64,000 bases of DNA from assembly GCA_034620365.1 (NCBI GenBank), contig JAQGEQ010000159.1, positions 1 through 64,000 of the forward strand. Reading direction: 5' to 3'. Positions within the stretch are counted from its first letter, which is position 1. The number at the start of each line of letters is the position of its first letter. Of this stretch, positions 1 to 64,000 are shown in pieces. Position numbers and translations under genes: made by a program. The stretch comes from Pegea sp. RAD2-039. Taxonomy: Eukaryota; Chordata; Thaliacea; Salpida; Salpidae. The notes below the pieces were generated by a model that searched no databases, was not told the origin of the DNA, and worked only from the letters and a program-made list of their open reading frames with translations.

Positions 1-404
1 TTGAAACATTGAATTACGAACAATTATGATTTTTATTTTCTAATTTAAACTAATATTTTTGGAGTAAAAAATTTTTATTGAATAAAAAAAAAAGTAAATA
101 AATAAAATGAAAATTAATATTAAAAAGCAGAATTGTAAATTATCAAACAATCTCAAGAAAAGCAAAATCTTATTATTTCTTATTTTGAAAAATACCTTTT
201 TGATAAACAGATGGAAAATATAAAGTAAAATTAGCAAAACAACTGATTTGTTCAATCATAAAAATTAAAATTACTGAAGTTATTTCTTTTAGTGTTACTT
301 TTAGATTTTTATTATAATATATTATTCATTAATATAAGTTTTTATTTAAAGTACTTACAAATTAAAAATAATTCTAAGATTTAAAGTTAATTTTTTTAAT
401 AATA
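1..404. other. AT-rich stretch with a decayed B-C module
   Basis: No gene is visible. Positions about 127-215 resemble the lead-in to the B hairpin at 30.44-30.54 kb (a run of text around 'caatctcaa...gcaaaatctta'). The hairpin's left arm is recognisable at 201-214, but its matching right arm is missing. The rest is unassigned AT-rich sequence. Confidence 0.5.
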
Positions 405-800
405 AGAAATGAAATTTCAAATAAAACTCAATATGAAGCAGATATTAGTGATGCCATAAATAATTTTCTTTGATTAACTGAAAGTTAACTTTTTGAACGT
501 CTTGTCAGATTATCAGATATATCTTTACAAAAATAAATGAAATTATTTTTATGTCGCTTTTTCTACATAATAGAAACTGAAGTTCTTCAACTTCTTTAGT
601 AAGAGAATTTTTGTTGAACAATATTTCAACAATTAGGTTTTAAAAATTCATTTATTTTTAGTTTAAAGTCTTTTTTTATATCCTTATTTATCACTTTGTC
701 GTAATCCTAAGTTTGTGGGGTCAAGCTTAAACGAATTTGTTTTTACAATTTTAGAATTAATTTGTTGTCGATCAACTTTTTTGTAAAGATTTAAATAAAC
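405..800 (+). repeat. G repeat, copy 1 (arm-module subfamily)
   Basis: This segment shares GATATTAGTGATGCC and the following small hairpin TTAACT-GAA-AGTTAA with copies at 42.71-43.46 and 59.42-60.29 kb; the copy at 45.52-46.26 kb lacks that start. It then carries the arm hairpin GTTGAACAATATTTCAAC (613-630) and a D box at 701-737 with GTTTGTGGGGTCAAG. The same order, hairpin then D box about 90 bp later, marks it as a diverged arm module. Similarity to the other copies fades after about 800. Confidence 0.75.
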
Positions 801-814
801 GTTTTAATAACTTT

Positions 815-1098
815 GAAATTAGTGAAATAAAAATAATTAAGGTATAATAATATAATATAGAAATACTATAGTAACTTAATAAATTAATTTTAGTTCAGGA
901 TTACTGAAAACTGTTTCTTCTCTTGTTTCATCTGCAGTTTGATTGCAGATAAATACAGAGAAAATCGTAGTTAGATAATTTGATAAAATACAAATTAAAA
1001 ACGGCTAAATCAGGCTTTTCAGTATCCAAATTTGTCGATCTTCGGACAAAAAGTCGATTTTTGATTATTCCAATTATTTTTTATTAAAACTAGAATCC
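815..1098 (+). repeat. R repeat, left copy
   Basis: This segment recurs in the same orientation at 60,895-61,175. Both contain a perfect hairpin with stem ATCTGCA/TGCAGAT and a 7-nt loop (here 930-950), then AAATACAGAGAAAA, then AATCAGGCTTTTCA. The similarity continues weakly into the following K segment (compare CTACAAGATTT at about 1.23 and 61.33 kb). No coding potential is visible. Confidence 0.75.
930..950. repeat. R hairpin
   Basis: A perfect 7-bp stem, ATCTGCA/TGCAGAT, closes a 7-nt loop. The partner copy at 61,009-61,029 keeps the stem exactly and changes one loop base. A 9-bp hairpin with a closely related loop (GTTTGA core) is at 41,703-41,728. Confidence 0.7.
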
Positions 1099-1127
1099 TT
1101 AAGAGAACAGAACATGAAAAGTCTTAC

Positions 1128-1385
1128 AAATAAAATACTTTACAAACAATTAATTTAAATACTTTGTTGCAAAATTTTTTTCTGCTCTGTTATATAAACA
1201 AGTTTCTTCAAAATATTTTTGCTTTACTACAAGATTTCAACATTTAAAAGGTTGTATCAAACAAGTGTGTTAATTGAAGAGTTTAAAGCTATTTTAAAAT
1301 ATTTAAACATACAAAAAAGTTACTACAAAAAACTTGCCTTTTAAGACTAATGTAAATAAACTGTTTATAAATGTTTAACAAATAA
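1128..1385 (+). repeat. K repeat, plus-strand copy
   Basis: This segment is the reverse complement of about 24,700-24,968. Shared blocks include TTACAAACAATTAATTTAAA, TTTCTGCTCTGTTATATAAA and ATGTAAATAAACTGTTTATA. Short remnants also sit near 15.10 and 56.09 kb. No gene is seen. Confidence 0.7.
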
Positions 1386-1394
1386 ATAATACTT

Positions 1395-1880
1395 TAGTAG
1401 CAGCTGATTAAATTACTTTAAAGGTTTGTATGATTTTTAAGTTAATTTGAAGATCAAACGAAAATAATCTGTGAGTCTTATAAAAGTCTCATTTTTAAAA
1501 ACAAAAAGTCACATGGCTTTTGATTTAATTTTTGATCGTCAGTACGACTGATTATTTTTAATTTTAATCATCGAAGTAGGATAAATTTAAATCTGAATTA
1601 AATAAAACTTGATCAACAAAATTAAACTAATTTTATTTGTATAATAGTAAACTTATAAAAAAATTTCTTATCAACTTTAAAATCAAATTTTCAATTTGAA
1701 CAATATTTTTCAACCAATTGCTTATCAAGAAAATTATAAAATTAATTTCATTTGAACTTGATCCCATACACTTCAGATTGCAAAAACGTTTATAAGAAAT
1801 GAAAAGTAAAATTAAGCTCAATCTTTCGTAAAGGATTGCAAAGTTTTCAAGTTTTGAGCTAAAGTACTTTACAACAAAGC
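1395..1880 (-). repeat. Arm module (E-D-hairpin), left arm of element I
   Basis: Read on the minus strand this is the arm order: palindrome TAAAGTACTTTA (1860-1871), D box (about 1748-1792, with ACTTGATCCCATACACTTCAG on the plus strand), then E box (about 1508-1545, AGTCACATGGCTTTTGA on the plus strand). It faces inward towards the A1 box at 2381, as left arms do in the complete elements. A 62-codon open frame here is the conserved D-box text and not a gene. Confidence 0.75.
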
Positions 1881-2380
1881 TGTAAATAGCAAATAAGTTT
1901 AATAACTTGAGTTATTAATCATCACAAAATATGTTTGTAAACATGTTATTGGTAAAATGACAGATTTCTTAGTAATTGAAAACTTTTCATTCAAAAGAAA
2001 TTAGTATTTTGCTTTTTATTATCATTTAATCGAAATCATTAAATATCAGCTCAGCAATTCTGTTTTTAATCCAGAAGATAGTTTATTGCATTTGACAAAT
2101 ATCAAAAAGTTTACAAATTTTCTATCATTAGTTAAAATATCAAAGAATATTATTTTGCTTCTAAAATTTTAAATTTTTGCAGTTGATATATCAAATTACA
2201 AAAAGTAAACATAACTTTTATGAATGGAATTATGTGAATTATGAACCTTTTTAAATTATTATAAAACAATATCTAAAATTGTTAGATAATATTTTTTATA
2301 AGCTGAAAGTACTATCAAAAAATTATTAAGATTATAATACAATCGTGTAATTTTCACATGTTTTATTTTTATAAGTAACC

Positions 2381-2400
2381 GTCTAGCGCACAAGTAGCAG
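2381..2400 (-). promoter_or_regulatory. A1 GC-rich box, degenerate
   Basis: GTCTAGCGCACAAGTAGCAG is the reverse complement of the A1 consensus CCGCTACTTGGCGCTAGAC with three changes. It is an island of G+C inside very AT-rich flanks. A function as a protein-binding site is inference. Confidence 0.45.
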
Positions 2401-2867
2401 AAAAGGAAATAGTTGAATTTTTTTGTAGATTTATCTTTTAGTCTTGATTTGTTTACATTTTCTAAAATAATAAAGTTTTTAAAATAGTCACACTTACCAA
2501 CGTACTCTTAATTTCCATTTTATAAAATACTATTTATACTATAAATTTTTGTAAACATGCAGTGTTAATTAAAATCTAGTATTATTTAACAATAAGTAAA
2601 AACAAGAAACTAAATTATTGAGAGATATAAAGAAACAAAATAAATGTTTTGACTGAAGATTAGTTTAATGATAATTAGTTATAAATTAAACTAATAATAT
2701 CATTATAACAACAATATCATCAATAACATTATGGATTGATTAAAGCAATCAAAAATTTACCGACACCAAAAACATAAGATTGAATAAAGATAATATATAA
2801 CCGTATAGATTACGAGAAAACAGTGTTTTAGTATCAAATAATTGATGCGCAATATCTAAATTTGGAC

Positions 2868-2883
2868 GATGTAATTTTGCATC
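2868..2883 (-). repeat. B hairpin, decayed
   Basis: GATGTAATTTTGCATC keeps a 6-bp stem with one G-T wobble. It is preceded by TTTGGA, the complement of the TCCAAA that follows the hairpin in plus-strand copies. Confidence 0.55.
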
Positions 2884-2899
2884 TTGATATCAAATAAAT

Positions 2900-3760
2900 T
2901 TTTCCCTGGAAAAAATAAGGTTTCGTGATGTTTTGAGAATTCGTGACATTTATAAGCTCCTTGTACAAGCGTATTTTGATTTTTCTTAATCTTTATTTTA
3001 TTCATTTAACACAACACTTTTTTAAAAAAAGAGTTTTTTTTGTACAAAATTCATCAATACCTTAAACGAAAGTTGTTTTTCAATTCTTGAAGAAACATAA
3101 AGATTTTGCATTTTCAGAAAAAAAAATCGTATTAATACGAAGTGATGAACATGTTTTAACAATTTGGATAATTTTCTAAATTTACAATTATCACTTGACA
3201 ACTTTACACATTAAAACTAACGATAACTAAGATATTGTAATAATATTTATACACATCATAATAAAAGTATACAGTTATAAATGAGCTGTACCAACTCCTA
3301 TGTTTGTAGTTTCATCAAAGATTACTCATGCTTTATTCAATTGAAAATAAAAGTTCAATGATTATAATTTTTGCTTTAATTGAATATCTAACTGTTCACA
3401 AAATAATTATCTTTATTTCTTTATTTTGAAAAAAAACAGATTTTTTCATTAAAATAAGAGGATTCAATTAAATTAACAAGATATTAATTAACAGTTATAA
3501 GATGAAATAGCTTTATTACATCAAATTCTGAAGTTGTTAAAGTTTATCTGAAGAAAAAAGAAATTTCTAACTTTTGTTTAATGATATACATTTTAACTAA
3601 TAAACCATTCTTTTTTAGAATTAAAAGTAAAAGTAATTTAAAAAACATAGATAATGTATACAGTTTAGAATAAATTGAATTTTCAATGGTTGATTCATTA
3701 AGAAAATCTAAAAATTGTAATTTTTGTTTTGCTTTTTTTTTTGTTTTTCTAATTTCGACT
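2900..3760. other. Intervening AT-rich sequence with one C-box relic
   Basis: No gene is seen. A relic C box (CCTATGTTTGTAGTTTCATC) lies at about 3297-3318 and reads like the one at 14.42 kb. The remaining sequence, including poly-A/T runs near 3.02 and 3.73 kb, is unassigned. Confidence 0.5.
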
Positions 3761-3764
3761 ATTT

Positions 3765-3778
3765 GCGCCATCTAGCGG
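3765..3778 (+). promoter_or_regulatory. A2 box, CTCF-core-like
   Basis: GCGCCATCTAGCGG reads on the other strand as CCGCTAGATGGCGC. That agrees with the published CTCF core CCASYAGRKGGCRS at 13 of 14 positions. The two or three hundred bases on either side have very little G+C, so the site stands out. Binding is not shown; the resemblance to CTCF is established only as a motif match. Confidence 0.5.
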
Positions 3779-3779
3779 A

Positions 3780-5468
3780 TAGAACAATTTTGCTAAAATA
3801 ACTGAAGCTGAAACTTAAATAATCTATTTAGTCAATTGCTTTAAACTAACTTGAGCATTAAAACTAGACCTGCTTTTAAGTAAATAATCTTTAAAAAGTG
3901 GGTTGATCACCAGAATGTTTCATAATCTGAAGTTAGGAAAAAGTATTTGAGTAAATATTTTTCTTACGACTTGTTTACAGTAGATTTAAAAGATATTTCG
4001 CAAGGCGAACAATTAGGGTTAATCTAATATAAAAAACTTACTTTTAGGACTGGTGTAATTTTAATTACGTAATTTTTTTTTAACTTTTTTTTATAATTTA
4101 TAAATTCTGTATAAAAATGGATATTTATAATTTTAGTCAATTGTCTCAAATGCATAATAGTATGAAAATAATGTCTCATAAAAGGTTTTCTAAGCTTTTA
4201 TTTAGATAAAACCAGATAAAAAAAATACAAAATTTAATACATAATATTTAAAAACCAAAATAAACTTTCTGCATGGTTTTCTTTTTTTTCAATTCTAAAA
4301 TATAAATAGAAATATTAACTTTTATAAAAATTTAATTGTATCTTTTCAACATATAACTATTTGAAAAAAAAAACTTAATCGAAATTGTTTATTGTTGATA
4401 TAGATGTATATTGAAATAAATATTTTTCTAGAAATTTTAGTTTTTATATCTTATATTTGTTTCAAGAAATTTTTGTTTTAAAATATTATTCGATATTTGT
4501 AGTTAGGGATTATGATCACTTTAAAATTTTTTTTTCTAGTTACTATTTAAATTATGATAAGAGAATCACAATCTAATAGATCTCTTTTTGCTGCTGCACC
4601 TGAAATCTCCATAAGAAGTTTTTTTACTTTTATGTATCTCCTATATCTACTTCAAAGTGCTGTATGAACTTCAAAAAGAATTCTAGTCTTAAAGTTTGGT
4701 TTATATATTGAAAATAATTTGTTTAAATATATTTCGGTTTTAATGTTTAAATCAACTTAAATAAAATACTTATTTAACAGATTGATTTTTAAAACATTTA
4801 ATTGAGAATAAATAATGTTTTAATCAAATTTTTAAAAATAATTTTATTAGTATGTCTTGATTACTTAAAATAGTTTTGTAATTCATATTACTTCGTATAT
4901 TCATTAGTATATTTCATATTACATTAATTTTAACTTTTTGCAAATTGAATTGTCAACTTTAAAAAGTTAGAATTTTTACAATCGAGAAACGAAACAATAT
5001 TTTTGATTTTTTATCTGATGAAAGAATATTTGTAACTTTCTTGAAATTAGTCAGCTGTGTTTAGCTTTCCAGAGGATTAAAAATAGAATTGTCGAAATGA
5101 TATTTAATGATTTCATGATATAAAAAATACGGATATTTGTTAATGTTTTTTGTTTTCCTAATTTGAATTCTAAATAGAAATACAAAACATTTAATTTCTA
5201 GGAAACTTAAAATTTTTAAATAAAACCGAGATTTTTCTACTTTTCATTTCTCATATGTTTAATGCAATTTAGTGTTTGTAGGATTAAATTTAAAAGCATT
5301 ATTTTTTTGTTATTTTAAGTAAAAACCTTTTGTTGACAAATAATTCACTTTTTATCAAGTGTTAAAAAATTTTCATTTTGTAAGCATTCTGTAACAATAT
5401 TTACAATATGTTTATAACATCGGAATAAATTTTTCACCTAATTTATTTTTATCTTATCATTTGCATAA
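3780..5468. other. Unassigned AT-rich stretch
   Basis: I see no gene, no confident repeat box and no RNA gene. A slightly more GC-rich patch at about 4560-4700 (containing CTGCTGCACCTGAAATCTCC) has no match elsewhere in the window that I could find. Confidence 0.4.
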
Positions 5469-5660
5469 ACCGGAAGCTTAAATTACTGAACTTATTTACT
5501 AATCGATTATTTTCGTTGAAAAGTATTTCAACTCAAAAATAGTTCATCCAGATGGAGCTATGCAAACACTAATTTTTTTTTCATATTTCCTTATTTATTT
5601 CTTTGTCGTAATCTACAGTTTGTGGCATCAGTTTAAAACGAAAAATTTATTTTAGCTTTA
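5469..5660 (+). repeat. Arm module (hairpin-D), solo
   Basis: The perfect hairpin GTTGAAAAGTATTTCAAC lies at 5515-5532. About 80 bp later comes a D box (ATCTACAGTTTGTGGCATCAG, about 5610-5630). No E box or facing arm is evident nearby, so this is a solo or very old arm. Confidence 0.65.
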
Positions 5661-6665
5661 ATTATAACTTATTGTTGATAAAAATACATTTAAAGTAAAT
5701 TTTTAAAAGTTATAAGAAATTGTAAAGTTACTTTTAATTTAATTCAAAAGAATATTAAATGATTGTAACTGGATAATATGAAAAGTTTATAAAAATTTGT
5801 ATTACGTTAATTTTAAAATTACTTTTAATTTGTGTTAAACACGAAATAGGATTTTTTGGCTTTGGATAAAGATGTTGATAAATTAAATATTGGAGAGATG
5901 TGAGTTTTTGGTTCAAAAATTATGAAAAATAAAAGACTAAAAAATAAAATCTAATGCTCAATTGTTTATTCAGAAAACCTCTGTATTTTGACACACAGAT
6001 TTTTCAATCTTCTAAATATTTCTGTGTTTTGAACTTTATATACTATGTTCTTATGATTTTACTTAAGTTGTTTACGTTGTTTTACAATAAAACACAACTA
6101 TATCAGTTTGTTGAAGTTTTCTTTAATATCTTTTATTTTGTAAAGTTAGACTTTATAGTTTACAGTTAAGCAATGTTCTACATTTTTCTCAAAAGTGTAC
6201 AATAAAAATCTCAACTTTTGGATAACTTTGTAGGATATTAAAAAATAATTCAGATCTGTTCTGCATTAATTTATTCTTCAATTTTTAATAATTATTTTTG
6301 TATTAAAAATACTAATTATATATAATAATCAGATATGCACTAGTAAAATTTAAGGTAAAATTTTACATATTGATTAACTCAACAAATTTGGTTAAATAAA
6401 TATTTTTTTATAATGATTTCAAATGAAACAAAATTGAAAGTATATAAACATTCTAAGAATAAATAAAGCCTTGTAAGAACTTTGTTTCAACATGTTTTTA
6501 ACCTCATATTTTATATACAATATGAAATATATATATTTTTTCCTTCAAATTTTCTCTGTCATACTTTTCAAATAAATAAAACTAAATTTTTTACTTAAGA
6601 TAAAAAATTACTAATATATTATTAAGTTTTCGTTTTGCTAATTTTCAGATTATACAAAAATACAG
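5661..6665. other. Unassigned AT-rich stretch
   Basis: No repeat box is recognised with confidence. A 71-codon open frame at 5954-6169 (plus) is rich in Phe, Leu and Tyr, lacks a ribosome-binding or splice context I can point to, and has no counterpart in other repeat copies. I do not call it a gene. Confidence 0.35.
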
Positions 6666-6889
6666 TTTGGCCTTTGATGTGGCTCATAATTGTTTGTACA
6701 GTTTTATAACATCAATTATTTTAAGGGATAGTTATTAAACATTTTTATTAAACCTTTTATGTTCATAATTTTGTAAAAATTTATAAAAAAATTAATTTAC
6801 AAAATAATTGTCTTAAATTACATTTTACTAAACAATTTTACAAAAGTAGATGAATTAAAATTTCAACTTTTGAAAGAAGATATTTTGGA

Positions 6890-6906
6890 ATCGACTAAAT
6901 GTCGAT
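6890..6906. repeat. L hairpin
   Basis: ATCGAC-TAAAT-GTCGAT is a perfect 6-bp stem. The stem is unchanged at 20,740-20,756 (loop TGAAT) and 47,739-47,755. An isolated 5-bp version is at 11,339-11,353 (loop ACTTA). Confidence 0.65.
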
Positions 6907-7221
6907 GGCACCAGTTACTAATTTTAAATATCTAAATATTAATGCTGTTCAAGTTTCCAAGACAACAGCTTTGATAAGTTTTCTGAAATAAATAATTTGT
7001 TTTATACTTTGATGTGGTATGTTGTTTAATACAAATATTTATTTTATTGCATGTACAAAACTGTTTTCACTTTTTGGTGACATTTTTGAGTTCATATCTA
7101 CAAATTCGAAGTTGCTCGTGAATAAGTAACTTGATTATTGTGAATAGTTTAGATATTTACTAAAACATGTATATTTTCTATTTTCTAATCAAAAAATTAT
7201 AATTTTATCTTTTTACTCTTT

Positions 7222-7238
7222 GCGCCACCTAGCGGTTA
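7222..7238 (+). promoter_or_regulatory. A2 box, best CTCF-core-like match
   Basis: GCGCCACCTAGCGGTTA is the complement of CCGCTAGGTGGCGC plus flank. It differs from CCASYAGRKGGCRS only at the third position (G for A). It lies at the end of the L repeat, and diverged equivalents lie at 21,056, 36,988 and 47,422. Confidence 0.55.
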
Positions 7239-7414
7239 TCGTATTTTAGTTACAACAACAAATCTTTGCAAATTAATAATTATTTATTGAACCACTTTAA
7301 CAAAATGTACAGTTTGTAGATTGGTGGATGTTTTTTCCAACAAAGCAAATTAATAGTCTTTTCATTTTTATAGTTAAAGAATAATTGAATAAACTTTTTT
7401 TGTAAAATTTTTTA

Positions 7415-7700
7415 AAACAGAGTTAAATCGTTAAAAATGAAATTTCAAATTAGCTTATTATTTCAAATAACATCAGTATCAATCTAAAATTTAATTTCCA
7501 TAATAAACATAATTTCTAATGTTAGCTGAGAATTTGCTTTATTAAAAGTAAAAGAATTTACCATGTTTTAGTATTACATGCAGTAATTTTGTGCACCGAT
7601 TACATTGTACTTTCTTAACAAATATTAAACTCGTTTAGATTTCTAGCACCACAAACAACAGACTTAAAGTATTGTATTATATTCCGATTTTATTCTCTTA
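7415..7700 (+). repeat. M repeat, copy 1
   Basis: It begins AGTTAAATCGTTAAAAAT and contains ATGCAGTAATTTTGT, ACACCGATTACATTGTAC-type text and TTAGATTTCTAGCACCA. The same series occurs at 27,185-27,560, and its first part at 37,190-37,300. A related end (CATTTCTAGGACAACAACCAACAGAC pattern) is in the G repeats. Confidence 0.65.
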
Positions 7701-8369
7701 GAAATATCCTGTATCCATAAGCGGGAGTGTATATTACTTATAATTTAGAAACTGCAAATAGCAGTTGACAAATTTCAAAATAAACTTGATGATTAGTTGA
7801 ACAATTGCTGTTAATCGAATTGTTATTTCATTTAGAAAATATAATTTCAAAGTTATATAAAAGGAGCTTATTAATAACCAAATTGTAAAGCTAATTATTA
7901 AAACATTTTTGTTATCTAAACATTTTATTTTAGGGCCCTTACTTATTTTTTTATGAGTTAAAATTATTATTGAAATTGTATATGAAACTAAGAAAATTTA
8001 CTCAACATAAAAAACATATACCAAGCTTACTTTGTTTTTAATGAAAAACAACAACACATATATTTAAAATAAGTTATATTGTCTTTTTTTGAATTCACAA
8101 AATCTTAATTTGAGTATAGAGGCCTCATAATTGACATCATTATGATTTGAATAAGTTATACAACTGTTGAAACAAATTTTAAGAAAAAAACGTGTTCATA
8201 GTTATTTTAAAAATATCTTCATATTTTTTTATTTTTACAGTAGGTTTTTTTCAGTAGATCACAAGCAATTTGTTTATACCAGAAGAAGTAGTAAAAATTA
8301 AATCAAACTTTTTTTATTTGAAAGTTTAATATCATTGAGCAAATTTGTAATTAACTTTTACAGCAACCT
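7701..8369. other. Unassigned AT-rich stretch with one hairpin
   Basis: No gene is seen. A 6-bp hairpin CATAAT-TGACATC-ATTATG lies at 8125-8143, beside text like that at the start of the L repeats (CATAATTG). It may be a relic of that family. Confidence 0.4.
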
Positions 8370-8720
8370 TCATTGGCTAAATAACATAATTCTATTTGTT
8401 GATTATAAGATTGCTTCAACTTTATTTCGTTTAATAATTACAGAAACAAATTATATAGTATTATATACTTGTAATTAGTAGTTTATTATTTATAAATATT
8501 TTATTTGCTGCTTAGTTTTCTACTTTAACTAGAATTCTGATTAGCAATACTTATTTTACTCAAAGAAAAGTAGTTATTCGTAATTATCAAATGCAATTAT
8601 ATTAATAGGTTTACAACAATACAGATTTTGTATGTCAATATTTGTGTAGAATGAAAACTCAAGATATTCAATTTACTTAATAAATGAAGTTTTGTTTATA
8701 GGTAACTTAACTTTAAATTT
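8370..8720 (+). repeat. N repeat, copy 1
   Basis: This matches 37,310-37,680: AAATAACATAATTCTA, GCTTAGTTTTCTA, GAACTAGAATTCTGA-type text, GTTATTCGTAATTAT and AACTCAAGATATTCAA. In both places it leads directly into an arm module. Confidence 0.65.
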
Positions 8721-8860
8721 ATAATCAGCTAAAAACCTTAAATGCTGATTGAAATATTCTTTACTTTTAATTTCTTTTCAGTTTGTTGCAATCTAGAGTT
8801 TTTGAATCAAGTTTAGGAGAATATTTTCTTATAATTTTTTTGAAAAAACTTTTGTTGACA
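8721..8860 (+). repeat. Decayed arm module with D box
   Basis: A D box reads GTTGCAATCTAGAGTTTTTG at about 8785-8804, followed by AATCAAGTTTAGGA. The arm hairpin expected about 90 bp upstream is lost, unlike in the sister N copy at 37,651-37,668. Confidence 0.5.
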
Positions 8861-9425
8861 AAAAAATTTCATTTTTTTTAAAAAAATTTTGTCTACAAAA
8901 ATAACTAATAAAAAAGAAATAAAAAATAAAAAATTTGCTTTAAAATTTAATTGTTTTTTCTGTCAGAAATCTAAGTAAAAACAAAAAAATTTTAAAACAA
9001 AAAGTTTTTCTTTGCCAAAGAGTTTCTTAATGGTTCTCAATAGTTGAACACCTTTTCGACGTCAACAATATTTATCAACTTTTGTTTGATAAAGTTAATA
9101 AGATATTCTTTACAAGTTTCAGAAGATTTAAAGTTATGTCCTTTTGTTGAAAATTGAAATATTTTACTTGTAGTAATCTGTTTGTCTTGTTTTCATTAAG
9201 TTGTATATGCTTTAGTTAGAAAAGGCGTTTTCATACAAATATCTCCTTTTTTAAAAAGACTAAAAATGGAACTTAATTCACAAAAAAAAAACTTTTTGTT
9301 GCTAAATTACTCTTGAAAGCAATCCTCGAAAATTGCAATAAATAACAGAATTATAATATAACAGAATGTTTTCAAATATAAAAACTTTTATTTTACAAAA
9401 TTAGTATTTCTACGTATATTTCAGA
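8861..9425. other. Unassigned AT-rich stretch
   Basis: Long A/T runs and no recognisable box. No open frame or RNA gene is supported. Confidence 0.4.
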
Positions 9426-9429
9426 TGAA

Positions 9430-9510
9430 ATAATTTAAGCAGCACTATTTCTATTTCTTTATTACTTTTTAATATCATTCAATCGAAATCATTAAACATC
9501 GGGTCAATAA
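9430..9510 (-). repeat. F box, isolated
   Basis: The text ATCATTCAATCGAAATCATT followed by AAACATCGGGTC matches the F box, which elsewhere reads GAATTGCCGAGCTGATATTT and ATGATTTCGATTAAATGATA on the other strand. In complete elements F lies between A1 and the right arm. Confidence 0.5.
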
Positions 9511-9634
9511 AACTATTTTAAGATTAAATAAAGATTTTTTTTGACATGAAACTATTATAGATAGATATAAAAATTATAACAAATGAATCAACCATTTAAT
9601 CATTTGGTTAACTGTTTAATAAAAGATCTCATAT

Positions 9635-9650
9635 AGCGCCCACTAGCGGG
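9635..9650 (+). promoter_or_regulatory. A box, CTCF-core-like
   Basis: AGCGCCCACTAGCGGG reads CCGCTAGTGGGCGC on the minus strand. That fits CCASYAGRKGGCRS except at two positions. The homologous box at 28,906 is GCGCTAAGTAGCGT, a near-perfect palindrome, so the box is variable. Confidence 0.4.
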
Positions 9651-10075
9651 AAATGAAAGTTTTGAATTATTGTTTTGTAAAGTTATTTGTTAAAACTTAT
9701 TCCTACTAAACTATCCAAAGAAGAAAGTTTCTAATTATCCGGATTGAACAACATATTTAAAACTTCTATATTAAAAATACTAATTTCGCTAAAACTTTTT
9801 TACTATTTGTAAACATTCTTTCAAATTATCAGTTTCACGATTCCGCCAAAATAATAAATATTCAACTTAAATCATTTTTATGTTGCTACTTGCAGAGAAT
9901 TGAAATCCAAAGTAGTCTTGTTATTTACTTAATCGATTTCTGTTGAAAGTATTTCAACTTCAAATTATGTCATAGATTCGATCTGCACAATGATCTAAGA
10001 ACTCCAAGAAATTTTCGGTTATATCAACTTGGTTACAATCTAGAGTTTGTGGGCTCAAGTTTAAACGAATTGGTT
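9635..10075 (+). repeat. P repeat, copy 1: A box to D box unit
   Basis: This aligns with 28,905-29,335. In order it has an A box (9635-9650), TAATTATCCGGATTGAA-type text, TTTGTAAACATTC, TTTTATGTTGCTAC, AAAGTAGTCTTG, the arm hairpin GTTGAAAGTATTTCAAC (9942-9958) and a D box (about 10,031-10,072, TCTAGAGTTTGTGGGCTCAAG). It links the A box directly to an arm. Confidence 0.7.
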
Positions 10076-10344
10076 AATTTTTATTCCGTATTTTTTATGT
10101 TAAACTCTTTTTTGACAAAAAAAAAGTAAAAGATAATATTTATTATTTGGTAATATCTATTAGTCTATTTAGTTTAAATATTTAATTCTGAAGTTGGGTT
10201 GACTATAAAGGTACTATTTTAGAACTATGATTCAATGTCTTTCTGATCTTGATATTATTAAGTACTTCCATGAAAAAGTTTTAGTTATGTCAAATCTACA
10301 AAAATCAAAGTATTTATGTTACTGATACTTCATTTTAAACTGAG
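10076..10344. other. Short unassigned linker
   Basis: This follows a D box and contains TTAGTCTATTTAGTTTAA and GTTGGGTTGACTATAAAG. Similar text occurs after the D box at about 15.43 kb (GTGTTGACTATAAATC), so it is probably part of that D-box subfamily. Confidence 0.4.
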
Positions 10345-10545
10345 TCAAGATTATTAGAACAATAATATTTTCAATAACATTATCAATTGATTAAATTACA
10401 CCAAAAACTTAGCGATACCACAAACATAAGATTGTACGCAAATAATATATAACACTTTAGAATATCGATGCTTTTTTTCCCGAGCCCAATTTTTCTTAAT
10501 ATATTTTGAAAAGTGCACTTTTGCATCTAATTATCAAATATTGTT
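10345..10545 (-). repeat. B-C module, minus orientation
   Basis: On the plus strand it reads AATAACATTATCAATTGATT, then GCGATACCACAAACATAAGA (C box), then about 80 bp on a B hairpin relic AGTGCACTTTTGCATCT (10,512-10,528). The order is the reverse complement of the module at 40.02-40.20 kb. Confidence 0.7.
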
Positions 10546-11338
10546 TTTTCATAAAAAATCAAACGCAAAACTCAACAATTTTGAACAAAGGTAGAAAAAC
10601 TTGATATAGTTATTTAAATAAAATGTTATTATTAATTTGGTTTAATATTTGCTTCTTATGTTTGCACTTAGAAAACAGGAAACTAGTTTAGAACCAAGTT
10701 TGATTATGATGAAGTTCATTTGAGGTAGCGACTTTTCTCTCTAATTAAATTCAAAGACTAGGTGATGATGTGAAAAGCACAACAATTGTAAACAAATTTA
10801 AGTAGAAAAATATACCCAAAAGGTTATAAACTTACTCAGCATCAACAAAACAAAATACGACTTGAATTTTTACAAAATATTTGAAAAAATGATTAAATGG
10901 TTTAACTATAATAAAACAACCTTTTACCAAGACACTTAGAAAAACTTTCAGTAAAAGTTTAAAAATCTCAAATTTATTTAACATATTTTACAATATTAAA
11001 CAACTTGCTTAATTTTATTGTTATACAGATAGAATGCTAGGAGTTTTTAAAATATATCTTGACTAGTTAAATGTAGATAAAAATAAAGGTTATTATTTTC
11101 GATAATCACAATAATAAGTAAAATAAATTAAAGACGATGTTTTATTCACAGATACATTTAATTGATTAAATCAAATAATTTTGCTGTGTATAATAATGAG
11201 GTTTTGGCTTGATAGAATTACACTTTCATATCACTAAAGTAAACGATTATTAAAAAACGAAACAGAATCTAGTAAAAGTTAATTTACGAATTACAGACTA
11301 CCATGATTACAAATACTTTAATATTAGTGAAGGTTATA
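10546..11338. other. Unassigned AT-rich stretch
   Basis: No gene or firm repeat box is seen. The small hairpin TCGAC-ACTTA-GTCGA at 11,339-11,353 just beyond is the isolated relative of the L hairpin. Confidence 0.4.
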
Positions 11339-11394
11339 TCGACACTTAGTCGACTTAATGAAATAACTCAAGTTATTAATCTTATTTATTATTT

Positions 11395-14270
11395 AAAGTT
11401 TTGTTGTAAAGTACTTTAGCTCCTAATTTTAAAACTTTGCAATCCTTTACGAAAAATTGAGTTTTATTTAACTTTTCATTTCTTATAAACGTTGTTGCAA
11501 TCTGAAGTGTATAGGATCAAGCTCCAATGAAAATAATTTTATAATTTAATTGATAAACATTTTCTTGACAAATATTTTTCAGATAGAAAATTTGATTTTA
11601 AAGTTGATAAGAAAGTTTTTTACAAGTTTACTATTATACACACAAAATTAGTTTAATTTTTCTTATGAAGTTTTATTTAATTTAGATTTAAAGTTATTTC
11701 CACTTCAATGATTAATTTTAAAAATTATCCATTGTTTTGACAAATTTAAATTAAGTCAAAAGCCATGTGACCCTTTGTTTTTAAAATAGTTAATTGAGAG
11801 TACTATAAGACTCAGATTTTTTTGTTTGATCTTCAAAATAAATTTCAAAAAGGTTAAACAACATTTTAATCTATATTCTATGAGTTAAATCCTCATTTTT
11901 TATTAAATAAATATTTCTTGAAAATTCTTTTTTTATTAAAGGATAACAAATATTATGAACCAGGTTACATTAAGATTAATAGTTCCTGCTATATGTTGGG
12001 TAAAATTTATTAGTAAGTCATGTATTTTACATGTTTTCATTATTAATTATAATCATTTGATAAATTTATGGATATGTAGAAACGTTTATACAGTTTGCAA
12101 AAAAACACATTGTGGTCTCTAATAAATAAAAATGAACTGCTTTCTTGATTTTTATTTCTCTAACAAAACAATTAAAAAAACAAATCTACTAACAATAAAG
12201 GATATACAAAACAAAATTTAATCCAAAATTTAATTTGAATATTTTATTAGTATTAAGAGTTTATTTAATATCAGGAAATTAAAATGAATTTTAAAATTTT
12301 TGTCTTTAATAATCACGACGAATTATAAATTATTAATTTCATATTTACAAGATTAAATATACGATTAAATTTGTATTACTAATAAGAAAGGAAAAGTTTT
12401 CAAAACCAAAATAAAAAAATTGATTATTTTTAAAGTGTATTTCCGAAATTAAAGAATTACAAAACATAGGATACACAATTTTTGAAAATTATTCATTTTG
12501 TCTGTTTTCCATATATAACAAAACTCTTTTGAATACATAAATAGAAAACGCATCTTTGAAATTATTGATTATAACTTGAAGAAAAGTTTCCAAAGTTATA
12601 AAAATATCTGTGAATATACAAAAGCTGTAAAAACTTGTATATTGAGATTTGATCAATATATCATGCGTGCTTTAATCAATAGATACCGTTACTGGAATCA
12701 TTATTATAAAATGCTTTACTTGGTATGATTTTAAATTGGATTATTAGTATTATAATTAATTTCATTTTTTGTTTTAAAAAGAACATTAACCTTTTTTATT
12801 GGAATTAAAAAAACAAACATTGAACTATTTTGTTTGAATTATAAGAAAGTGTTTCATTCTAAAAAAAAAGTATAAAATTTTTAAACCTTTACATTTAACT
12901 GTATTAATGATACTCGAGATGATATTTACTCCTATAAAGGTTAACTATTACCGCATTTATTTTTTGATATTTAAAAGTAAAAGTTATTTTAGAATTTAAT
13001 AAGTGTATAAGGCTTAAAGGAAATTAAATTTTAATAAATTGTTTAATAAGTTTAAATTTATGACATTTTTTACTGCTTGCGTCACCAAACGGATAAAATA
13101 ATTCGGCTACAAAAACAAATAAATAAACTTTCAACATTCATGGGATAGATTAGTTTAATAATTTATATATTTGTAGAATAATATTTAATTTTTTTTAACG
13201 TTAATTTTCTTGAATTAATTTTTTACCATAATTGATTAACTTATGTATTTGGTGAGGTGAAACATCTGTGTTGAAATCATAAAGAAAAATATCTTGTATA
13301 CATTGTGTTTATTTATTAATTATGTAAATATTAAACAATATTGTTTAAATTTTGAAAAAACAAGAAATTTTTATTTATAAATATAAATAAGCTTTCCAGT
13401 CTGTTAGTACTCACAATTTAAAAACAAAACATTCAAATGGCTTTTGACTTAATTTCTAAAAGTCTTCATTTATCAGCGCCACCAAATTGTGTATGGGATC
13501 AAACTCAAATGAAATTAATGTTATAATTTTCTTGATAAGCAATTTGTTGACAAATATTGTTCAAATTGAAAATTTGATTTTAAAGTTGATAAGAAATTTT
13601 TTATAAGTTTACTATTATACAAATCAAATTAGTTTAATTTTTTTGATCAATTTTTATTTAATTCAGATTAAAATTTATTCTACTTCGATGATTAAAATTA
13701 AAAATGATCAATCGTACTGATGATCAAAAATTAAATCAAAACCATGTGACTTTTTGTTTTTAAAAATGAGACTTTTATAAGACTCACGGATTTTATTCGT
13801 TTGATCTTCAAAATAATTTAAAAATCATACAAACCATTAAAGCAATTTAATCAGCAGTATTAGATATTTGTTATTAGCCAAAATATTCTATTTCTAGAGA
13901 ACGCAAACGATAAAAGCAAAAAGTTATAATAAATGGGTTTTTAATTAATTTAAAATATTTAATTTAATCTGAGTACAATATTCATATTATCAAAGTTACA
14001 TTTGCTTTTAACTATAGAAAAATATATTCTGCAATAGTTAAAATTAATATTAGTAAACATTTGCTCGAATATTATAAATACAATTTATATTTGTTGAATT
14101 TGTGTTTATAGTTGCTGTATTACGATTTATTATATTACGATTAATCGTTTACACTGAACTAGAAACTTTTGTATTCCTCAGAATTAATTTACAACTTTAA
14201 CAAACTTCATGATATTTAATGGTGAAATTAAATGTAGATTATTTGATGATGAGATTTAACTAAATTTTAT
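11395..14270 (+). repeat. Segmental duplication 1, copy a
   Basis: This is collinear with 31,330-34,650. Parts in order: an arm module (palindrome 11,407-11,418; D box about 11,481-11,531; E box near 11,765); a linker with ACAAATATTATGAACCAGGT and TAATCACGACGAATTATAAA; a decayed A box (13,079-13,092); a second D-E pair (D at about 13,478-13,520, E near 13,690-13,760); and a J segment. The other copy carries an extra insertion of about 425 bp (32,268-32,692) absent here. Confidence 0.85.
13079..13092 (+). promoter_or_regulatory. A2-like box, decayed
   Basis: GCGTCACCAAACGG, followed by ATAAAATAATTCGGCTACAA, sits where A2 boxes sit in related linkers. The sister copy is 33,444-33,457 (GCGTCACTAAACGG). 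The CTCF-like core is degraded. Confidence 0.35.
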
Positions 14271-14290
14271 TTTAAATAAAATACAATCTC
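13890..14290 (+). repeat. J segment, copy 1
   Basis: A linker found at 34,270, 42,250, 46,610 and 54,880 (plus), about 21,500 (minus) and partly at 44,820 (minus). It contains GCAAACGATAAAAGCAAAAA, the 12-bp palindrome ACGATTAATCGT (14,137-14,148), TTTGTATTCCTCAGA and TTAATGGTGAAATTAAATGT. It usually leads into a B hairpin. Confidence 0.75.
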
Positions 14291-14299
14291 TGTATTTCT

Positions 14300-14510
14300 T
14301 ACTTATGAAAAACACTTAGTTAATAAACAGATGCAAAAGTGCATCTTCCAAATATTGCATTTATAAATACTGGATTTGGTATTTCAGTGAAAAAAGGATT
14401 TGTAAATGTCAATATAAGCTGCATAAGACCTTATGTTTGTGGCTTCATCAAAAATTAGGTATACTTTAATCATTTAAAATGATATTCAAAAGATGATTAC
14501 GTTGTTTACT
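14300..14510 (+). repeat. B-C module
   Basis: A perfect B hairpin AGATGCAAAAGTGCATCT (14,329-14,346) is followed by TCCAAATATTGCATTTATAA and, about 80 bp later, a C box ACCTTATGTTTGTGGCTTCA. Sister modules preceded by J are at 47,049 and 55,309. Confidence 0.8.
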
Positions 14511-14559
14511 AAAGTAATTTTGTATAATTTACTAAATTAATTATATAAAGCTTTTTAAG

Positions 14560-17500
14560 TTTTTTTGAAGATTACATTATATATAAAAATTATAAATGGT
14601 TGAAAGATGCAACAAATATTAAAAATTTTTTTGAAATTTTAGGATACTTTATTAGAGAGTAAAAGGAATAGAATTATTATCTAATGAAAAAAATTTTGAA
14701 AATGGTTACTTATTTTTCTATTTTTTTTAAATAGATTATTGTCTAGCTTGGTGACTATGCAAGAAAAATTTAAACTTTGTTTTAACTAAATATAAATACT
14801 TAAGTCTCAGAAAGTTTTTTACGAAAATTATATATATAGAAGCATATATAAATCAGTATATTTCTCCTATTAATAGAATTGTATAAAAACCTATTATGAC
14901 TAAGTACTTTGCAAGATGCCCTCTTTCATCTATCTATTAAACACTTATTCATAATAGTAAGAAATATAAAATTTTTACAGTTCTTTTAAATTTTAGCTCG
15001 AATTTTAAACTTCTTTTTTTTAAAACAACTTATTTTGGTTCAATTTATTTTGTTTATGTTTTACAAATAATATAAGAAAAGTCAATATATTTGAAAAACA
15101 ATTATAAACAGTTTATTTACATTAGTCTAAAAAAGTAATTTTTTTACTCATTACACCAATATAATAATATTTAAAATTACTTTTATGTTTCTATCTGTAG
15201 AGAACTGAAACTCAGGTTGCTAATTGAATTTTCAATGGAAATTATTTTCAACTCTAAATTTAACCCTTTAATTATTTTCTAACGCTTTGTTATTGTCTAG
15301 AGCATAAAAGATCAAGTTCTAACGAAATAATTTTCGTAGTTTTTATATTGAGCTCTATGTCAACAAAAAATAAATAAAAGATAATATTTATTACTTTTAT
15401 TGCTTATTAGCATATTTACTTTTAACTATCAATGTTGAAATTGTGTTGACTATAAATCTATTGCTTTATAACCATGATTAAATATATTAAACATTATTAT
15501 TTTATTAAGTAAATAGACGAAATTTTTTAATTTATTTTCAGAACTAAGAAAACCAAAGTAATTATTTTACTGTTACTTGATATACAGTTGAACCGATAAT
15601 ATTATTATAACAATAATATTTTCAATAACATTATTAGTCGATAAAGGCGCATGAAAAATTTAACGATACCACAAACGTAAGATTGAATATAGTTAATATA
15701 TAACCGTAAAGATTTCGAATAAACAAGATCCGTACGATTTGGTACGCACTTAATCTAATAATTTTAGAAGATTCACCTTTGCATCTAACTAAAAAAGGTT
15801 TATATTATAGTAAAAATAACAAGTTTCTTCGTTTTGGCGAGATTGCTTGATATTTACAAATTTCTTCTACAAATTCAAAATTAAATTTTCTTTTAAATGT
15901 TGACTAACGTTTTCAGTAATTTAATAAAATAATTTTGGAGCATATAGCAGTTTTTCATAATTATTAATGATTTTTAAGAAACAAAGAGACTCAATACTGT
16001 TTATTTAATTTGATTGGAAATTCAAAGTATTTTGACTTGTGCTTCTTATAAAGTTCATTTTAGTTAAGAATGCATAATTGTTTGTGTTTTAAAATATTTT
16101 CAAAATGTATAAACTACTTATCTATTATTTTGTCTTTTTTTCTATGAAAATTTAAAACATTACTTAAATCCCAACAATTTACTTTTAAATTTCCACACAT
16201 AAAAATTTAAACTAATTAATATTAAATCAAATAAGTATGCAAAGTACTTTATATCCGATGGTTGAATGAAATCAAGGTAATAATCGTAGTTTAATAACTT
16301 AGTGGTTCTTTTTCATTTGCTCAAAAAAAATAATTTTCTGGAATAAATAGAGAATTGCGAAGTACCAACTAAAAAATACTAAAAGAAGATTGGATAAAAT
16401 ATGACGTAAACATTCCAAATGATGACTACTGACATAAATTTTCAACAAAAGATTTGTTATTAAAAATACATAAATTGATTTATTTAAATTTGGTACCACA
16501 AACGCTAAACTGCAACAAACTTATAAACAATGAAACTTTGAACAACGAAATTCGATTTTGAAATCTGGTTCCATCTGTTGAATTACAAATTTGAAGTTGA
16601 ATGAATTTTCAACAAATTTTGAATTTTTTAATAACATGAATTGCTTGAATTTCCTTTATATGCAAATGATGAGATACAAATAAATAGTGAAGTAAAAATA
16701 ATAAAATAAAATTTTATTAATTGGTCAAAAGTTCATTTCATTATTGTAAATATGTTTCTGATAATATGACAGAATGTCTACAAAAAAACACTTTTCTTTC
16801 AAAAACATTTTTACTTTTAATTCAGTTTAAAAGAAATTAAGCAACAAAATTCGTACTTTATAAACTTTTTTTGATATTTTTTAGTCACATGCATTTAATA
16901 TTATTTGGATAATTATATTTTAGTCTTCTAACTAGTTTAGTGCAGTTAAAAGCTTTTTAGAGATTTAAGAAATAGTCTTTTATTAGAAAATAATTTGATT
17001 TAAATTGATTGAAAATTAGGTAGTTTGGCGGATGTATGAATATTTTGCTGATGATGAAGAAATTATATCAAGGCTTTAAACTTCAAATATTTTAGTAAGA
17101 ATTAATTGACGATTAATTTTTAAATTTAATTTTAAACTTGAAATGAAGAATAAAATTCTTTTTAAATTCATCAATAATTAGCAACTAATGTTTTAAAAAA
17201 TAATAGAAAATTAAAAATTAACTTTTCTTATTTTGATGAAAACTTTCGAACCTTGATGAAAGTGTGCTTTTGATTGACAAGAAAATTTATCGTTGAATAT
17301 ATATTATTAAATTGCAAATTTTTCACACCAAAAATGTTTAATGATAAACTATTGTCTGTTTGAATCTGTATATGACATTCATAATTGCAAATATTTATAA
17401 CAAGTCATCACCAAAAAATTAAATTATTTGCTTTTTATAACAAAAAAGACTTTTAAACATCTTATCAAAGAAATCCCTAGTATAATCTGGTAAATATAAA

Positions 17501-18433
17501 GTTTATAAAAAAAAATATATTTCAGTTTTTACAGATGTAATATAGATTAATTAAATAAATATTCAGTTGATTTAAATCAAATAACAAAATCAAGCAAAAA
17601 TATTATTTATAAATTTTAGATTTTATGTTATTGAGAAGTTTTGATAATTTGAGAAAAACTTATTCCATCGTAATAAACATTTAAATTAAACATAAAAATA
17701 TAAATACAAATATAAATTGTGGTTTTTAAAATTACAATGTAATAGTTTTTTATATTACTTCTTTTTTAATTCCATTGAAAAATTTCAATTTTTGTTGAAA
17801 TGAAAAAACCAGAATTTCCAATTAACTTATACTGTGAAGTAAATTGAACCAATAATAACATTAGAAAAATAGTATTTTCAACAACAATAACAATAAAGTG
17901 AAGCATAGTTAATATTTGAAGAAATTGCGACTTTAGGTAATTTATTGCTTTTTTATAACCATAGATAGTTATGACCTGGAAAATATTTCACCAATTTCTG
18001 GTCCATAATATGAAAGATGTACTTTTATATATAATTTATATCAAGTTTTTTATATTACAAAAAGACAAAAATTTTCAGATTTCCTAAAAATACTTGCATC
18101 TTTGAGATTTTAAAATATATATTATTAAAATTAATCTTTAAAAATTTATCAACTTTTTATTATTATTATTATTTTTTTTTTATTATCTTTGAAATAGTTT
18201 TGTTTATTATTTTCTTTTTTTGTTTATGTTTATATTTTTATAATTTTTCTTATCAACTTAAAAATCGATTTTTTATATTTCAGCATTATTAGTCAACAAG
18301 AAGTTTATTATTGAAACTAGAAAAATTTAATCGTTTGAACTTGATCCCACAAACACTAGTTTTCAGAAAATTTATAAATAATGAAAAGTACACTAAAACT
18401 AGACACTATAAACGTGTTAATAAAATTTTGGTA
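14560..18433 (+). repeat. Segmental duplication 2, copy a
   Basis: This is collinear and highly similar with 55,540-59,413; a looser match extends left to about 13.65/54.65 kb. It holds a decayed A-like box (14,741-14,755, GTCTAGCTTGGTGAC), a D box at about 15,290-15,325, a minus B-C module (15.59-15.79 kb), a minus D-hairpin arm (about 16.48-16.62 kb) and the left arm of element II. The 66-codon frames at 16,299-16,499 and 57,279-57,479 are this repeat in the same frame, not a gene. Confidence 0.85.
15590..15790 (-). repeat. B-C module, minus, with an extra CGTAC hairpin
   Basis: C box text AACGATACCACAAACGTAAG is followed by the hairpin CGTAC-GATTTG-GTACG (15,731-15,746) and a decayed B hairpin (15,768-15,786). 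In the duplicate at 56.71 kb the CGTAC stem is intact although its loop reads GTTCTG, so the stem is kept while the loop changes. Confidence 0.65.
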
Positions 18434-19351
18434 TTTGGAGTTGAATTACTTTTCAATGAAATTATAATTAAGTAGAATAACTTGAGCTCTACAACAAAGA
18501 ACAAAAACAAAAATACTTCAAAGCTCTTGTAAACATGGTTACTGACAACGTGCTAGAATGTTTAGAAATACAAAACTTTTTTTTCAACAAAATTAGTATT
18601 TCTACTTCTACTTTAGATTAAAAAATAAAATTATTCAGCAAAATATATATATTTTTTGTTTTATATTATTTAACGGAAATCAATCAGTATCAGTTTGACA
18701 AATCTCTTTTTAATTTTTTGAAAAGTTCAAATCAATCGACAAATATCAAGAAATTGAAAATTTTTGTTCATTAGATGAAATATCAAATAGTATTATCCGT
18801 TTATAAAATTGTAAACGTTTTAATTATTTAATTTTAACCAACTAATTTACAAATAGTAAATTTTGTACTAATATCAACTATCAATTTCTTTTAAATTATT
18901 AATATTGACAGTTATCTTATAGTTCATAATTTAATGAAAAATATTTTTATTTCGAAATAAGAACTTTGAGGAAAAACTAAAACTTTAAATTAGATTATCA
19001 TTTTTAATTGCTGATCTTACAAGGAATCATTTAGCGTTCTATAGCCCTTATTCTAATGCTTTGAAGAATTTAGATAAAAGTATTTCAAGTTTTTGGTGAA
19101 AAGTAACCTGAAAAAGTAAACATGAACCATTCTACAAATTATAATAATCTGTAAAATATTTTAACAGAAGACTATTGAAGGATTAAATATTTGTTGTTGT
19201 GCTTACCTTACAAAATAAATTATGAGCCATTTTTATTTCATATCTGAAAAACTAAAAATATTTGAATATTTAAATTACACTTCTACAAGGAAGATGTAAA
19301 TATCAAGCAATCAAAAAAATAATTAAAAGAAAATTACAATATTTGACAATC

Positions 19352-19369
19352 AGATGCAAACGTGCATCT
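19352..19369 (+). repeat. B hairpin, perfect 7-bp stem
   Basis: AGATGCA-AACG-TGCATCT followed by TCCAAAT. The start lies 437 bp before the start of the A1 box. Confidence 0.75.
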
Positions 19370-19788
19370 TCCAAATAAATTGGTAGACGGAGAACAAGTG
19401 AATAAACGTCTCAACTTCCCCGTGAGCTTTACAGTATAATATTATCTTCATTCAATCTTATATTTGTGGTATCAGTAAATTTTTCGATTGATTTATTCAG
19501 TCGATAATGTTATTGATATTATCATTTTTAGCTGAACTTCTATCTAAACGGTTTTTTGTTATTTCTTTATTCCTCTCAATGAATAATTTTGTTAGTTGTA
19601 ATTATCGTTAAATAATATTAAATTTTAATTTAAACCTAATGTGTTATTGTGTAAATAGTATTTAAAAAATTTAAAATAAGTAGTACATTGGTCAGTGTGG
19701 TTATTTAAAAACTGTATTGTTTTAGAAAATGTAAACAAGTAAGAACTACAAGATAAATCTACAAAAAACAAATCAACTGTTTCTTTTT

Positions 19789-19808
19789 CCGCTACTTGGC
19801 GCTAGACG
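19789..19808 (+). promoter_or_regulatory. A1 GC-rich box
   Basis: CCGCTACTTGGCGCTAGACG, preceded by AACTGTTTCTTTTT. Identical or nearly identical boxes lie at the same relative place in elements III to VI. It resembles the CTCF core less well than A2 (CTT where the core has GRK). Confidence 0.5.
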
Positions 19809-20504
19809 TTTTTTTTTTTGTCAAAAAACACTTTAAAAAATTTTTTTAATCATTTTTTTATAATTTTAAAATTTTTGTGGTATTACTTTCAGTTTACAGA
19901 AAATATGTTCTGACAATTTTAAATATTTACGTATTATTAAGAATTTAGAAAAGGTTAGTAATTCATATAGTTTCCATTCTTAAAAATTAATTTCACTTTT
20001 TGTAAATTGATATATCAAGAGCAAAAAATTACAACTTTTAAAACTCAAGAAAGATAGAATCTAAAGATAGAAAAAAAATAATTGCCGAGCTGATATTTAA
20101 TGATTTCGATTAAATGATAATAAAAAGCAAAATACTAGCTTTGTTGAATAAAAAGTTTTCAAATAATAAAACATCTGTTATAATACCAACAACATTTTTA
20201 CAAAAATATTTTGTATTAAATAAAAACAAAAGTTATTAAACTTATTTATTATTTAAAGTTTCGTTGTAAAGTACTTTAACTCCAAATGTAAAAACTTTGC
20301 AATCCTTTACGAAAGATTGAGTTTTATTTTACTTTTCACTTATAATAAACGTTGTTGCCATCTGAAGTGTATTGGATCAAGTTCGAATGAAATTAATTTT
20401 ATAATTTTATTGATAAGCTCTTTTCTGACAAATATTGTTCAAATTGAAAATTTAATTTTAAGATTTTCAATCTTTTTGCATTTAACCAATTTAATTAAAA
20501 AAAA

Positions 20505-21095
20505 AGACTTCATAACTGACGTCATAATTGTTTGTACAGATTCATAACATCAAATATTTTAAAGGAAAGTTTGGTAGTACTTTTAAAAAGAATGTTGCTA
20601 TAACTGTTATGTTCGTACTTTTTACGAATTTAAATTTATAATATTTTGAAAAATAAATTGTTTTAAAATATATTTTATTAAACAAATTTTTACAAAGTAA
20701 TAAAACAAAATTTTAACGTTTGAAAAAAGGTAATTTCGAATCGACTGAATGTCGATGACACCTTTTAGTATTTTTTAAATATTTAAATATTAATGCATTT
20801 CACGTCTCCGAGACAACAACTTTGATATGTTTTCTGAAATGAATAATTTGTTTCTTAATTTGATAAAGTATGTTATTTAATATAATTATTTATTTTGTTG
20901 CATGTACAAAACTGTTTTCAGTTTTTAGTGACATTTTTGAATTCATATCAACAAAATTAAAATTGCTTCAAAATAAATAAGCTTAGATAGTTACCAAAAA
21001 ATTTTTATCATTTATTTCCTAATCAAAAAATTAAATTTTGTTCTTTTTACTCCTTGCGTTACCTAGCGGTTATCGTATTTTGGTTACAACAACAA
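20505..21095 (+). repeat. L repeat, copy 2
   Basis: It matches 6670-7260. It includes the L hairpin (20,740-20,756), TGCATGTACAAAACTGTTTTC-type text and the A2 box GCGTTACCTAGCGGT (21,056-21,070). The A2 core differs from the copy at 7222 by two adjacent changes. A TGACGTCA palindrome is at 20,517-20,524. Confidence 0.75.
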
Positions 21096-21299
21096 ATATT
21101 CTGAAACTTAATTAGTATTTTATCAAACCACTTTAATGTAGTACAATTTGTAGGTTGGTTTATGTTTTTTGCAACGAAGCAAATTAATATTTTTTCATTC
21201 TTGAATGTTAAAAAAGAATTGATTAAACTTTTTTTGTAAAAATTTTTCTACATTTAAAAAAAAATTTTTGTAAATGTTTTGTTGAATTTCATTTTAAAA

Positions 21300-21445
21300 G
21301 AATAAAGTATACTTAATTTTCGCTGAAGCCACAAATATAAGGTTATGCAGCTTATATTTAATATTTAAAAAATTCCTTTTTCACTGAAATACCAAATCCA
21401 GTATTTATAAATGCAATATTTGGAAGATGTACTTTTGCATCTGTT
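21300..21445 (-). repeat. B-C module, minus
   Basis: C box relic GCCACAAATATAAGGTTATG at about 21,328 is followed by the B hairpin AGATGTACTTTTGCATCT (21,425-21,442), whose one stem change gives a T-G wobble. It is the inverted counterpart of the module at 47.05-47.20 kb. Confidence 0.7.
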
Positions 21446-21499
21446 TATCAACTAAGTATTTTTCATAAGTAAGAAATACAGAGATTGCATTTTCTTTAA

Positions 21500-21900
21500 A
21501 ATAAAATTTAGTTAAATCTCATCATCAAATAATCTACATTTAATTTCACCATTAAATATCATGAAGTTTGTTAAAGTTGTAAAATAGCTCTGAGGAATAG
21601 AAAAGTTCCTAGTTCAGTGTAAACGAATAATCGTAATTAATTAAATCGTAATATAGCAACTATAAACACAAATCTAACAAATAAAAATTGTATATATAAT
21701 ATTCGAGCTAATAATTACTAAGATCAATTTTAACAGTTAAAGAATATATTTTTCAATAGTTAAAACCAAATGTAATTTTGATAAAATGAATATTGTACGC
21801 AGGTTAAATTAATTCTTTCAATATAGTTAAAAACCCATTAATTTTAACTTTTTGCTTCTATCGTTTGCGTTCTCTCGAAAATAGAATATCGTGGCTAATA
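21500..21900 (-). repeat. J segment, minus copy
   Basis: Reverse complement of the J linker: ATCATGAAGTTTGTTAAAGT, a decayed palindrome ACGAATAATCGT (21,623-21,634) and TTTTGCTTCTATCGTTTGCG. Confidence 0.7.
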
Positions 21901-21919
21901 ATAAATATCTAATACTTTG

Positions 21920-22420
21920 ATATTCTCTGTATAAATTACTTTAATGATTTGTATGATTTTTAAATTTGTAATTCATTTTGAAGATCAAACGAATATAATC
22001 TCTGAGTCTTATAGTACTCTCAATTAAAAAAAAAGTCACATGACTTTTGATTTTATTTTTCATCATCAGCACGACTGATGGTTTTAAATTTTAATCATCG
22101 AAGTAGGAATAACTTTAAATCTTAATTAAATACAACTTGATAAGAAAAATATTAAACTAATTTGGTTTGTATAATAGTAAACTTATAATAAATTTTCTGA
22201 TCAACTTTAAATCAAATTTTCTATTATAACAATTTTTGTGAACAAAATGCTTATCAATAAAATTATAAAATTAGTTTCATTTGAACTTGATCCCATACAC
22301 TTCAGATTGCAACAACGTTTATAAGAAATGAAAAGTAAATTAAAACTCAATCTTTCGTAAAGGATTGCAAAGTGTTTTAATTTGGAGCTAAAGTACTTTA
22401 CAACTAAACTTTAAATAATA
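21920..22420 (-). repeat. Arm module (E-D-hairpin), minus
   Basis: On the plus strand: AAAGTCACATGACTTTTGAT (E), a hairpin ATCAG-CACGA-CTGAT at about 22,066-22,080, GAACTTGATCCCATACACTT (D) and the palindrome TAAAGTACTTTA (22,389-22,400). All boxes are intact. Confidence 0.75.
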
Positions 22421-22449
22421 AACAAGTTAATTATAGTTAATATTAGTTA

Positions 22450-22670
22450 AAAATACGATAGTAATGTTATATATAACAGTATCTTTATAACATTAATATC
22501 AACAATAACTTTATCGATTGAATAAAGCCATCGAAAAATTTACCGATACCACAAACATAAGATTGAATGAAGATAATGTATAACCGTAAAGCTTACGAAG
22601 AAGTTATATCATTATATTACTTATCGGGATAACAATACTAATTTGGAAGATGCAGTTTTGAATTTGATTA
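22450..22670 (-). repeat. B-C module, minus, broken beside the hairpin
   Basis: It contains the hairpin ATCGATTG...CCATCGA, the C box GATACCACAAACATAAGATT, and the perfect small hairpin CGTAA-AGC-TTACG (22,585-22,597). Only the outer arm of the B hairpin (AGATGCA, 22,648-22,654) is intact. Just after GATTATC, at about 22,670, it runs into arm-module text (TTAATTAAATACAAC). Confidence 0.65.
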
Positions 22671-22671
22671 T

Positions 22672-22990
22672 CTTAATTAAATACAACTGGATAAGAAAAA
22701 TTAGACTAATTTGGTTTGTAAAATAGTAAACTTGTAATCAATTTTCTTATCAACTTTAAAATCAAATTTACTATTATAACAATTTTTGTCAACAAAATGC
22801 TTATCAATAAAATTATATAATTAGTTTCATTTGAACTTTATCCCATACACTTCAGATTGCAACAACGTTTATAAGAAAATAAGATTAAAATAAAACTCAA
22901 TCTTTCGTAAAGGATTGCAAAGTTTGTAAATTTGGAGTTAAATTCAAAGTTTTACTTTACAAGGAAACTTTAAATAATCAATAAATTTAT
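22672..22990 (-). repeat. Partial arm module (D-hairpin), minus
   Basis: A second copy of the 22.13-22.42 kb text: AAACTAATTTGGTTTGT-like start, ACTTTATCCCATACACTTCA (D) and TTTCGTAAAGGATTGCAAAG. The palindrome is disrupted here. It lies in tandem with the preceding arm, separated by the broken B-C module. Confidence 0.7.
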
Positions 22991-23099
22991 TAACTTGAGT
23001 TATTATTCATCACAAAATATTTTTGTAAACATGTTATTAGTAATATGACAGATTTTTTACTAATTGAAAACTTTTCATTCAAAAAAACTAGTATCTTGC

Positions 23100-23220
23100 T
23101 TTTTATTATTATTTAATCGAACTCATAAAATATCAGCTCGGCAATTTCTCTTTTTCTATCTTATGGATAGTAGAAATAAGTTAAAAAAAAAAACTTTACA
23201 AAAAAATATTTCAAAATTTT
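23100..23220 (-). repeat. F box and linker
   Basis: AATATCAGCTCGGCAATTTC is the F box in minus orientation, next to TATTTAATCGAACTCATAAA. It continues the same order as in the minus-strand element V. Confidence 0.55.
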
Positions 23221-23221
23221 C

Positions 23222-23530
23222 CATACAAAAATTGTATTGAATTGCTGAAAATAAAAAATGATTAAAGTTTAAAATAGAATTTGTCCTACCAAACGGAATT
23301 GTAAAATATCGAGTAATCTTAAGAAAGATGAAAATCGTGTCAATTCTTCCGATGAATAAAACTTGTTTGATAAACAGACGCAAATATGCATCTTCAAAAA
23401 TTGGGAGCCTGATATTTTCTTGTTGCTTCAATTTTCATTTATACACTTATATAATATCGGCATAAAATCTGATGTTTGTGGCGTCGTTAAATGTTGCTCA
23501 TTTTATAAATACATTTTTAATTTTATCGAA
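23222..23530 (+). repeat. T repeat, copy 1, with B-C module
   Basis: This aligns closely with 37,966-38,285: ACGGAATTGTAAAATATCGA, ATTCTTCCGATGAATAAA, a B hairpin with one mismatch (23,376-23,393), TTTATACACTTATATAATAT and GATGTTTGTGGCGTCGTTAA (C box). Open frames of 91 and 73 codons overlap here on opposite strands. They depend on this shared repeat, and stops differ between the copies, so I do not call them genes. Confidence 0.75.
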
Positions 23531-23589
23531 AATATTTACAACAAGATAAACAACATGTTTACAAAAAAATTTTGTATTAAATAATAACT

Positions 23590-24060
23590 CAAGTTATTAA
23601 ACATATTTATTATTTAAAGTTTTGTTGTAAAGTACTTTAACTACAAATTAAAAAACTTCGCAATCCTTTACGAAAGATTGAGTTTTATTTTACTTTTCAC
23701 TTATAATAAACGTTGTTGCAATCTGAAGTGTATGGGATCAAGCTCAAATGAAAATAATTTTATTGATAAGCATTTTGTTGACAAATATTGTTCAAATAAA
23801 AAATTAAATTTAAAGTTGATAAGAAAGTTTATTTTAACTTTACTAATATACAAACCAAATTAGTTTAATTTTTCTTATGAAGTTTTATTTATTTCAGATT
23901 TAAATTTACTTCTACTTAGAAGACTAAAATTAAAAATGATCAATCGTACTGACGATGAAAGAATATATCACAGGCCATGTGACTATTTGTTTTAAAAAAT
24001 GAGAGTACTATAGGACTAAGATATCATTTCGTTCTATCTTCAAAATAATTTGCAAATCAT
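23590..24060 (+). repeat. Arm module, plus
   Basis: Palindrome TAAAGTACTTTA (23,628-23,639), D box (AATCTGAAGTGTATGGGATC, about 23,720) and E box (CAATCGTACTGACGATGAA, then GGCCATGTGACTATTTG near 23,973). It faces the minus arm at 22.67-22.99, so the pair with the T repeat between forms a shorter foldback arrangement. Confidence 0.7.
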
Positions 24061-24189
24061 TCAAACCATTAAAGTAATTTATCCAGACACTATCAATGTT
24101 CAAAATATTCTATTTGCTAGAGAACGCAAACCATAAAAGCAAAAGTAAAAATTAATGTTTTTATGTATTAATGTCATAATTTTATGAAA

Positions 24190-24430
24190 GAATAAAGAAA
24201 TTAATTAATTGTGAAAAGTTTTTAAAAATCTTTTGACAAATTTAAGAAAGAATTTGTCTGAAGTTGATACCAACTGAACTTTAGATTGCAACAAAGTAAT
24301 AAATAATCAAAAACTAAAGAATGCCTTATTTAAAAATAATCAGTGGCTACTTAAAATTTAACTTGGAGTCCAAGTACTTTTAAACGAAAATTCAATTAGT
24401 AAATAAGTTGAATAACTTGAATTTCCATAT
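24190..24430 (-). repeat. Old arm module, minus
   Basis: A D box relic (AACTGAACTTTAGATTGCAA, about 24,271-24,290) and arm hairpin relic (GTCCAAGTACTTTTAAACG, near 24,369) in minus order, ending GTTGAATAACTTGAATT. It is more diverged than the neighbouring arms. Confidence 0.55.
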
Positions 24431-24464
24431 TTTACAAAATTTATCTATATATATCTAGAAATTA

Positions 24465-24790
24465 TATATATATAAGCATAAATAAATCAATATATTTCTT
24501 CTATTAATTGAATTGTTTAAAAAACTATTACCACTACGTATTTTGCAAGATGCAGTCTTATATCTATGTATTAAACAATTACTTATAATACTAAGAAATA
24601 TAAAATGTTTACAGTTATTTTAATTATTAGCACAAATTTTAAACTTCTGTTTTTTCAAACAATTTTTTCAGTTCATTTTATTTTGTTTACTTTTTACAAA
24701 TAATATAAGAAAAGTCAAAATATTTGTAAACATTTATAAACAGTTTATTTACATTAATCTAAAAAAGTAACTTTTTTGTAATAATGTTTT
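24465..24790 (+). repeat. Diverged copy of part of duplication 2
   Basis: It aligns with 14,835-15,150: AAATCAATATATTTCT, GCAAGATGC, ACTAAGAAATATAAAAT and AACAGTTTATTTACATTA. It overlaps the K repeat, showing that K is the right edge of that block. Confidence 0.6.
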
Positions 24791-24968
24791 CATATATTTT
24801 AAAATTTTTAAATGGTTTTAAAATCTTCAATATGCGACTTGTTTGATACAACTTCTAAAATATTGAATCTTGTAGAAAAGCACAAATATTTTGAAGAAAC
24901 TTGTTTATATAACAGAGCAGAAAAAGATTTTGCCACAAAGTATTTAAATTAATTGTTTGTAAATTAAT
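24700..24968 (-). repeat. K repeat, minus-strand copy
   Basis: Reverse complement of 1128-1385, with TTATATAACAGAGCAGAAAA and AATTAATTGTTTGTAAA as anchors. Confidence 0.7.
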
Positions 24969-24984
24969 ATATACAAGCCATATA

Positions 24985-25140
24985 TAGACATGATCTAGTA
25001 CATATTTCACCAATTACAGATTCACAATTCTAAAGATGTGTTTATACAACTATTAAACCAAATTGTTTTCTTTTTACGAAAAAATAAAAAACTTGAGATT
25101 TTCAAAAAACATTTAGAATATTTTTGAAATCTTTTTAAGC
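24985..25140 (+). repeat. Diverged copy of the 17.97-18.11 kb block
   Basis: CATATTTCACCAATTACAGA and ACTTGAGATTTTCAAAAAAC are recognisable versions of the text at 17.98-18.10 kb (ATATTTCACCAATTTCTGGT). No gene is seen. Confidence 0.45.
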
Positions 25141-25249
25141 ACTCTTTAAAATGTTTTCAATTTTTAAAAAGTTATTTTATTTTTTTAAAACAACATTTTT
25201 CTCTTGTTTGATAATATTTTTACAATTTCAATGTTATCAAATAATTTGC

Positions 25250-25590
25250 AAATATTAAATAAGTTATTTTCTTGCTAAATGATAACGCAAGAATAAGTTT
25301 TTAATTTTTATTTATTTTCCCAAGATTGAAGTAAACGCTTACAACTTGTAAAATCTATAAAATAAAAAGACCGTTAGTTTCTCTTTCTGTTTTTAAAATC
25401 AAATATAAAATAAACTGTTAAAAAAGGTTATAATACATAATTAAATTTCATAAATTATTTTTAATAGAAGATAAATTTTTTGACTCCATTGTTTTCGAGA
25501 AAATATAAAAACTTTTGATAACGATTAATCTAAGAAAGTACTAAATAACTTTTTTTTCAAAGTTCTTGTTATCTGTAAAGATTTAATCTC
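25250..25590 (+). repeat. V repeat, form without insertion
   Basis: This matches 41,547-41,990 and 54,163-54,605 (TTTTCCCAAGATTGAAGTAA, then GCTTACAACTTGTAA, then AAAAGACCGTTAGTTTCTCT). The two other copies have about 148 extra bases after CTTGTAA, holding a 9-bp hairpin. Here the flanks meet directly. Confidence 0.75.
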
Positions 25591-25733
25591 ATTTGAATTT
25601 ATTGTCGAGCATAATAATAAAAAGCATGTGAAACTTTTAAAATGATTTCAAATTATCATACAGTTTGCAATACTGGTAAACAGAGAAAATGATAGAAATT
25701 AAAATTAAATTAAATTAATTTTTTTTTATTAAA

Positions 25734-25761
25734 GCATACATACAATAGCATACATACAAGA
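25734..25761. repeat. 14-bp tandem duplication
   Basis: GCATACATACAATA is followed by GCATACATACAAGA: two units with one difference. Confidence 0.7.
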
Positions 25762-26110
25762 TTTGATGATACCACTTAAGCTTAATTAAATTAGAAAAAA
25801 GATTGATAATATATATGTATTAACTGTAAAGTCAAATTTGATTTAAGTATTATTTGTCAACAAGAAGTTTTCTATTAAAATTTAAAAAATATATTTATCT
25901 TGAACTTGATCCCACAAACTCTACATTTGATATATTAAAGGAAAAGTATAATTATCTAATTTTCTTGATAGCGTAATTAAAAAAAAGATTATTTTAATTT
26001 TGAGTTGAAACACTTTTCTACAGAAGTTTAATTAGTAAAAAAATTGAGTGAATTTAGTTTTTATTTTGTAGAAATAAATAAATAAAGGTTATTTACATTA
26101 GAATTTCATT
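25762..26110 (-). repeat. Q repeat: decayed C box plus minus arm
   Basis: A weak C box (GATGATACCACTTAAGCTTA) is followed by a D box (GAACTTGATCCCACAAACTC, about 25,901-25,920) and hairpin GTTGAAACACTTTTCTAC (26,004-26,021). The stretch 25.84-26.11 is the reverse complement of 43.48-43.80 kb. Confidence 0.65.
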
Positions 26111-26379
26111 ACATTGTTGTAATCATGCTACCGATAAAATGCCAGAATCTTTACAAATAACATTTTTATTTCCGCAAAATTAGTCAGTTGTTAATAACTA
26201 ATAAATTGAATAACAAGTTGAAATGAATTATATTCTAAACAATTTTGGGATTTTAAATCGATGAAAAGTTTTGATAAATCGGTAGAATCTTATATTAAAA
26301 CAATAAACAATAGCACAAACCATTACACAAAGATAAAAATCTTTGAAGTAAGTTATTAGAAGACTTTTAAAGTTTTAGA
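26111..26379. other. Unassigned linker
   Basis: This follows an arm module and contains ATGCTACCGATAAAATGCCA, a decayed form of the text that follows other arms (compare 23.03 kb). No gene is seen. Confidence 0.4.
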
Positions 26380-26545
26380 TTTTTTTTATTGTAAGTAAAA
26401 TATTACATCCGCTAGGTGACCTATAAAATAAAAACATACAAATATATTTCATTGGAATTTGGACTAGTAATAAAAAGCTAATCTATTGTAAACTGTATAA
26501 AGTATTCAAATTCTCAAAATCAATTTGTGTTTAAGTATCAAAAAA
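26380..26545 (+). repeat. W repeat, copy 1, with A2 box
   Basis: It aligns with 36,350-36,510. The A2 box CCGCTAGGTGAC (26,409-26,420, minus) is followed by AAAGCTAATCTATTGTAAAC and TATTCAAATTCTCAAAAT. Confidence 0.6.
26409..26420 (-). promoter_or_regulatory. A2 box, shortened
   Basis: CCGCTAGGTGAC has the first ten bases of a CTCF-like core (CCGCTAGGTG) and then departs from it. Confidence 0.4.
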
Positions 26546-27184
26546 TACTTGCTGTATTATTTAAAGTTGATATTACACCATATTAATATCAGTTCGTATG
26601 TTCTAAATACATTTAAACTTAAATATTTGAAAGTTTTATATTTTTGTAGATTAGCAAATCGCTTTTTATATTTACAACTTAAAATTTAGAGAGTGTTTGT
26701 TTTATAAATTTCAGCAAAAAGTTCAATTTTGGTTTTGAAGTGAAAAAATGAAAATAGTTATTTTACTGATAAACAGATTTAGAACTGGACCAAGAATAAC
26801 ATTAAAAACAGCAATATTTTTAATAATTATATCAATCAATTGATGATGTTGTTAGACTACAGACGTACGTGTTTGTGAACTTTATCCATAATAAAAGTTA
26901 ATTATTGCATGGTAAAGATTTTACTTAATTTATCAAAATCTCTCTCTATATATATATATTAATATATGTGTTAATACTTTTTCCTATTTTTTTATTATCT
27001 AATATTTAGAAAAAAATCTTTAAAAATTATTAGATTTTACTAAATTTTACTAATTTACTTTACACCATATTTAATTTTTTAAAAGAATACGAAAAGAATT
27101 TATTATAGTTAAAAAATAATTCAGCTATTAAAAACTGAATTTTAATTAATTCAGAATTAAAATTAATAAGTACATTAAAGCACA
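26546..27184. other. AT-rich stretch with a TA microsatellite
   Basis: A (TA)n tract lies at about 26,945-26,968. Near 26,870 there is a GACGTACGTGTTTGTGAAC patch that may be a decayed C box. The rest is unassigned. Confidence 0.45.
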
Positions 27185-27560
27185 GATAGTTAAATCGTTA
27201 AAAATAAAATTTAAAATTAACCAATTATTTCAAATAACATTGAAGTTTAAATAAAGTATAGTTTTCATAATGAACTGAATTTTTAATGATTTCTGCAAAT
27301 TTTATGTATTTAAGTAACATGTATAACATTGTAACAATTTTTCAACTGGCATTGTCTGAGATTTCAAATGAACTTAAACAATTTGCTTTAATAAAAGTAA
27401 AAGAAGTTAACATGTTTTGATATTTCATGCAGTAATTTTGTACACCGATTACATTGTACTTTCTTAAAAAATGTTAAACTTGTTTAGATTTCTAGCACCA
27501 TAAACAACAGACTTTAAACATTTTTGAAAAATCCGATTTTAATCTTTTAGTAATATCCTG
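27185..27560 (+). repeat. M repeat, copy 2
   Basis: It matches 7415-7700, including AGTTAAATCGTTAAAAAT, CACCGATTACATTGTACTTT and TAGATTTCTAGCACCATAAA. Confidence 0.65.
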
Positions 27561-27719
27561 TTAACAAGTACCTTCACAATTTATATAATTTAAAAACGAT
27601 TGACCAATTTTAAAACAATTATATTTTTTGTAAAAAAATACTCATTACAAATGCGAAAACGTATTTTTAGTTTTTAAACAGCCAAAAATACTCAATTAAG
27701 AAAATAAGGAAAAATGAAC

Positions 27720-27936
27720 CCAAAAATATTTAAAGGAAATTAGAAAGAAAACTACTAATAGAATACAGATTTTAACGATTTTAAGCAATTTATAGAAAAC
27801 GTTCAATCTTGATATTCTTATTAAAAATAATCTTCGTTTGTGGTAACGATAGATTTTATGCAGAAAAACTGTTGCTCTTAAAAAATGTTGATTTAAATGA
27901 ATAAATCAATGAATAAAAAGTAAAAGAAAAATGTAA
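27720..27936 (+). repeat. X repeat, copy 1
   Basis: It aligns with 30,215-30,430 (AAGAAAACTACTAATAG, AGCAATTTATAGAAAACG, TCAATCTTGAT, TTGTTTGTGGTAACGATAG-like). In both places it precedes a B hairpin by 100-230 bp, so it belongs to the core of element-III-type copies. Confidence 0.6.
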
Positions 27937-27937
27937 C

Positions 27938-28061
27938 ACAAAAAATTTTGATAATCAGATGCAAGAGTGCATCTTCCAAATTAGTATCTTTAATCTAGAA
28001 CAAAAAATTTTGATAATCAGATGCAAGAGTGCATCTTCCAAATTAGTATCTTTAATCTAGA
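27938..28061 (+). repeat. Exact 62-bp tandem duplication carrying the B hairpin
   Basis: Units 27,938-27,999 and 28,000-28,061 look identical. Each carries GATAATC, a perfect hairpin AGATGCA-AGAG-TGCATCT (27,957-27,974 and 28,019-28,036) and TTCCAAATTAGTATCTTTAA. Identity suggests a recent event. Confidence 0.85.
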
Positions 28062-28424
28062 TGAGTAATAAAATGATTTCACTTCTACGTAAGCTTTACG
28101 GTTATATATTATCTTCATTCAATCTTACGCTTGTGGTGTCGGTAAATTTTTCGATTGCTTTAATCAATCAATAATGTTATAGAAAATTTCATTTTTAACT
28201 GAACTTCTATCTTAACGATTATTTTATTTATTTATTCTTCTCAATAGATTATTTTTTTGTTTTTCTTTATTGTTATATAATATTAAGTTGTAATTAAATC
28301 TGAAAATTAAACAACTTTATAGTGTAAATAGTATTTCATAAAATAGAAATTAAGGGTACATTGGTCAGTGTGATTCTTTAAAAAACTTTATTCTTTTAAC
28401 TTTTTAGCTGCCAAGTAGCAGTTG
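28062..28424 (+). repeat. C module running into a reversed A1-like box
   Basis: A perfect hairpin CGTAA-GCT-TTACG (28,088-28,100) is followed by the C box (CAATCTTACGCTTGTGGTGT) and TACATTGGTCAGTGTG. The text breaks in TTTATTCTTTTAAC and is joined to AGCTGCCAAGTAGCAG (28,406-28,421), which reads like A1 in the opposite orientation. About 50 bp normally present before A1 are missing. Confidence 0.6.
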
Positions 28425-28458
28425 AATGTTTTAAAAACAAATTAATTATTATTATTAT

Positions 28459-28510
28459 ACTATTATAAATTATTATGATAAATTACTATTATAAATTATT
28501 AAAATATATA
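28459..28510. repeat. 26-bp AT-rich tandem dimer
   Basis: ACTATTATAAATTATTATGA begins the first unit, and the second repeats from 28,485. It lies inside a TTA-rich simple-sequence tract. Confidence 0.65.
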
Positions 28511-28900
28511 AATGATTTGTTGAACAATTGTCGCTAATCGAATCAAAATTTTCATTTGTAAAATCTTATTTAAAAATAATATACAAACAGTTTACTAATA
28601 ACTAGAGAAAAGTTTTAATAGCGTCAAACTGTTTGAACTAATCCTAAAATGAAATTAAAGAACTGAAATTAGTTAGAATTTAACTCAAAAAGAGTCTAAC
28701 AAAACTAATTGCGCCTAATTGTTGAGTCTAACCATCAATTTGGTAATCAACTGCTTATTGACATCAGCAATTATTAGCAGTCTACAAATGGTAACCTCAA
28801 CAAAACCCTCGATTAAAAATTTCAAAAAGTTGCTAAATACAATTAAGAATTTAAAAAAAAGTTTTTAATTTCTGATTTTAGTATTTTTTAAAATAAACCT
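28511..28900. other. Unmatched segment
   Basis: I found no other copy in this window. It has a slightly higher G+C patch (28.67-28.81 kb) in which GAGTCTAAC occurs twice and TTGCGCCTAATTGTTGAG lies between them. No open frame is supported. It may be host sequence between repeats. Confidence 0.4.
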
Positions 28901-28904
28901 CTTT

Positions 28905-29335
28905 TGCGCTAAGTAGCGTAAAATAACAATTTTGAATAACTATTTTTTTAATTCATTTCTGCTAAAATATTAAGAATAGAAAGTTTTATAATTATCCAGA
29001 CTGAAAAATGTGTTTAAAATGTCTGTTTTAAAATTACTAATTTTGCTAAAACATTTTGTTTCATAAAAATTTGTAAACATTCGTTCATTTTATCAGTTAC
29101 ATGTTTTTACGTCAAAAAGTAAATGTTAAACATAAATTACTTTTATGTTGCTAAATGTAGCAAATTAAAACTCAAAGTAGTCTTAGTACATATTAATCAA
29201 TTTTCGTTAAAAGTCATTCAAATTCAAACAAATAATAACAGGTTTCTTACACTACAATGGATCTTACAACCTTTTTATTTATTATTAATTGATTACAGTT
29301 TAGAGTTTTTGGGATCAATTTTAAACTAATAAATT
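28905..29335 (+). repeat. P repeat, copy 2
   Basis: It matches 9635-10,075. It opens with the A box GCGCTAAGTAGCGT (28,906-28,919), has a perfect hairpin TTGCTA-AATG-TAGCAA near 29,148, and ends in a D box (TTTAGAGTTTTTGGGATCA). The 68-codon frame across it is interrupted in the sister copy. Confidence 0.7.
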
Positions 29336-29439
29336 TTGGTAAATTTTATATTGTTACAATTTTATACTAATTTTGGTTTTACCAATAATTAAGTTACAAT
29401 AAAAATTGCTTTTCACCTTTAAGTCAAATTTTCTGTGCA

Positions 29440-31760
29440 AGCAGTATATGTCAACAAATAGTTTATTATTAAAATTATAAAAATATCGTACTCTAACTTT
29501 ATGCCACAAACTCTAGATTGCAATAACGTTTATAAGTAATGAAAAGTATATCTTTCAAGCATTTTTTCCTGATAACAAATCGTTTACATAATTTTGAGTT
29601 GAAATACTTTTCAACGAAACTTCATTTAAGTGAATCGGTGGAAAATTATAAGTTAGTACTTTCTAAAAAAATGACAAAACACTTGATTAGTTTATAGTTA
29701 TTTCCTTTTTATATCGTTTAATCAAAATCATTATATTTCTTCGTCAAGCTCCATTTATCAAAAAGTTTAATATCTTCAGTATTCATTCTTTGCAATAAGA
29801 TTTGACTTATAAGATGGTATGGTGAGATAACACTTATATTGATTTAAAAACATCTTCTGATCAAAAGATTAAGGAAATTAAAAGTCATTAAGGAACTAAT
29901 TTTATATTTTTGAATTAATTGGAAGAATATTTTGATTATTTTTGACCGACACGCAGTAGTTTTGAAGTAGTTCACAGATTTTAGATCTATTTATTATTAT
30001 AGAGAGATTTAAGAGTTGTTGAAATTATAACTCGCATTTTCAATTATTCATTTTTGATTCAAAGAAAAGATTTATGATGAAACAGTCTTTAAAAACGTCA
30101 AATTAAGATTTTAGTTGTTTCTTACTGATCATGAAAAATTTAAAACATATTGTTTGTATGAAAATTGTTTAGATAGCATAAAATATTCAATGAAGAAAGT
30201 AAGGAATTTAATATGTGATGAATCTTAAAATATTTAAAACAAATTAAAAAGAAAATTACTAACAGCAAACAGAATTTAAAAACCTTCGAGCAATTTAGAG
30301 AAAACGCTCAATCCTGATGTTCTTACAAAAAACAATATTAGTTTGTTCGATAGATATTGGGCAAAAAAACGGTTGTTTGTTAAAAATATTGACTTAAATG
30401 CATAACAAAAGATTAAAAGAAAATTTAAGTTATACTTTTTAACAAGGAATTTGTAAACATCAAACAATCTCAAATAAACGCAAAATCTTATTTTTACCTT
30501 GGAAAAAACATACTTGACAACCAGATGCAAAAGTGCATTTTCCAAATTATTATCTTAACTTCAAATTACGAGATAAAACGATTTCATTTCTCCCTAAGCT
30601 TTACGGTTATATATAATTTTCATTCAATCTTAGGTTTGTGGTATCGGTAAATCTTTCGATGGCTTTAAATAATCGATAAAGTTATTGTTGATAATATTTT
30701 TATAATGATACATTAGTTCAAATTAAATTTAAGTATCATTAAACTGAGCTTCTATCAAAAACTGTTATTTTATTTCTTGGTTTAACTCAAATATTAAGTA
30801 TTTTATAAATTAAAAATTAATAGTACATTGATTAATAGAACTTTTTAAAATCTTTATTGTTTTAGATAATGTAAACAAATCAGGAAAATAAGATAAACCT
30901 GCAAAAAACAAGTCGACTGTTTCCTTTTCCGCTACTTGGCGCTAGACGGTTTGTTATTAAAAAAACACTTACAAAAATACATTATTTTGTAAAATTTTAA
31001 TATGGTATTACTTTCAGTTTATAGAAGATATTAAATAATACATTTAAAATATTTGTTTTTGTAGGAATCTAGAAAAGGTTAGTAATTCATAAAATTTCCA
31101 TTCATAAAAGTAAATTTTACTTTTTGTAAAATGATATATCGAAGGCAACAGTTTACAACTTTTAAAATTTTAGAAACAGATTTATACTATTTGATATTTT
31201 ATCTCATGATAGATAAAAACAGAATTGCCGAGCTGATACTTAATGATTTCGAATAGATGATAATAAAAAGAAAAATAATAGTTTTGTTGAATGAAAAGTT
31301 TTCAATTAGTAAAAAATCTGTCATATTACCTATTATTTATTATTTAAAGTTTCGTTGTAAAGTACGAAAAAAAATTCTTTACGAAAGATTGAGTTTTATT
31401 TAACTTTTCATTTATTATAAACGTTGTTGCAATCTGAAGTGTATGGGATCAAAATTAAATGAAAATAATTTTATAATTTTATCGATAAGCATTTTGTTGA
31501 CAAATATTTTTCAAATAGAAAATTTGATTTTAAAGTTGATAAGAAAATTTTTTACAAGTTTAATATTATACAAACCAAATTAGTTTAATTTTTCTTATGA
31601 AGTTTTATTTGATTTAGATTTAAAGTTATTTCTACTTCAATGATTAATTTTAAATATTATCCGTCGTTTTGACAAATTTAAATTATGTCAAAAGCCATGT
31701 GACTTTTTGTTTTTATAATAGTAAATTGAGAGTACTATAAGACTCAGAATTTTTTCGTTT
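29440..31760 (+). mobile_element. Foldback-like element III, complete
   Basis: Left arm: D box (about 29,495-29,525, TTTATGCCACAAACTCTAGA) and perfect arm hairpin (29,598-29,615). Core: X repeat (30,215-30,430), B hairpin (30,523-30,540, one wobble), C box (about 30,625), A1 (30,929-30,949) and F box (about 31,225, GAATTGCCGAGCTGATACTT). Right arm: from 31,330 with a damaged palindrome, D box (about 31,425-31,465) and E box (near 31,695). An 89-codon frame at 30,276-30,545 (minus) is accidental and absent from related cores. Confidence 0.65.
30929..30949 (+). promoter_or_regulatory. A1 GC-rich box
   Basis: CCGCTACTTGGCGCTAGAC followed by GG. It keeps the same upstream text (GACTGTTTCCTTTT) as the other A1 boxes. 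Confidence 0.5.
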
Positions 31761-34650
31761 GATCTTTAAAAGAATTTTCAAAAAGGTTTAACAACAATTT
31801 AATCTATATTCTATGAGCTAAATCCTAATTTTTTGTCAAAATAAATATTTCTTGAAAATTCTTTTTTTATTAAAGGATAACAAATATTATGAACCAGGTT
31901 ACTTTAAGATTAATAGTTCCTGCTATATGTTGGGTAAAAATTATTAGTAAGTCATTTATTTCACATCTTTTCATTGTTAATTATAATCATTTGATAAATT
32001 TATTTATGGATTTGTAGAAACGTTTATACAATTTGCAATAAAAAACATTGTGGTCTTTATTAAATAAAAAAGAACTGCTTTCTTGATTTTCATTTCTCTA
32101 ACAAAACAAATTGAAAAAACAAATCTAATCAAAATAAAAGATATACAAAACAAAATTTAATCCAAAAATTAATTTGAAAATTTTATTAGTATTAAGCGTG
32201 TATTTAATATAAGGAAATTAAAATGAATTTTACAATTTTTGTCTTGCATAATCACGACGAATTATAAAATAAAAATGTTATATTAATAACTAATATTATA
32301 ATAAGTATAATAGTATATATATAATAATTGAATCAAAGTTGACCTTTAGATTTCGTAAAGGAACAAAATATTTAAAATTAAGATACGTAGAATGCTATGA
32401 CAAGCAATTTTCAAAATGCTTATGGTCAGTGAAAGTGCTTGAAGTCCACATGTACAGGGCGAAACGCCTTTCATAATTTACAAATAATAACTTCCAAATT
32501 GAAGGTATTAAACTTTTAAATGTATTAATGAATTAATTTTTCAAGTAAGTTGGTAAATATTTAAATTTTTATTTCTTACGAGCATTCTATTACAAGCTGT
32601 GTGTTTCAGATTAATTAATTAAAAATATAATTATTATAATTATTATTAGCAAAAACCTTAAACTAATTATTTTCGTTATTTTCAAAAAAATAAAATTTAA
32701 TAATTTTCATATTTACAAGGTTAAATATGCAATTAAATTTGTATTACTAATACAAAAGGAAAATTTTTCAAAACCAAAATAAAAAAATTGATTATTTTTA
32801 AAGTGTATTTCCGAAATTAAAGAATTACAAAACAAAGGATACAAAATTTTTAAAAATTATTCATTTTGTCTGTTTTCTATATATAACAAAACTTATTTGA
32901 ATAAGTGAATATAAAAAAGCATCTTTCAAATTATTGATTATAACTTGAAGAAATGTTTCCAAAATTATAAATATCTGTGGATATAAAAAAGCTGTAAGAA
33001 ATTGTATATTGTGATTTGATCAAATTATCATGCGTGCTTCAATCAATTAATATTGTTACTGGAACTTTTATTATAAAATGCTTTACTTGGTGTGATTTTA
33101 ATTTGGATTATTAGTATTATAATTATTTTCAATTTTTGTTTTAAAAAGAAACTTAACCTTTTAATTGGATTTAAAAAACAGACATTGAATTATTTTATTT
33201 GAATTATAAGAAAGTGTTTCATTCCTAAAGAAAAGTATAAAATTTTTAAACTTTTACATTTAACTGTATAAATGATACTCGAGATGATATTTACTCCTAT
33301 AAAGGTTAACTATTACCGCATTTATTTTTTGATATTCAAAAGTAAAAGTTATTTTAGAATTTAAATAGTGTATAAGGCTTACAGGAAATTAAATTTGAAT
33401 AAATTGTTTAAAAAGTTCAAATTTATGACCTTTCTTACTGTTTGCGTCACTAAACGGATAAAATAATTCGGCTACAAAAACAAATAAATAAACTTTCAAC
33501 ATTCATGGGATAGATTAGTTTAATAATTTATATATTTGTAGAATAATATTTAATTTTTTTTAACGTTAATTTTCTTGAATTAATTTTTTACCATAATTGA
33601 TTAACTTATGTATTTGGTGAGGTGAAACATCTGTGTTGAAATCATAAAGAAAAATATATTGTATACAGTGTGTTTATTTATTAATTATGTAAATATTAAA
33701 CAATATTGTTTAAATTTTGAAAAAACAAGAAATTTTTATTTATAAATATAAATAAGCTTTCCAGTCTGTTAGTACTCACAATTTAAAAACAAAACATTCA
33801 AATAGCTTTTGACTTAATTTCTAAAAGTCTTCATTTATCAGCGCCACCAAATTGTGTATGGGATCAAACTCAAATGAAATTAATGTTATAATTTTCTTGA
33901 TAAGCAATTTGTTGACAAATATTGTTCAAATTGAAAATTTGATTTTAAAGTTGATAAGAAATTTTTTATAAGTTTACTATTATACAAATAAAATTAGTTT
34001 AATTTTTTTGATCAATTTTTATTTAATTCAGATTAAAATTTATTCTACTTCGATGATTAAAATTAAAAATGATCAATTGTACTGATGATCAAAAATCAAA
34101 TCAAACCAAGTGACTTTTTGTTTTAATAAATGAGACTTTTAGAAGACTCACTGATTATTTTCGATTGATCTTCAAAATAATTTATAAATCATACAAACCA
34201 TTAAAGCAATTTAATCAGCGGCTACTAAAGTATTAGATATTTGTTGTTAGGCAAGATATTCTATTTGCTAGAGAATGCAAACGATAAAAGCAAAAAGTTA
34301 TATAAGAAATTAATGGGTTTTTAATTAATCTATTAGATTTAATTTAACCTGCGTACACTATTCATATTAACAAAATTACATTTGGTTTTAATTATTAAAA
34401 AATATATTCTTTAACAGTTAAAATTTATTTTATTAAACATTTGCTCGAATATTATATATACAATTTATATTTGTTAAATTTGTGTTTATATTTGCCTTAT
34501 AACGATTTATTTAATTACGATTAATCGTTTACACTGAACTAGGAACTTTTGTATTCCTCAGAGTTAATTTACAACTTTAACAAACTTCATGATATTTAAT
34601 GGTGAAATTAAATGTAGATTTTTTGATCATGAGATTTAACTAAATTTTTT
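31330..34650 (+). repeat. Segmental duplication 1, copy b
   Basis: Collinear with 11,395-14,270. At 31,345-31,365 the palindrome is cut at its centre: GTAAAGTAC runs into GAAAAAAAATTC and the sequence resumes at TTTACGAAAGATTGAG. The copy has the D-E arm, the linker, an extra insertion (32,268-32,692), the decayed A box (33,444-33,457), a second D-E pair (about 33.85-34.20 kb) and a J segment (34.27-34.65 kb, palindrome 34,517-34,528). Confidence 0.85.
32268..32692. mobile_element. Insertion specific to copy b, unidentified
   Basis: In copy a, TAATCACGACGAATTATAAA is followed directly by the ATTTCATATTTACAAG text. Here about 425 bp intervene. ATAAAAT lies at both edges and could be a target-site duplication, but the flank is too AT-rich to be sure. 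The insert has the most GC-rich patch of this area (about 32,394-32,475) with the hairpin GGCG-AAA-CGCC, an inverted pair GCAATTTTC/GAAAATTGC-like text, and AT-rich simple sequence at both ends. No frame is open, and a SINE-like or other short non-autonomous element would fit. Confidence 0.5.
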
Positions 34651-34654
34651 TTCT

Positions 34655-35330
34655 ACAAAAAAATACAGAAAACTCTATTATAGATAGATGTTAAAAAACA
34701 GCTTTATCAAATAAAAACAATTTAAGAATAATATTTTTAAAATAAATTAATTTTAGACTTTGTCAGATTTAAAATTTCTTTCTAAGCTGTTTAAAGAATG
34801 TTAATCATAAAAGAAAGCTAAGTAACCTCAAGTTTTCTGATTTGCTTCACTGATCACCGTCACGCGCTGCTAGTTTTGTTGAAGATTACCAATATAGAAA
34901 AAAATATTTTCAATTCTTTAATTCTTCAGTAAAATATTCTAGAATTTATCTAAAGTTTGATAAAAATTTAATTTAACATCAATAGTTAGATTATTTTAAT
35001 CGAAATAAAAATAGAAAAACATTTCAATTTTGTTAATATTCTTTTTCATAAACTTAATCATATAAATTTTTTTTTCAGAAACTAAAAATAAAGTTTTGAG
35101 GAAACTAACATTCATATATTGATGACGTCATCATATTCTCATATCATATTTTATATGTACTGTTACTGACATCGTTAAATGTTACACATTTTATAAATAC
35201 ATTTATAATGTTATTGAAGATATTATTGTTCTAATGATATTCTTGGTTTACTTAAAATCATTTATCAATAAAATAAATACTTTGTTTTTTTTAGTTAATA
35301 AAAGCTAATTTAAAATTCTTTAAGATGTAC
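34655..35330. other. Unassigned stretch with GC patch and CRE palindrome
   Basis: A GC patch GATCACCGTCACGCGCTGCTAG at about 34,852-34,873 may be a decayed A box. TGATGACGTCATCA, a perfect 14-bp palindrome, is at 35,120-35,133. The end (35.16-35.23 kb: CATCGTTAAATGTTACACAT) is a diverged copy of the end of the T repeat. No gene is seen. Confidence 0.45.
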
Positions 35331-35645
35331 ACTAATAGTGATAAGCTTGTAAATTCAGATTTTTTACTAAGCTGAAATTAAATACATTTGATTTAAAAAA
35401 ATTGTTTCTAATAGAACAAAAAATGTTGAAAAATTTGAAAATTTTAAATTTTTGTTGTTGCAATACAAATTTCAACATTATGTTAAAATAACAAACTTAA
35501 AATAATAAAAATTTAATAATATAACAAAGGTTTGAATATAACAATAATATAAAAGTTATATTTTGTCATAATACAAGTTACGCGTTTAAAATAGAAATAA
35601 AATTATAACTTAAAATTTTTATGTCATTTCTCGTGAAAAATGAAA
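35331..35645. other. Unassigned AT-rich stretch
   Basis: A/T runs and AATAAT-rich sequence. No box, frame or RNA gene is recognised. Confidence 0.4.
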
Positions 35646-35830
35646 ACAGTTTATTTAACTGATTTACTAAACTAAATTTCGTTGAAAAATATTTCAACTC
35701 AAAAATTGGATCAAATAACTATAAACAATAATTCCTAAATAATCCATTGTTAGTTTTCATGATATATTACTTTGTCGCAATCTAGAGTTTGTGGTATCAA
35801 CTTCAAACGAATTCTTTTTTAAAGTTGTTA
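35646..35830 (+). repeat. Arm module (hairpin-D), solo
   Basis: Perfect hairpin GTTGAAAAATATTTCAAC (35,681-35,698), TCAAAAATTGGATC and a D box (GCAATCTAGAGTTTGTGGTA, about 35,778-35,797). This is one of the cleanest copies of the hairpin and D box. Confidence 0.7.
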
Positions 35831-36349
35831 TAAAATCTTTAGAAATTATCTACGATTAAATAATTTCTTTTTCTTTAAAAATATTTAATACTTACATATT
35901 AAACTTACAATAAGATAAAACTTGTAACAATGTTTATGTAATTCAAATAAATGTATAGTATGCGCAAAAACAGTCACAAAAGTAATTCTAAAATTATATA
36001 TTTTAAAACAAGATAAAAATGTTCTTTGAAAATTTATGGTTTTTTTTCTTTCACTAATACAAAAACACTTATTGATTGATAAGATAAATAAATACATCTT
36101 TCAAATTTTGGATCTAAAATCGGTAAAATTTACAAAATCATAATTATCTTTGGTTGTAAATCAGCCTTGAGAAAAAAAAAATCAATTTTTTTATTTGAAA
36201 GAAGATTGCGGTTTTAGCAAATAATATGCATCCTTCTATCAATTGAAATGTTCAAGAAAATTTTATTATTAGAATTTTAGTCTTATTTTAACTTTTAAAT
36301 TTGTGTGAAATGACTATTTTCATTAATTTAATTTACGAAATTTTACTTT
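35831..36349. other. Unassigned AT-rich stretch
   Basis: A 70-codon frame lies at 35,885-36,097 (minus), but it has no copy elsewhere and no supporting context. I see no repeat box. Confidence 0.35.
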
Positions 36350-36510
36350 TTGTAACCGAGATATTCTTTACGCTAGATGACGCAAAATAAAAACAAAAAA
36401 AATATATATCTTGGTTTTTGAACTTGTAATAGAAAGCTAATTTTTTATAAACTTTAAAAGATATTCAAATTCTTAAAATTACTTTTGCGTTTACATACTC
36501 ATCAAATAAA
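36350..36510 (+). repeat. W repeat, copy 2, with A2 box
   Basis: It matches 26,380-26,545. The A2 box CGCTAGATGACGC (36,371-36,383, minus) differs from the best CTCF-like form by one internal change (G to A). Confidence 0.6.
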
Positions 36511-36646
36511 TTTTTAGATTATCAAATACTATGAAGTTAATCACTTTTTATAATAATAACTAATTTCAGTTGTTTAATCTATTTTCAAGATAAACATTAT
36601 AATGCTTCGAAATCATATTAAGATTGAAATATTTTTTATGTTTGAT

Positions 36647-36662
36647 AGCGCACTATAGTGGA
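36647..36662 (+). promoter_or_regulatory. A box, decayed
   Basis: AGCGCACTATAGTGGA sits after AATATTTTTTATGTTTGAT, an arrangement seen at 9.63 kb (CATATAGCGCCCACTAGCGG). The core has lost two positions. Confidence 0.35.
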
Positions 36663-36819
36663 AATGAAAACTTCAAATAGAATTACAGTTTTTAACAAAA
36701 GTTTATCAAATTTTTTTGAAAATGTTTACAGCTGATCTCTAGCAATAATTTTATGTATACTGTAAATTATATTTACAGTTTTAGAAATTTAAAAGTTTCT
36801 TTATCTATTTTATTGCAGG

Positions 36820-37110
36820 TACAAAACTTTTTTCACTTTTTAGTGACATGTTTGAATTCATATTCACAAAATCAAACTTGCTTCTAAATAAGTAACTTTT
36901 TTATTATGAATAGCTTAGATAGAAAGCAAAAAATCTTTATTTTTAAATACTTAATCAAAAAATAATATTATTTTCTTTTTACTCTGTGCGCCACCTATCG
37001 GTTAGTGTATTTAGGTTACAACAACAAATATTCAGAAACATAATTAGTATTTTATTGAACTACTTTAATGAATTGTACAATTTGTAGATTGGTGGATGTT
37101 TTGTACAACA
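36820..37110 (+). repeat. L repeat, partial copy, with A2 box
   Basis: It begins in TTTATTGCAGGTACAAAACT, continues with TTTTTAGTGACATG, and reaches the A2 box GCGCCACCTATCGGTTA (36,988-37,004) and GTTACAACAACAAATATTCA. The front half of L, with its hairpin, is missing. One base of the A2 core is changed (TATCGG for TAGCGG). Confidence 0.65.
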
Positions 37111-37189
37111 AAGCAAAATAAATTTTTCTTTGTGTTTCTCATTATCAAAAAATAATTATTAGGCTTTTTTTGTAAATATTTTTAATACA

Positions 37190-37690
37190 GAATTAAATCG
37201 TTAAAAATCAAATTTTAGATTAACTAAATTTTCCAAATGCCAAATAAAACCTTATATAAAAAATAGTTTCCACAGTGAACAAAATTTCTGATGTTAACTG
37301 GAAAAATAATTTTGGTTAAATAACATAATTCTAATTATAGATTACAACATTGCTTTAAATTTATTCTAATCAATAATCACAGAATCACTTTATCTGGCAT
37401 TTTAAACGTGTAATTATTAATTTATTAATTATGAATATTAATTTTGCCGCTTAGTTTTCTATTTGAACTAGAATTCTGAGTAGAAATACTTAGTTTGCTC
37501 AAAAAAAAGTTGTTATTCGTAATTATTAAATGCAATTATATTAAAGGTGTACATCAATGAAATAAACCTCTAAGTATAAATTTTTTGTATATCAACTTTT
37601 GTACAGAATAAAAACTCAAGATATTCAACTTATTTAATAAATGAAGTTTTGTTGAAAAGTATTTTAACTCTAAATTGTTAAGCAGCTAAA
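37190..37690 (+). repeat. M (partial), N copy 2 and arm hairpin
   Basis: AATTAAATCGTTAAAAATC starts an M fragment (37,190-37,300). N follows (37,310-37,680, GCCGCTTAGTTTTCTATTTG), and the arm hairpin GTTGAAAAGTATTTTAAC is at 37,651-37,668. The order M-N-arm repeats that at 7.4-8.8 kb, with less sequence between M and N. Confidence 0.65.
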
Positions 37691-37965
37691 AACCAAAATA
37701 CTGATTGAAATAGTTTTCACCTTTTGCTCATGTGGCAAGCCAACAAATAATTAAGATGATTTTATTGAGTTTTTTGTTGAATATTTTCCCTTGAGTTAGT
37801 ATCTGTAATTACGCATAAAATTTTCAGTTTCAATAGAATTGTTAGAATTTTGAAGAATGAATGAAACAACAACTAAAGCTAATTACATCATTAATTTGAT
37901 TGAGTAACTGAAATACAAACTTTTGTTATTTGTAGAAATAATTTAACTTAATTTTTATTTGTATA

Positions 37966-38285
37966 AAAAATTGTATTGAATTGCCGAAAATAAAAAATGA
38001 ATATGAAGAAGTTTAAAAGAGAATTTCTCCTAGCAAACGGAATTGTAAAATATCGAGTAATCTTAAGAAAGATGAAATTCGTATCAATTCTTCCGATGAA
38101 TAAACCTTGTTTGATAAACAGATGCAAATATGTATCTTCCAAATATATTATATTTCAATTTTGCTTGTTGCTTCACTCTTCATTTATACACTTATATAAT
38201 ATCGACATAAAATCTGATGTTTGTGGCGTCGTTAAATGTTGCTCATTTTATAAATACATTTTTAATTTTATTGAAAATATTATTG
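37966..38285 (+). repeat. T repeat, copy 2, with B-C module
   Basis: It matches 23,222-23,530. The B hairpin (38,120-38,137, AGATGCA-AATA-TGTATCT) keeps pairing through a G-T wobble. The longest open frame of the window (110 codons, 37,997-38,329, plus) runs through it. In copy 1 the front half is out of frame and stopped, so conservation of the back half is best explained by nucleotide similarity. Confidence 0.75.
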
Positions 38286-38289
38286 TGAT

Positions 38290-38592
38290 CAGGATATTAT
38301 TGGTTTGCTTTAAAATTAGATATCAGTAAAATAATTAATTTACTTTTTTTAGTTCATAAAAGCTAATTTAAAATTATTCAAACTCTAAACTATTTGTAGT
38401 AAGCTTGTAAATGGAGATTTTATTAAGCTAAAATAAAAAAAGTGTAATTAAAAAAATTGTTGCTAAAAAAGATAGAAAAACATAACATAATTTTATTCAC
38501 TATATGTATATAAACGAAATATTTTGACTATTGTTTGGAAAAAATTGCTTAAAAAGCTAAACGGTTAATTATGATAAAGAACAAACAACTTG
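38290..38592. other. Unassigned linker
   Basis: AT-rich, no box recognised. It ends at the sharp left edge of duplication 3 (38,593). Confidence 0.4.
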
Positions 38593-38639
38593 TAATGATT
38601 AATTTTCATGTTTACTTTTCAAAAAAACTTTTCTGAAAC

Positions 38640-41390
38640 TATTTCCAGAAATATTTTGAAGATTAAACCAACAGTATTTCTAAGACTTATAATACTCACA
38701 ATTTAAAAACAAAAAAAAGATCACATGACTGTTGACTTAGTTTTTTAAAAACCTCAACCTGTTAGAATCGCAACAAATAAATTTCTGTTGAAACATCAAA
38801 GTAACTTTAAATTAAATAAAACTTCGTAACAAACTTACTTTTAATCTATTTTTAATCTTAACCTACTTTTGTTTACTACGAAAATAGATTTATAGTCAAG
38901 TTTTCTTATCAACTTAAAATCGATTTTTATATTTCAGCATTATCTGTCAACAAGAAGTTTATTATTGAAACTAGAAAATTTTAATCGTTTGAACTTGATC
39001 CCACAAACACTAGATTTCAGAAAAGTTTATAAATAATAAAAAGTACATTAAAACTTGAAACTATAAGCTTGATAAAACTGTTTCGAAATTTGGAGTTGAA
39101 TTAGTTTTCAGCGAAATTAAAATTAAGTAGAATAACTTGAGTTTCTATTCTCTACAACAAATAACAAAAAAGTAATTTAGTTCAAAGCTTGTAAACATAT
39201 AGTTACTGACAACGTGATAGAATTTTTAGGAATAAAAAACTTATATTTCAACAAAATTAGTATACTACTTATATTCTAGATAAAAAAAAGTAAAATTAAT
39301 CAGCAAAATATATATTTTTTTGTTTTATATTATTTAACGGAAATCAATCAGTATCAGTTCAACAAATCTCTTTTTAATAATCATAAAAGTTCAAATCAAT
39401 CGACAAATATCAAGAAATTTGAACATTTTTGTTTGTAAGATGAGGAATCATATATTATTTTTTCGTTTACAGAATTGTAAACGTTTTAATTATTTAAGGT
39501 TAATAATCTAATTTAAAAATAGTAAATTTTTTACTAATATCAACTATCAATTTATTTTGAATTATTAACATTGACAGTTATATTATAGTTAATAATTTAA
39601 TGAAAAATATTTTTATTTCGAAATAAGAACTTTGAGGAAAAACTAAAACTTTAAATTAGATTATCATTTTCAATTGCTGATCTTACAAGAAACCAACTAC
39701 TAAAGACCTGTAGTCCTTATTCTAATGCTTTGAAGATTTTAGATAAAAGCATTTAAAGTTTTTGGTAAAAAGTAACCTGAAAAAGTAAACATGAACCAAT
39801 CTACAAATTATAAAAATCTGTAAAATATTTTAACAGAAGACTATTGAAGGTTTAAATATTTGTTGTTGTGCGAACCTTACAAAATAAATTATGAACCATT
39901 TTTATTTCATATCTGAAAAACTAAAAATATTTGAAAATTTAAATTACACTTCTACAAAGAAGATGTAAACATCAAGCAATCAAAAAATTAAGTAAAAGAA
40001 AATTAAAATATTTGATAATCAGATGCAAAAGTGCATCTTCCAAATAAATAGGTCGATGGAGAATTAGTAACTAAACGTCTTCACTTACTCGTTAGCTTTA
40101 CGGTCTTATATTATCTTCATTCAATCTTATGCTTGTGGTATCGGTAAATTTTTCGATTGCTGTATTCAATCGATAATGTTATTGATAATATCATTTTTAG
40201 CTGAACTTCTATTTAAACGGTTTTTTGTATTTCTTTATTCTTCTCAATGAATAATTTTGTTATTTATAATTATGGTTATATAATATTGAATTCTAATTTA
40301 AACTGAATGTTGTATAGTGTAACTAGTATTTTAAAAATTTAAAATAAATAGTACATTGGTAAGTGTGGTTATTTAAAAACTGTATTGTTTTAGAAAATGT
40401 AAACAAGTAAGATCTACGAGATAAATCTACAAAAAACAAATCAACTGTTTCTTTTTCCGCTACTTGGCGCTAGACGGTATCTTATGAAAAAAATCTTTAA
40501 AAATATATTATTTTTTTATAATTTTAATATTTTTTTGGTATTACTTTCAGCTTACAGAAAATATTATCTAACATATTTCAATATTTTCATTTTTTATTAA
40601 TCTAGAAAAGGTTAGTAATTCATATATTTTCCAATCATAAAAGTTATTTTTACTCTTTGTAAATTAATATATCGAAAGAAAAAATTCACAACTTTTAAAA
40701 CTTTAGAAACACAATAATATTTTTTGATATTTCATCTCATGATAGAAAAAACAGAATTGCCGAGCTGATATTTAATGATTTCGATTAAATGATAATAAAA
40801 AGCAAAATACTAGTTTTGCTGAATGAAAAGTTTTCAATTATTAAAAAATCTGTCATATTTCCAATAACATGTTTACAAACATATTTTGTGATGAATAATA
40901 ACTCAAGTTATTAAACTTATTTATTATTTACAGTTTCGTTGTAAAGTACTTTAACTACAAATTTTAAAACTTTGCAATCCTTTACGAAAGATTGAGTTTT
41001 ATTTTACTTTTTATTTCTTATAAACGTTGTTGCAATCTGAAGTGTATGGGATCAAGTTCAAATGAAACTAATTTTATAATTTTATTGATAAGCATTTTGT
41101 TGAGAAATATTGTTCAAATAGAAAATTTGATTTAAAGTTGATAAGAAAATTTATTTTAAGTTTACTATTATATACACAAAATTAGTTTAATTTTTCTTAT
41201 GAAGTTTTATTTATTTCAGATTTAAATTTACTTCTAATTAGAAGACTAAAATTAAAAATGATCAATCGTACTGACGATGAAAAATTAAATCAAAAGCTAT
41301 GTGAATTTTTGTTTTTAAAAATGAGAGTACTGTAGGACTTAGAAATCATTTTCGTTTGATCTTCAAACTAATTTGCAATTCATACAAACT
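38640..41390 (+). mobile_element. Foldback-like element IV, complete with E boxes
   Basis: Left arm, inverted: E (about 38,715-38,735, AAGATCACATGACTGTTGAC), D (about 38,990-39,015, ACTTGATCCCACAAACACTA) and hairpin relic (39,095-39,112). Core: B hairpin (40,021-40,038, perfect), C (about 40,125), A1 (40,457-40,477) and F (40,754-40,800). Right arm: palindrome (40,942-40,953), D (about 41,030-41,065) and E (about 41,260-41,320). Both arms share ACTCAAGTTATT at the inner edge and GTTGATAAGAAAA after D, showing an inverted repeat of at least 300 bp. The hairpin-to-hairpin span is about 1.85 kb. No coding frame. Confidence 0.7.
40457..40477 (+). promoter_or_regulatory. A1 GC-rich box
   Basis: CCGCTACTTGGCGCTAGAC followed by GG. 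The B hairpin starts 436 bp upstream and the right palindrome 485 bp downstream, the same spacing as in elements II, V and VI to within about ten bases. Confidence 0.5.
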
Positions 41391-41546
41391 ATTAAAGTAA
41401 TTTATCTAGAGATTATTAATGTTCTAGATATTTCTTCTAAGCCAAGATATTCTATTTGCTAGAGAACGCAAACGATAAAAGCAAAAAGTTAAAATTAATG
41501 TTTTTATCTATTAATGTCATAATTTTATATATATAATATTTTAAGT

Positions 41547-41990
41547 TATTTTCTTGCTTAATGATCACACAAGAATAAGTTTTGAATTATTATTTATTTT
41601 CCCAAGATTGAAGTAAACGCTTACAACTTGTAATGTATTCTATTAAACTATTAATGATATTTTGTTTGTGTTTTCTTCACTTTTATTAGATTTTTATAAT
41701 TATTACTGCAAGTTTGAATTTGCAGTAAGTTTTAATGTAAAAAGTCGCAAAAGAAACTTTCTGGAAAATCTGAAAAAAAATCTATAAAACTAAAAAGACC
41801 GTTAGTTTCTCTTTTTGTTTTTAAAATCAAATATAAAATAAACTGTTAAAAAAAGTTAAAATAAATAATTAAATTTCATAAATTATTTTTAATAGAAGAT
41901 AAATTTTTTGACTTCAATGTTTTGAGATAATTTAAAAACTTTTGATAACGATCAATCTATGAAAATACTAAAAAACTTTTTATAAAAGTT
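41547..41990 (+). repeat. V repeat, form with 148-bp insertion
   Basis: Compared with 25,250-25,590, extra sequence lies between ACAACTTGTAA and AAATCTATAAAA (about 41,636-41,783). The extra part holds a perfect 9-bp hairpin TTACTGCAA/TTGCAGTAA (41,703-41,728). The 54-kb copy has the same extra sequence. Confidence 0.75.
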
Positions 41991-42090
41991 CTCATCCACT
42001 TTTTTTAAAAAGCCATTCTCTGTTGTTTTCATGATTTTTTTGATCAATTTTTATTTAATTCAGATTTTAATTTGATCTACTTCGATGATT

Positions 42091-42703
42091 AAAATTAAAA
42101 ATGATCAGTCGTACTGACGATCAAAAATTAAATCAAAACCATGTGACTTTTTGTTTTTAAAAATGAAACTTTTATAAGACTCACGGATTATTTTCGTTTG
42201 ATCTTCAAAATAATTTACAAATCATTAAAGTAATTTGTCAAGCGAATAATTAATGTGTAAGAACGTAAACGATAGAAGCAAAAAGTTAAAATTAATGGGT
42301 TTTTAACTAATTTTAAAGATTTAATTTAAACTGCATACACTATTCTTATTATCAAAGTTACATTTGGATTTAACTATAGAAAAATATATTCTTTAACAGT
42401 TAAAATTGATTTTAGTAAACATTAGGTCAAATATTATATATACAATTTATATTTGTTAAATTTGTGTTTACAGTTGCTGTATTACGATTTATTTAACTAC
42501 GATTAATCGTTTACACTAAACTAGGAGCTTTTGTATTCCTCAGAGTTAATTTACAACTTTAACAAAGTTCATGATATTCAGTGGCGAAATAAATGTAGAT
42601 TATTTGATGATGAGATTTAACTAAATTTTATTTTAAATAAAATACAATCTGTGTATTTCTTACTTATGAAAAATACTTAGTTGATAAACAGATGCAAAAG
42701 AGA
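42091..42703 (+). repeat. E box, J segment and cut B hairpin
   Basis: An E box (GATCAGTCGTACTGACGATC, 42,102-42,121, a nearly symmetric hairpin) leads into J (42,250-42,660, palindrome 42,499-42,510). The stretch 42,261-42,702 is almost identical to 46,620-47,061. The B hairpin begins at 42,690 (AGATGCAAAAG) but is cut after its loop and joined to G-repeat text. Confidence 0.8.
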
Positions 42704-43460
42704 ATTCAAAAGATTGAAACAGATATTAGTGATGCCATCAATAATTATCTTTGATTAACTGAAGGTTAACTTATTGAAAATTTTGTAACATTATCAGTTA
42801 TATCTGTACAAAAAAGTAAGGAAGTTGTTTTTATGTCATTTTTTCTGCATTATAGAAACTCAAATTAATTAACCTCTTTACTAAATGAATTTTCATTGAA
42901 CAATGTTTCAACTCCAAATTAGGTTTTTAACAACCGTTGATTTTTCGAGAAAAGTTTTTATGATTTTTGATTCTTTATCACTTTGTCGTAATCTAAAGTT
43001 TGTGGGGTCAAATTTAAACAAATTTATTTTTACAATTTTAATATAAATTTGTTGTTGATAAACAATGTATTTTTGTAAAGGTTTAAATAAAACATTTTGT
43101 ATCAAAAATTTGTTTACTCATTAAATAACTTACAAGTTAAAAACTTTTTAAACAAACTTCTCTTTCATTTTAATTTAATTATTTATCTTTTAATTAGTTT
43201 AAAATTTTCTATCTCGTTTACATTTCTAGGACAACAACCAACAGACTTTATCGTTTTTGCTTAATTCTGTTTTTGTTTAAATGAAAACTAATTTACAATT
43301 AAAGGACAATCAATCCAAATTTGTAAAATATTACACTTGAAACCTTTGTTAGTTTAAACTTACTTCTTTATAAAAATTTGTAATTTTCTTTTAGTTGTAA
43401 ACTTCAGTAAAACAAGTTTTAAGAAATTTTATTCTAGGGTATAAAAGAAATTGTTGAAAA
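42704..43460 (+). repeat. G repeat, copy 2
   Basis: Nearly identical to 59,430-60,170. It has GATATTAGTGATGCC, the arm hairpin ATTGAACAATGTTTCAAC (42,895-42,912), a D box (TAATCTAAAGTTTGTGGGGT, about 42,989-43,008) and ACAACAACCAACAGACTTTA. It is cut at its right end in a 7-bp hairpin ATTGTTG-AAAAA-CAACAAT (43,450-43,468), beyond which Q text begins. Confidence 0.8.
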
Positions 43461-43469
43461 ACAACAATG

Positions 43470-44010
43470 CAATGAACTTCTAATGTAAATAATCTTTATT
43501 TCTTTATTTCTACAAAATAAAAACTAAATTCACTCAATTTATTTACTAATTAAACTTCTGTAGAAAAGTGTTTCAACTCAAAATTAAAAAAAAAACTAGA
43601 ATTATGCTATCAAGAAAATTAGATAATTGTACTTTTCCTTTAATATATCCAATGTAAAGTTTGTGGGATCAAGTTCAAGATAAATATATTTTTTAAATTT
43701 TAATAAAAAACTTCTTGTCGACAAATAATACTCAAATCAAATTTGACTTTATAGTTAATACATAAATGTTATCAATATTTTTCTATTATAAAACAAAATA
43801 TTGTTTAACACTGTAATCAGTTCATAAATAATTTTTTTATGGCATTCTCTTTGTGTCGAGATTAAAGTTATTCTTACTTTATGCTTAAATTGAAAACTAG
43901 TTAGTCGTGCTGAAGATGAAAAGTTAAATCAAAAGCCATGTGACCTTGTATTTTTAAATTGTGAGTACAATAAGACTAAGGGATTCTTTTTGTTTGATCT
44001 TTAAAATATT
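43470..44010 (+). repeat. Q repeat and E box, plus
   Basis: 43.48-43.80 is the reverse complement of 25.84-26.11 kb: hairpin (43,559-43,576), D box (AAAGTTTGTGGGATCAAGTT, about 43,658-43,677). An E box follows (TTAGTCGTGCTGAAGATGAA, then AGCCATGTGACCTTG near 43,935). Confidence 0.7.
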
Positions 44011-44540
44011 TTCGAAAACACATTAATGACATTTAAGTCTATCTTCTATGAACCTTATGTTTTTGGTGTTTTAAAAAACAAAATATTGTGGAAGAAAGGT
44101 TTCTCTGTTTAAAAAATATAAAATAGTAAAAAAAAAGTCCTGTGTGTACAAAATTGAAAATAGATTATTTAAAACAATTTCGTTTTTTTGTAAAATCTTT
44201 ACTTAAATAAAAATCTTTTTATAACATTTCTTTTTGTTTAATAATTAAGCAGTTCCAACTAAAAGGGGCTTAATAAGAGGCAAAAGTCAAAATAGTTGGA
44301 ATTTCTAATCAAATTTAAGTAAAAATTCGAAAAGATTTAAAAGATAAAATCTAAAATCTAAAGTTTAATTTAAAACTTCATTTAGAATTTAGTTTTTTTA
44401 AAAGTGCTTTGTTATAATTCAATAAATTTATTGTTGATATTTTTAACAAATCTTGACAAATTAAACTTTACTCTTTCACAAATATTTGACTTTAATAAAG
44501 TACTCAGAAAATTCAAATTAACTAATAATAGAAAACATCT
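44011..44540. other. Unassigned AT-rich stretch
   Basis: After the E box the text (TCTATCTTCTATGAACCTTA) resembles that after the E box at 11.87 kb and then fades. No gene is seen. Confidence 0.4.
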
Positions 44541-44543
44541 TTG

Positions 44544-44553
44544 ATGACGTCAT
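44544..44553. promoter_or_regulatory. CRE-like palindrome
   Basis: ATGACGTCAT is the consensus bound by CREB/ATF-type bZIP factors. A longer version is at 35,120 and a shorter TGACGTCA at 20,517. In DNA this AT-rich three sites are noticeable, but use as regulators is not shown. Confidence 0.3.
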
Positions 44554-44559
44554 ACATAA

Positions 44560-44820
44560 AACAACTACCATCATAATAATATTTAGTAGCAAATTTTTAG
44601 TCTTTTAAGTAAAGAAATATTCTATAGAACAATTTTGTGATTTACAAAATTAAAATAACTGATGAAAATAAGATATTCTTAAACAATTATACATAACTTG
44701 AAGTAGTAATAACTTTCAATAGGTTATGGTTTAGTAACTAAACGCAAAAGTAATATTAAGATTGAAATATTTTTTTTAAGTTTGCTAGTATAAATAATAT
44801 AAATTGTATATAATATTCGA
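44560..44820. other. Linker like 36.49-36.65 kb, A box lost
   Basis: AAACGCAAAAGTAATATTAAGATTGAAATA matches text that precedes the decayed A box at 36.65 kb in two short blocks. Where that box would be, the sequence reads GTTTGCTAGTATAAA. Confidence 0.4.
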
Positions 44821-45030
44821 GCTAATGTTTACTAAAATAAACATGAACTGTTAAAGAATATTTTTTTATAGTCAAAAGCAAATGTAATTTTAATAATATA
44901 AATAGCATAAACAGCTTAAATTAAATCTTTAAAATGGTTAAAAATTCATTAACTATAAGTTTTTGCTTTTATCGTTTGCATTCTCTAGCAAATAAAATAT
45001 CTTTGCTTAGAACAAATATCTAATACTTTA
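44821..45030 (-). repeat. J segment, partial, minus
   Basis: TATAATATTCGAGCTAATGT, CTGTTAAAGAATA and TTTTTGCTTTTATCGTTTGC are the reversed J anchors. The palindrome half is missing. Confidence 0.6.
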
Positions 45031-45043
45031 GTAGCTGATGGAT

Positions 45044-45097
45044 AAATTATTTGTATGATTTGTAAATTATTTTTATGATTTGTAAATTATTTTGAAG
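45044..45097. repeat. 20-bp tandem repeat
   Basis: AAATTATTTGTATGATTTGT, AAATTATTTTTATGATTTGT and a partial third unit. It falls exactly where minus arms carry the single phrase before GAAGATCAAACG. Confidence 0.7.
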
Positions 45098-45510
45098 ATC
45101 AAACGAAAATCATTTCTGAGTTTAAACAAATCTCATTAAAACAAATAGTCAAATGGCTTTTGATTTATATTTTCATCTTCAGAACGATTGATCACTTATA
45201 ATTTTAGTCATCGAAGTAGAAATAAATTTAAATCTAAATCAAATAAAACTTGATAAGAAAAATTAAACTAATTTGGTTTGTATAATAGTAAACATACAAT
45301 AAATTTTCTTATCAACTTTCAAATCAAATTTTTAATTGGAAAAATATTAGTCAACAAATTGCTTATCAATAAAATAATATAATTAGTTTCATTTGAACTT
45401 GATCCCATACACTTCAGATTGCAACAACGTTTATTAGAAGTGAAAAGTAAAATAAAACTCAATCTTTCTTACAGGATTGCAAAGTTTTTATATTTGAAGT
45501 TAAAGTACCT
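45090..45510 (-). repeat. Arm module, minus
   Basis: E (AGTCAAATGGCTTTTGA, near 45,148), D (GAACTTGATCCCATACACTT, about 45,396-45,415) and a damaged palindrome (TTAAAGTACCTTACAAC, near 45,500). Confidence 0.7.
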
Positions 45511-45514
45511 TACA

Positions 45515-46262
45515 ACAAAACTAAATGAAATTATTTTTTTCGTCACTTCTTCTATACAATAGAAACTCAAGTTAATTAATCTCTTTACTAATAGAATTTC
45601 CGTTGAACAAAATTTTAACTCCAAATTATGTTTTTAATAACCATTGATATTTTGTTAAAGTTTTCGTAATTTTTTATTATTTATCACTTTGTCTAATCTA
45701 GAGTTTGTTGGGTCAAGTTTAAACGAATTTATTTTCATAATTTTAATATTAATTTTTGTTAATAAACAATGTATTTTTGTAAACGTTTTTATAAAACATT
45801 TTATATCAAATATATGTTTACTCACTAAAAAAATTAAAAGTAAAATCTGTTTAGTAAAAACTTCTTTTTTTTAATATAAATTTAATTATTCGTTTTTTAA
45901 AAAAAATAAAATTTTCTATCTCGTTTGCATTTCTAGTACAACAACCAACAGACTTATTCATTTTTACATATTCTATTTTTCATTAAATCAAAGCTAATTT
46001 ACAATTAAAGGACAATCAATCCATATTCGTAAAATATTACACTTGAAACCCTTGTTAGTTTAAACTAACTTCTTGATAAAAATTTGTAATTTTCTTTTAA
46101 TTGTAAACTTCAGTAAAACAGGTTTTATGAAATTTCATTTTAGAATATAAAAGAAATTGTTAAAAAATTCTTTCTTAATGGATGTTAGTCAGCAATCAAT
46201 AACTATAAAAGCTTTCTTAAAAATTTTATAAATCAATTTTTGTTTACAGATTTATTTATATT
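45515..46262 (+). repeat. G repeat, copy 4
   Basis: It lacks the GATATTAGTGATGCC start but has the arm hairpin relic (45,602-45,619), D box (CTAGAGTTTGTTGGGTCAAG, about 45,697-45,716) and ACAACCAACAGACTTATTCA. It continues to TTAGTCAGCAATCAATAACT, matching copy 3 to about 60,285. A 61-codon frame is just D-box text. Confidence 0.75.
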
Positions 46263-47389
46263 TTGACAAATAGCAATAAATTTGAAAGTTGCTTATTTTC
46301 GGTAGAGATTTGTGGAATATTATACAAATAAAATTAGTTTAATTTTTCTTATCAAGTTTTATTTAATTAAGATTTAAAGTTATTCCTACTTTGATAATTA
46401 AAATTACAAACCATCAGTCGTGCTGATGATGAGAAATTAATTCAAAAGTCATGTGACTTTTTTTTTAATTGAGAGTACTATAAGACTCAGAGATTATATT
46501 CGTTTGATCTTCAAAATGAATTTCAAACTTAGAAATCATACAAATCATTAAAGTAATTTATCCAGAGAATATCAAAGTATTAGATATTTATTATTAGCCA
46601 AGATATTCTATTTTCTAGAGAACGTAAACGATAGAAGCAAAAAGTTAAAATTAATGGGTTTTTAACTAATTTTAAAGATTTAATTTAAACTGCATACACT
46701 ATTCTTATTATCAAAGTTACATTTGGATTTAACTATAGAAAAATATATTCTTTAACAGTTAAAATTGATTTTAGTAAACATTAGGTCAAATATTATATAT
46801 ACAATTTATATTTGTTAAATTTGTGTTTACAGTTGCTGTATTACGATTTATTTAACTACGATTAATCGTTTACACTAAACTAGGAGCTTTTGTATTCCTC
46901 AGAGTTAATTTACAACTTTAACAAAGTTCATGATATTCAGTGGCGAAATAAATGTAGATTATTTGATGATGAGATTTAACTAAATTTTATTTTAAATAAA
47001 ATACAATCTGTGTATTTCTTACTTATGAAAAATACTTAGTTGATAAACAGATGGAAAAGAGCATCTTCCAAATATTGCATTTATAAATACTGGATTTGGT
47101 ATTTCACTGAAAAAGGAATTTTTAAATGTTATTTATAAGCTGCATATAACCTTATGTGTGTGGTTTCATCGAAAATTATTTATACTTTAATCATTTAAAA
47201 TGAAATTCAAAAAAGTATTTACAAAAATATTTTTAAAAATGTGGAAAAATATTTATAAAAAAAAAGTGAAATAAATTCTTTTTTAACAATAAAAATGAAA
47301 AAATATTAATTTGCTTTGTTGCAAAAAACATCCACCAATCTACAAATTGTACAATTCATTAAAATGGTTTAATAAAATACTAATTTAGT

Positions 47390-47990
47390 TTCAAATATTT
47401 GTCGTTGTAACCAAAATACGCTAACCGCTAGGTAACGCAATGAGAAAATAGAAAAAAAAATTAATTTTTTATTAGGAAATTAATAATAAAGATTTTTTGG
47501 TAACTCTCTAAGCTTATTTATTTTGAAGCAACTTTGATTTTGTTGATATGAATTCAAAAATGTCACCAAATAGTGAAAACAGCTTTTGTACATGCAATAG
47601 AATAAATAATTATATTAAATAACATACCACATCAAATTAAGAAACAAATTATTCATTTCAGAAAACATATCAAATCTGTTGTCTCGGAGACGTGATATGC
47701 ATTAATATTTAGATATTTAAAAAATTGTAAAAGTTGTCATCGACATTTAGTCGATTCAAAATTACCTTTTTTCAAAAGTTAAAATTTTATTTTATTAATT
47801 TGTAAAAATTTGTTTAAGAAAATATTTTTTAAAACAATTTATTTTTTAAAATACTATAAATTTAAATTCGTAAAAAGTATGAACATAACAGTTATAGCAA
47901 CATTCTTTTAAAAGTACTACCAAACTTTCTTTTAAAATATTTGATGTTATGAATCTGTACAAACAATTATGACATCAGTTATGAAGTCTT
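47390..47990 (-). repeat. L repeat, copy 3
   Basis: Minus-strand copy with the A2 box at its left end (AACCGCTAGGTAACGCA, 47,423-47,439) and the L hairpin (47,739-47,755), stem unchanged. Confidence 0.75.
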
Positions 47991-50260
47991 TTTTTTTAAT
48001 TAAATTGATTAAATGCAAAAAGATTGAGAATCTTAAGATCAAATTTTCAATTTGAACAATATTTGTCAGGAAAACGCTTATCAAGAAAATTTTTAATTTA
48101 TTTTCATTTGAGCTTGATCCCATACACTTCAGATGGCAACAACGTTTATAAGAAATGAAAAGTAAAATAAAACTCAATCTTTCGTAAAGGATTGCAAAGC
48201 TGTTTAATTTGTAGTTAAAGTACTTTACAATGAAACTTTAAATAATAAATAAGTTTAATAACTTTTGTTTTTATTTAATACAAAATATTTTTGTAAAAAT
48301 GTTATTGGTAATATGACAGATTTTTTACTAATTGAAAACTTTTCATTCAACAAAATTAGTATATTTCTTTTTTTTATCATTTAATCGAAATCATTAAATA
48401 TCAGCTCGGCAATTCTTTTTTTATTTCTATCTTGAGATGAAATATCAATTATTATTATTTTGTTTCTTAAGTTTAAAAAGTTGTAACTTTTTGCTCTTGA
48501 TATATCAATTTACAAAAAGTAAAAATGACTTTTATGAATGGAAACTACCAATTACCAACCTTTTCTTGATTCTTAAAAAGACGTAAATATTTAAAATTGT
48601 CAGAATATATTTTCTGTAAACTTAAAGTAATACCACAAAAATTTTTTAAATAATAAAAAATTATTAAAAATTTTTTTTAAAGTGCTTTTTGACAAAAAAA
48701 AACCGTCTTGCGCCAAGTAGCGGAAAAAGAAACAGTTGATTTGTTTTTTGTAGATTTATCTTGTAGTTCTTACTTGTTTACATTTTCTAAAACAATACAG
48801 TTTTTAAATAACCACACTGACCAATGTACTACTTATTTTAAATTTTTTAAATACTATTTACACAATAACACATTCAGTTTAAATTAAAATTCAATATTAT
48901 TTAACGATAATTATAACTAACAAAATTATTCATTGAGAGGAATAAAGAAATAACAAAAAACCGTTTAGATAGAAGTTAAGCTAAAAATGATATTATCAAT
49001 AACATTATCGACTGAATAAAGTGATCAAAAATTTACTGATACCACAAATATAAGATTGAATGAAGATAATATAATACTGTAAAGCTCACGGGGAAGTTGA
49101 GACGTTTATTCACTTGTTCTCCGTCTACCAATTTATTTGGAAGATGCACGTTTGCATCTGATTATCAAATATTGTAATTTTCTTTTAATTATTTTTTTGA
49201 TTGCTTGATGTTTACATCTTCTTTGTAGAAGTGTAATTTAAATATTCAAATATTTTTAGTTTTTCAGATATGAAATAAAAATGGTTCATAACTTATTTTG
49301 TAAGGTTCGCACAACAACAAATATTTAATCCTTCAATAGTCTTCTGTTAAAATATTTTACAGATTGTTATAATTTGTAGAATGGTTCATGTTTACTTTTT
49401 CAGGTTACTTTTCACCAAAAACTTGAAATACTTTTATCTAAATTCTTCAAAGCATTAGAATAAGGGCTATAGAACGCTAAATGATTCCTTGTAAGATCAG
49501 CAATTAAAAATGATAATCTAATTTAAAGTTTTAGTTTTTCCTCAAAGTTCTTATTTCGAAATAAAAATATTTTTCATTAAATTATGAACTATAAGATAAC
49601 TGTCAATATTTATAATTTAAAAGAAATTGATAGTTGATATTAGTACAAAATTTACTATTTTAAATTAGTTGGTTAAAATTAAATAATTAAAAAGTTTACA
49701 ATTTTATAAACGGATAATACTATTTGATATTTCATCTAATGAACAAAAATTTTCAAATTTCTTGATATTTGTCGATTGATTTGAACTTTTCAAAAAATTG
49801 AAAAAGGATTTGTCGAACTGATACTGATTGATTTCCGTTAAATAATATAAAACAAAAAATATATATATTTTGCTGAATAATTTTATTTTTTAATCTAAAG
49901 TAGAAGTAGAAATACTAATTTTGTTGAAAAAAAAGTTTTGTATTTCTAAACATTCTAGCACGTTGTCAGTAACCATGTTTACAAGAGCTTTGAAATATTT
50001 TTGTTCTTTGTTGTAGAGCTCAAGTTATTCTACTTAATTATAATTTCATTGAAAAGTAATTCAACTCCAAATACCAAAATTTTATTAACACGTTTATAGT
50101 GTCTAGTTTTAGTGTACTTTTCATTATTTATAAATTTTCTGAAAGCTAGTATTTGTGGGATCAAGTTCAAACGATTAAATTTTTCTAGTTTCAATAATAA
50201 ACTTCTTGTTGACTAATAATGCTGAAATATAAAAAATCGATTTTTAAGTTGATAAGGAAA
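47991..50260 (-). mobile_element. Foldback-like element V, complete, minus
   Basis: D (about 48,105-48,140), palindrome (48,216-48,227), F (about 48,390-48,415), A1 (48,703-48,723), C (about 49,030-49,060), perfect B hairpin (49,142-49,159), the second-arm hairpin (50,048-50,065) and D (about 50,148-50,175, TATTTGTGGGATCAAGTTC). It is the mirror copy of element II within the large inverted repeat. Open frames of 76 and 74 codons here mirror those at 20.3 and 18 kb and are repeat text. Confidence 0.65.
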
Positions 50261-50964
50261 ATTATAAAAATATAAACACAAACAAAAAAAGAAAATAATA
50301 AACAAAATTATTTCAAAGATAATAAAAAAAAATAATAATAATAAGAAGAAGTTGATAAATTTTTAAAGATTAATTTTAATAATATATATTTTAAAATCTC
50401 AAAGATCCAAGTATTTTTAGGAAATCTGAAAATTTTTGTCTTTTTGTAATATAAAAACTTGATATAAATTATATATAAAAGTACATCTTTCATATTATGA
50501 ACCAGAAATTGGTGAAATATTTTCCAGGTCATAACTATCTATGGTTATAAAAAAGCAATAAATTACCTAAAGTCGCAATTTCTTCAAATAATAACTATAC
50601 TTCACTTTATTGTTATTGTTGTTGAAAATACTATTTTTCTAATGTTATTATTGGTTCAATTTACTTCACAGTATAAGTTAATTGGAAATTCTGGTTTTTT
50701 CATTTCAACAAAAATTGAAATTTTTCAATGGAATTAAAAAAGAAGTAATATAAAAAACTATTACATTGTAATTATAAAAACCACAATTTATATTTGTATT
50801 TATATTTTTATGTTTAATTTAAATGTTTATTACGATGGAATAAGTTTCTCTCAAATTATCAAAACTTCTCAATAACATAAAATCTAAAATTTATAAATAA
50901 TATTTTTGCTTGATTTTGTTATTTGATTTAAATCAACTGAATATTTATTTAATTAATATTTATT

Positions 50965-51208
50965 AATTAAAATTATAAAAAAATGATTAAAAAAATTTTT
51001 TAAAGTGCTTTTTGACAAAAAAAAAAACGTCTAGCGCCAAGTAGCGGAAAAAGAAACAGTTGATTTGTTTTTTGTAGATTTATCTTGTAGTTCTTACTTG
51101 TTTTCATTTTCTAAAACAATACAGTTTTTAAATAACCACACTGACCAATGTACTACTTATTTTAAATTTTTAAAATACTATTTACACAATAACACATTCA
51201 GTTTAAAT
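50965..51208 (-). repeat. Extra fragment of an element core with A1
   Basis: About 240 bp, again the reverse complement of about 19.63-19.87 kb, directly follows the inverted arm. It includes the A1 box CGTCTAGCGCCAAGTAGCGG (51,028-51,047). It ends at 51,208, where duplication 3 copy b begins abruptly. Confidence 0.8.
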
Positions 51209-54200
51209 TAATGATTAATTTTCATGTTTACTTTTCAAAAAAACTTTTCTGAAACTATTTCCAGAAATATTTTGAAGATTAAACCAACAGTATTTCTAAG
51301 ACTTATAATACTCACAATTTAAAAACAAAAAAAAGATCACATGACTGTTGACTTAGTTTTTTAAAAACCTCAACCTGTTAGAATCGCAACAAATAAATTT
51401 CTGTTGAAACATCAAAGTAACTTTAAATTAAATAAAACTTCGTAACAAACTTACTTTTAATCTATTTTTAATCTTAACCTACTTTTGTTTACTACGAAAA
51501 TAGATTTATAGTCAAGTTTTCTTATCAACTTAAAATCGATTTTTATATTTCAGCATTATCTGTCAACAAGAAGTTTATTATTGAAACTAGAAAATTTTAA
51601 TCGTTTGAACTTGATCCCACAAACACTAGATTTCAGAAAAGTTTATAAATAATAAAAAGTACATTAAAACTTGAAACTATAAGCTTGATAAAACTGTTTC
51701 GAAATTTGGAGTTGAATTAGTTTTCAGCGAAATTAAAATTAAGTAGAATAACTTGAGTTTCTATTCTCTACAACAAATAACAAAAAAGTAATTTAGTTCA
51801 AAGCTTGTAAACATATAGTTACTGACAACGTGATAGAATTTTTAGGAATAAAAAGCTTATATTTCAACAAAATTTGTATACTACTTATATTCTAGATAAA
51901 AAAAAGTAAAATTAATCAGCAAAATATATATTTTTTTGTTTTATATTATTTAACGGAAATCAATCAGTATCAGTTCAACAAATCTCTTTTTAATAATCAT
52001 AAAAGTTCAAATCAATCGACAAATATCAAGAAATTTGAACATTTTTGTTTGTAAGATGAGGAATCATATATTATTTTTTCGTTTACAGAATTGTAAACGT
52101 TTTAATTATTTAAGGTTAATAATCTAATTTAAAAATAGTAAATTTTTTACTAATATCAACTATCAATTTATTTTGAATTATTAACATTGACAGTTATATT
52201 ATAGTTAATAATTTAATGAAAAATATTTTTATTTCGAAATAAGAACTTTGAGGAAAAACTAAAACTTTAAATTAGATTATCATTTTCAATTGCTGATCTT
52301 ACAAGAAACCAACTACTAAAGACCTATAGTCCTTATTCTAATGCTTTGAAGATTTTAGATAAAAGCATTTAAAGTTTTTGGTAAAAAGTAACCTGAAAAA
52401 GTAAACATGAACCAATCTACAAATTATAAAAATCTGTAAAATATTTTAACAGAAGACTATTGAAGGTTTAAATATTTGTTGTTGTGCGAACCTTACAAAA
52501 TAAATTATGAACCATTTTTATTTCATATCTGAAAAACTAAAAATATTTGAAAATTTAAATTACACTTCTACAAAGAAGATGTAAACATCAAGCAATCAAA
52601 AAATTAAGTAAAAGAAAATTACAATATTTGATAATCAGATGCAAAAGTGCATCTTCCAAATAAATAGGTCGATGGAGAATTAGTAACTAAACGTCTTCAC
52701 TTACTCGTTAGCTTTACGGTCTTATATTATCTTCATTCAATCTTATGCTTGTGGTATCGGTAAATTTTTCGATTGCTGTATTCAATCGATAATGTTATTG
52801 ATAATATCATTTTTAGCTGAACTTCTATTTAAACGGTTTTTTTTTATTTCTTTATTCTTCTCAATGAATAATTTTGTTATTTATAATTATGGTTATATAA
52901 TATTGAATTCTAATTTAAACTGAATGTTGTATAGTGTAACTAGTATTTAAAAAATTTAAAATAAATAGTACATTGGTAAGTGTGGTTATTTAAAAACTGT
53001 ATTGTTTTAGAAAATGTAAACAAGTAAGAACTACGAGATAAATCTACAAAAAACAAATCAACTGTTTCTTTTTCCGCTACTTGGCGCTAGACAGTATCTT
53101 ATGAAAAAAATCTTTAAAAATATATTATTTTTTTATAATTTTAATATTTTTTTGGTATTAATTTCAGCTTACAGAAAATATTATCTAACATATTTTAATA
53201 TTTTCATTTTTTATTAATCTAGAAAAGGTTAGTAATTTATATATTTTCCAATCATAAAAGTTATTTTTACTCTTTGTAAATTAATATATCGAAAGAAAAA
53301 ATTCACAACTTTTAAAACTTTAGAAACACAATAATATTTTTTGATATTTCATCTCATGATAGAAAAAACAGAATTGCCGAGCTGATATTTAATGATTTCG
53401 ATTAAATGATAATAAAAAGCAAAATACTAGTTTTGCTGAATGAAAAGTTTTCATTTATTAAAAAATCTGTCATATTTCCAATAACATGTTTACAAAAATA
53501 TTTTGTGATGAATAATAACTCAAGTTATTAAACTTATTTATTATTTACAGTTTCGTTGTAAAGTACTTTAACTAAAAATTTTAAAACTTTGCAATCCTTT
53601 ACGAAAGATTGAGTTTTATTTTACTTTTTATTTCTTATAAACGTTGTTGCAATCTGAAGTGTATGGGATCAAGTTCAAATGAAACTAATTTTATAATTTT
53701 ATTGATAAGCATTTTGTTGAGAAATATTGTTCAAATAGAAAATTTGATTTAAAGTTGATAAGAAAATTTATTTTAAGTTTACTATTATATACACAAAATT
53801 AGTTTAATTTTTCTTATGAAGTTTTATTTATTTCAGATTTAAATTTACTTCTAATTAGAAGACTAAAATTAAAAATGATCAATCGTACTGACGATGAAAA
53901 ATTAAATCAAAAGCTATGTGAATTTTTGTTTTTAAAAATGAGAGTACTGTAGGACTTAGAAATCATTTTCGTTTGATCTTCAAACTAATTTGCAATTCAT
54001 ACAAACTATTAAAGTAATTTATCTAGAGATTATTAATGTTCTAGATATTTCTTCTAAGCCAAGATATTCTATTTGCTAGAGAACGCAAACGATAAAAGCA
54101 AAAAGTTAAAATTAATGTTTTTATCTATTAATGTCATAATTTTATATATATAATATTTTAAGTTATTTTCTTGCTTAATGATCACACAAGAATAAGTTTT

Positions 54201-54706
54201 GAATTATTATTTATTTTCCCAAGATTGAAGTAAACGCTTACAACTTGTAATGTATTCTATTAAACTATTAATGATATTTTGTTTTTGTTTTCTTCACTTT
54301 TATTAGATTTTTATAATTATTACTGCAAGTTTGAATTTGCAGTAAGTTTTAATGTAAAAAGTCGCAAAAGAAACTTTCTGGAAAATCTGAAAAAAAATCT
54401 ATAAAACTAAAAAGACCGTTAGTTTCTCTTTTTGTTTTTAAAATCAAATATAAAATAAACTGTTAAAAAAAGTTAAAATAAATAATTAAATTTCATAAAT
54501 TATTTTTAATAGAAGATAAATTTTTTGACTTCAATGTTTTGAGATAATTTAAAAACTTTTGATAACGATCAATCTATGAAAATACTAAAAAACTTTTTAT
54601 AAAAGTTCTCATCCTCTTTTTTTAAAAAGCCATTCTCTGTTGTTTTCATGATTTTTTTGATCAATTTTTATTTAATTCAGATTTTAATTTATTCTACTTC
54701 GATGAT
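51209..54706 (+). repeat. Segmental duplication 3, copy b, with element VI
   Basis: Near-identical to 38,593-42,090. Element VI: left arm E/D/hairpin (hairpin relic from 51,711), B hairpin (52,637-52,654, perfect), A1 (53,074-53,093), F (about 53,370), palindrome (53,559-53,570), D (about 53,645-53,680) and E (about 53,880). The V repeat with hairpin insertion is at 54,163-54,605. Confidence 0.9.
53074..53093 (+). promoter_or_regulatory. A1 GC-rich box
   Basis: CCGCTACTTGGCGCTAGACA, one base different from the sister box at 40,457. The B hairpin begins 437 bp upstream. Confidence 0.5.
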
Positions 54707-55539
54707 TAAAATTAAAAATGATCAGTCGTACTGACGATCAAAAATTAAATCAAAAGCCATGTGACTTTTTGTTTTTAGAAATGAGAGTATTATAAGACTC
54801 AGAAATTATTTCCGTTTGATCTTCAAAATAATTTACAAATCATTAAAGTAATTTGTCAAGCGAATAATTAATGTGTAAGAACGCAAACGATAGAAGCAAA
54901 AAGCTATAGTTAAGGGGTTTTTAACTAATTTTAAAGATTTAATTTAGCCTGTCTACGCTATTCATATTATCAAAGTTACATTTGGTTTCAACTATTAAAA
55001 TTTATATTCTGTAATATTTACAATTTATTTTAGCAAACATTAGCTCGAATTTTACATATACAATTTAAATTTGTTAAATTTGTGTTTATAGTTGCTTTAT
55101 TACGATTTATTTAACTACGATTAATCGTTTACACTGAACTAACAACTTTTGTATTCCTCAGAATTAATTTACAACTTTAACAAACTTCATGATATTTAAT
55201 GGTGAAATAAAATGTAGATTATTTGATGATGAGATTTAATTAAATTTTCTTTTAAAGAAATTACTATCTCTGTATTTCTTACTTATGAAAAATACTTAGT
55301 TGATAAACAGATGCAAAAGTGCATCTTCCAAATATTGCATTTATAAATACTGAAGTTGGTATTTCAGTGAAAAAAGGACTTGTAAATGTTATATATAATC
55401 TGCATAAGAACCTACGTTTGTGGTTTCATCGAAAATTAGTTATACTTTAATCATTTAAAATCATATTCAAAAGGCTATTATATTTTTACTAACGTTATTT
55501 TGTTTAATTTACTAAATTAATTATATAATGCTTTTTTAA
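54707..55539 (+). repeat. E box, J segment and B-C module
   Basis: E box (GATCAGTCGTACTGACGATC, 54,718-54,737), J (about 54,880-55,280, palindrome 55,117-55,128), perfect B hairpin (55,309-55,326) and C box (AACCTACGTTTGTGGTTTCA, about 55,408). It is the right-hand counterpart of 13.65-14.51 kb, with about 80 bp fewer before J. Confidence 0.75.
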
Positions 55540-58500
55540 GTTTTTTTGAAGATTACATTATACATAAAAATTATAAATCGTTGAAAGATGCAACAAATAT
55601 TAAAAATTTTTTTGAAATTTTAGGATACTTTATTAGAGAGTAAAAGGAATAGAATTATTATCTAATGAAAAAAATTTTGAAAATGGTTTCTTATTTTTCT
55701 ATTTTTATTAAATAGATTATTGTCTAGCTTGGTGACTATGCCAGAAAAATTTAAACTTTGTTTTAACTAAATATAAATACTTAAGTCTCAGAAAGTTTTT
55801 ATACGAAAATTATATATATAGAAGCATATATAAATCAGTATATTTCTCTTATTAATAGAATTGTATAAAAAACTATTATGACTAAGTACTTTGCAAGATG
55901 CCCTCTTTCATCTATATATTAAACACTTATTCATAATAGTAAGAAATATAAAATTTCTACAGTTCTTTTAATTTTTAGCTCGAATTTTAAACTTCTGTTT
56001 TTTCAAAAAACTTATTTTGGTTCAATTTATTTTGTTTATGTTTTACAAATAATCTAAGAAAAGTCAATATATTTGAAAAACAATTATAAACAGTTTATTT
56101 ACATTAGTCTTAAAAAGTAATTTTTTTACTCATTACACCAATATAATAATATTTAAAATTACTTTTTTGTTTCTATTTGTAGAGAACTGAAACTCAGGTT
56201 GCTAATTGAATTTTCGTTGGAAATTATTTCAACTCTAAAGTTAACCCTTTAATTATTTTCTAACGCTTTGTTATTGTCTAGAGCATAAAAGATCAAGTTC
56301 TAACGAAATAATTTTCGTAGTTTTTATATTGAGCTCTATGTCAACAAAAAATAAATAAAAGATAATATTTATTACTTTTATTGCTTATTAGCATATTTAC
56401 TTTTAACTATCAATGTTGAAATTGTGTTGACTATAAACCTATTGCTTTATAACCATGATTTAGTATAATCAACATTATTATTTTATTAATTAAATAGACG
56501 AAATTTTATAATTTATTTTCAGAACTGAGAAAACCAAAGTAATTATTTTAATGTTACTTGATATTCAGTTGAACCGATAATATTATTATAACAATAATAT
56601 TTTCAATAACATTATTAGTCGATAAAGGCGCATGAAAAATTTAACGATACCACAAACGTAAGATTGAATATAGTTAATATATAACCGTAAAGATTTCGAA
56701 TAAACAAGATCCGTACGTTCTGGTACGCACTTATTCTAATAATTTTAGAAGATGTACCTTTGCATCTAATTAAAAAAGGTTTATATTATAGTAAACATAA
56801 CAAGTTTCTTCGTTTTGGCGAGATTGCTTGATATTTACAAATTTCTTCTACAAATTCAAAATTAAATTTTCTTTTAAATGTTGACTAACGTTTTCAGTAA
56901 TTTAATAAAAAAATTTTGGAGCATATAGCAGTTTTTCATAATTATTAATGATTTTTAAGAAACAAAGAGACTCAATACTTTTTTTTAATTTGATTGGAAA
57001 TTCAAAGTAATTTGACTTGTGCTTCTTATAAAGTTCATTTTAGTTAAGAATGCATAATTGTTTATGTTTTAAAATATTTTCAAAATGTATAAACTACTTA
57101 TCTATTATTTTGTCTTTTTTTCTATGAAAATTTAAAACATTACTTAAATCCCAACAATTTACATTTAAATTTCCACACATAAAAATTTAAACTAACTAAT
57201 ATTAAATCAAATAAGTATGCAAAGTACTTTATATCCGATGGTTGAATGAAATCAAGGTAATAATCGTAGTTTAATAACTTAGTGGTTCTTTTTCATTTGC
57301 TCAAAAAAATTAATTTCCTGGAATAAATAGAGAATTGCGAAGTACCAACTAAAAAAAGCTAAAAGAAGATTGGATAAAATAAGACGTAAACATTCCAAAT
57401 GATGACTACTGACATAAATTTTCAACAAAAGATTTGTTATTAAAAATACATAAATTGATTTATTTAAATTTGGTCCCACAAACGCTAAACTGCAACAAAA
57501 TTATAAACGATGAAACTTTGAACAACGAAATTCGAGTTTGAAATCTGGTTCCATCTGTTGAATTACAAAATTGAAGTTGAATAACTTTTCAACAAATTTC
57601 AATTTTTAAATAACAAGAATTGCTTGAATTTCCTATATATGCAAATGATGAGATACAAATAAATAGTGAAGTAAAAATAATAAAATAAAATTCTATTAAT
57701 TGGTCAAAAGTTCATTTCATTATTGTAAATATGTTTCTGATAATATGACAGAATGTCTACAAAAAAACACTTTTCTTTCAAAAACATTTTTACTTTTAAT
57801 TCAGTTTAAAAGAAATTAAGCAACAAAATTCGTACTTTATAAACTTTTTTTGATATTTTTTAGTCACATGCATTTAATATTATTTGGATAATTATATTTT
57901 AGTCTTCTAACTAGTTTAGTGCAGTTAAAAGCTTTTTAGAGATTTAAGAAATAGTCTTTTATTAGAAAATAATTTGATTTAAATTGATTGAAAATTAGGT
58001 AGTTTGGCGGATGTATGAATATTTTGCTGATGATGAAGAAATTATATCAAGGCTTTAAACTTCAAATTTTTTATTAATAATTAATTAACGATTATTTTTT
58101 AAATTTAATTTTAAACTTGAAATAAAGAATAAAATTCTTTTTAAATTCATCAATAATTAGCAACTAATGTTTTAAAAAATAATAGAAAATTAAAAATTAA
58201 CTTTTCTTATTTTGATGAAAACTTTCGAACCTTGATGAAAGTGTGCTTTTGATTGACAAGAAAATTTATCGTTGAATATATATTATAAAATTGCAAATTT
58301 TTCACACCAAAAATTTTTAATGATAAACTATTGTCTGTTTGAATCTGAATATGACATTCATAAGTGCAAATAGTTATAACAAGCTATCACCAAAAAATTA
58401 AATCATTTGCTTTTTATAACAAAAAAGACTTTCAAACATCTTATCAAAGAAATCCCTAGTATAATCTGGTAAATATAAAGTTTATAAATAAAATTATATT

Positions 58501-59413
58501 TAAGCTTTTACAGAAGTAAGATAGATTAATTAAAGAAATATTCAGTTGATATAAATCAAATAACAAAATCAAGCAAAAATATTATTTATAAATTTTAGAT
58601 TCTATGTTATTGAGAAGTTTTGATAATTTGAGAGAAACTTATTCCATCGTAAAAACATTTAAATTAAACATAAAAATATAAATATAAATCATTGTTTTTA
58701 TAATTACAATGTAATGGTTTTTTATATTACTTCTTTTTTAATTCCATTGAAAAATTTCAATTTTTGTTGAAATGAAAAAAACAGAATTTCCAAATAACTT
58801 ATACTGTGAAGTAAATTGAACCAATAATAATATTAGAAAAATAGTATTTTCAACAACAATAACAATAAAGTAAAGTATAGTTAATTTTTGAAGAATTTGC
58901 TACTTTAGGTGATTTTATTGCTTTTTTATAACCATAGATAGTTATGATCTGGAAAATATTTCACCAATTTCTGGTCCATAATATGAAAGATGTACTTTTA
59001 TATCTAATTAATTTCAAGTTTTTTATATTACAAAGAGACAAAAATTTTCAGATTTCCACAAAATAGGTGGATCTTTTAGATTTTAAAATATACATTATTA
59101 AAATTAATTATTAAAAATTTATCAACTTCTTGTTATTATAATCTATTATTATTTTTTTTTTATTATCTTTGAAATAATTTTGTTTATTATTTTCTTTTCT
59201 TGTTTATGTTTATATTTTATAATTTTTCTTATCAACTTAAAAATCGATTTTTTATATTTCAGCATTATCTGTCAACAAGAAGTTTATTATTGAAACTAGA
59301 AAAATTTAATCGTTTGAACTTGATCCCACAAACACTAGATTTCAGAAAAGTTTAAAAATAATAAAAAGTACACTAGAACTAGAAGCTTAAACGTGTTAAT
59401 ATAATTTTGAAAT
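55540..59413 (+). repeat. Segmental duplication 2, copy b
   Basis: Collinear with 14,560-18,433: A-like relic (55,732-55,746), D box (about 56,275), minus B-C module (56.57-56.77 kb, with the CGTAC hairpin and a B hairpin with one wobble at 56,750-56,767), minus D-hairpin arm (57.46-57.60 kb) and a minus D box (59.32 kb). It stops inside the arm module at about 59,413, where G-repeat text starts. Confidence 0.85.
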
Positions 59414-60285
59414 TTTTATTACAGATAAAACTGAATATGAAACAGATATTAGTGATGCCATAAATAATTGTCTTTGATTAACTGAAGGTTAACTTATTGA
59501 AAATTTTGTAACATTATCAGTTATATCTGTACAAAAATGTAAGTAAGTTGTTTTTATGTCATTTTTTCTGCATAATAGAAACTCAAATTAATTAACCTCT
59601 TTACTAAATGAATTTTCGTTGAACAATGTTTCAACTCCAAATTAGGTTTTTAACAACCATTGATTTTTCGAGAAAAGTTTGTGTGATTTTTCATTCTTTA
59701 TCACTTTGTCGTAATCTAAAGTTTGTGGGGTCAAGTTTAAACAAATTTATTTTTACAATTTTAATATAAATTTGTTGTTGATAAACAATGTATTTTTGTA
59801 AAGGTTTAAATAAAACATTTTGTATCAAAAATTTGTTTACTCATTAAATAACTTACAAGTTAAAAACTTTTTAAACAAACTTCTCTTTCATTTTAATTTA
59901 ATTATTTATCTTTTAATTAGTTTAAAATTTTCTATCTCGTTTACATTTCTAGGACAACAACCAACAGACTTTATCGTTTTTGCTTAATTCTGTTTTTCTT
60001 TAAATGAAAACTAATTTACAATTAAAGGACAATCAATCCAAATTTGTAAAATATTACACTTGAAACCTTTGTTAGTTTAAACTAACTTCTTTATAAAAAT
60101 TTGTAATTTTCTTTTAGTTGTAAACTTCAGTAAAACAAGTTTTAAGAAATTTTATTCTAGGGTATAAAAGAAATTGCTGAAGAATTCTTTCTTAATGTTA
60201 GTCAGCAATCAAATACTATAAAAGCTTTCTTAAACATTTTATAAATCAATTTTTGTTTACAGACTTCTTTATTTATATTAGCTTA
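59414..60285 (+). repeat. G repeat, copy 3 (fullest)
   Basis: GATATTAGTGATGCC at about 59,444, arm hairpin GTTGAACAATGTTTCAAC (59,618-59,635), D box (TAATCTAAAGTTTGTGGGGT, about 59,713), the AACAACCAACAGACTTTATC stretch, and a tail (TTAGTCAGCAATCAAATACT) shared with copy 4. It defines the family's full extent of about 0.85 kb. Confidence 0.8.
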
Positions 60286-60894
60286 GTTGCTTTGTGTTTT
60301 GATTCTAATGAAAATATTATATTTTCATTTAAAATAAAAAAATTAAAAATTGCTATTTCAGATTTAGAATAACATAATAACAACAATTTTTTCAATAACA
60401 ATATCAGTAAAGTATACATAATGTTTGAACAAATTGCAAAAAAAAACAAGTTTTAAAAGTTTTTTTTATGGTGGAGATTTGTGAAAAAAAATTAATGGTT
60501 TGTTTAAATTTAAGTTGGTTACAATCTTAATAAAATATCAGATCTTAATTTTGGTAAAACGTTGATCTAACAACTTTTGTAAAGAGATAAAATTTAAATT
60601 TCATTTGGAATTTACTATACAAACTAATGCAGGTTCATTATTTAGTATCTTATATTGATATTGAATCTTTATTTGAATTAAAAGTTGTAAAGTTTTTATT
60701 GACAGAAACTTTTTAAAGCAAAGTCAATTGAAATTGAATTATAATTTTAAATGTTGCTTTTTTAAAAAGTAGTGTCCAGTACCCAAAAATACTTTTGAAT
60801 AGTTGTATTTAAATTTTATATTGTAGTGTTAAACTTAATTACTTTTACCTATACTACCATCTCATTTTAGAGTGACAAATGTTTTTTTACGTTA
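60286..60894. other. Unassigned AT-rich stretch
   Basis: Weak similarity near 60.37-60.42 kb to text such as AATAATAACATTAG at 17.85 kb. Otherwise no box and no gene. Confidence 0.4.
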
Positions 60895-61175
60895 AAATTA
60901 GTGAAATATAAGTAATTAAGTTATAGTAATATAATATAGAAATAATATAGTACATTAGTAAATAAATTGAAGTTCTGGATTACTACAAACTATTTATTCA
61001 ATTGTTTTATCTGCAGTTTAATTGCAGATAAATACAGAGAAAAAGCATATTTAGTAAGATAATTTAACAAAATATAATTTAAAAGTGGCTGAATCAGGCT
61101 TTTCACTATCTAAATAAGACGATTTTCTAAAAATTTTTAATATTCCAATTAATTTTTTTTTAATTATTAAAACTA
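60895..61175 (+). repeat. R repeat, right copy
   Basis: Same orientation as 815-1098, with the hairpin at 61,009-61,029, ATAAATACAGAGAAAAAGC and TGAATCAGGCTTTTCACTAT. Similarity continues weakly to about 61,360 (TTTACAAACAAT and CTACAAGATTTTAAC). It has more differences than the recent duplications, so it is an older pair. Confidence 0.75.
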
Positions 61176-61369
61176 AACATCAAATTAATTTACAAACAAT
61201 AAAATTAAATACTCTTTTTCATAAGCTATTACTATATTTGTATATACATTTAAATTTTCATAATAAAATTTTTTAAAATTATAAAATGTGCTTCAAATTT
61301 CTTAGAATCACTACTTATCACAGTACTACAAGATTTTAACCTGCAAAATTGTAACTTTATAAAATTATT

Positions 61370-62150
61370 TGAAATAAAAGGAGAAGTTCTATCATTCCTG
61401 AATACATTTGGAGCGAACGAATCAATTGTTTTTGTTTGAACATTGACATTTAAGTCATAAACATTTTATTTGCATTTATCACTTTAGTTATATAGCATTT
61501 TTCTTTATTAATCTCAATTCTATTTATATTTACATTTGAAACTAAACACAAGATAAATTTTATTTTTGTTTAATTTGAATATTAGATATAACTTTTATTT
61601 TAAATAAAAGTCGAATGAATTTACTGAAAAATTGTAGTATCGAGTTTTTGTAAAAATAAAAAATTGTATACTTTGTTAGATGTGTTTTTGCAAAAATAAA
61701 ATGATTAATCTAGAATTAAATATAAATTTTTAAACATTTATTAAATTTTAGATATATAGCCAATTCAATCTGAAATATTCTATTTAAATATAATATATAA
61801 ATATCGTATTGCAGATTCTTCAAAACTATTGAAAACAAAATACATGCAATTGAAGAGATTGTAGCAAAATTTCTAAAAATCACTAGATTAAATTGTGCGT
61901 TAATCTAAATTAATTAATCTAAATTAATGTATTTAATAAATCAGTTAAACTGTATAAAAAAAGTTATTTTTCATAATAAATAGGCTAGGTCAAAGTGCTT
62001 CGGATAGATCTATTTTTCTTAAATAATGAAGCCTCTTAAATACTTATTAACTAAAATTTTTTTGCGTCAAACCAAAATCAAAACTAATTTGTTTTGATTT
62101 ATTTTCATTAATAAAAAATGCCGGGCATATTGCCATATGTTTGTAATTTA
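61370..62150. other. Mostly unique AT-rich stretch
   Basis: A small tandem (CTAAATTAATTAAT then CTAAATTAATG) lies at about 61,906-61,930. GGTCAAAGTGCTTCGGATAG (near 61,989) and TGCCGGGCATATTGCCATAT (62,119-62,138) are small GC patches without copies. No gene is supported. Confidence 0.4.
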
Positions 62151-62154
62151 AATT

Positions 62155-62295
62155 TATTCTCTACGCCACAAACTTTATACTGAAACAACTTTACAAATAC
62201 TTTTTAAAGCAGTGAACAATTACTTTTTATCAGATATAATATTTCAAGGAATAAACAACATTTTGGAGTTGAATAAATTTCAACAAATAATAAAA
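62155..62295 (-). repeat. Relic arm module, minus
   Basis: ACGCCACAAACTTTATACTG (D-box relic) is followed about 95 bp later by GGAGTTGAATAAATTTCAAC (hairpin relic). The order and spacing are those of a minus arm. It is the rightmost member of the family seen. Confidence 0.55.
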
Positions 62296-62299
62296 TACT

Positions 62300-63540
62300 A
62301 ATAATGTTGACGTGGGCAGTTTAAACTTTCAATTTTGTCGTCAGTTTAAATGTCCTATTCCGAAGCTACTTGTATTTTTTTATTGATATTAACATTTTTG
62401 TGGCTTAAATGTGGAAAGCAGCTTAGAAATTTTATTTTAAATTATAATGTTTTCAAACCCATCAGAAATTTCTCTATCTGTTGATATCAAAGATCTAGAA
62501 AACTCAGGTTTTTAAACTGACACAACAGATTGATTTTAAATGCTTAATTTTCATAAATATCAATTTCATTAATTTTTTTTACTAAAGTAAATTCCTATAG
62601 TTTACTGCATTTTAACAAACTAAATTAACAATTATAAATTAACTATATCAACTTTTATGCCACACTGCAAACGTTCTTCTTTAATGAATTCATTTTTCAG
62701 AATTGTTAGAAATTTCAGTTTTGCATCTAAAGAAGAATTACTTGAAACAAATAATTTAATTACAGAAATGTATACTTGAAGTTATTTATACCGCAGGAGT
62801 AATAGTATTTGAAAAACATGATTTATGCTTAATGTCGCTTTGTAAACATCTTTGTTTATTCATAAATCTTCAAAAAACAATTATTTCTTGTTGAGTTATA
62901 AAACTTTACATAAAATAATCAAACATAGATTTATTGGAAAATCAGAAATCTAACGGTTAAATATGTTTGGATTTTTTTAAGTTACTTAATAGCATAAAAA
63001 CAAATATAAATTTGATTATTATTAGTTAATTATTTAGTTTTATTTTACAAGAAATTTTTTATTTCTATTTGAACTTTGGATTACAAGAGAGAAAAACAAT
63101 TACAAATTCATTTTTGGTTTGTTTCTGATTTCTCTTAGAATATATTTATCACTTTTAAATAAACTAAATAAACACTTTTAATAAACTTATTTGTTTTAGC
63201 GCAAAAGTAAACTAAATTCTTATTACAACAGCTGCTTATTTATAGCTAAAAATTGTTGATTAGTAACACAGCGTGATAACATGATACAACAAACTGATTT
63301 TTAATTGGCAACCTTAGTTGTGTTTAAGTATATGACAGGCAATTCAATTTCTTTTAAATGTTTAAATATGAAATATCAACATTACTTGAAGCTTATAACA
63401 CAGACTGCAAGCAAATAAATTTACTAAAACAAACAAATAGCATTCAAAAGATAATTTGTTGTATAAATTACAGCTTTTTAAGAGTATCTGTCAGTTAAGA
63501 TTATATTGTTCTGTTCTTAGCATTAATAAATGAATAATTT
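62300..63540. other. Unique AT-rich stretch
   Basis: No repeat box, open frame of note or RNA gene is seen. It is the longest repeat-free stretch of the window and may be the start of ordinary intergenic or intronic sequence. Confidence 0.4.
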
Positions 63541-63625
63541 TGTTTTGGAGTCTCCAAGATTAGCTTTGCTGGTGACACAGAACCACGTCAAATATGACAT
63601 ATAATTTCCCCGTCCATAATCTCAC
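63541..63625. other. GC-richer pocket with palindrome
   Basis: About 85 bp of clearly higher G+C than the surroundings. It begins with the palindrome TTGGAG-T-CTCCAA (63,545-63,557) and continues GCTTTGCTGGTGACACAGAA and CATATAATTTCCCCGTCC. A short plus-strand frame (24 codons from an ATG at about 63,530) crosses it. It could be part of an exon, a short RNA gene or an element end; I cannot decide. Confidence 0.35.
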
Positions 63626-63860
63626 TACAAGTTAATTTCCTTTAGAAATTTATTATAAACACTACCGAAAAATATTGACTTTATCAATATTCATTTGCTT
63701 TTTGAAAAGAACAATTATCAGCAAGCTGCTTAATTCAGCAGAAATTAACATCAAACTTCTGTTGTTATTATAAATTTCTGTTCCTTGTTTGTTTATGAAA
63801 GCTTTTTTTAAAAATTATGGGCAATATGTCAAACTGTTTTACAAACAGAACTTTATTATT
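63626..63860. other. Short unassigned stretch
   Basis: No feature recognised; AT content returns to the usual level. Confidence 0.4.
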
Positions 63861-63887
63861 TTTGATTCTAAAGTATTTAGAATCAAA
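63861..63887. repeat. Perfect 12-bp hairpin with 3-nt loop
   Basis: The stem is TTTGATTCTAAA/TTTAGAATCAAA with loop GTA. Its centre AAAGTATTT is the same as in the arm hairpins (GTTGAAAAGTATTTCAAC), but no D box follows. Confidence 0.6.
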
Positions 63888-64000
63888 TTAATGTTTAAAA
63901 ATAAAAATAAGTTTATTTTAAGGTATTTTGCTACAATATTTTTGGTATAAGCTAATTATGATATTTTTTAGATAAAATGATTTGAAAGCACAAAAAATTA
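63888..64000. other. Unassigned window end
   Basis: AT-rich, nothing recognised. Confidence 0.4.

Follow-up and report, generated by a model that had tools for sequence, protein, structure and literature searches.

RESULTS

Composition and coding potential

The window, by which we mean the whole 64 000-nucleotide stretch of DNA that was analysed, is an AT-rich mosaic (21.5% GC) without any sign of genes. We found no tRNA or tmRNA in it, no Rfam family at gathering score, no long tandem array and no simple satellite. The earlier note had described the repeated units in this DNA as noncoding, and their reading frames are indeed no longer than those of random sequence. The longest stop-to-stop frame had 111 codons, which was also the mean longest frame in 40 random sequences, and 25 frames reached 70 codons or more (random mean 20.8, range 11–34). 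None of ten frames of 70–111 codons gave a Pfam match over the curated cut-off; one sub-threshold match was seen (PF14205, 18.6 vs 25.5 bits). We rejected a coding role with either the standard or the ciliate genetic code, as frame lengths were random-like. Frames of at least 90 codons were viewed on contig C109 (15), on C104 (11) and on one half of C136 (4); the long ones among them appear to derive from LINEs.

Most of the window consists of duplicated blocks (Table 1): 57 522 of its 64 000 bases fell within blocks of at least 1 kb and at least 80% identity, with partners anywhere in 253 kb of C109, C104 and C136. Our full reading covered these 253 kb of a compartment of ~1.95 Mb, together with five short loci. 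Blocks of the window were copied in direct and in inverted orientation, and both kinds of copy occurred within one contig; inverted matches made up 97 of the 197 HSP records of at least 1.2 kb, each pair being counted from both sides.

Table 1. Features of the window, with positions counted from its first letter
Feature	Position	Strand	Basis
AT-rich mosaic without sign of genes, mostly duplicated blocks	1..64000		composition, block comparison, frame statistics
Large unit D: right half at ~1377-2790, left arm (class L) at ~5215-5945	1377..5945	-	arm profile, classes
Class H copy of the arm repeat in its ~310-bp core form, lying apart from the short units	8546..8867	+	arm profile, class tree
4.8-kb block, duplicate at 54651-59415 (94%)	13637..18436	+	alignment
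4.6-kb block, inverted duplicate at 46318-50965 (94%)	17538..22176	+	alignment
Unit A, copy 1: left arm class B, right arm class A, A1 box and P2 module inside	18242..20462	+	87-95% to other copies end to end; arms z 10.7
Module that forms the right half (A1 box and P2 with a class A arm), seen again beside four different classes of left arm; left edge approximate	19337..20462	+	genome matches, arm classes
Pair of A1 boxes within a perfect tandem duplication of 62 bp, not part of any unit	27956..28043	+	sequence
Older unit 2, with a class C arm on the left and a class A arm on the right	29317..31782	+	arms z 7.6; class tree
4.1-kb block, duplicate at 51209-55337 (98%)	38593..42716	+	alignment
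Unit B, copy 1; homology to unit A across 38898-41137, its inner part	38644..41378	+	alignment; arms z 25.3
Unit A, copy 2, reversed	48032..50263	-	94% to copy 1 including shared flanks, ~4.1 kb; arms z 12.7
Unit B, copy 2; part of the 4.1-kb block duplicated (98%) with 38.6-42.7 kb	51260..53990	+	alignment; arms z 25.0

Units with inverted arms

The earlier note had listed five copies of a foldback unit, and all five exist approximately where it placed them. Four of them (18242–20462, 38898–41137 and 51514–53754 on the plus strand and 48032–50263 on the minus strand) align end to end at 87–99% identity, and the fifth, at 29.3–31.8 kb, is an older relative that matches the other units at 69–75% over the right part and an arm. 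The common order of parts that had been proposed is shared by all five, and the order of arm classes in and around the older unit (-D +F -C +A) was found again on C104 and C136. We aligned 700 bp of each left arm with the reverse-complemented right arm and compared the result with 200 dinucleotide shuffles. In each of the five full copies the arms matched far above the shuffles (z 7.6 to 25.3, Table 1), so that the claim of inverted arms was borne out. The identity of the two arms within a unit was 59–65%, and 3 to 19 of 200 random 700-bp segments of the window matched one copy's left arm as well as its own right arm did. A partial copy had also been proposed at 1.4–2.9 kb; no inverted arm pair lies inside these limits (z = -1.1), and the stretch is a right half whose left arm is likely to be at ~5.2–5.9 kb.

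The A1 box, taken as CAGATGCAANNGTGCATCTTCCAAAT, lies at 19351, 30522, 40020, 49135 (minus strand) and 52636 in the five units. Measured from left edges at 18242, 38898, 51514 and 50263 (the last in minus-strand reading), its distance is 1103–1122 bp in four copies and differs in the fifth, in agreement with the four similar copies and one deviating copy of the earlier note. The box also occurs outside the units (13 places in the window at up to three mismatches), and the arms are likewise found outside the five units.

The arm repeat

A profile of the arm gave 157 matches at E<1e-4 in 279 kb (63 on the window's contig, fragments included), while the best E-value in a third-order Markov control of 253 kb was 0.18. 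Copy number, orientation and tree of the arm were taken from nhmmer and checked by the Markov control; we distrusted plain blastn E-values for such AT-rich DNA, as the Markov control reached E 4e-12 with permissive scoring. The repeat occurs every ~2 kb, with a core of ~310 bp and up to ~1 kb with extensions. Neighbouring copies were oriented at random (-- 27, -+ 30, +- 29 and ++ 27 among 113 core-bearing pairs in three stretches), so they do not form a head-to-tail array of monomers. In a tree of the 122 of 157 matches that had enough core, we distinguished 26 clusters at a cut-off of our choice, 19 of them with at least two members; stems were long and crowns short. Outside the ~310-bp core, sequence was common to few classes. 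Class adjacencies recurred in 72 of 107 cases, compared with a mean of 23.2 and a maximum of 36 in 1000 shuffles.

Near the arm box lies a dyad, GTTGAA-N6-TTCAAC, whose halves GTTGAA and TTCAAC paired in 137 of 147 cells over the consensus sequences of 25 classes, leaving out a 26th that has mainly gaps in this region. We considered a structured arm RNA and rejected it: equally good pairing arose in 333 of 5000 shuffles and a single cell has both of its sides altered, and therefore covariation does not support such an RNA.

Within 178.5 kb of AT-rich stretches chosen by us, the breakpoints of long blocks (at least 1.2 kb) fell in arms in 34.2% of cases against an expected 26.7% (P 0.0065), which is a modest excess. 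The larger excess obtained from short HSPs (at least 400 bp, 40.9% vs 26.7%) was discounted, because an arm alone can produce such an HSP.

Flanks, empty sites and arm histories

A genome search found at least 13 full units, of which we examined 11 (those at C286:39895 and C286:52332 were left out). In these 11 copies the flanks travel with the unit: we distinguished two types of flank on each side, three left/right pairings of which occurred (A/A 5, B/B 4 and B/A 2), and no independent insertion was seen among the 11. We found no empty site of unit A, as 42 genome matches to its joined flanks (best 40 of 91 candidates) crossed the joint by at most 10 bases. With 131 joined-flank queries made from other units and arms and searched in 279 kb, there were 35 crossings, each extending only 25–40 bases on its shorter side, and four of these were self matches. 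Visual inspection of the ends of unit A showed no target-site duplication; for unit B an outer edge is undefined, because its arms pass into the repeats that flank them.

The two arms do not evolve as a pair either. Across the left-arm classes of seven units, left arms differed from one another by 0.87–1.10 substitutions per site and right arms by 0.12–0.28, so that the histories of the left and right arms are discordant.

Distribution in the genome

Among the matches listed, the unit, a second module and two motifs all fell on 12 contigs, which amount to 1.95 of 105.7 Mb. The arm box had 152 genome matches and the A1 box 158 (reversed-pattern controls, 0 for each); the 100 listed of 152 lay on these 12 contigs, as did the 100 listed of 158. 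Every listed match to three DNA queries was on the same contigs; the best 40 candidates were scored in the DNA searches, and the copy numbers are lower bounds. Thus the listed matches give no sign that the foldback units are dispersed genome-wide. A LINE taken from C104 as a control was found throughout the genome, with at least 39 other copies at 98–100% identity, many of them on the largest contigs. Arrays of TTAGGG were seen on C108, C125, C139 and C342 and on none of the 12 compartment contigs (100 listed of 116, in an assembly with few telomeres). The genome looks like that of an animal: its actin and Arp1 resemble animal proteins, and alpha-centractin is the best solved relative of Arp1. 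Searches for cuticle collagen gave no match, as did their controls, and neither COX1 nor a rotifer spliced-leader motif was matched.

DISCUSSION

A shuffled mosaic as the probable origin of the units

The units probably recur as modules of a repeat mosaic that is specific to the compartment and grows by block duplication, inversion and conversion. Random arm orientation, recurrent class order, duplication in two orientations, shared flanks and discordant arm histories were observed directly, and the units' matches, among those listed, are confined to the 12 contigs. The starting point would be an old ~310-bp repeat present every ~2 kb in both orientations and in about 19 repeated classes. Blocks of several kilobases with several arm repeats would then be copied, directly and inverted, to other places in the compartment, and certain pairs of neighbours, including inverted ones that resemble foldbacks, would thereby recur. 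The abundant inverted repeats may act as partners in this copying, whether by ectopic recombination, break-induced replication or template switching; the compartment itself may be low-recombining heterochromatin of a pericentromeric, supernumerary or sex-limited kind. Two observations count against the mosaic: the inner edges between units A and B are abrupt, with near symmetry of the two arms, as also expected of a transposon, and units of all four left-arm classes have the same orientation relative to the module of A1 box, P2 and right arm.

Alternative explanations

The earlier note had likened the units to foldback or MITE-type transposons. In this view a non-autonomous family would have moved as a unit, been confined to heterochromatin because it inserts there preferentially or was lost elsewhere, and later been scrambled by duplications. 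Such a family would account for the inverted arms, the single order in five copies, the sharp A and B edges and the noncoding interior. It is not supported by the shared flanks, the lack of an empty site among the flank matches scored, the low identity between the arms of a unit, the random arm orientation, right arms far younger than left ones or the lack of units outside the 12 contigs among the matches listed, and we regard it as improbable. The earlier note had itself named, as an outcome that would speak against a transposon, a unit found solely within one long tandem satellite and without independent insertions; this largely applies, as the unit lies in a larger repeated structure with no independent insertion seen among the copies examined, but we find a mosaic of shuffled blocks there rather than a single tandem satellite. 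A related possibility, which we consider unlikely, is that the mobile piece was the right-half module of ~1.1 kb, with A1 box, P2 and arm class A, as a transposable element of its own beside older arms; it could be Helitron-like, for example, with the A1 palindrome near one end. This overlaps with the mosaic and does not exclude it. One young clade of right arms does stand next to four old left-arm classes, although gene conversion among right arms would yield an identical tree. Four partial genome matches start at query positions 1086–1093, but others start at 998–1190 and at 1408. In the 178.5 kb of chosen AT-rich stretches, 29 of 37 A1 sites had an alignment end no more than 30 bp away, where permutations gave 7.9 on average and 18 at most; however, these sites are not independent, since they lie in copied blocks, and blocks of at least 1.2 kb show no excess within 10 bp (2 of 37 vs 1.9). 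Moreover, the flanks of the box vary on both sides, and neither an exact common terminus nor a target duplication was found.

The compartment could also be the decayed form of a classical satellite or of a higher-order repeat array, its monomers having been inverted and interrupted, and the arm classes, distant from each other, alike within a class and recurrent in order, do resemble higher-order satellites. The random orientation, the lack of a long tandem array in the window and the small number of classes that share sequence beyond the core make this quite unlikely. The recurrent blocks might also be an assembly artefact caused by uncollapsed haplotypes or misjoined repeat contigs, as the repeats, among the matches listed, occur solely on contigs of up to 492 kb and some pairs are 98–99% identical across ~4 kb. 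Since identities range from the 80% cut to 98–99%, the order of blocks differs from contig to contig and a single contig carries direct as well as inverted copies, we give this very little credence.

Comparison with known systems

Alpha satellite higher-order repeats combine old monomer classes with young copies of multi-class blocks. The compartment shares this combination of old classes with young multi-class copies, but its repeats are not head-to-tail, their orientation is random and the sequence between them is common to few classes.

Tetris of Drosophila virilis is described, in the part of the source available, as a transposon with terminal sequence in common with the MITE DAIBAM (PMC4079207). 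As far as that part goes, the units here resemble these foldback elements in being noncoding-looking, modular and inverted-armed, in having rearranged forms, a presumably heterochromatic setting and arm repeats also outside the element, and differ in that we found no independent insertion, empty site or shared terminus and that their arms are 59–65% alike (PMC4079207). The (peri)centromeric macro-dyads of Tribolium are, in the available portion of their description, satellite arrays derived from a ~110-bp element over megabases (PMC13081366). By that portion, both repeat compartments are arranged in large inverted blocks, but the repeat here is dispersed and hardly tandem, with blocks of a few kilobases (PMC13081366). 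The B-contigs of Brachionus asplanchnoidis, in the section of the report at hand, vary in copy number and contain simple satellites of 143 and 154 bp and raised GC (PMC8447722). On that account, they too are gene-poor repeat contigs distinct from the rest of an AT-rich animal genome; the present DNA differs in its 21.5% GC and in a window free of simple satellite (PMC8447722).

A possible centromeric role and its implications

The compartment might be a (peri)centromere of a non-tandem kind, built of shuffled inverted blocks, where two short and strongly conserved motifs, the palindromic A1 box and the arm box together with the dyad near it, would be candidate binding sites for a chromosomal protein; we think this rather unlikely. 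The role of the A1 box and of the arm box with its dyad would then be likened to that of the CENP-B box of alpha satellite. The conservation of the A1 box across contexts is partly built in, because the sites were chosen by that motif. Should the compartment prove to have this role, it would offer a complex animal centromere of non-tandem build that can be read at base level and that carries candidate protein-binding motifs. More generally, if the mosaic is the origin of the units, foldback-like structures can arise without transposition: a scattered repeat in random orientation, together with block duplication, would yield inverted pairs of constant architecture.

Noncoding units with inverted arms

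The window (bases 1-64000 of the 91.7-kb contig C109; C-numbers denote contigs of the same assembly, 387 in number and 105.7 Mb in total) has a GC content of 21.5%. By its actin and Arp1 genes, the assembly looks animal. No tRNA was found in it, the scan against Rfam gave no match at the gathering score, and its reading frames are no longer than those of random sequence, in agreement with the earlier note, which had called the units noncoding. That note had also described five like units in the window. Four of them do align end to end, at 87-99%; the fifth, at 29.3-31.8 kb, is related but older. Inverted arms were detected in all five full copies (z 10.7, 7.6, 25.3, 12.7 and 25.0 against dinucleotide shuffles for copies 1-5, numbered by position) and did not hold for the partial copy at 1.4-2.9 kb (z -1.1). 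Of 200 segments drawn at random from the window, 3 to 19 matched the left arm of a full copy as well as its own partner did, a first hint against the arms being private partners.

The arms as a dispersed repeat

A Markov control of this composition reached a blastn E-value of 4e-12, which makes plain blastn E-values unsafe here. Arm copies were collected by iterated nhmmer profile search (cut-off E<1e-4) in 279 kb, yielding 157 matches; in a control of 253 kb no match was better than E 0.18. Most old arm copies have in common a core of ∼310 positions (model 60-370), outside which few classes are alike. Within it, model positions 221-260 form a short hypervariable stretch between two better-kept parts, with between-class identity of 0.37-0.47 (0.33 is expected at random). 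The arm dyad GTTGAA-N6-TTCAAC is kept, but covariation support for it was not found. In C109, C104 and half of C136, with low-core matches left out and fragments merged, the 113 neighbour pairs of core-bearing arms were divided evenly among the four orientations (-- 27, -+ 30, +- 29, ++ 27), indicating that inverted pairs are neither rarer nor commoner than other pairs. The arms are copies of an old, dispersed repeat. Published work deals with Tetris (PMC4079207), Tribolium macro-dyads (PMC13081366) and rotifer satellite contigs (PMC8447722); at the level of titles and abstract openings, our literature search returned nothing pointing to this arm repeat, a negative of little weight.

Copying of multi-kilobase blocks

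An arm tree of 122 of the 157 matches had deep stems and shallow crowns, with 26 clusters at a cutting depth of our own choosing; 19 had at least two members. Certain signed class orders were seen repeatedly (-D +F -C +A; +K -J -B +A; +E -B +A), and 72 of 107 class adjacencies were recurrent, whereas 1000 shuffles averaged 23.2 and never exceeded 36. This means that multi-kilobase blocks were copied as wholes. The copied blocks are several kilobases long, up to 11.4 kb, and 97 of the 197 HSP records of ≥1.2 kb, in which every pair enters twice, once from either side, are in inverted orientation. Even with partners sought in 253 kb, 57,522 of the 64,000 window bases lie inside blocks of ≥1 kb and ≥80% identity. 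At one joint, common to three contigs, the left two thirds of a unit of type A (the type of copies 1 and 4) meet an inverted older right half head-on.

Coordinates of units and other features (window positions are those of C109)
Feature	Location	Remark
Unit A	C109:18242-20462 (+), 48032-50263 (-)	copies 1 and 4
Unit B	C109:38644-41378, 51260-53990	copies 3 and 5
Older unit	C109:29317-31782	copy 2
62-bp tandem duplication	C109:27938-28061	perfect; carries A1 palindrome twice
(GAT)n-type microsatellite	C109:64353-64858	long; just outside window, near GC rise
Unit A/inverted right-half joint	C104:32022/32027, C267:148191/148196, C287:71341/71346	genome matches
LINE (L018)	C104:3804-6875	open frame of 1024 codons, with endonuclease and reverse transcriptase
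Compartment contigs	C64, C98, C104, C109, C136, C261, C267, C273, C274, C275, C286, C287	motif matches

Transposition or a shuffled mosaic

Could the units instead be foldback/MITE transposons, as proposed earlier? The genome holds at least 13 full-length places of the unit (best 40 of 323 candidates scored). Flank typing of 11 of them (all except C286:39895 and C286:52332; the C267 copy was read in the opposite orientation) gave two left-flank and two right-flank types, combined as A/A in five copies, B/B in four and B/A in two. The joined flanks of unit A had 42 matches in the genome (best 40 of 91 candidates), none extending more than 10 bases across the joint. With 131 joined-flank queries from arms and units in 279 kb, 35 matches crossed the joint by ≥25 bases, all of them reaching just 25-40 bases past it on the shorter side and four being self matches; as such crossing is expected of inexact edges, we counted none as an empty site, judging from overlap lengths. 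Had the units multiplied as wholes, the arms on both sides should be equally old. In seven units, however, those of different left-arm class were 0.87-1.10 substitutions/site apart in the left arm and 0.12-0.28 in the right, with P2 identity of 77-84%, and the two arms within one unit were 0.71-0.99 apart. Hence the right half (A1 box, P2 and arm class A) either came by copying to lie next to old left arms of four different kinds or owes its continued likeness to conversion. Flanks of few kinds, no counted empty site and discordant arm ages together speak against a simple transposon.

The best explanation is a shuffled repeat mosaic. Blocks were copied in both orientations, with mosaic joints and mixed flanks; the driver would be ectopic recombination, break-induced replication or template switching among the abundant inverted repeats. 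Breakpoints of long blocks fell inside arms more often than expected (34.2% versus 26.7%, 199 breakpoints, P 0.0065; P about 0.02 for blocks ≥2 kb), which hints weakly at such a route.

Alignment ends also lay within 30 bp of 29 of 37 A1 boxes (short palindromes, within and outside the units; mean 7.9, maximum 18 in 500 permutations), although these 29 are not independent events since the sites share a handful of contexts. In the same test, neither the arm box, a short motif in the arm (13/63, mean 14.1), nor the dyad (14/56, mean 12.4) had an excess. For blocks ≥1.2 kb, 12 of 37 A1 boxes had an end within 30 bp (3.4 expected), with no excess within 10 bp (2/37 versus 1.9). The A1 box may be a module edge or a fragile palindrome. 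The two-box spacing of the 62-bp duplication recurs twice on C136.

A compartment of 12 contigs

Genome searches found the arm box (≤3 mismatches) at 152 places (71 and 81 by strand) and the A1 box (≤2 mismatches) at 158 (90 and 68), and reversed-pattern controls gave 0 for both. Among the matches listed (100 of 152 and 100 of 158), 200/200 were on the same 12 contigs, and the matches listed for three DNA queries (best 40 candidates each) agree with this confinement. These contigs total 1.95 Mb (1.8% of the assembly; longest 492 kb), of which 253 kb, plus five loci of ∼5 kb, were fully read. TTAGGG arrays (100 of 116 listed) were on C108, C125, C139 and C342 and none on the 12 contigs. A LINE piece lies on C109 at ∼75.9 kb. 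The LINE on C104, of a young family, has at least 39 other copies at 98-100% (best 40 candidates scored). Many of its copies are on the largest contigs and one is on C275, so the compartment is part of this genome and open to ordinary retrotransposons.
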